Source: a virus. From it: a DNA stretch of 22,650 nucleotides. A program made the position numbers and the translations under genes. The notes beneath the pieces are model-generated. The model had not been told where the DNA came from. It saw only the letters and a program-made list of their open reading frames with translations, and made no database searches. This document shows positions 1 through 22,650 of this stretch, one piece after another. The stretch lies in IMG/VR virus record IMGVR_UViG_3300046683_000090, positions 1-22,650 of that record; one strand, given 5' to 3'. Numbering within the stretch: position 1 is the first letter of the stretch; each line of letters begins with the position of its first letter.

Positions 1-1232
1 AGGCCGTTGTCGTAGCCGGTGCGATCGGCCTGCATGATCTTGCCGGCTTGCGTTCCGAAGAACATGTCGCCGCGCGACTTGACGAAGCAGGTGGCGTCCC
101 AGCCGACAAACCGCGCCCACGCGCCGGTAGCGGCGTTGACGACGGCGCAATACTGGTTGCCGGGATTACCGCCCGGCCACGTCACGAAAATGCCGCCATA
201 CTCGGTCCAGTTCAGCATGGTCCACGACCATTGCCGCTTGGCGTTGACTTCATCACGCCACATCGGACGGATCGGTCTCGTGATGGCTGCCAGCTCCAAT
301 TCTTCCGGCGTCTTGGTGATGGCGGCGCTGATCGGAATGATGCCGTCCACCGTGATGACCAGGAGATCTCCGCCCATCTGCATGCTGCAATTCATGCCCA
401 TCGGCGCGGAGATCTGGTAACGGCCTTCCTGCCGCCAGTTCGCGGCATTGGACGGATCGCTGCCGGTGAAGATCAGGACTTCGCCAAGGTCGGTGACGAA
501 GCAGCACTTGTCGTCGATGCCGTCGCCCGCGTCCAAACTCCATGTCGCGCCAAACAGCAGCTTGCCGCCATGACTTGCCGCGCCCGCCAGCGGGATCAGA
601 TTTATCTTTCCCTGAAACGCATTGGTCGGCAGGTACCATGCGTTCATGGTTCCGCCCTCAATGAAGAAGTAGCGGTTGCGATATTTCCAGACGTAAGTGA
701 GATTGTGCCCTGTTGCGCAGGACGGCGGCGGCGTGTAGCCGGGGGCGGGGTCGACGATGATCTGGCTGCCGTTGAACGTCGTCCACGTCGTGCCGTCGAA
801 GTGCAGCACATAATCGCCCGCCTCATTGCAGACCAGCATGTGGTCGCCGCTCAGATTGGCCAGCTGCGAGGCGACGTAATTGCCGGATGTCTGACCGCTC
901 TTGACCAGCACGGGCGCGGTGGCCGTGATGTCGTACAGTTTAGTGGCGTTACCGGCAAACATCTTGACGTTATTTCCGGATTGAAACGCGAAGGTGGAAA
1001 TAACCGGTGTCGTTTCCGGCAGCGTGGCCCACAGCACGCAGCCGCCGCGCAGCGACACACCCTTGAGCGTCGGCTTCCAGTTGTCGCAGACCAGCGCCGC
1101 GCCGGGCTGCATGAAGCTCTCGTTCTCATTGAGAATGAGGCCGCGCGTCGGCGCGGGAATAGTGGTTGTCTCAAGCTGCTGCACCGGCTGCCCCTGAGCC
1201 ATGCTGCGCTTGAAGAATTGGTGCATGCTCAT
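1..1232 (-). CDS. Tail nozzle / stabilisation-like protein (3' end outside window)
   Basis: An open frame of about 410 codons runs off the left edge without a stop. It starts with an ATG that overlaps the stop of the adaptor gene upstream (ATGA), so the two are probably translationally coupled. The protein begins MSMHQFFKRSMAQG. It is rich in beta-type repeats such as DGTTWTTFNG, NRYFFIEGGTMNAWYLP and VTDLGEVLIFTGSDPS. This pattern fits beta-propeller nozzle proteins of short-tailed phages (T7 gp12 or P22 gp10 type), which sit below the adaptor ring. Its place directly after the adaptor gene supports that role. The specific family is inferred from sequence style and gene order; no catalytic motif is expected or seen. 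The C-terminus cannot be assessed. Confidence 0.7.
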   Translation of the reverse strand, partial: MSMHQFFKRSMAQGQPVQQLETTTIPAPTRGLILNENESFMQPGAALVCDNWKPTLKGVSLRGGCVLWATLPETTPVISTFAFQSGNNVKMFAGNATKLYDITATAPVLVKSGQTSGNYVASQLANLSGDHMLVCNEAGDYVLHFDGTTWTTFNGSQIIVDPAPGYTPPPSCATGHNLTYVWKYRNRYFFIEGGTMNAWYLPTNAFQGKINLIPLAGAASHGGKLLFGATWSLDAGDGIDDKCCFVTDLGEVLIFTGSDPSNAANWRQEGRYQISAPMGMNCSMQMGGDLLVITVDGIIPISAAITKTPEELELAAITRPIRPMWRDEVNAKRQWSWTMLNWTEYGGIFVTWPGGNPGNQYCAVVNAATGAWARFVGWDATCFVKSRGDMFFGTQAGKIMQADRTGYDNG

Positions 1233-1963
1233 ATCGGTATGACCGGCTCGACGGGCGTTGCAAACGGATAGGAAACACGGTTGGCGGCAGAGATCGGCTG
1301 GCGGCCGATGATGATTGGAGCCGGCGCATCGTGCGCCATGACAAGGGCCAGCGCATCGCCGTAGGAACCAAGATCCTCGGCGTAGGGCGAGCCTTTTTGC
1401 GCCTTCCACTGCCACGTCATGCCCAGCTTCATCAGGCGCTCGTCGATGATAAAGCTGTCTCCGTCATTCATAAAGCGATCGCCAAAGCCGCCGCTGGTTA
1501 GCGCTACGCAGTTCTTGCCCATGTAGGCAAATCGGACCTGATCCGTAGGGACCAGGGTCGGCGCGACGGCGATGGTGTCGCCAATGCGTATCCACTCGCC
1601 GCGCGGGTCGATGTAATTGCGCGGCGCGCGCCGGCTCATCCATTCGTCAAGATCCGGAATAAACCGCAGCGGCGTCAGCGGCGACGAATTGCGCCAGATA
1701 TTGCTGGTCAGCAGCAGCCGCTTGCAGTCGGCGGGGAGGGGCACGGAGCTGGTGCCATCGCCGTTATCCGTACCCGCCAGTGAAACAGTCTTGCGCAGCT
1801 TGACCCAGTCGCGGGTGTCGTAGGAAATGCGCTGTACCGTTTCGTTGGCCAGCGCCAGCATTTCCTGCATGGTGCGATTGCCGACGATGTTGGAAAACAC
1901 GCTGGTCGGCATCATCACGCCCACCGTCGCGCATACGTCCTGCACCACCGTCAACAGGGTCAT
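1229..1963 (-). CDS. Head-tail adaptor (tail tubular A / SU10 adaptor-like)
   Basis: This 244-residue protein starts MTLLTVVQDVCATVGV. It shows the usual adaptor layout: an N-terminal helical region with LALANETVQRISYDTRDWVKL at about residues 36-56, then a beta region containing the VPLPADCKRLL segment. Later come TPLRFIPDLDEWMSRR and a helical C-terminal part where FIIDERLMKLGMTWQWK is typical. In short-tailed phages such proteins form a dodecameric ring that joins the portal to the tail nozzle. It lies one base after the preceding gene and overlaps the following nozzle-like gene by four bases. Length and position agree with the family. I cannot tell a T7 gp11-type from a P22 gp4-type or SU10-type adaptor by eye. 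Confidence 0.75.
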   Translation of the reverse strand: MTLLTVVQDVCATVGVMMPTSVFSNIVGNRTMQEMLALANETVQRISYDTRDWVKLRKTVSLAGTDNGDGTSSVPLPADCKRLLLTSNIWRNSSPLTPLRFIPDLDEWMSRRAPRNYIDPRGEWIRIGDTIAVAPTLVPTDQVRFAYMGKNCVALTSGGFGDRFMNDGDSFIIDERLMKLGMTWQWKAQKGSPYAEDLGSYGDALALVMAHDAPAPIIIGRQPISAANRVSYPFATPVEPVIPI

Positions 1964-1964
1964 G

Positions 1965-2672
1965 TCACGCCACCTTGTCCGGGCGACATTCCGTCGCCAT
2001 TCGCACCAGCGTCTTGCGGCTGTTCTTGCCCTGCGGCGGGAAGCCGGTATGCGTGGTGACGTACTCCTTGAGCTGGTCGTCGGTCATTCCGGCAAACTCG
2101 CCTTCATCGATCTCGCGAGATTTCTTCGCCTGCATGTCCTCCTCGAGCACGGCATTGCGGGCGCGCAACGCTTCCAGCTCGGCCTGCATCTGCTTGGTGG
2201 GAGCGGAAGCCTTACCCTCCTCGATGTAGGACATCGCCGCGTTCTTCATGTCCCGGCCGCCGGGGCCAAGGTTCTTCAGCTCGGCGCCCTCGACGTCAGC
2301 CAGCGCCTCGACGGTATAGATGTTCTGCGCCTTCAGTTCCGCTCGCCGGCCGTCGGTCAAAAACCGCGCATGCTCAAGCGGCGTTCCGCTCTTGGTCTGG
2401 GCGGCGGATGCCTTGAATTGGCGGTACTGATGCGAGAAGCGTTCCGCGTAGCTCTGCTTGACCTGCTCTCCGCTGTCGGGGTCGAGCACCCAGCGTGCGA
2501 ACTCGTTGGCGGGAAATACCTTGACGTCACGCGATCCCGGCGCGCGGATTTCGCACACCTCCATGTCGTCGAAGATCGGGCGACCCTCGGCAAGCGTCTT
2601 GGCGGCGTTCTTGACGGCGAAGTATTTGAACAGGACGACAAGTACGTCGTCTGGATCTCGATAGGCGGGCAT
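1965..2672 (-). CDS. Virion-region protein with HHH-like and LEM/HeH-like segments, unknown role
   Basis: I chose the ATG at 2672 (MPAYRDPDDVL, 235 residues) because GAAGGAAGGAAA stands just upstream. The in-frame ATG at 2711 has no ribosome binding site. The protein has an N-terminal region (DDVLVVLFKYFAVKNAAKTL) and a central helix-hairpin-helix-like stretch (TVEALADVEGAELKNLGPGG, about residues 121-140). A charged coiled-coil segment (QAELEALRARNAVLEEDMQA) follows, and then a C-terminal helix-extension-helix-like unit (MTDDQLKEYVTTHTGFPP). The latter two resemble small nucleic-acid-binding or connector folds. It sits between the capsid and adaptor genes, where head-completion or head-tail connector genes are often found. 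I do not recognise a named family. A hairpin in its leader may control translation. Confidence 0.75.
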   Translation of the reverse strand: MPAYRDPDDVLVVLFKYFAVKNAAKTLAEGRPIFDDMEVCEIRAPGSRDVKVFPANEFARWVLDPDSGEQVKQSYAERFSHQYRQFKASAAQTKSGTPLEHARFLTDGRRAELKAQNIYTVEALADVEGAELKNLGPGGRDMKNAAMSYIEEGKASAPTKQMQAELEALRARNAVLEEDMQAKKSREIDEGEFAGMTDDQLKEYVTTHTGFPPQGKNSRKTLVRMATECRPDKVA

Positions 2673-2779
2673 GGATATTTCCTTCCTTCTGGTTGAGGTC
2701 CGAAGCCGCATTCGCGGAAGGAAGGCATTTTACCTACACGTCTGCGGCTCCGGGTTACTCGACAAACCTGATAGTGGGA
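2673..2779 (-). promoter_or_regulatory. Intergenic leader with a hairpin that hides the ribosome binding site
   Basis: This gap separates the capsid gene from the next gene. On the transcribed strand CCTTCCTTC (2725-2717) is a perfect 9-base complement of GAAGGAAGG (2689-2681), which is the ribosome binding site of the gene starting at 2672. A small nested stem CCGC-GAAT-GCGG lies between the arms. In RNA this would close the ribosome binding site into a hairpin about 45 bases long. The sequence match is direct; the effect on translation is inference. It could lower expression of the downstream gene relative to the abundant capsid protein. Confidence 0.55.
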
Positions 2780-3799
2780 TCAGGCCGCCGGGTTGCTGTC
2801 GTACATGCGCCAGTTGAATAGCGGATTGGTTTGCGTGAGTTCTCCCATCCACCCAATGAACTGAGCTACCGCATCCTTGTCTATGGGCATCTGTCCGCCT
2901 TCATCGAACAGCTTGTCAAAATTTCTGTTGGGATGATAACGAAGCCGGAGTGTATCCGTATTGAGCCCAAAGGTAGTGTTCGCTGGCATGTTTGATCCGA
3001 TGCCGCCATCCAACACAATCTCGGCCCGCTTTCCACCGCCGATGTATTCGAGGGCACTAAAGCCCAATTTCCCAAGTGAGGTTTCATTCTGCTGCCTCTG
3101 GATGGCAATCGTCGCTGCGTCATACGCCGCGTAGTGCTCTGGCGACATGATCAGGAGATCAGCGTAGTCGCGACCGCGCGATTGCTTGGTCATCACATAG
3201 TTGAGCATCGGTCGGATAGTGGTCGAACTGACCTGCGTGGCACCCGACAGAAAACTGTTGGCGTCATAGAGCGCCGTGCGCCAGATCGTGGCGTTGGCAC
3301 GATCGATACCGCCGTACACGCCGGTGGTGTTCGCAATCGGCACTGCGGTGGCCAGCCCCGTGATCTGCTTGTTGCCGTTGGCGGTGCCGTCCGAATAGAT
3401 ACCCTGATCCATGGCATCTTCCAGCGCCTTCTCAGCGGCTTCCAGATATGACTGGAAAACATCGAGCAGCTGTGCATCGCCTTCGTTGTTGAGGATTTCC
3501 TGCATCGACAGGATGATAGGAACGACGACCATCTTCGGATCGAAGAACGCATCGTTGAACAGATCGATCGCAGGGTTGAGCAACTGATCGTATCCGGAAT
3601 ACCACTGCGCAGAATTTTTTCCTATCTGCAATGTCTGGCGAATTTTGGGACCGGAGTAAGTCTGCCAGAGGCCTTTTCTCTTCATCACCGCCAGCAGCGC
3701 ATTGTTGTTGCTGACGAGATCCTGATAGCCGGTCGAGCGGTCCTCGACGGCCATGCTTAAAATCTGCTGATAGGCAGCATTGGTTGTTACGTTGGGCAT
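2780..3799 (-). CDS. Major capsid protein
   Basis: This 339-residue protein starts MPNVTTNAAYQQILSMAVED, with GGAGAGG shortly before the ATG. It has the look of a phage coat subunit: an N-terminal arm, FDPKMVVVPIILSMQEILNNEG, a helix (LLDVFQSYLEAAEKALEDAMD, the spine-helix position), then DGTANGNKQITGLATAVP. LLIMSPEHYAAYDAATIA and the C-terminal RLRYHPNRNFD...QFIGWMGELTQTNPLFNWRM complete it. This matches major capsid proteins of short-tailed phages of proteobacteria, probably of the HK97 fold, which self-assemble around the scaffold. Length is normal for the family and no protease domain is fused. The scaffold-like gene directly upstream supports the call. Expression should be high. Confidence 0.9.
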   Translation of the reverse strand: MPNVTTNAAYQQILSMAVEDRSTGYQDLVSNNNALLAVMKRKGLWQTYSGPKIRQTLQIGKNSAQWYSGYDQLLNPAIDLFNDAFFDPKMVVVPIILSMQEILNNEGDAQLLDVFQSYLEAAEKALEDAMDQGIYSDGTANGNKQITGLATAVPIANTTGVYGGIDRANATIWRTALYDANSFLSGATQVSSTTIRPMLNYVMTKQSRGRDYADLLIMSPEHYAAYDAATIAIQRQQNETSLGKLGFSALEYIGGGKRAEIVLDGGIGSNMPANTTFGLNTDTLRLRYHPNRNFDKLFDEGGQMPIDKDAVAQFIGWMGELTQTNPLFNWRMYDSNPAA

Positions 3800-3825
3800 A
3801 GGCGCCTCTCCACTGTGGGTTCAGA

Positions 3826-5112
3826 TCAGTGCGATCCGTTCAAACGCGACATGGCGTTCTTGACGGCATCGCGTGCGGTTGGGCTGGCTTCCTTGGTTCG
3901 CCTCGACGCTCCGTTTGAGGGAGCCACGTCGGGATAACCGTGGATGGACCTGTCCGTGGGTCGGGTCTGAGCCGGTGTGGAGCGGGTCTGAGCCGCGTGT
4001 GTGGCAGGCTGGAGCCGGTCTGCCCTTCGATACGCTGTTTCGAGATCGAACCCCAACTTGAGTTCTTGCTCGATCAGCGTCCCCAATTCGTCAAATCGCG
4101 GATGGCTGTTGGCGAATTGATCGACAGCCGATCGCGTGTAGCTGAACTGCTGCTGAGTATGCATCTGTTGCAGGGTCTGTTTCAAGCCGGTAATTTCCTG
4201 ATGCAGCGCCCCGATCTGATGCTGGGCGGCGTTCTGCTGGTTGCCCTGCTTCATCATCGCGAGCTGTTCCGGCGACTGGCTCAGGACGTAGTAGGCGATG
4301 TCGCGCAGATCCGCCTTGCCGGTGCCGTCCGGTTTCTGGATGTTCAGGTTGCTGACGATGACGTCCAGCCCGCCGATCGGATCGGCGCGCAGCTTCTGCT
4401 CCATGGTGACGTAGTTATTGAGCGCCCGCTCCAGCGTGGTGCCGTGCTTGGTCGCCATCTCGTGGTATTGCTTGATCGGCTTGAAGGCGTCGATGTCGTT
4501 CTTGTAGTAGGTGTAGGCCTTGGTGAACTCGGACTGCCAGCGGTGGACGTCGCCGCGCACGCTTTCCGGGGTGTCGGCCCAGTCGCGCCGCGCCCGCTCG
4601 GAAATCCGCACCGGCGGCTCGGCGTAGGGCGCGTGCGGCGGTAACTGCTTGTATTTGCTTGGGGCATTCTGGGCATCTTGGGCGTGCCCAACTTGCCCGG
4701 TTTGCCCGTCCTGCCGCTGCCGGGGGGCAAATTGTCCCCTTTCGTTGCGGTCGCCCTTTGCCTGCGGCTGGTCGTCGGGCCGCTTCTTGAGATCCAGCTT
4801 GGGTGTCTCCTCGGGCGGCTGGTTATGACCCAGTCTGGCCTCCGCCGGCTTGGGCGCGCCCCGCTGGGCAGGCTTAACGTCCCGCGCCTTGGCGGGGTCG
4901 TTGGCGCGGTCGAACGCCTTCTGGATGGCCTCCCGCGCGCTCTCGGAGCGGCTTTGCGGGCGGTGCTCACTGCCCTTGAGATCGCCTACCGGCGCCGTGC
5001 CGGCCTGCGGCCCTACCGGGTTAGGCTGGTTGGTGGGGTTCTGGTTGATTTGCACCTCGTTGGAGGCGGACGGTGGCGCACCGCTCGGCGGCGCAACGGT
5101 GACGTCTGACAT
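3826..5112 (-). CDS. Scaffolding-like protein
   Basis: This 428-residue protein starts MSDVTVAPPSGAPPSASNEV with GGGAGAG upstream of the ATG. About the first 165 residues are Pro, Gln, Lys and Asp rich and probably disordered (NQNPTNQPNPVGPQAG, RLGHNQPPEETPKLD). The middle is helical (RARRDWADTPESVRGDVHRW, YYKNDIDAFKPIKQYHEMA). A coiled coil follows (HQIGALHQEITGLKQTLQQM), then a helical stretch ending in a basic tail (DAVKNAMSRLNGSH). Disordered N-terminus, central helices and basic C-terminal end are typical of scaffolds that guide capsid assembly, and the gene sits directly before the capsid gene. A small internal duplication in DNA (3962-3995) encodes repeated AQTR segments. An internal virion protein is the alternative. 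Confidence 0.75.
   Translation of the reverse strand: MSDVTVAPPSGAPPSASNEVQINQNPTNQPNPVGPQAGTAPVGDLKGSEHRPQSRSESAREAIQKAFDRANDPAKARDVKPAQRGAPKPAEARLGHNQPPEETPKLDLKKRPDDQPQAKGDRNERGQFAPRQRQDGQTGQVGHAQDAQNAPSKYKQLPPHAPYAEPPVRISERARRDWADTPESVRGDVHRWQSEFTKAYTYYKNDIDAFKPIKQYHEMATKHGTTLERALNNYVTMEQKLRADPIGGLDVIVSNLNIQKPDGTGKADLRDIAYYVLSQSPEQLAMMKQGNQQNAAQHQIGALHQEITGLKQTLQQMHTQQQFSYTRSAVDQFANSHPRFDELGTLIEQELKLGFDLETAYRRADRLQPATHAAQTRSTPAQTRPTDRSIHGYPDVAPSNGASRRTKEASPTARDAVKNAMSRLNGSH
3962..3995. repeat. Short direct repeat inside the scaffold-like gene
   Basis: CGGGTCTGAGCCG occurs twice (3962-3974 and 3983-3995) at a 21-base period. This keeps the reading frame and gives a repeated AQTR-type segment in the disordered C-terminal part of the scaffold-like protein. 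It looks like a local slippage duplication. Confidence 0.7.
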
Positions 5113-5199
5113 GGAACTCTCCCTTCAGTACGGACAGACTGTCCGTACTTTTACAACTTGCACTATTTTGCGCAGTTTTGCGCACAACTTGCACTATTT
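5113..5199. repeat. Intergenic palindrome plus nested direct repeats before the scaffold-like gene
   Basis: Positions 5127-5149 form a perfect palindrome with 11-base arms (AGTACGGACAG and CTGTCCGTACT) around one central base. Beside it ACAACTTGCACTATTT occurs twice (5153-5168 and 5184-5199), and between these copies TTTTGCGCA occurs twice (5166-5174 and 5176-5184). The second long copy runs into the last codons of the 48-residue gene. The block separates the small-gene cluster from the scaffold and capsid genes, so it may be an operator, RNA processing site or attenuator. I see no convincing promoter in it. The palindrome core reappears at 14134-14150. Confidence 0.75.
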
Positions 5200-5340
5200 G
5201 CGTTTTGCCGGTTTGGCGGCCTTGTCGGCGCGCTCAAACTCGCGCGCCACCTTCTGTGGAACTCCAACTTTTTTTGCAAACTTTGGATTATGCGCTGCGG
5301 CACGCATCAAGTTGCGCTGAGCCTTACTCTTGCTAGGCAT
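5194..5340 (-). CDS. Small basic conserved phage protein (48 aa)
   Basis: I chose the ATG at 5340 (MPSKSKAQRNLMRAAAHNPK) because GGGGAGGATGAG lies directly before it; a longer in-frame version lacks such a site. The 48-residue product is strongly basic, with FAKKVGVPQKVAREFERADK and a lysine-rich end. Very similar short proteins (pattern MPSKSxAQxxLMxAAAHNPxFAKKxGVPxxVAxEF) are common in phages of proteobacteria, often near structural genes. Their function is unknown to me. It follows the 106-residue gene by one base, so it belongs to that small-gene run. Nucleic-acid or virion binding is plausible from its charge but unproven. Confidence 0.8.
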   Translation of the reverse strand: MPSKSKAQRNLMRAAAHNPKFAKKVGVPQKVAREFERADKAAKPAKRK

Positions 5341-5341
5341 C

Positions 5342-5662
5342 TCATCCTCCCCTGACTTTGGCCACGGCTTTCCGGACCGCATTGATCCGCGCCTGCTTGG
5401 CTTCCTTGGTGCTCGATGCCCGCACCACTTTATGCGTCAGCTTCTCGGTTCCCACTTCCGTCAGCCCCAGCTGGCGGCCTACCCGGCGGAATGCGCTTTT
5501 GGACGTGTAGAACCTGCCATCGACCTGCTCGGTCGGCGGCATGATGTCGCTGATCACACCCGGCATCGGCAAATCGGAGCGTAAATCGAAGCACTCTTTT
5601 AATCGTGACGCCCTTTTCACGCGCCAGCGCCCCGGTTCAACTTCTTCCAGCTCGACGCTCAT
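5342..5662 (-). CDS. Small conserved phage protein, 106 aa
   Basis: The ATG at 5662 overlaps the stop of the upstream gene (ATGA), which I take as the true start; a much longer frame upstream is a shadow of another gene. The protein starts MSVELEEVEPGRWRVKRASR. It contains the segment GVISDIMPPTEQVDGRFYTSKSAFRRVGRQLGLTEVG, split here as GVISDIMPPTEQVDG (about residues 38-52) and RFYTSKSAFRRVGRQLGLTE (53-72). I recognise this as a conserved small-phage-protein pattern (ISDxM-P, G-x-Y/F-TSKS-x-FR, EVG) that usually stands near portal and scaffold genes. No function is known to me. The C-terminus is basic (KQARINAVRKAVAKVRGG). Confidence 0.78.
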   Translation of the reverse strand: MSVELEEVEPGRWRVKRASRLKECFDLRSDLPMPGVISDIMPPTEQVDGRFYTSKSAFRRVGRQLGLTEVGTEKLTHKVVRASSTKEAKQARINAVRKAVAKVRGG

Positions 5663-5853
5663 TTCGGGTGCTTGTCTCCGTTGGTTGCCACAACGAGGTA
5701 AACCACCGGTTGGCCGTAGGTCGTCACCTTGGTGACCGGCGACCCCTTGCCGGCCGCCGCCTCGGTCACTGCCCTGCCAAAACCCGGCATAGTTGCCGTC
5801 ACGTCCACCACGGGACGGCCGCCGCTGGCTACGGTCACCACTGGTTCCGCCAT
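5659..5853 (-). CDS. Small repeat-like phage protein, 64 aa
   Basis: A short gene starting MAEPVVTVASGGRPVVDVTA with CGGAG six bases before the ATG. The product has three or four imperfect beta-type units of the form GxPVxxVxxxG (GGRPVVDV, GFGRAVTEA, GKGSPVTKV, YGQPVVYLV). Similar tiny proteins with GxPVTxV repeats occur in the head-gene regions of many phages. It is flanked two bases from the upstream IPT/TIG gene and overlaps the next gene by four bases, so it is clearly inside the virion operon. Role unknown; a minor structural or capsid-surface protein is a guess. Confidence 0.75.
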   Translation of the reverse strand: MAEPVVTVASGGRPVVDVTATMPGFGRAVTEAAAGKGSPVTKVTTYGQPVVYLVVATNGDKHPK

Positions 5854-5855
5854 GG

Positions 5856-6305
5856 CTATCTCCGTTTGCGTTTAGTCGTGGTGGCGCCCACGGCCGTGAA
5901 CTCGAAATCAACCGGGTCGGAGGCTTCCGGCCCGTTCTTGACCTGCACCTCGACCACTACCGGCTCCGCCCACAGCGACGGCTTGACGCCGGTCGAGAGC
6001 GTCTTGGCGTCAGGGTCGAACGTCGTTGGCTCGTCGTGTCCGGCGAAGTGGATCACACTGTCACCGAAGAAGTTTTCCCCGGCGACCACCAGCGTGAAAT
6101 CAGGATCCCCGATCGCGCAGGCGTCCGGTTCGATCGACGTGATCGACGGCTTGGGCACCACCGTGCCCTGCGGCAGCGGCAGCGACACCGTCTGCGGCTC
6201 GTTGATGCTGCCAGTGAACGGAAACGCGGGCGGAGCAGGCTCCGCCGCCTTGGGTGCAACTTGCTGCGCGACTTCGTGCTCGTCGTTGTGTTTTTTCGTT
6301 GTCAT
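5856..6305 (-). CDS. IPT/TIG-type Ig-like domain protein, 149 aa
   Basis: The ATG at 6305 overlaps the stop of the preceding IPT/TIG gene (ATGA). The protein starts MTTKKHNDEHEVAQQVAPKA, a charged and probably flexible N-terminus. A single Ig-like domain follows from about residue 48, with PSITSIEPDACAIGDPDFTL, VVAGENFFGDSVIHFAGHDE and a last strand EPVVVEVQVKNGPEASDP. The pattern P-x-I-x-x-I-x-P with G-x-x-F and a final V-x-V-x-N-G is that of IPT/TIG domains. In phages such domains are often displayed on capsid or tail surfaces. The end is basic (TTTKRKRR). A capsid decoration role fits the location between portal and capsid genes but is inference. Confidence 0.8.
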   Translation of the reverse strand: MTTKKHNDEHEVAQQVAPKAAEPAPPAFPFTGSINEPQTVSLPLPQGTVVPKPSITSIEPDACAIGDPDFTLVVAGENFFGDSVIHFAGHDEPTTFDPDAKTLSTGVKPSLWAEPVVVEVQVKNGPEASDPVDFEFTAVGATTTKRKRR

Positions 6306-7129
6306 GTGAAGGTCCAGTTCTGCGTTGCGGTGGTGACGACACCACCGGTGATGACGTAGACCGGCCAAGTGCCCGCCGTAGCTCTCTTGGGCGTCGTCGC
6401 CGTGATGCTGGTCGCGGACACCCATGTCGTCGGATACGAAATACCGTTGACCCAGAGCACGCTCTGCCGGGTGAAACCGGTGCCGGTCGCCGTGCAGGTG
6501 CCGTTGCCGCCGCCAGAGGCGATCGAGGCGATCGAAGTCAACGTCGGGTTGGTGGCTGGCGACAAGCTCGAGGCGTGCAGGCTGTTGGGCGACACTGGCG
6601 CGCCGGCGTCGGTGGTGGCCTTCACCAGCACCGGCCCGGCACTCACCATCTTGTTGGTGTCGAGCGCATTGCCGCTCGGGTAGGTGTAGTTGACGTTGTT
6701 GGGTCCGGTGGACGACAGCTCCGTGCCTGCGCCTTCATGCGCGAGGCTGGTGCTTGCCGGGACCGTGCCGTTGGCAACGCCCGGCCAAGTGCCCGGCGTG
6801 CCTGCGGTCGATCCCGATGGGTTGCCGGTGCCGCCGGCGGTGTCCGCAGACCCCGACGCCAGTGCCGCCGTGTTGGTGGCAAACACGATGCCGGACGCCG
6901 CGCTGCCGTCATCGAAGAACGGCGGCGGGTTGACCACGGCAGACCACAGACCGGCTGGCGCGGGCGGTCCGCCACTGGAGCCGCCAGCGTTGGCGAGGCC
7001 AATGCCGACGTAGTTGAGATAGGTCAGCTTGGTGTAGTTGGGCACGTTGGGCGGCGTGGCGCCCGTGCAGGCCATATTTGTGGGCGGCGTCGGATTGGGC
7101 GCGGTCACGGTAGCTGCGGATTGGGCCAT
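6302..7129 (-). CDS. Gly/Ser/Thr-rich virion protein with C-terminal IPT/TIG domain
   Basis: The start at 7129 (MAQSAATVTAPNPTPPTNMA) has AGGAGAG upstream; in-frame extension further upstream lacks a site. The 275-residue product has a low-complexity Pro/Thr-rich N-terminus, then LTYLNYVGIGLANAGG and a WSAVVNPPPFFDDGSA segment. A middle region is rich in Gly, Ser and Thr, and a clear IPT/TIG-like domain occupies about residues 193-275. The domain shows PTLTSIASIASGGG, TATGTGF, VLWVNGISYPTTWVSATSIT and GTWPVYVITGGV. This suggests a surface-exposed adhesive or decorating protein. It precedes a second IPT/TIG gene with which it overlaps, so the pair may act together. No enzyme motif is visible. 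Confidence 0.8.
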   Translation of the reverse strand: MAQSAATVTAPNPTPPTNMACTGATPPNVPNYTKLTYLNYVGIGLANAGGSSGGPPAPAGLWSAVVNPPPFFDDGSAASGIVFATNTAALASGSADTAGGTGNPSGSTAGTPGTWPGVANGTVPASTSLAHEGAGTELSSTGPNNVNYTYPSGNALDTNKMVSAGPVLVKATTDAGAPVSPNSLHASSLSPATNPTLTSIASIASGGGNGTCTATGTGFTRQSVLWVNGISYPTTWVSATSITATTPKRATAGTWPVYVITGGVVTTATQNWTFT

Positions 7130-7140
7130 GCTTCTCTCCT

Positions 7141-8619
7141 CTAGGGTTGGTAATCGTCTTGCCGGGCGAGATTGCCCATCGCGGATACGCCGCCAATGCC
7201 GGCGAGCGGGATCTTGCCGCGCGACCACCAGTTCACGACTTTTTCGGGCGGGACGTTCAACGCCTTCGCCGTCGCGTCAATCTGGTCGTTCAGCAAATTG
7301 GTGATGGTCTTGGGCGGCGATTGCAGGCCGGTAATGCCGCCATACGAAAACCAGCCGCCGGACTGCGCCTCGGCCGGCGCAATGCCTACCTTCTCGGCGG
7401 CGCGATACCACGGCTCCGTCATCGGCAGATATTCCGACTGACGCCGGATGCCCTTCACCGTCTTGTCGCCCAGCGTGTCCGCAATGTCGCCGGGATCGAC
7501 TGCGCGGAAACCATGTTCGCGATATTTGCCGTAAGCCGCATCCGACGTGAACCATCCTCGCGGTAACGAACCCGGCGCCACCTGATCCATCTCATAGAGT
7601 GTCGATCGGATGTTGTGCGTGTCGCCCGTGACGTCACGCAGATTGCCGGACCAGTTTTCGCGGAACGTAAACGGCTTCGGATTTATCAGTGGGTTCTCGG
7701 CGCCGCGCGCAAACAGATCGGCCAGATTGACGTGCATGCCCATCATCGGGAAGCCCGGCGTATTGCCTTCCGCCGCATATCGCTCTGGCGTCAGCGGATT
7801 GCCACTCTCGCGCAAGTAACTCAAAAAACTAGAATTGCGCAGGTTAGGCGGTGTCTGCGTTCGCGGCGATGTCGCGGCTCCTTGCCCGGACCAGTTGCGC
7901 ATAAACAGGTTGGCATCACCGATTGGCATCTCACCATAATTTTCAAGACCACGAATAACCGGCCCCGTGTGGTAGAACTTCAGTCGCTCATCACCCGATC
8001 GCACCATCGGGTCGAGCCGCTCCGCAATGCGATTGGCGATCTCGTCAGTGTTCTGCACAATCGGCGCCGCGCGCTCGTTCAACGGCAGTTTCTCGCCGGG
8101 CAGCGGCCCCGGCAACTGGCCCTTGACCGATACCTGCGGTACCAGTGCCGTTGTCTCGCCATAGGCTTCCGGTGTGGTCTGGAATACTTCCCGCGTGGCC
8201 GTGGGCCATCCCTTGCGACCATACTCGCGCGCGGCAGCCAATACAGCATTGATGTCGGATGGATCAGGATTAGCTCGCGAGACAATCGACGGAGCAAGTA
8301 CATCGCCCATGGTATACAGCCCTCGGCCGGTCGGCATCTTAGTCGCCAATCCACCGCCAGAAAACGACAACGCCATCCCCGTCGCCTTGTCGATGTCCTG
8401 CGGCGTGATCATGCCAGCTGCCGTCTGGTGCCCCCACAAATCAGATCCAGTCGCATCGGTCGGCTGATAATCGCGCTGCTGCGCCAGCGCGCCCATCGCG
8501 AACTTTCTGAGGTCTGCTTGTCCCAGATCCGTGACGGCAGGCGGCTCGATCTGCGGCGCAATCGGAATGCCGAGATCGCTGTAGCCGTACTCATCCTGAC
8601 GCGCCAGTTCGCCAACCAT
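7141..8619 (-). CDS. Unknown 492-aa phage protein with a thrice-repeated short motif
   Basis: The gene starts one base after the portal stop, with GGAGGAGT inside the portal end as its ribosome binding site. I do not recognise a named function. The N-terminus (MVGELARQDEYGYSD), residues 42-53 (MGALAQQRDYQP) and the extreme C-terminus (MGNLARQDDYQP, 481-492) share the motif G-x-L-A-x-Q-x-[DE]-Y. The centre contains FRENWSGNLRDVTGDTHNIR and the last third contains WYRAAEKVGIAPAEAQSGGW and ALNVPPEKVVNWWSRGKIPL. This resembles the DUF7178-type segment found in some large phage proteins. Position beside the portal suggests a virion, perhaps ejected, protein. The function is open. Confidence 0.75.
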   Translation of the reverse strand: MVGELARQDEYGYSDLGIPIAPQIEPPAVTDLGQADLRKFAMGALAQQRDYQPTDATGSDLWGHQTAAGMITPQDIDKATGMALSFSGGGLATKMPTGRGLYTMGDVLAPSIVSRANPDPSDINAVLAAAREYGRKGWPTATREVFQTTPEAYGETTALVPQVSVKGQLPGPLPGEKLPLNERAAPIVQNTDEIANRIAERLDPMVRSGDERLKFYHTGPVIRGLENYGEMPIGDANLFMRNWSGQGAATSPRTQTPPNLRNSSFLSYLRESGNPLTPERYAAEGNTPGFPMMGMHVNLADLFARGAENPLINPKPFTFRENWSGNLRDVTGDTHNIRSTLYEMDQVAPGSLPRGWFTSDAAYGKYREHGFRAVDPGDIADTLGDKTVKGIRRQSEYLPMTEPWYRAAEKVGIAPAEAQSGGWFSYGGITGLQSPPKTITNLLNDQIDATAKALNVPPEKVVNWWSRGKIPLAGIGGVSAMGNLARQDDYQP

Positions 8620-8620
8620 G

Positions 8621-10969
8621 CTACGGCACTCCTCCGCCCGGCGGTCGTTGCGTCATTCTGAACTGCTGCGCTGCATTGCGCTCGTTCTGCCGGCGCATCA
8701 TGTCGTTGGCCCGCAGCGTGTGCTGCTGGATGGCCAAGTCCGCCTTCTGCTGCTGCGCCTTCATGTCCAGCGCGCTCTTGGCCATCGACATCTGGTGCGC
8801 CTGCGCGCTCTCTTGCATCTTCTGCTGCTGGATTGCCATGTCGGATTGATCCTCCATGTTGTCCGACTGCGCCTTCATGTTGGCGATCTGGCGCTGGTTG
8901 GCCAATTCCATCTGCTTGTGGCGGTCCTGCTGCTGCAACTGCGCCGCCTTCAGCTGCATTTCGGATTGGTCCTTCTGCTGCTGCGCCTGTATCTTCATCT
9001 GCTCGATCTGCAACGCAATCTTGCCCTGTGCCGTCGTCGGGTCGTCGCCCTTGCCCTGCTGGCCCTTGGCCTTCATCTGCATCACCAGCTCGTCAATGGC
9101 GCCGTCGAGCGACCGCCCGGCCCGGAACGGCGCGGTAGCGAATTTCAGGATCTCGCCGCAGAAGTCCGCCGTGTGCGGCTCCGCCGTGATCATCTGCGCC
9201 AGCTGCGGCAACAGCTGCCCCAGCACGCCCATGAACTCGGTGCGGCGCTGCTTCTCGCCCATCTCGTCCGTCATAATGGTGCTGTCGGTTTCGATGTCGA
9301 GCACGAATGACTTGGCGCGGTTGTCTTTCAGGAAATGCAACACCTGCTCGATCGTCGGCTGGTTCTGGATCAGCTGGATTTGCTGGATGCCCTGCTGCAA
9401 CTTGTCCTGCATCTGCTGGGTGGCTTGCTGGCGCGGGTCGTCCTGACCCGGCACCGGCAATTGCGGCGCGCCCGCCTGCGGCGGCACGCCCACCGGCGGC
9501 TGCTGTTGCTGCTGTTGCATCTGTAAGAAGATGCCCTGCATCTGCTGCTGGATCTGGGCGATCTGCTGCTGCATCATCTGCTCAGTCGGGATCTGGGTCT
9601 GCGACATCTCGATGATGGTTTCGTCTTTGAATTTCTCAGTGATTATTTCAGACGTGATCTCCACCAGATCGCGCGCCAGCCGCACCAGCTCCTGCTGCTT
9701 GTCGCGAATGCGCGTGGTGCCGTACTGCGACTTGAGCTGCTGCGCGCCCAGCGTCTCCTGCGGATCGGTGTCGCCACGCATGATGTCGGCCATGCCGGTG
9801 ATCTGGTAGATGTCGTCGATGATCTGCTTGCGCAGCATCACCAGATCGGTGATGGTCTTGCTGATGACATCGACCGGCAGCCAGATGATGACTTCCGACG
9901 TGCCGCCAAACGCCGCCCAGTTGGAAATCGGCACCAGCATGCGGCCCGGCGTCTTGGTGGAAATCGCGGCTTGGATCGCCTCCGACAACTCGCTGCCGCC
10001 CGCCGGATAAAACCCCTTCACTTCCAGTGCATCGCTCAACGCATGAATGCGGCTTGTGAGCAGATTGATCTCCTCGAGCTGGTCACGGTACTGCATGACG
10101 TCGGGGACGGGAATGAGGCTGCCGCGCTGGACCGATCCATACGCGGGTTTTGGACAGGGAAAGAAATTCTGCAAGTCGAGATGGGGATCAGCCTCATCGA
10201 GTATGTCCTCGACACCCTCGGCCACCCAGACCACACGCCGCGCGCCACGGTGCCATATTTCCCAGAACTTCGCCCGCTCCCGCGCATCCGCGCCTCCAAT
10301 GTTTTTGGCCTCGTCGTCCACCTTGAAGTCGGCTTCCTGATAGGCATCGCCACTGTACTTGCTGAACCGCTTGCGTGCTTCAGTGCGCGTTAGGTAGCTG
10401 GCGGCGGCCACCCATGTGACCTCGCGCCAGTTGCGACTTAATGAGTGTAGAAAATCATGCCGGCCCTTGAAGTCGATGCAGACGCGCTCTGAGGCGTAGG
10501 TGCCCTCGCCGGCACTCTCGTAACGGCACCACGCCACGCCCCGGTTACACATCGACAGATCGTCGCGCACCAGCAGCATCAGGTCGTTGATGCGGGTGAG
10601 ATCGAACGCCACCGTGCAGCAGCGTTCCATCACTTCACTGGCCGCCTGATACACCGGGCGCCTGTCTTTAAACTTGGGCACTACCACGGGCACCGGCGCC
10701 TTGGCGTAGATCGACGGCTTGAGCACTTCGCAGTTGGCCCAGAAGATCTGGTACTGCTTGTCCCGGCCGGTCTGCGCCAGCCGCGACATGTTGGCGAACT
10801 GCTTGTCGATCAGGTCGCAGTGGTGATGCCACTCCTCGAATGCATCCTCGGCTTCGGTGAGCAGGTTGAGCCACGCCTTGGCGCTCTCCGGTTCGACCGC
10901 AGGGTTGAACTCGTTGTCGTCGGCGCGGAGATCTTCCTCGATCGGCTTGTCGCGGCTGGTGTCGCTCAC
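8621..10969 (-). CDS. Portal protein (P22-like size) with long glutamine-rich tail
   Basis: The start is GTG at 10969, overlapping the large-terminase stop (GTGA), with GAGGAGG upstream. The 782-residue protein begins MSDTSRDKPIEEDLRADDNE. Its early part (FWANCEVLKPSIYAKAPVPV, then a helical ASEVMERCCTVAFDLTR) and its central stem (ALEVKGFYPAGGSELSEAIQ, MLRKQIIDDIYQITGMADIM) are typical of portal proteins of short-tailed phages. These form the dodecameric DNA gate at one capsid vertex. From about residue 460 the sequence becomes Gln/Met-rich and helical (QMMQQQIAQIQQQMQG, IEQMKIQAQQQKDQSEMQLK), which would build a long crown or barrel. The position after terminase supports the call. Confidence 0.92.
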   Translation of the reverse strand: MSDTSRDKPIEEDLRADDNEFNPAVEPESAKAWLNLLTEAEDAFEEWHHHCDLIDKQFANMSRLAQTGRDKQYQIFWANCEVLKPSIYAKAPVPVVVPKFKDRRPVYQAASEVMERCCTVAFDLTRINDLMLLVRDDLSMCNRGVAWCRYESAGEGTYASERVCIDFKGRHDFLHSLSRNWREVTWVAAASYLTRTEARKRFSKYSGDAYQEADFKVDDEAKNIGGADARERAKFWEIWHRGARRVVWVAEGVEDILDEADPHLDLQNFFPCPKPAYGSVQRGSLIPVPDVMQYRDQLEEINLLTSRIHALSDALEVKGFYPAGGSELSEAIQAAISTKTPGRMLVPISNWAAFGGTSEVIIWLPVDVISKTITDLVMLRKQIIDDIYQITGMADIMRGDTDPQETLGAQQLKSQYGTTRIRDKQQELVRLARDLVEITSEIITEKFKDETIIEMSQTQIPTEQMMQQQIAQIQQQMQGIFLQMQQQQQQPPVGVPPQAGAPQLPVPGQDDPRQQATQQMQDKLQQGIQQIQLIQNQPTIEQVLHFLKDNRAKSFVLDIETDSTIMTDEMGEKQRRTEFMGVLGQLLPQLAQMITAEPHTADFCGEILKFATAPFRAGRSLDGAIDELVMQMKAKGQQGKGDDPTTAQGKIALQIEQMKIQAQQQKDQSEMQLKAAQLQQQDRHKQMELANQRQIANMKAQSDNMEDQSDMAIQQQKMQESAQAHQMSMAKSALDMKAQQQKADLAIQQHTLRANDMMRRQNERNAAQQFRMTQRPPGGGVP

Positions 10970-12333
10970 AGGATGATCCCTCCTCGACGCACTTCATCGG
11001 GCGGCGGAATGCGCCAGCCCCGCTGCTCTGGCTCAGGCGGCCTGATGCGCGGCGTCGCCTTCCAGCTCATGCTCAGGTATCGGAAGCTGTCGGCCGGGTG
11101 CGAGGTCCAGTCGTGGACCGCCGACGCGCGAAACGCTTTTTTGTCGTCGTCCCACTCCCGCCTGTATTGCTCAAGCGCAGAGATGCCACCTTCTTCAGTG
11201 CGTGGATGAAACACGCATAGAGGTAGAGTTCTTCGGACAGCGTTAATCCCGTCATCAATGGACGCCATGGGGACAAGTATTGGCTTGAGGCCCATTGCAG
11301 CCATTGTCTCAACGCGGGTTCGTCCGGTTCCCCACTCCCGAATTTTGGCGTCGTGCGGGACGTAGTCGCTGCCGTGTCGCCAGCCGCGCTCTTTTTCTCG
11401 TCGGAAGATTTCATCGCGCCACCATTCCAGTCCCACGCCGGACGTCGCGTGGTGGTCGAGGATGACCAGTTGCGCGCCCTGCACCTGCCACGCCCACACC
11501 GAAGTGTCGTCACCGATGCCGAGATCCCATGCGTAGTTCACCGGGCGATCGGGCAGCGCATCGCATTCGAGGATGCGGCCCTCGTTGCGCACGCGCGCCA
11601 TCTCGACGGCGTAGTAGGCGCCAAGCGTGCTTGCGGTCCAGTCGCAGAGATATTCTTGACCGAATAAAGCAGTTCCCTGATCCTGACCGTAAATCGCGAT
11701 CAGCTCTCGCTGCGCTTCGTCAAGAGCCGCGTCTGAGAGAGCCTTGGTGTCTCTTGCGGTGAGCAGTTCTGAGAACCAGCCGGGCGATCGAGCTGAATGC
11801 TGAAAAAGCTGGAACGCATGATTGCGTCCTCGGGGAGTAGAGACGAACGCCGCCCAGCCGTCGTTCTCCTCCAAGATCGGCCGGTAATAGGCCCATGCGG
11901 CTGGATTGCTGAGGGCGTACTCACTGAACACAATGCCTGCGGTGCTGGCGCCGACGGTTGACGAGTAGGTGTCTGAACCAATGATTTGGAAGGTGGATTG
12001 TCCAAAGCCGATGAGCATTTCGTTGTCGTTGGTTTTGGTGCGGCACGCATGCGGGAAGGCTTCATCGATGCGTTTCTTTCCTGTGTGTGGATTGATGGCC
12101 GTCCAGATGACTTTGCGACCTTGAGAATATTCCGGCAGCGCGTACCAGTAATTGCCGGGACGTTGCAGCATAGCGCACGCCATCGCGTGCAGGCACACTT
12201 CATCCTTGCCGGCTCTGCGATGCCAGATGGCTACAGCTCGCTTGCCGCCGCCGCGAAGATAGTACCAGAGTTTTTCCTGATGATCGCGCGGCAGCCAGCC
12301 GTTGTGTGGCATGGGCACGCTGATCTTTGCCAT
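10966..12333 (-). CDS. Terminase large subunit
   Basis: I take the ATG at 12333 (MAKISVPMPHNGWLPRDHQE, 455 residues), 25 bases after the preceding gene; a longer frame to 12459 would overlap that gene by 100 bases. The ATPase half shows the Walker A variant HRRAGKDE (residues 38-45), Walker B GIVFSEYA (133-140) and the coupling motif STPRGR (165-170). The nuclease half shows WDLGIGDD (269-276, catalytic Asp), HDA (327-329) and HDWTSHPADSFRY (407-419). These are the conserved parts of the motor that packages DNA into proheads and cuts it. Only a weak GGAAAG precedes the start. It overlaps the portal gene by four bases. Length is normal. Confidence 0.93.
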   Translation of the reverse strand: MAKISVPMPHNGWLPRDHQEKLWYYLRGGGKRAVAIWHRRAGKDEVCLHAMACAMLQRPGNYWYALPEYSQGRKVIWTAINPHTGKKRIDEAFPHACRTKTNDNEMLIGFGQSTFQIIGSDTYSSTVGASTAGIVFSEYALSNPAAWAYYRPILEENDGWAAFVSTPRGRNHAFQLFQHSARSPGWFSELLTARDTKALSDAALDEAQRELIAIYGQDQGTALFGQEYLCDWTASTLGAYYAVEMARVRNEGRILECDALPDRPVNYAWDLGIGDDTSVWAWQVQGAQLVILDHHATSGVGLEWWRDEIFRREKERGWRHGSDYVPHDAKIREWGTGRTRVETMAAMGLKPILVPMASIDDGINAVRRTLPLCVFHPRTEEGGISALEQYRREWDDDKKAFRASAVHDWTSHPADSFRYLSMSWKATPRIRPPEPEQRGWRIPPPDEVRRGGIIL

Positions 12334-12358
12334 CGTTATATCTTTCCAAACATAACGC

Positions 12359-12622
12359 TCATTTCTTTTTGGCTTTCTCGGCTGCGATGTCGCGCAGCAG
12401 GATCTCGATGCCGCCGCTGATTTCGTTCGTCTGCTTTTGCATTGGTCGGCCCCAGCCACGATCGAGTATCATGCCGATCGCGCGCAGCTTGATGTCCGGA
12501 TTGACGCCGCCTTTTTTCGGATCGTTTGGATCTACTTCATTTGCAGTTGCCCACGCGCCCAACGCAGCAACGCACGCCGTCGTGTAGCCGCGCGCAAGAC
12601 TATCCAAGTCTATGTCCTTCAT
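12359..12622 (-). CDS. Putative terminase small subunit (87 aa)
   Basis: The ATG at 12622 gives MKDIDLDSLARGYTTACVAA; a TTG at 12643 that overlaps the upstream stop (TTGA) is an alternative start giving 94 residues, and neither has a good ribosome binding site. The segment NPDIKLRAIGMILDRGWGRP (about residues 41-60) matches the A-A-x-x-L-L-D-R-G-[WY]-G-[KR]-P pattern seen in small terminase-like and related phage DNA-binding proteins. The gene directly precedes the large terminase, the usual place for the subunit that recognises packaging DNA. The protein is short for a small terminase (often 120-200 residues), so the call is moderate. Confidence 0.6.
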   Translation of the reverse strand: MKDIDLDSLARGYTTACVAALGAWATANEVDPNDPKKGGVNPDIKLRAIGMILDRGWGRPMQKQTNEISGGIEILLRDIAAEKAKKK

Positions 12623-12639
12623 TGTTTTCTTTTTTCTAG

Positions 12640-12825
12640 TCAATCGTTTAACGGGTCAGACTTCCCGCCTTCCTCGATCCTCTTCACTCTTGCCTTGAGC
12701 TGCTCGATTTCTACTTTCACCCCGGCCAGTGCACCGCTCACCATCATTTGCATTTCGGTAATGATGACGGCGCTTTGCGCCCTGTTTTCGGCGTCCATGA
12801 TGGAGATGATTTTCATGTTGGACAT
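12640..12825 (-). CDS. Small coiled-coil protein, 61 aa
   Basis: A short frame starting MSNMKIISIMDAENRAQSAV. The second half (VKVEIEQLKARVKRIEEGGK) is a strong heptad-type coiled coil. No clear ribosome binding site stands before the ATG at 12825 or before the next in-frame ATG at 12816. It lies just after a terminator-like hairpin and just before the terminase genes, overlapping the possible TTG start of the next gene. I do not recognise it. A role in packaging or as a membrane- or DNA-associated helper cannot be judged. It is included because the frame is tightly packed between neighbours and has plausible composition. Confidence 0.6.
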   Translation of the reverse strand: MSNMKIISIMDAENRAQSAVIITEMQMMVSGALAGVKVEIEQLKARVKRIEEGGKSDPLND

Positions 12826-12848
12826 GGCACTGCCGTGGCTGGAAACGG

Positions 12849-12879
12849 CAAAGGCCCCACTGTCTTTGCGAGGCCTTTG
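12849..12879 (-). terminator. Terminator-like hairpin after the HTH gene
   Basis: CAAAGGCC (12849-12856) and GGCCTTTG (12872-12879) are perfect 8-base inverted arms with a 15-base loop. Read on the minus strand the hairpin is preceded by AAAA and ends GGCCTTTG followed by CCGTTTCC, so the U-run is weak. It sits between the HTH gene and the terminase block, where partial termination would separate early regulators from late genes. Confidence 0.5.
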
Positions 12880-12916
12880 AAAAGATACCTGATTTTGTGT
12901 GAGGTCAAGCCATAGC

Positions 12917-13159
12917 TCACCACCGCTTGTTGGGGTCGGCCTGCCATGGCGGCACGATCGGTGGGATCTTCAGCTCGATGAGGCCGTGGAGCAGCATGGC
13001 GTGGGTGGCGGGGATCTTGGTCTGGCCCATCTTGTAGCGGTGCGAGGTCCGGGTGGAGATGTCGAGGTAGCGCGCGGCGCTGGCCGTGTTGAGGTGCAGC
13101 GTCTTGAGCGCGGCACTGTAGGCGGCCGGCGTCATGCTGCGCTGTTCCTGCCACGTCAT
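12917..13159 (-). CDS. HTH DNA-binding protein, 80 aa
   Basis: The gene starts MTWQEQRSMTPAAYSAALKT with GGAGG eight bases before the ATG. The region LHLNTASAARYLDISTRTSH (about residues 21-40), followed by RYKMGQTKIPATHAMLLHGL, has the pattern of a helix-turn-helix. It is of the Cro/C1-like type common in short alphaproteobacterial and phage proteins (L-x-x-x-x-A-A-R-x-L-x-x-S-x-R-T-x-x-R-x). It is the second gene of a leftward operon driven by the promoter near 13456-13483. It could be the repressor acting on the repeated GACAGGGGTG sites between the divergent promoters. That link is inference. Confidence 0.75.
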   Translation of the reverse strand: MTWQEQRSMTPAAYSAALKTLHLNTASAARYLDISTRTSHRYKMGQTKIPATHAMLLHGLIELKIPPIVPPWQADPNKRW

Positions 13160-13162
13160 GGT

Positions 13163-13426
13163 TCAGGCCTCCGTGCAGTCGTCGAGTATGAACTTCATCG
13201 TCTTGCCGGATACATCCAGCTTGACGTGGGCGATCTCGCGCAGCTCTCTCTCCAGCGGCGCGTAATCAACGGACTTGGCGTTGGCCCATCCGTTGCGGGA
13301 CAAGTTCGACAGCTCCGCAATAATGGCCGTCTTGCGCTTCGGCTTCGGGCCAGTGACCTTGACGACCTCGCCGTAGCGGTCGCCCATCATCCAGCGGTCG
13401 GTATAGGCGGGGATCTGGACGCGCAT
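13163..13426 (-). CDS. Small conserved phage protein, 87 aa
   Basis: The protein starts MRVQIPAYTDRWMMGDRYGE, with AGAGGAGT eight bases before the ATG. The N-terminal pattern IPAYTDRWMxGDRYGEVVKV and the C-terminal pattern EIAHVKLDVSGKTMKFILDD recur together in small phage proteins I know from proteobacterial phages. Such proteins are short beta-rich products of unknown role. It is the first gene behind the leftward promoter and stands three bases ahead of the HTH gene, so the two form an early operon. No enzymatic motif is seen. Confidence 0.75.
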   Translation of the reverse strand: MRVQIPAYTDRWMMGDRYGEVVKVTGPKPKRKTAIIAELSNLSRNGWANAKSVDYAPLERELREIAHVKLDVSGKTMKFILDDCTEA

Positions 13427-13455
13427 TGCAAATACTCCTCTGTTGTGATGCCCTC

Positions 13456-13483
13456 ACAATAGACTACCAGACAGGGGTGTCAA
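13456..13483 (-). promoter_or_regulatory. Sigma-70-like promoter for the leftward operon
   Basis: On the minus strand TTGACA (13483-13478) and TATTGT (13461-13456) are separated by 16 bases. Transcription would start near 13449, giving a leader of about 23 bases before the ATG at 13426 that contains AGAGGAGT. Confidence 0.7.
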
Positions 13484-13514
13484 CAAATAGTTATCCACAG
13501 CCTGAATTGACCAC

Positions 13515-13543
13515 TTGACAGGGGTGACCGATGGTCTTATTGT
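13515..13543 (+). promoter_or_regulatory. Sigma-70-like promoter for the rightward genes
   Basis: TTGACA (13515-13520) and TATTGT (13538-13543) are separated by 17 bases. Transcription would start near 13550 and reach the ATG at 13581 after about 30 bases with TAGGAG as ribosome binding site. It uses the same -10 hexamer as the opposing promoter. Confidence 0.72.
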
Positions 13544-13580
13544 CCACCCACTGAAGTTCATCACACCTTAGGAGCTACCC

Positions 13581-13877
13581 ATGACCAACCTCTCCACCAC
13601 CATCGACGCCTACGGCCTCCTCTGCACCCAGATCGCGGAGCTGGAGCGCCAGAAGAAGGCCATGAAGGAAGCCTTCGCGGACCTGCCCAAAGGCACCCAT
13701 GAAGGCAACCTGTTCAACCTGAACGTCGCGGAGTTTTCGGTCGAGAAGATCGACTGGCAGGCGATCGCGGAGAAGGTAGGCTACTCCAGCCAGCTCAAGA
13801 CGGCGCACACCACCACCCGCGACGATCGCCGCCTCACTGCCAAGGTCAACGCCAACAAGGTGCTGACGGCGGCCTGA
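13581..13877 (+). CDS. Small protein of unknown function, 98 aa
   Basis: The gene starts MTNLSTTIDAYGLLCTQIAE, with TTAGGAGCT seven to eight bases before the ATG and a strong promoter upstream. The N-terminal half is a charged helix (QIAELERQKKAMKEAFADLP). The middle contains GTHEGNLFNLNVAEFSVEKI and the end DRRLTAKVNANKVLTAA. The sequence resembles small phage proteins with a coiled-coil start followed by a beta-type G-x-x-F-x-L-x-V-x-E-F unit, whose role is unknown to me. It is the first gene of a two-gene rightward unit set against two leftward operons. This is a place where early or regulatory genes are often found. Confidence 0.75.
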   Translation: MTNLSTTIDAYGLLCTQIAELERQKKAMKEAFADLPKGTHEGNLFNLNVAEFSVEKIDWQAIAEKVGYSSQLKTAHTTTRDDRRLTAKVNANKVLTAA

Positions 13878-13914
13878 GCCTGACCCCCACCCTTACACTG
13901 AAAGGACCACTGAC

Positions 13915-14130
13915 ATGACCATCGCAAGCCAAATCAAGATCGAATACCTGACCAGCCTCATCAGCTATGAAACCGCACTTCACCTTCTGGAGAAAACCGG
14001 CATGGGCGCCAACGAGGCCGACAACTTCCTGTTCGCCAAGGATGCCGACTGGCGTGTTGCCCAGATCAAAAACGGCGACATCACCGAAGGTCCGGCCCTG
14101 CTGGCGGAGATGCTGCCCAAGGTAGGCTAA
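13915..14130 (+). CDS. Small acidic protein, 71 aa
   Basis: The protein starts MTIASQIKIEYLTSLISYET, with AAAGGA nine bases before the ATG. It contains ISYETALHLLEKTGMGANEA (residues 16-35) and ends in a helix EGPALLAEMLPKVG. The segment S-Y-E-x-A-x-x-L-L-E-x-T-G-M is one I have seen in other small phage proteins, without known function. It lies 37 bases after the preceding gene, on the same transcript, and is followed at once by two hairpins that probably end the transcript. Confidence 0.72.
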   Translation: MTIASQIKIEYLTSLISYETALHLLEKTGMGANEADNFLFAKDADWRVAQIKNGDITEGPALLAEMLPKVG

Positions 14131-14154
14131 ATCACGGACACCCTGTCCGTGATT
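14130..14154. repeat. Perfect inverted repeat with the same core as the 5127 palindrome
   Basis: AATCACGGAC (14130-14139) and GTCCGTGATT (14145-14154) are perfect 10-base arms around a 5-base loop. No T-run follows directly. The inner core ACGGACA-N3-TGTCCGT (14134-14150) equals the core of the palindrome at 5130-5146. It could be part of the terminator or a protein-binding site. Confidence 0.75.
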
Positions 14155-14160
14155 GCATCC

Positions 14161-14199
14161 ACGACCCCTGCCATGCCCGGCGGGGGTCGTTTGCGTTTT
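14161..14199 (+). terminator. Rho-independent terminator of the rightward genes
   Basis: ACGACCCC (14161-14168) pairs with GGGGTCGT (14183-14190) and is followed by TTGCGTTTT. It stands between converging genes ending at 14130 and 14209, so it may also stop leftward transcription, though the minus-strand side has no clear U-run. Confidence 0.72.
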
Positions 14200-14208
14200 A
14201 AGGAGGCG

Positions 14209-14457
14209 CTAAGGGGCGCTGGAGCGTTTCCACTCATCGAAGGTGCTTGGCAGCCCCTCCAGCAAAATAATCGCTGTACCGGGCTGCAAACCCTTTTCCC
14301 GCATGCATCTGGCGAGAACATCCCGTGTCGATCGGACAAACGAAACCGGATCCCATGTATCGCCCTTCGGCCGATGATGACGCTTGGCCAGCATCCACTG
14401 GATCCCATCGCTCAGGAGTGCCCAATCTCCCTCAATCCTGACGACCCGGTCAGTCAT
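14209..14457 (-). CDS. Conserved small phage/alphaproteobacterial protein, 82 aa
   Basis: The ATG at 14457 overlaps the stop of the upstream gene (ATGA). The protein starts MTDRVVRIEGDWALLSDGIQ. The pattern W-x-L-x-x-[DG]-x-x-Q-W-x-L (WALLSDGIQWMLAKRH), then WDPVSFVRSTRDVLARCMRE and ending LPSTFDEW, is one I recognise from small proteins in alphaproteobacterial phages and prophages. There it often accompanies replication genes. No function is known to me. It is the last gene of the early leftward block, ending next to the terminator hairpin. Confidence 0.78.
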   Translation of the reverse strand: MTDRVVRIEGDWALLSDGIQWMLAKRHHRPKGDTWDPVSFVRSTRDVLARCMREKGLQPGTAIILLEGLPSTFDEWKRSSAP

Positions 14458-15068
14458 AGCCCGATGTCCCTGATGGGGTCGTCCAGCCTGTCGTCCAGCG
14501 ACACGCCGTCCCTGATGGCGTCGAGCGGATCTTGGATGGACTGGCGGATCTGAACGACCTGCGCGCCGGGGAAGGCTTCCTTGACCTTGGTCACCTGCTG
14601 GTAGTTTTCCAGCATGCGGCCAATCTCCTCCAGCGTGTAGACTACCAGCTGGCGACCCTCGACCAGCACCCGCTTGGCGTTGGCGGCGTCGGGTACGATC
14701 GCCGCCACCGTTCCGTCCGCCAGCGCCACTTCCCAGACCAGCGGCAGCAGGGGCATCTGGGCGGCGGCATCAGCGGCCTTGTCCAACGCCCGCCATGCCT
14801 TGACCATGCGCTCGCTTTCGCGCCGCACCGCTTCCAGATCGCCGTGCCAGATGGCGGCGTTGAACAGGTACCGCTGGCGGTCGAACTTCTCGCGCAGCTC
14901 GGGGCTGACCAGCAAGCGCAGCCGCCCGGCACCCCAGCGCCGTTCCATTTCGATCGCCATGGTATCGGCGCCATCGATGGCGGCTTGGCCGGCGAGATAG
15001 GTGCCGTGGGTTCTGGCCCATGAGTTTGGCTTACCCATGGGGCGGTCATCTTCCTTGATCTTCGCCAT
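14454..15068 (-). CDS. Conserved phage protein near replication genes, 204 aa
   Basis: I chose the ATG at 15068 (MAKIKEDDRPMGKPNSWART), which has CGGAGAAC upstream; a longer version reaching 15185 would be translated from the repeat region and is unlikely. The protein contains GRLRLLVSPELREKFDRQRY (about residues 52-71) and LFNAAIWHGDLEAVRRESER. It also contains a W-x-VALADGTVAAIVPDAANA segment and VVYTLEEIGRMLENY. This arrangement is conserved in proteins of rhizobial and related phages, of unknown function. The acidic C-terminus ends DDRLDDPIRDIGL. It lies just downstream of the candidate origin and overlaps the next gene by four bases. Confidence 0.78.
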   Translation of the reverse strand: MAKIKEDDRPMGKPNSWARTHGTYLAGQAAIDGADTMAIEMERRWGAGRLRLLVSPELREKFDRQRYLFNAAIWHGDLEAVRRESERMVKAWRALDKAADAAAQMPLLPLVWEVALADGTVAAIVPDAANAKRVLVEGRQLVVYTLEEIGRMLENYQQVTKVKEAFPGAQVVQIRQSIQDPLDAIRDGVSLDDRLDDPIRDIGL

Positions 15069-15108
15069 TGTCAGTTCTCCGGCTATCAGGGCTTCAATTT
15101 TTGACTGC

Positions 15109-15159
15109 CTGCCTAGTACAGCTTCGGGACATGTGTGCAACATGTCCCGTACTAGGCAG
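15109..15159. repeat. Bulged long inverted repeat
   Basis: Outer 11-base arms at 15109-15119 and 15149-15159 and inner 9-base arms at 15126-15134 and 15140-15148 are all perfect. The only asymmetry is AGCTTC at 15120-15125. Such a structure could form a cruciform or an RNA hairpin. Confidence 0.85.
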
Positions 15160-15164
15160 TTTGA

Positions 15165-15220
15165 TGTTGCACCACCATGTTGCACCTATGTTGCACGGGG
15201 TGTTGCACGGTATGTTGCAC
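15165..15220 (+). repeat. Five direct TGTTGCAC repeats (iteron-like)
   Basis: Copies lie at 15165-15172, 15178-15185, 15189-15196, 15201-15208 and 15213-15220. All five are exact over eight bases and sit on the same strand with near 12-base phasing. The base after each copy is C, C, G, G, C. Confidence 0.88.
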
Positions 15221-15222
15221 CG

Positions 15223-17397
15223 TTACGTCCCCGGCGACAGGATTAGACGCCGCTGGGGTCTGGATACCTTTCCATAGGTTTCGGTGATCACGCGCCCTGA
15301 CGCCATGAGCCTCCGCATGGCATCTTCAAGGTCATTTTTCCTGAACCCCAGCTGTCGAGGTTCCGGTTCGTCAACCATGACAGACGGGGCAAAGTAGATC
15401 GACTTTTTGATGTGACTGGCAATGTCACCTCTGGCATTGATCCGGCGCAGCAGGTTGACAAAGCAGCCGTCCGCGCGGGCCTCGCGCGCCAGCCGTTCCG
15501 GGTCCGTCGCGCCGTTCACCGGGAGAAACAAACCGTCCTTGTAGCGCAGTACGATTGGCCTGCCCTTGGGACCATACTGGTTCTTTTTGAACTCCAGTTC
15601 CCGCAGATCCTGATCACTGGGGTCCGCCTCCTCATCGTCCTTGATGCCCTTGAGGTACTGCCGAAACCGGAACGCGCCATGCCACGCCGTCGAGCCTGAG
15701 ATGCCGGACCCGCTCGCCAGCCCGCTCAGGCTGGGGTGGCTCAGGATAGTTACGGAACCATTAGCCGCCTTGGCCAGCGCCTGCATGTGCATGGCAAAGG
15801 CGTAGACCTGCACCCGGTTGATTTCGTCGCCGCCAAAAGCGCGCGACAGGGTATCGATCGAGATGTTCTTGGGCTTGAGGTCGCCGGCGGCCTCCAGCAG
15901 CTGCCTGTACAGGGGTGTCACTTCGACATGGTTGCCGCGCCCCATCTGCACACACAGCATGCTATCCTTGCCCAGCAACGGAAGCACCCTCAGGCCACCC
16001 GCCACCAGCGCCTTGAATGTCGTGCCGTAATGAGCCGCAATCGCCGCCAGCCGGATGTGGATTTCGTCGGCCTCGTCCTCGGCGCCCAGATAGAACGCCC
16101 CACCCTGTTCCGGCATCGAGCCCAGCCATTCCTTGCCGGTGACATGGGCCACATCCTTCATCAGCTCGATGATCGACTTGCCTGAGCCTCCCTCGCCGGA
16201 AAACAGGCCCACCTGATTGAGCGGCACCCGGTCGCGGATGGCCCATTTGCGGGTAGGCACCGGGACGTTGTCCCAGTTGGACATATCCAGCCAGTCGATC
16301 GCGACAGTGCCACCGGTAGCTGGGTCAATCCTATCCTGTTGGGTCTTGGCATATTCTTCCGTGACGTCGTTGAACCAGTCAGCCCGGAATTTCCCGGAAT
16401 TTCCCGGTTTGCGCGCCTCCTCCGCCACCTTGCCGTCCCAGTGCTTCATGGCCTGCTGCCATTTCACATGAAAGGCAGCGGGTCCGCGATCCTCGCGGTC
16501 CAGTAACTGGGTCTTGGTCAGCAGGGGGTCGCGGAGGCGGGGAGATACTTCTTCCTCATAAAGAAGGTACTTCTGGCCTTCCTTGGCCAGCTGTTCCGCA
16601 GGACCGGGCGGGATAGGGCACTCCCTGTACCAGTCGATGACGGCGGCCCAGATCAGGTCGCGCATGTACTCCTCGCGGCCGTCGGTCTGGTGGCCAAAGC
16701 CGTCGAAGGCCTCCTGCGGGCCATTGGCACCCCGCTGGTGCGCGCCGCCGGGAGCGGGGCCTGACCCCCCGTGCGCAACCACCAGCTCCTCCACGGCCGC
16801 CAGCAGCCAGCCGGGCGCCATGGCAATGTCGATCTCGTCCGGCGAGCATCCCTCCAGCCATTCGTAGGCGCGGCCGCTCTCGTGCAGGGAGGGACACAGC
16901 ATGGCGAAGCCGCCTTGGCCCCTTATGTCAACGCCCAGATCCGTCTTGCAGGTGGGGGGCGTCCAGCCGGCGGGGGCGCGGAACAGCTTCTGCAGGCCCC
17001 CGCCGCCGGTGCGCTGCTCGACGGTTTCCAGCTCCAAGCCATTGTTCTCCAGCTCCATCAGGTCGCACCACCAGTTGGCGGCGGCGGGCTTGGTGTGGGT
17101 GTCGAGGTCGACCACGAATAGGTTGGAGGACGCACGCCCGGTAATGACGCCCATGTTGGGCCGCTGCCGGTACTGGCCGGTGGGTCCATACCATGGGTCG
17201 AACTCGGCATCGGAAACCAGTACGTCCTGATACTGCGTCCATTGCTTCAGTAGAGGCCGCTTCCAGCTACCGCCTCGGGCAGGCTCGCCGGGCATGAAGG
17301 CGGGCACGATCTGGATGTCGTGGGAGCGGTACAGCCGCGCCCACTCGGCGGGCGTGGCGAACTCGGCGTCAAAGCCGTTGCCGGGATGGTTTACCAT
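15223..17397 (-). CDS. Primase-polymerase / RepA-type helicase fusion
   Basis: The ATG at 17397 (MVNHPGNGFDAEFATPAEWA) gives 724 residues and overlaps the upstream stop by seven bases; no strong ribosome binding site is seen, so coupling is likely. The N-terminal third matches the bifunctional primase-polymerase fold: FVVDLD with metal-binding Asp 97 and Asp 99, GGGGLQKLF (131-139) and VDIRGQGGF (156-164). The second half is a RecA/RepA-like ATPase: Walker A GEGGSGKS (401-408), Walker B around SIDTLSR (513-519), then TILSHPSLSG (550-559) and SGSTAW (567-572). A winged-helix-like end follows. It probably primes and unwinds DNA at the adjacent iteron region. No other polymerase is visible in the window. 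Confidence 0.88.
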   Translation of the reverse strand: MVNHPGNGFDAEFATPAEWARLYRSHDIQIVPAFMPGEPARGGSWKRPLLKQWTQYQDVLVSDAEFDPWYGPTGQYRQRPNMGVITGRASSNLFVVDLDTHTKPAAANWWCDLMELENNGLELETVEQRTGGGGLQKLFRAPAGWTPPTCKTDLGVDIRGQGGFAMLCPSLHESGRAYEWLEGCSPDEIDIAMAPGWLLAAVEELVVAHGGSGPAPGGAHQRGANGPQEAFDGFGHQTDGREEYMRDLIWAAVIDWYRECPIPPGPAEQLAKEGQKYLLYEEEVSPRLRDPLLTKTQLLDREDRGPAAFHVKWQQAMKHWDGKVAEEARKPGNSGKFRADWFNDVTEEYAKTQQDRIDPATGGTVAIDWLDMSNWDNVPVPTRKWAIRDRVPLNQVGLFSGEGGSGKSIIELMKDVAHVTGKEWLGSMPEQGGAFYLGAEDEADEIHIRLAAIAAHYGTTFKALVAGGLRVLPLLGKDSMLCVQMGRGNHVEVTPLYRQLLEAAGDLKPKNISIDTLSRAFGGDEINRVQVYAFAMHMQALAKAANGSVTILSHPSLSGLASGSGISGSTAWHGAFRFRQYLKGIKDDEEADPSDQDLRELEFKKNQYGPKGRPIVLRYKDGLFLPVNGATDPERLAREARADGCFVNLLRRINARGDIASHIKKSIYFAPSVMVDEPEPRQLGFRKNDLEDAMRRLMASGRVITETYGKVSRPQRRLILSPGT
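16383..16407. repeat. Tandem 10-base repeat in the PrimPol-helicase linker
   Basis: CCCGGAATTT is repeated 2.5 times without a gap. It encodes the PGNSGKFRA part of the linker between the primase and ATPase domains (about residues 331-339). A 10-base unit is not a multiple of three, so the copies are read in different frames. Confidence 0.75.
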
Positions 17398-17858
17398 GTG
17401 AACACCCGCGAGGCTTTCTTGAGGATGCGCTCCACGATCACCAGCTGCTTGTCGGACAGGTGCGTGTCGTAGTCGTAGCGCGCCGAGACGTCGGTGACGA
17501 AATTGACTTCCCAATCGGTCAGCACGCGCTGCGCCAGCGCCGGCTTGGCGGCAACCTGCCGCATCATGGCGATCAGGGGTGACCCGATGTCGGTGAAACC
17601 AGCGTCCGCAGCATCCGCAGCGTCCGCATGCGGATATTGCGGACTGGCTGCGGGAGCGTCCCGGTAGACCACCTTTTCCTTGTAGACGACCTTCTCGACC
17701 GGCTTGCCGTGCGCCTCTTCCATCAGCTCCGTGATGGTCATCTTGCGCTCGGCGGCCATCTTGGCAATGAAGGCGGAGGCGTTGGCGCGCTCGCCGTCGT
17801 GCTCGGAACCCAGCATGCCGATCAGCTTTAACAACCGGTTGCGGTCTGCTATATCCAT
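17391..17858 (-). CDS. DUF2786-like conserved phage protein, 155 aa
   Basis: The ATG at 17858 (MDIADRNRLLKLIGMLGSEH) is chosen over a longer frame because the LLKLIGMLGSEHDGERANAS pattern starts right there; upstream ACAGGT is only a weak site. The N-terminal helix pair (RNRLLKLIGMLGSEHDGERANAS, AFIAKMAAERKMTITELMEE) resembles DUF2786 and related short phage proteins. A linker has repeated VEKVVYKEKVVYRD and an ADAADAADAG run. The C-terminus (LTDWEVNFVTDV, then LSDKQLVIVERILKKA) matches a W-E-x-x-F and L-S-x-K-Q-x-x-x-x-x-x-I pattern frequent in alphaproteobacterial phage proteins near primases. A helper role in replication is inference. Confidence 0.75.
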   Translation of the reverse strand: MDIADRNRLLKLIGMLGSEHDGERANASAFIAKMAAERKMTITELMEEAHGKPVEKVVYKEKVVYRDAPAASPQYPHADAADAADAGFTDIGSPLIAMMRQVAAKPALAQRVLTDWEVNFVTDVSARYDYDTHLSDKQLVIVERILKKASRVFTW

Positions 17859-17946
17859 GGGACTACCTGTAGTGACTGGGTAAAGGCGGAAACTGCGGGT
17901 ATCAGCCGGGAGGGGTGACACGACCCTCCCGGCCTTCTTTTATGCC
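17859..17946. repeat. Short intergenic gap with strong inverted repeat
   Basis: GCCGGGAGGG (17905-17914) and CCCTCCCGGC (17924-17933) are perfect 10-base arms with a 9-base loop. On the plus strand CTTCTTTTA follows, as in a terminator, but no plus-strand gene ends here. On the minus strand, the direction of the flanking genes, no T-run follows. It may attenuate leftward transcription or stop antisense transcripts. Confidence 0.7.
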
Positions 17947-18642
17947 CTAACCGAAGTCATCTTCCAGCGTATTCTGCTGCATCTGGTTGGGCGGCGGCAC
18001 GGTCTGCGACCCGGTCTGCGGCGGCGTCTTGAGCGGCTCCACCGGTGCCGTGGAAGGCCGCAGGTACACCAGATCCTCCGGACGCTTGGCCCAGCCCTCG
18101 ATCTTGAACTTGGGCCGGTAGTTGGTCGAGGTCTGCGCGCCGCTCCCGCTCTTGACCGGCGTGGTCGAGGCGATCGAGATGGCGGGCAGCATCCCGACAT
18201 ACTTGGCCTTCTCGCGCAGGTACTCGCCGTAGACTTCCTCGATGCCGGACAGGAACGCCTTCGACGTCCCCGCCAGTTCCCGCACCGGCTTGTCGCCGCC
18301 GCAGGCCTTCGCCAGCTTCAGCAGCAGCCGGATGCCGTTCTTGTGCTTGACGCTGGGGCGGTCGGGCAGGCTGCCGCCATTACCCAGATCCGCCAGCTGC
18401 ACCAGCGCAAACGACGGCGCCGATCCGGGCGGAAAATCCATCCAGCCGGTTTCGACGTGCTCAAAGTCCATGACGGCCTTGAACGTCTGCGTGATGTCAA
18501 CCGGGTTGGAAACAAACCCGTCAGGCGTTTGCTCGCGGTCGACGCGAAATACGCGGCCGGCGCGGGCGTCGTATTTGACGATGGGGGTGAAGTCGCCGGA
18601 AGCGGAAGGCTCGGTGGAAAAACCAAACACGTTTGCATTCAT
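17947..18642 (-). CDS. Putative single-stranded-DNA-binding-like protein, 231 aa
   Basis: The gene starts MNANVFGFSTEPSASGDFTP with GGAG eight bases before the ATG. The central part contains VDITQTFKAVMDFEHVETGW and MDFPPGSAPSFALVQLADLG. An LLKLAKACGGDKPVRELAGT stretch follows. The C-terminal 50 residues are Pro/Gln-rich and end in the acidic-hydrophobic tip TLEDDFG. A flexible tail with an acidic tip ending in a hydrophobic residue is characteristic of SSB and T7 gp2.5-type proteins. I do not recognise the core fold, so the role is inferred from the tail and from neighbours: nuclease, resolvase, PrimPol-helicase. The reading frame upstream joins in frame with the preceding gene's stop. Confidence 0.6.
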   Translation of the reverse strand: MNANVFGFSTEPSASGDFTPIVKYDARAGRVFRVDREQTPDGFVSNPVDITQTFKAVMDFEHVETGWMDFPPGSAPSFALVQLADLGNGGSLPDRPSVKHKNGIRLLLKLAKACGGDKPVRELAGTSKAFLSGIEEVYGEYLREKAKYVGMLPAISIASTTPVKSGSGAQTSTNYRPKFKIEGWAKRPEDLVYLRPSTAPVEPLKTPPQTGSQTVPPPNQMQQNTLEDDFG

Positions 18643-18720
18643 CTCATCTACTCCAATGCGGCTGTAAGGCCAGCGCGCAAGCCACTCCGGATCATCCCGG
18701 AATTGGATGTTGGGAAAAGT

Positions 18721-19455
18721 TTAGATCCCCCAATTGTCGAAGGCAAGCTGCCGCGCAGCAGGACTGCCCCAATAAAAGCTCTCCAGATCCGGCACGGTGA
18801 TGTCGAGGAAGAATTGAGGGTTGTCGCTGAGTGACAGAAAATTCTCGACCTTGCGCGCGATGTTCAGCAGCGCCTGTCGATGCTCGCGCACGCTCTCCAG
18901 ACGGTAGGTCTGGCACTTTTTCGGTGTACAATAAGTCAGCCGTCCTTCCTGATTGTCGGAGCTGGCATAGAGCGAGACTTGGCGCGCGTGCGGGATCTTG
19001 ATTTCGGACGGCATGCGCTCCGTGGTTTTCAGATCCACGATGATACCCTTGTCCTCCCACTTGAAGTCGAAGTAGCCGACGATCGGCAACTTCAATTCAG
19101 GCGGCTTCCATGTGATGAAGCCTTGCGTGTCGGTGGGGATGCCGTAGGGCCGCAGCTCGTCCAGTGCCTGTATCACCATGTCGCGGATGGTGGCGCGGTA
19201 CTTTTCCTTGCGATCGTCCGGCGACATCGCCGTCAGCAGGTCGTAACGCGCCAGTGCAATCTGCACGCAGTCTTTTTCCGGTGCCTCTGGATCTTTCAGG
19301 CCGTGCGCCACGCCATCCTCGACAGCCACGCCGCGATGCGCCGGCACGCCCACCGGCTGCTTGAGGCCTATGATGCGCTCCAGCACGAACATGGCAGGCG
19401 AGGCAGCAAACAGGTTGAGCGCGGATGGCGAATGCCGTTCATAGAGCGGGATCAT
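18721..19455 (-). CDS. PD-(D/E)XK nuclease (RecB/Cas4-like)
   Basis: The start at 19455 (MIPLYERHSPSALNLFAASP) has AAGGA seven bases before the ATG. The 244-residue protein has the order seen in RecB-family single-domain nucleases: RGVAVEDG (about residues 41-48), GYFDF with Asp 130, IVDLKTT with Asp 141 and Lys 143, then HARQVSLYA with Gln 159 and Tyr 163. CTPKKCQTYRL follows. Such enzymes resect or trim DNA ends in phage recombination. It overlaps the upstream RuvC-like gene by 17 bases and precedes the SSB-like gene, which supports a recombination module. Only two cysteines lie near the C-terminus, so an iron-sulphur cluster is not suggested. Confidence 0.82.
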   Translation of the reverse strand: MIPLYERHSPSALNLFAASPAMFVLERIIGLKQPVGVPAHRGVAVEDGVAHGLKDPEAPEKDCVQIALARYDLLTAMSPDDRKEKYRATIRDMVIQALDELRPYGIPTDTQGFITWKPPELKLPIVGYFDFKWEDKGIIVDLKTTERMPSEIKIPHARQVSLYASSDNQEGRLTYCTPKKCQTYRLESVREHRQALLNIARKVENFLSLSDNPQFFLDITVPDLESFYWGSPAARQLAFDNWGI

Positions 19456-19933
19456 GGTTATTCCTTTGTTGTGGTGGCAGGCCGGAGGCATAGAGCGCCA
19501 GTAACGCGGCCTCGGCGCGTCCCTGATCTTTCTTGCGCGAGAACGAGGCGGCGCAGGACGGAAACAATTGCAGGGCTAGTGCCCTGCATTGCTCCTTGCC
19601 TTCCGGGCCGCCTCTGACCTTCATGGCTTTCTTCCACTGGCCGGGCGTAATCAGCACCATGGGGATAGCCAGCAGGCTGACCACCACGCAGGCCGACGTA
19701 TAGGCGCAGCCAAACCGCCATGCCTGCTTGACGCCATCGCGCGGCATCGGACCGACACGCTCGATGGCGGCGATGTCGGGTTTCCACATTTTGATCATGG
19801 CGGACAGTTCGTGGTGGTTGATGCCGCCATCGACCACCGGCATGTCGTAAACCGCTACATGACTTTCGGCATTGGTCGAGTACACTGCCAGTGCGCCAGT
19901 CAGGCCGGGATCGATGGCAAGGATGATGGTCAT
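19439..19933 (-). CDS. RuvC-like Holliday-junction resolvase
   Basis: The ATG at 19933 gives MTIILAIDPGLTGALAVYST and has AAGGG about seven bases upstream; it also overlaps the stop of a 52-residue gene (ATGA). A TTG six bases upstream is a weaker alternative start. The 164-residue protein shows the RNase H-like catalytic set: Asp 8 in AIDPGLTGA, Glu 58 in AAIERVGPMP, and KKDQGRAEA with Asp 136 and Glu 141 near the C-terminus. This is the normal arrangement for phage RuvC homologues that cut branched DNA before packaging. It lies directly upstream of the PD-(D/E)XK nuclease gene, overlapping it by 17 bases. Confidence 0.88.
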   Translation of the reverse strand: MTIILAIDPGLTGALAVYSTNAESHVAVYDMPVVDGGINHHELSAMIKMWKPDIAAIERVGPMPRDGVKQAWRFGCAYTSACVVVSLLAIPMVLITPGQWKKAMKVRGGPEGKEQCRALALQLFPSCAASFSRKKDQGRAEAALLALYASGLPPQQRNNHDPAL

Positions 19934-20088
19934 CGCCAATCCCTTCTCGCCAGCACGCAGCGCACGTCGGCCATTTCTCTGGACATCTCGCGGATGGTGG
20001 CCGCCACGGTGCGGCAGTTCAGTTCCGACGGCATTTGCTTGATGGTGAAGGGCGAGCCAGTCATCATCACGATCAGCCAGACTTTCAT
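19930..20088 (-). CDS. Small overlapping gene, 52 aa
   Basis: A short frame MKVWLIVMMTGSPFTIKQMP to ...VLARRDWR sits exactly between two ATGA junctions: its ATG overlaps the stop of the GcrA-like gene and its stop overlaps the start of the RuvC-like gene. Double coupling of this kind makes it very likely translated. The N-terminus is hydrophobic, followed by a helix (CRTVAATIREMSREMADVRC). It may be a regulator or helper of the neighbouring nuclease genes. I do not recognise it. Confidence 0.7.
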   Translation of the reverse strand: MKVWLIVMMTGSPFTIKQMPSELNCRTVAATIREMSREMADVRCVLARRDWR

Positions 20089-20534
20089 GCCCACGTCACC
20101 CTCGGCTTGTTATAGACCCGCTCGCGGTGCTCGTAGCACCACGAACAGCCGATGTCGGTAGGCTCGCCACAGTACAGATACGGCGGGTAATCCTCGACTT
20201 GGGCCAGCGGCCATTTGCAGTCGCCGTCCCTGAGCTGGTAGATGGTCAGGCCGGCGGCTTCAATCGGTTGGTCAATCTCGATCGGCGGGATGGGTGCATC
20301 GACTGATTTGCGGATCATCTTTTCCCTCCCTTTGACAGGCTGGCGCGGTATTCCTTCCCGCGATGGTAGGCCCAGTCTGCGGGCCTTGCCGATGCAGGCG
20401 TTTTTGGTCAGCTCCAGATTGAAGTCAGCCGACATCGCCGCCGCGATCTCGCAAAACATCAATTCCGGTTTCTGCCGGTGCAGCTCGGTGAACCGCACGA
20501 TCATGTCTGTAGTCCAGATATTGCCGGTGTTCAT
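20085..20534 (-). CDS. GcrA-family regulator homologue
   Basis: The ATG at 20534 overlaps the stop of the upstream gene (ATGA). The 149-residue protein starts MNTGNIWTTDMIVRFTELHR. It shows the GcrA pattern: an N-terminal helix-turn-helix region (WTTDMIVRFTELHR...CEIAAAMSADFNLELTKNAC, then IGKARRLGLPSR at about 48-59). A basic linker follows, then a C-terminal domain with LRDGDCKWPL (101-110), YCG (121-123) and CSWCYEHRERVY (130-141). Cys 106, 122, 130 and 133 with His 136 may bind metal. In Caulobacter GcrA binds sigma-70 RNA polymerase and activates promoters containing methylated GANTC. The phage copy may redirect host transcription. No GANTC was found here. Confidence 0.85.
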   Translation of the reverse strand: MNTGNIWTTDMIVRFTELHRQKPELMFCEIAAAMSADFNLELTKNACIGKARRLGLPSREGIPRQPVKGREKMIRKSVDAPIPPIEIDQPIEAAGLTIYQLRDGDCKWPLAQVEDYPPYLYCGEPTDIGCSWCYEHRERVYNKPRVTWA

Positions 20535-20776
20535 TTAAGTTTGTCCATCATGTCGAGTATCAAGCGAATGGTTCCCGGAATTTCAACGATGTATTTTTCT
20601 CTCGCCTTTTTATCCGCCGGCCCAAGCATGACAGCCATCATGCGGATCAGAGCGATAAGACTGATCGCGCGTGAGTGCCCATGGAAACACGGATCCAGCT
20701 TTTCCAAGATCTCGACAATTTCATTCTGATGTAGTCCGGCAGCGTGATCTTCCGCAAAGGTGTCAGTCCTTGGCAT
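20531..20776 (-). CDS. Small helical protein, 81 aa
   Basis: The gene starts MPRTDTFAEDHAAGLHQNEI with CAAGGG before the ATG and overlaps the previous gene by 14 bases. The product is helical: NEIVEILEKLDPCFHGHSRA, then ISLIALIRMMAVMLGPADKK and a final IRLILDMMDKL. The middle hydrophobic stretch is short and not clearly membrane-spanning. I do not recognise it. It sits directly before the GcrA-like gene, coupled by ATGA, so it could be a partner of that regulator. Confidence 0.7.
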   Translation of the reverse strand: MPRTDTFAEDHAAGLHQNEIVEILEKLDPCFHGHSRAISLIALIRMMAVMLGPADKKAREKYIVEIPGTIRLILDMMDKLK

Positions 20777-21020
20777 GGTTTGCGCCCTTGCCGTTGAGGA
20801 ACTTCTTGTGCGCCTCGACCACGCTCTGGCCGAAGGCGTGCATGCGCTCGTCCATGTCGTCCAGCATCTTGGCGTGCTCCGCCATCTGGGCGTTGATGCC
20901 CTCGGCCAAGGCCTTGACGGATGCCAACAGGTTATTGGCCTCGGTGACCTGATCGTCGGCGGCCTTCATCAGCGAGGCCACGATCTGCTCGCCCAGTTTC
21001 GAGAAATCATGCTTGGTCAT
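20763..21020 (-). CDS. Small coiled-coil, phasin-like protein, 85 aa
   Basis: The protein starts MTKHDFSKLGEQIVASLMKA; AGAGGC precedes the ATG, which overlaps the stop of the 52-residue gene (ATGA). It is almost wholly helical and charged, with NNLLASVKALAEGINAQMAE and MLDDMDERMHAFGQSVVEAH, and has phasin-like heptads. It is an early-block protein of unknown role. Dimerisation is likely from the heptad pattern; nothing else can be claimed. Confidence 0.72.
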   Translation of the reverse strand: MTKHDFSKLGEQIVASLMKAADDQVTEANNLLASVKALAEGINAQMAEHAKMLDDMDERMHAFGQSVVEAHKKFLNGKGANHAKD

Positions 21021-21175
21021 TTTGCCTCTTTCTCCCCTTTTTTGTAGCCATCTTCATAGGCTACTTGCTCGTTGGGGAACTCGAATGTTTGTCGTTTCGG
21101 CCCCTGCCGCAGACCATCTTGATAGCCCTGCTCAAGAGCTGCTTTTATCTTTTCGTACACGTTCAAAATGCTCAT
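21017..21175 (-). CDS. Small overlapping gene with two GYxxG units, 52 aa
   Basis: The frame MSILNVYEKIKAALEQGYQD to ...YEDGYKKGEKEAK is held between two ATGA junctions, the stop of the signal-peptide gene at one side and the start of the phasin-like gene at the other. It contains two related units, ALEQGYQDGLRQG and AYEDGYKKGEKEA. Strong charge and the coupling at both ends support translation. No known function. Confidence 0.68.
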   Translation of the reverse strand: MSILNVYEKIKAALEQGYQDGLRQGPKRQTFEFPNEQVAYEDGYKKGEKEAK

Positions 21176-21594
21176 TTGCGGCATCTCCAGCTCGATCCCA
21201 CCACCACCTTGTGCATGCCGTAACGCGCACAGATGTCGGTTTTCATGTTGGCCCTGCGTGAGAACCGGCGCAGATCTTCCATGTTGAGGTCTGGAACATC
21301 GGCCTCGGACTTCTGTACCGACTTATCCACAGTCTTGGGCATGGCCTTCATCACGTCGGTGGCGGGGATCTTGACGGTTCCTACCGGGATCGGCTTGGTC
21401 AGGTCGATCATCTCGTTGTGACCCACCATCGAATTGCCGTTGATCTTGTACGCCAGCTTGAGCGCCGCGATCTTGGCTTCCTCGGACGGGATGTCGGGAA
21501 AGACGTAGGCGGTCTGGTCGTCGGCGTCCTGCGCCGCGACCGGACAGGCCAGCAGCAACGCGCTGCCGGCCAGCAGTAATCTAAGGTGTTTCAT
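21172..21594 (-). CDS. Exported phage protein with signal peptide, 140 aa
   Basis: I chose the ATG at 21594 (MKHLRLLLAGSALLLACPVA) because it begins a classic signal peptide: basic start, hydrophobic core of residues 6-17, and PVAA before Gln 22 as likely cleavage. Cys 17 in LLAC could instead be a lipoprotein site, although the -2 Leu is unusual. The mature part contains PSEEAKIAALKLAYKINGNS. It ends ICARYGMHKVVVGSSWRCRK, with Cys 122 and Cys 138 placed to form a disulphide. The C-[AS]-R-x-G-M-x-K-V-x-x-x-x-x-W-R-C pattern recurs in small phage proteins. Location in the envelope of the infected cell, perhaps for superinfection exclusion, is inference. It overlaps the HTH gene by 14 bases. 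Confidence 0.75.
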   Translation of the reverse strand: MKHLRLLLAGSALLLACPVAAQDADDQTAYVFPDIPSEEAKIAALKLAYKINGNSMVGHNEMIDLTKPIPVGTVKIPATDVMKAMPKTVDKSVQKSEADVPDLNMEDLRRFSRRANMKTDICARYGMHKVVVGSSWRCRK

Positions 21595-21826
21595 GGATGT
21601 CTCGCTTTCGGTTGTGATGAACGGCCTTGGTTTTGCGTGCCATGAAGGTTCGGACACGCTCGAAAGTTTGCAAGGTAGGAATACGGCCTTGTTCCAGCCG
21701 GGGGATGAAGTTGCCGTCCCGCATGGCTTGCAGGCCGAAGGCGGTACGATCGAGACGGGATCGCGCGCAATACGCCTCGATCTCGACAAGCAGCTGTTTA
21801 ACTGCCGGGTGGAGGTTCCTAGTCAT
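21581..21826 (-). CDS. HTH regulator, probably from a leaderless transcript
   Basis: The ATG at 21826 gives MTRNLHPAVKQLLVEIEAYC, 81 residues; a longer frame would need an upstream start inside the promoter. The pattern E-I-E-A-Y-C-A-R-S-R-L-D-R-T-A-F-G, then MRDGNFIPRLEQGRIPTLQT and FERVRTFMARK, is the lambda-repressor-like helix-turn-helix of short regulators in alphaproteobacteria. It is the first gene of the leftward early block. The promoter hexamers place the predicted transcription start at about the A of the ATG. No ribosome binding site is visible. It faces a rightward operon and so could control both. Confidence 0.75.
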   Translation of the reverse strand: MTRNLHPAVKQLLVEIEAYCARSRLDRTAFGLQAMRDGNFIPRLEQGRIPTLQTFERVRTFMARKTKAVHHNRKRDIHETP

Positions 21827-21832
21827 AAATCT

Positions 21833-21861
21833 TTTATTAATAGCTTTTGCCCTATTGTCAA
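21833..21861 (-). promoter_or_regulatory. Promoter of the leftward early block
   Basis: On the minus strand TTGACA (21861-21856) and AATAAA (21838-21833) are separated by 17 bases; the surrounding sequence is AT-rich. The expected start site is near 21826, which coincides with the ATG of the HTH gene. Confidence 0.62.
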
Positions 21862-21910
21862 GTCGTCGCGGCGCAGATAGCTTGGGCGACATTCGTCAAC
21901 GGAGCATCAC

Positions 21911-22141
21911 ATGAACAAGATTGAGGCCGCCCGCGCCATTGCCACCCGCCGGCACGCACGGCGCGGCAAGTTCGAGATCGACCCCACCGGCGAAATTGCC
22001 GCCGTCCCCACCGGCATCTGGGTGCAGGCGTGGGTGTTTGTCGGCAATGCCGACATCGATGCCGAGATGGCGTCAAAGGATTTCGATGAAACCTGCGCGC
22101 ATGCAGCGGCGCATTATTTGTATCGCGGGAGCGAACGATGA
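21911..22141 (+). CDS. Small conserved phage protein, 76 aa
   Basis: The gene starts MNKIEAARAIATRRHARRGK with CGGAG nine bases before the ATG. The product has a basic N-terminal helix, then FEIDPTGEIAAVPTGIWVQA and WVFVGNADIDAEMASKDFDE, and ends in a helix. The G-x-[WY]-V-x-A-W-V-x-V segment is a pattern I have seen in small phage proteins of unknown role. It is the first gene of a rightward operon opposite the HTH regulator; I see no clear promoter hexamers for it in 21827-21910. Its stop overlaps the next start (ATGA). Confidence 0.72.
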   Translation: MNKIEAARAIATRRHARRGKFEIDPTGEIAAVPTGIWVQAWVFVGNADIDAEMASKDFDETCAHAAAHYLYRGSER

Positions 22142-22242
22142 CGATGATGGACATCATGGCGATCCTGAGCGGCCTGATCACGACCGGGTCCGCGATCGTG
22201 ATCTATCTGGCGATCGTGGCGCACTGGGGCTGGCCGTGGTGA
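22138..22242 (+). CDS. Tiny membrane peptide, 34 aa
   Basis: The ATG overlaps the preceding stop (ATGA) and its own TGA overlaps a GTG start of the next gene (GTGA). The product MTMMDIMAILSGLITTGSAI continues into VIYLAIVAHWGWPW and is almost one hydrophobic helix. It is probably a single-pass inner-membrane peptide. Such peptides can act in superinfection exclusion or lysis timing, but nothing specific can be assigned. Confidence 0.65.
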   Translation: MTMMDIMAILSGLITTGSAIVIYLAIVAHWGWPW

Positions 22243-22415
22243 TTGTCTACACCGTGCAGAAGGACATCCATCTCGGTTGCTACAGCGTAATCCGCTGTGA
22301 CGACCGGCAGACCGACATGTTCAGGGACATTGTGCAGACCAACATCCCGACGCTGAGAAAGGCGCTGAAGGCCTGCGAGATCTGGCAACAGCGGGAGGCA
22401 GAGAAAGATGGCTAA
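22239..22415 (+). CDS. Small protein with GTG start, 58 aa
   Basis: The start is taken as GTG at 22239, which overlaps the stop of the membrane peptide; the GTG at 22236 is an in-frame alternative. The protein reads VIVYTVQKDIHLGCYSVIRC (first residue read as Met) and ends in a charged helix (TLRKALKACEIWQQREAEKD). A much longer frame running back to 21921 is a shadow of the first gene. I do not recognise a family. Confidence 0.6.
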   Translation: MIVYTVQKDIHLGCYSVIRCDDRQTDMFRDIVQTNIPTLRKALKACEIWQQREAEKDG

Positions 22416-22650
22416 TCGATCTTCCACTGACACCAACATTGATCGACGCGGCAAGGATATGATGGGCTACCCGCTCAAGCGGCAGCTCAAGGACTATACA
22501 GACCTCGATATTGAGGCCGCGCGAGTGCTTGCGAAAGAGGCCGGCTACGAGTGGGATTGCGTCTATACCGACCCAGCGGTGACCGGGAAGCGGTTCCTGA
22601 AGTCGGCCAGGATCGTCCGACAGTTCCTGGAGGATCAAGCCATGTTGCAC
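22408..22650 (+). CDS. Unknown protein, 3' end outside window
   Basis: The ATG at 22408 has GGGAGG ten bases upstream and overlaps the preceding gene by eight bases. The visible 81 residues start MANRSSTDTNIDRRGKDMMG. They include DLDIEAARVLAKEAGYEWDC and VTGKRFLKSARIVRQFLEDQ. It is charged and mostly helical; no domain is recognised in the visible part. The frame is still open at the right edge. Confidence 0.6.
   Translation, partial: MANRSSTDTNIDRRGKDMMGYPLKRQLKDYTDLDIEAARVLAKEAGYEWDCVYTDPAVTGKRFLKSARIVRQFLEDQAMLH

Follow-up and report, generated by a model that had tools for sequence, protein, structure and literature searches.

The sequence analysed here (the window) is a linear IMG/VR record of 22,650 bases with a G+C content of 61% that, judged by its relatives, probably represents about half of a phage genome of approximately 42 kb. 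The phage is podovirus-like and known from metagenomes. On the minus strand we identified genes for a tail protein (1229..1963; phrog_6013), the major capsid protein (MCP; 2780..3799; phrog_9953), a virion structural protein in a scaffold-like position (3826..5112; phrog_25516), the portal protein (8621..10969; phrog_12082), the terminase large subunit (10966..12459; phrog_2/phrog_2472), a primase-polymerase/helicase (15223..17514; phrog_906 and phrog_1156), a 256 aa PD-(D/E)XK nuclease-superfamily protein (18721..19491; PF12705) and a 149 aa GcrA homologue (20085..20534; PF07750). The PD-(D/E)XK protein is of the usual phage recombination-exonuclease type and does not count as a sign of a GANTC nuclease. 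Pattern scans of the half genome covered by the window and by the near-identical record G001 (23 kb) found no NPPW/F/Y or CcrM-type methyltransferase. A megablast search of GenBank phages with the window sequence returned no match.

The GcrA homologue, already recognised in a sequence-only reading of the window, was confirmed by a match to PF07750 of 40.9 bits (3.5e-10; family cut-off 26.9) and by a profile match to full-length Caulobacter GcrA (8.7e-19). It is laid out as an N-terminal DNA-binding domain (residues 1-56; 20367..20534, minus strand), a linker and a C-terminal sigma-interacting domain (residues 95-142; 20109..20252, minus strand), the former supported by structure superposition and alignments and the latter by superposition on 5yix_B and sequence match. 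The modelled protein superposed (VIA-align) on 5yiu at 1.1 A over 49 residues, on 5yiv, which contains methylated DNA, at 1.0 A over 45 residues, and through its sigma-interacting domain on 5yix_B at 2.0 A over 46 residues. The recognition helix (TKNACIGKARRLGL) is conserved, preceded by approximately 7 more residues than in Caulobacter GcrA, and the sigma-interacting domain carries a CKWP...YCG...C..H pattern. Five of the seven rows of one GcrA alignment (A1) were hand-trimmed so as to begin with a methionine, in two cases in place of a valine encoded by GTG; the alignment on which the fold is based (A3) consists of exact translations. The homologue is real and has both domains of Caulobacter GcrA, which show the GcrA folds in the model. 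A tblastn search with this protein gave no match, and GcrA-bearing cultured phages were listed using a hand-written GcrA-like consensus query rather than a natural protein.

GANTC is the word methylated by CcrM in each cell cycle of alphaproteobacteria, and is also a HinfI-type word. An exact search for GAATC, GATTC, GACTC and GAGTC found none in the window (1..22650), as the sequence-only reading had claimed, and its estimate of roughly 80 expected sites at about 60% G+C agrees with the 79.2 calculated from base composition. Markov simulations gave 94, 78 and 39.5 sites at orders 1, 2 and 3, respectively, with a lowest count of 26 in 200 order-3 runs, and the maximal-order formula based on tetranucleotide content gave 39.1. 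Synonymous-codon shuffling of the main genes predicted 36.1 +/- 4.7 sites, distributed over the codon phases as 11.2, 10.1 and 14.8. This is strong under-representation of the kind that marks an avoided restriction-type palindrome (0 against 36-79). The depletion is also specific, as had been proposed: GATC occurs 196 times, words one step from GANTC are common, and the next most depleted XYNyx palindrome, CCNGG, has an observed/expected (O/E) ratio of 0.59. Avoidance in the window is total and specific, and it operates at the DNA level, across the three codon phases and the four N.

With the MCP gene as marker we found 512 IMG/VR relatives and built a tree. In 33 avoider genomes totalling 1.33 Mb we observed 95 GANTC sites against approximately 2,039 expected (O/E 0.05), with all four N depleted; the next of the 256 NNnNN patterns was TANTA at 0.70. 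Family genomes fell into 30 with O/E below 0.2 (avoiders) and 19 with O/E of 0.28-0.71 (keepers), few being intermediate. The window being a fragment, GANTC-free whole genomes are seen through its relatives: G008 (42.2 kb, with 123-b end repeats) has 0 of 38.9 expected sites, and G009, G060 and G072 have 0 of 43.9, 99.2 and 77.2, respectively. The avoiders also lack assorted 6-mer palindromes that differ between members, as expected of restriction-avoiding phages. On the MCP tree the avoidance state changed about seven times, and relatives with an 84% identical capsid protein keep GANTC at 0.65-0.71 of expected. No gene cluster was present in all avoiders and absent from keepers, the best reaching 19/32 with a rough ORF caller that can miss genes; a gene common to all avoiders can thus be set aside, and the cause points outside the phage genome. 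Avoidance also occurs in a second, unrelated lineage with different terminase, portal and capsid families (as determined for G047), in which G042 and G047 encode GcrA and hold 1/69 and 0/59 expected sites.

The sequence-only reading proposed that the phage uses the GcrA path while keeping its own DNA invisible to it. A rival explanation along these lines places the harm in methylated GANTC: phage sites, once marked by CcrM, would draw GcrA, of host or phage origin, together with sigma70 RNA polymerase, and harm would follow from mis-sited transcription, titration of the factor or a tie to the host cell cycle. GcrA is indeed enriched in avoiders (23/30 versus 5/19 keepers; Fisher 9e-4), mostly as a long-loop type; the window protein retains both domains and the recognition helix, and the unrelated G042/G047 lineage combines GcrA with near-absence of sites. 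Against this, GcrA matches are absent from the 38-43 kb of G016, G060 and G072, which also lack GANTC, and from G007, which has a single site. Conversely, sites are kept in GcrA-bearing phiCbK (27/46.6), G065 (60/83.9), G059 (27/86.7) and G041 (86/145.5), as well as in G063 and G043. GcrA changed 11 times on the MCP tree, compared with seven changes in avoidance. GcrA-using host chromosomes keep about half of their expected sites (PMC3973325), and the adenine methyltransferases of keepers would aggravate rather than relieve the problem. The survey of relatives with and without GcrA therefore shows that avoidance does not depend on it: GcrA is ruled out as the general cause, the observations of avoidance and of a GcrA homologue stand, and we regard the wider account of methylated sites as a liability as unlikely.

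Avoidance state was better predicted by an integrase or a methyltransferase of the phage's own than by GcrA. One or the other was found in 18/19 keepers and 7/30 avoiders (Fisher 8e-7), a raw association that stood at about 4.5 versus 1 of at most 7 phylogenetically independent pairs and was not significant when shared ancestry was respected. Of the four keepers without an integrase, G050, G067 and G066 each encode a DNA methyltransferase. In G050 and G067 it is of the NPPW/NPPF type, for which experiments showed the phiLM21-like members to be GANTC-specific (PMC5537653); the fourth keeper, G073, has neither gene. The only avoider with an NPPW/F/Y methyltransferase is G012, where the gene lies in a foreign 9 kb module that contains 19 of 21.7 expected sites, compared with 9 of 60.8 in the phage body by which this genome was classed as an avoider. 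Lysogeny alone fails as an explanation, given five avoiders with integrase or large serine recombinase genes (G061, G070, G072, G007 and G069) and the four keepers lacking an integrase. A phage methyltransferase alone also fails: avoider G036 carries one, PF05869 was not found over cut-off in the family genomes searched, and PF01555 occurs only in G036, G043, G048, G053 and G066, with no consistent direction. Protection, by integrase or own methyltransferase, nevertheless fits avoidance better than GcrA does.

The best explanation, which we hold with middling confidence, is selection against unmethylated GANTC, most likely through restriction by hosts in which CcrM methylates the cell's own sites. 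The hosts are probably alphaproteobacteria that keep GANTC methylated: Rhizobium, Bradyrhizobium and a Rhizobiales isolate are infected by relatives or harbour them. A first prophage scan of genome contigs found nothing, and a second yielded no more than one Rhizobiales prophage (59%) and two MAG contigs, both distant. In such cells any GANTC left unmethylated on phage DNA, as it enters or while it replicates fast, would be a liability, the likeliest danger being a putative GANTC-directed (HinfI-type) restriction common in these hosts, with CcrM giving self-protection. Lineages whose DNA is naked at every infection would have lost nearly all sites by synonymous changes, and those with a prophage phase presumably methylated by CcrM, or with an adenine methyltransferase of their own, would retain sites at host-like density. 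Phage GcrA would be a separate trait; its probable role is to bind the sigma70 RNA polymerase of the host and to act at methylated GANTC of host promoters, since the phage itself offers no GANTC site. Against the restriction reading, it asks a great deal that one GANTC restriction enzyme should be common to the hosts of about 30 phages that have diverged from each other. Virulent phages of alphaproteobacteria, among them CcrColossus (91/99) and Agrobacterium phage 7-7-1 (83/125.8), retain GANTC, so the pressure is not universal, and pelagiphage HTVC019P is a counter-example in which an integrase annotation accompanies depletion (1/50 in 30 kb).

We consider it very improbable that the phage encodes a nuclease directed at GANTC in the DNA of hosts or competitors and must itself be site-free; near-zero counts match a need for self-immunity and the PD-(D/E)XK protein offers a candidate, but that protein occurs in only 9 avoiders and 1 keeper, no gene cluster tracks avoidance, and methylation by CcrM would make the GANTC of the host resistant to a HinfI-type enzyme. 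An origin in composition, codon usage or prolonged adaptation to the composition of the host is scarcely credible, for although GANTC is also depleted about two-fold in alphaproteobacterial genomes (PMC3973325), that level is approximately 0.5 and not 0, the codon-shuffle and order-3 Markov controls gave 36-39 sites and never fewer than 23, and relatives with an 84% identical capsid protein keep their sites, which refutes it barring a higher-order mutational bias on GANTC alone.

The loss of GANTC has a close parallel in pelagiphages, for which the available text of PMC9516812 (Microbiome 2022) describes clade-wise depletion, marked in Autographivirinae, and considers an evaded defence. The near-total, clade-wise loss in phages of CcrM-bearing alphaproteobacteria, HTVC019P among these phages, is shared with the present ones, which are metagenome records and differ from these marine, AT-rich viruses in their 57-68% G+C, their capsid, portal and terminase families and, often, their GcrA; the window itself is not an Autographivirinae-type SAR11 pelagiphage, and its GenBank capsid relatives are rhizobial and others, with no pelagiphage. 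That text contains no comparison of depletion with GcrA, integrase or methyltransferase. While GANTC depletion was thus already reported, the soil clade of avoiders and the dissociation from GcrA appear to be new. phiCbK-like Caulobacter phages likewise have a GcrA homologue, for which a role in the cell-cycle transcription of the host has been considered (PMC3556154), but they are large siphophages, and it is a stretch of phiCbK that keeps its sites. phiLM21-type phages answer the same host word by methylation, with GANTC-specific methyltransferases (PMC5537653, PMC7139368) and 28 of 66.5 expected sites in phiLM21, whereas the clade of the window deletes it. The nearest cultured relative, Rhizobium phage RHph_I3_18 (MN988542; capsid protein 61.5% identical), shares the terminase and portal families of the window but has an integrase, a repressor and an NPPW methyltransferase, lacks GcrA, and holds 61 of 119.8 expected sites.

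The usual view of CcrM is that of a solitary cell-cycle methyltransferase. Tentatively, and with more doubt than the selection itself, phages of alphaproteobacteria may follow two exclusive strategies, keeping GANTC methylated, through a prophage state or their own methyltransferase, or erasing it, in hosts that would use the CcrM mark as a self/non-self signal, with CcrM as the modifying partner of a putative cutting activity in a defence. Site loss is not driven by the GcrA homologues of phages; the repeated, independent loss of CcrM sites, with methyltransferase-bearing or prophage sisters keeping theirs, suggests that the mark separates self from phage DNA.

An exact search of the 22,650 bases of the window recovered no GANTC site, as the sequence-only reading had reported, against 79 expected from base composition (the reading had supposed about 80), 78 and 39 by order-2 and order-3 Markov simulation, and 36.1 +/- 4.7 when synonymous codons were shuffled in the main genes, with all three codon phases adding to the expectation. 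The claimed specificity also held up: other XYNyx palindromes were not comparably depleted, CCNGG being the next lowest of the 16 at 0.59. The Markov and codon-shuffle expectations and the other palindromes thus show a genuine gap, specific to this word and achieved via silent changes. Separately, CCGCGG was nearly absent from the window (0/12.7 observed/expected), as were GCCGGC from the phage genome G009 (0/74) and GGCGCC from G016 (0/50); this near-absence of differing palindromes in single members is a patchy trace of different restriction pressures.

The IMG/VR record is linear, with a length of 22,650 bases, and PHROGs names were assigned for a major head protein, portal, terminase large subunit, tail protein and primase/helicase. 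The capsid protein matched 512 IMG/VR contigs. Among cultured phages its closest relative (61.5%) belongs to Rhizobium phage RHph_I3_18, whose genome encodes an integrase and a repressor; next came those of Stenotrophomonas, Microcystis, Myxococcus and Bradyrhizobium phages. A capsid-profile search of bacterial genomes gave a sole near match, a Rhizobiales locus (59%). Because of these capsid relatives and the Rhizobiales locus, the host is probably alphaproteobacterial; the records were judged from relatives to be of soil origin.

We compared near-complete relatives of the window and cultured phages. In most of the first 80 relatives GANTC stood at 0-0.1 of expectation, and the family split into 30 genomes below 0.2 of expectation (avoiders) and 19 at 0.28-0.71 (keepers). 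Exactly zero sites were found in many avoiders, among them G060 (0/99), G072 (0/77), G031 (0/70) and G008 (0/39), and 33 avoider records (1.33 Mb, including the window and two members of an unrelated lineage) held 95 sites against about 2,039 expected, or 190 against 4,078 counted on both strands. GANTC was missing across all avoiders, unlike six-base palindromes, whose absence varied by member, with none missing in more than 16 of 31. On a quick capsid tree with many weak branches, the state switched at least seven times. One avoider, G012 (IMGVR_UViG_3300036846_000450), was placed by its phage body alone (9/60.8); positions 1-9000 (loci L126 and L060) form a plasmid-like module of normal GANTC density (19/21.7) encoding, as named by eye, an S24-type regulator, ParA, ribbon-helix-helix and replication-type HTH proteins and an NPPY methyltransferase, an arrangement as in a phage-plasmid or recent recombinant. 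A 492-aa gene adjoining the portal gene in the window (7141-8619, minus strand), without a PHROGs match, belongs to a cluster that 19 of 32 avoiders share and none of the 19 keepers has, and is perhaps just a lineage marker.

Genes for a tyrosine integrase or large serine recombinase were found in 15 of the 19 keepers, compared with 5 of the 30 avoiders. The integrase-less keepers G050 and G067 carry NPPW/NPPF adenine methyltransferases and G066 an N6_N4 methyltransferase; G073 has neither integrase nor methyltransferase. NPPW/F/Y enzymes of alphaproteobacterial phages have been demonstrated to methylate GANTC (PMC5537653), and by analogy those of G050 and G067 may do so. Taken together, integrase or methyltransferase was found in 18/19 keepers as against 7/30 avoiders (Fisher 8e-7, kinship ignored); with seven phylogenetically independent pairs, on average 4.5 for and 1 against, the link with site keeping is suggestive, short of proof. 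Avoiders G007, G061, G068, G069, G072 and G012 carry small serine resolvases (215-257 aa) or large serine recombinases (605-608 aa), the large ones in G007 and G069, a hint that some of these phages may have a plasmid-like or otherwise unusual form of lysogeny.

We give an even chance to restriction-type selection against unmethylated GANTC as the driver of avoidance. If unmethylated sites were harmful to the phage, protected lineages would keep theirs, and such harm would account both for change at the DNA level and for the avoidance of other restriction palindromes. Among gene clusters compared between avoiders and keepers, no avoider-wide gene fit to be a phage GANTC nuclease was found.

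The sequence-only reading had looked to a phage-borne GcrA, and the homologue itself is well founded. The protein at 20085-20534 (minus strand) is assigned to GcrA by Pfam, and a profile search matched it to the whole of Caulobacter GcrA (8.7e-19). In the predicted structure, the N-terminal domain superposes on the DNA-binding domain of the Caulobacter protein (1.1 A across 49 residues for 5yiu, and 1.0 A across 45 for 5yiv, a structure with methylated DNA), and the C-terminal domain fits the sigma-interacting domain (2.0 A across 46 residues for 5yix), with Z-scores of 6.6-7.8 that are modest taken singly and consistent with the sequence. The DNA-binding domain is about 7 residues longer ahead of the recognition helix, a form common among avoider phages. 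Harm from methylated GANTC, read through GcrA and CcrM, would account for the enrichment of GcrA in avoiders (23/30 vs 5/19 keepers), but not for the methyltransferases of keepers or for avoiders that have no GcrA match, of which G016, G060 and G072 hold 0 GANTC and G007 holds 1; we consider it unlikely. GcrA also occurs in keepers (G065, G059, G063, G052 and G073) and in other phages that keep the site, namely the Caulobacter phage phiCbK (27/46.6), whose relatives are known to carry it (PMC3556154), G041 (86/145.5) and G046 (61/106.7). GcrA is neither necessary nor sufficient for avoidance, and the proposal that it explains avoidance is not supported as a general rule. A second, unrelated lineage, G042 and G047, has GcrA with 1/69 and 0/59 GANTC; neither genome matched the window terminase, portal or capsid, and those of G047 belong to other families. 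In G040 (IMGVR_UViG_3300027076_000001), GcrA (26742-27155) directly adjoins an NPPF-type adenine methyltransferase frame (27071 onward), judging by sequence a phage-borne GANTC reader beside a possible writer. Other or unknown causes of avoidance take the remaining weight.

Alphaproteobacterial genomes contain GANTC at roughly half the expected frequency (PMC3973325). PMC9516812 reports depletion, grouped by phylogeny, in about half of 33 pelagiphages and in a SAR11 prophage region, and suggests that an R-M system, either past or foreign, was responsible; the pelagiphage HTVC019P is likewise depleted by our count (1/50). As a kind, GANTC depletion in phages is therefore already known. New, within the literature searched, are this phage clade, the completeness of avoidance across many genomes, its repeated switches, and its comparison with GcrA, integrase and methyltransferase.
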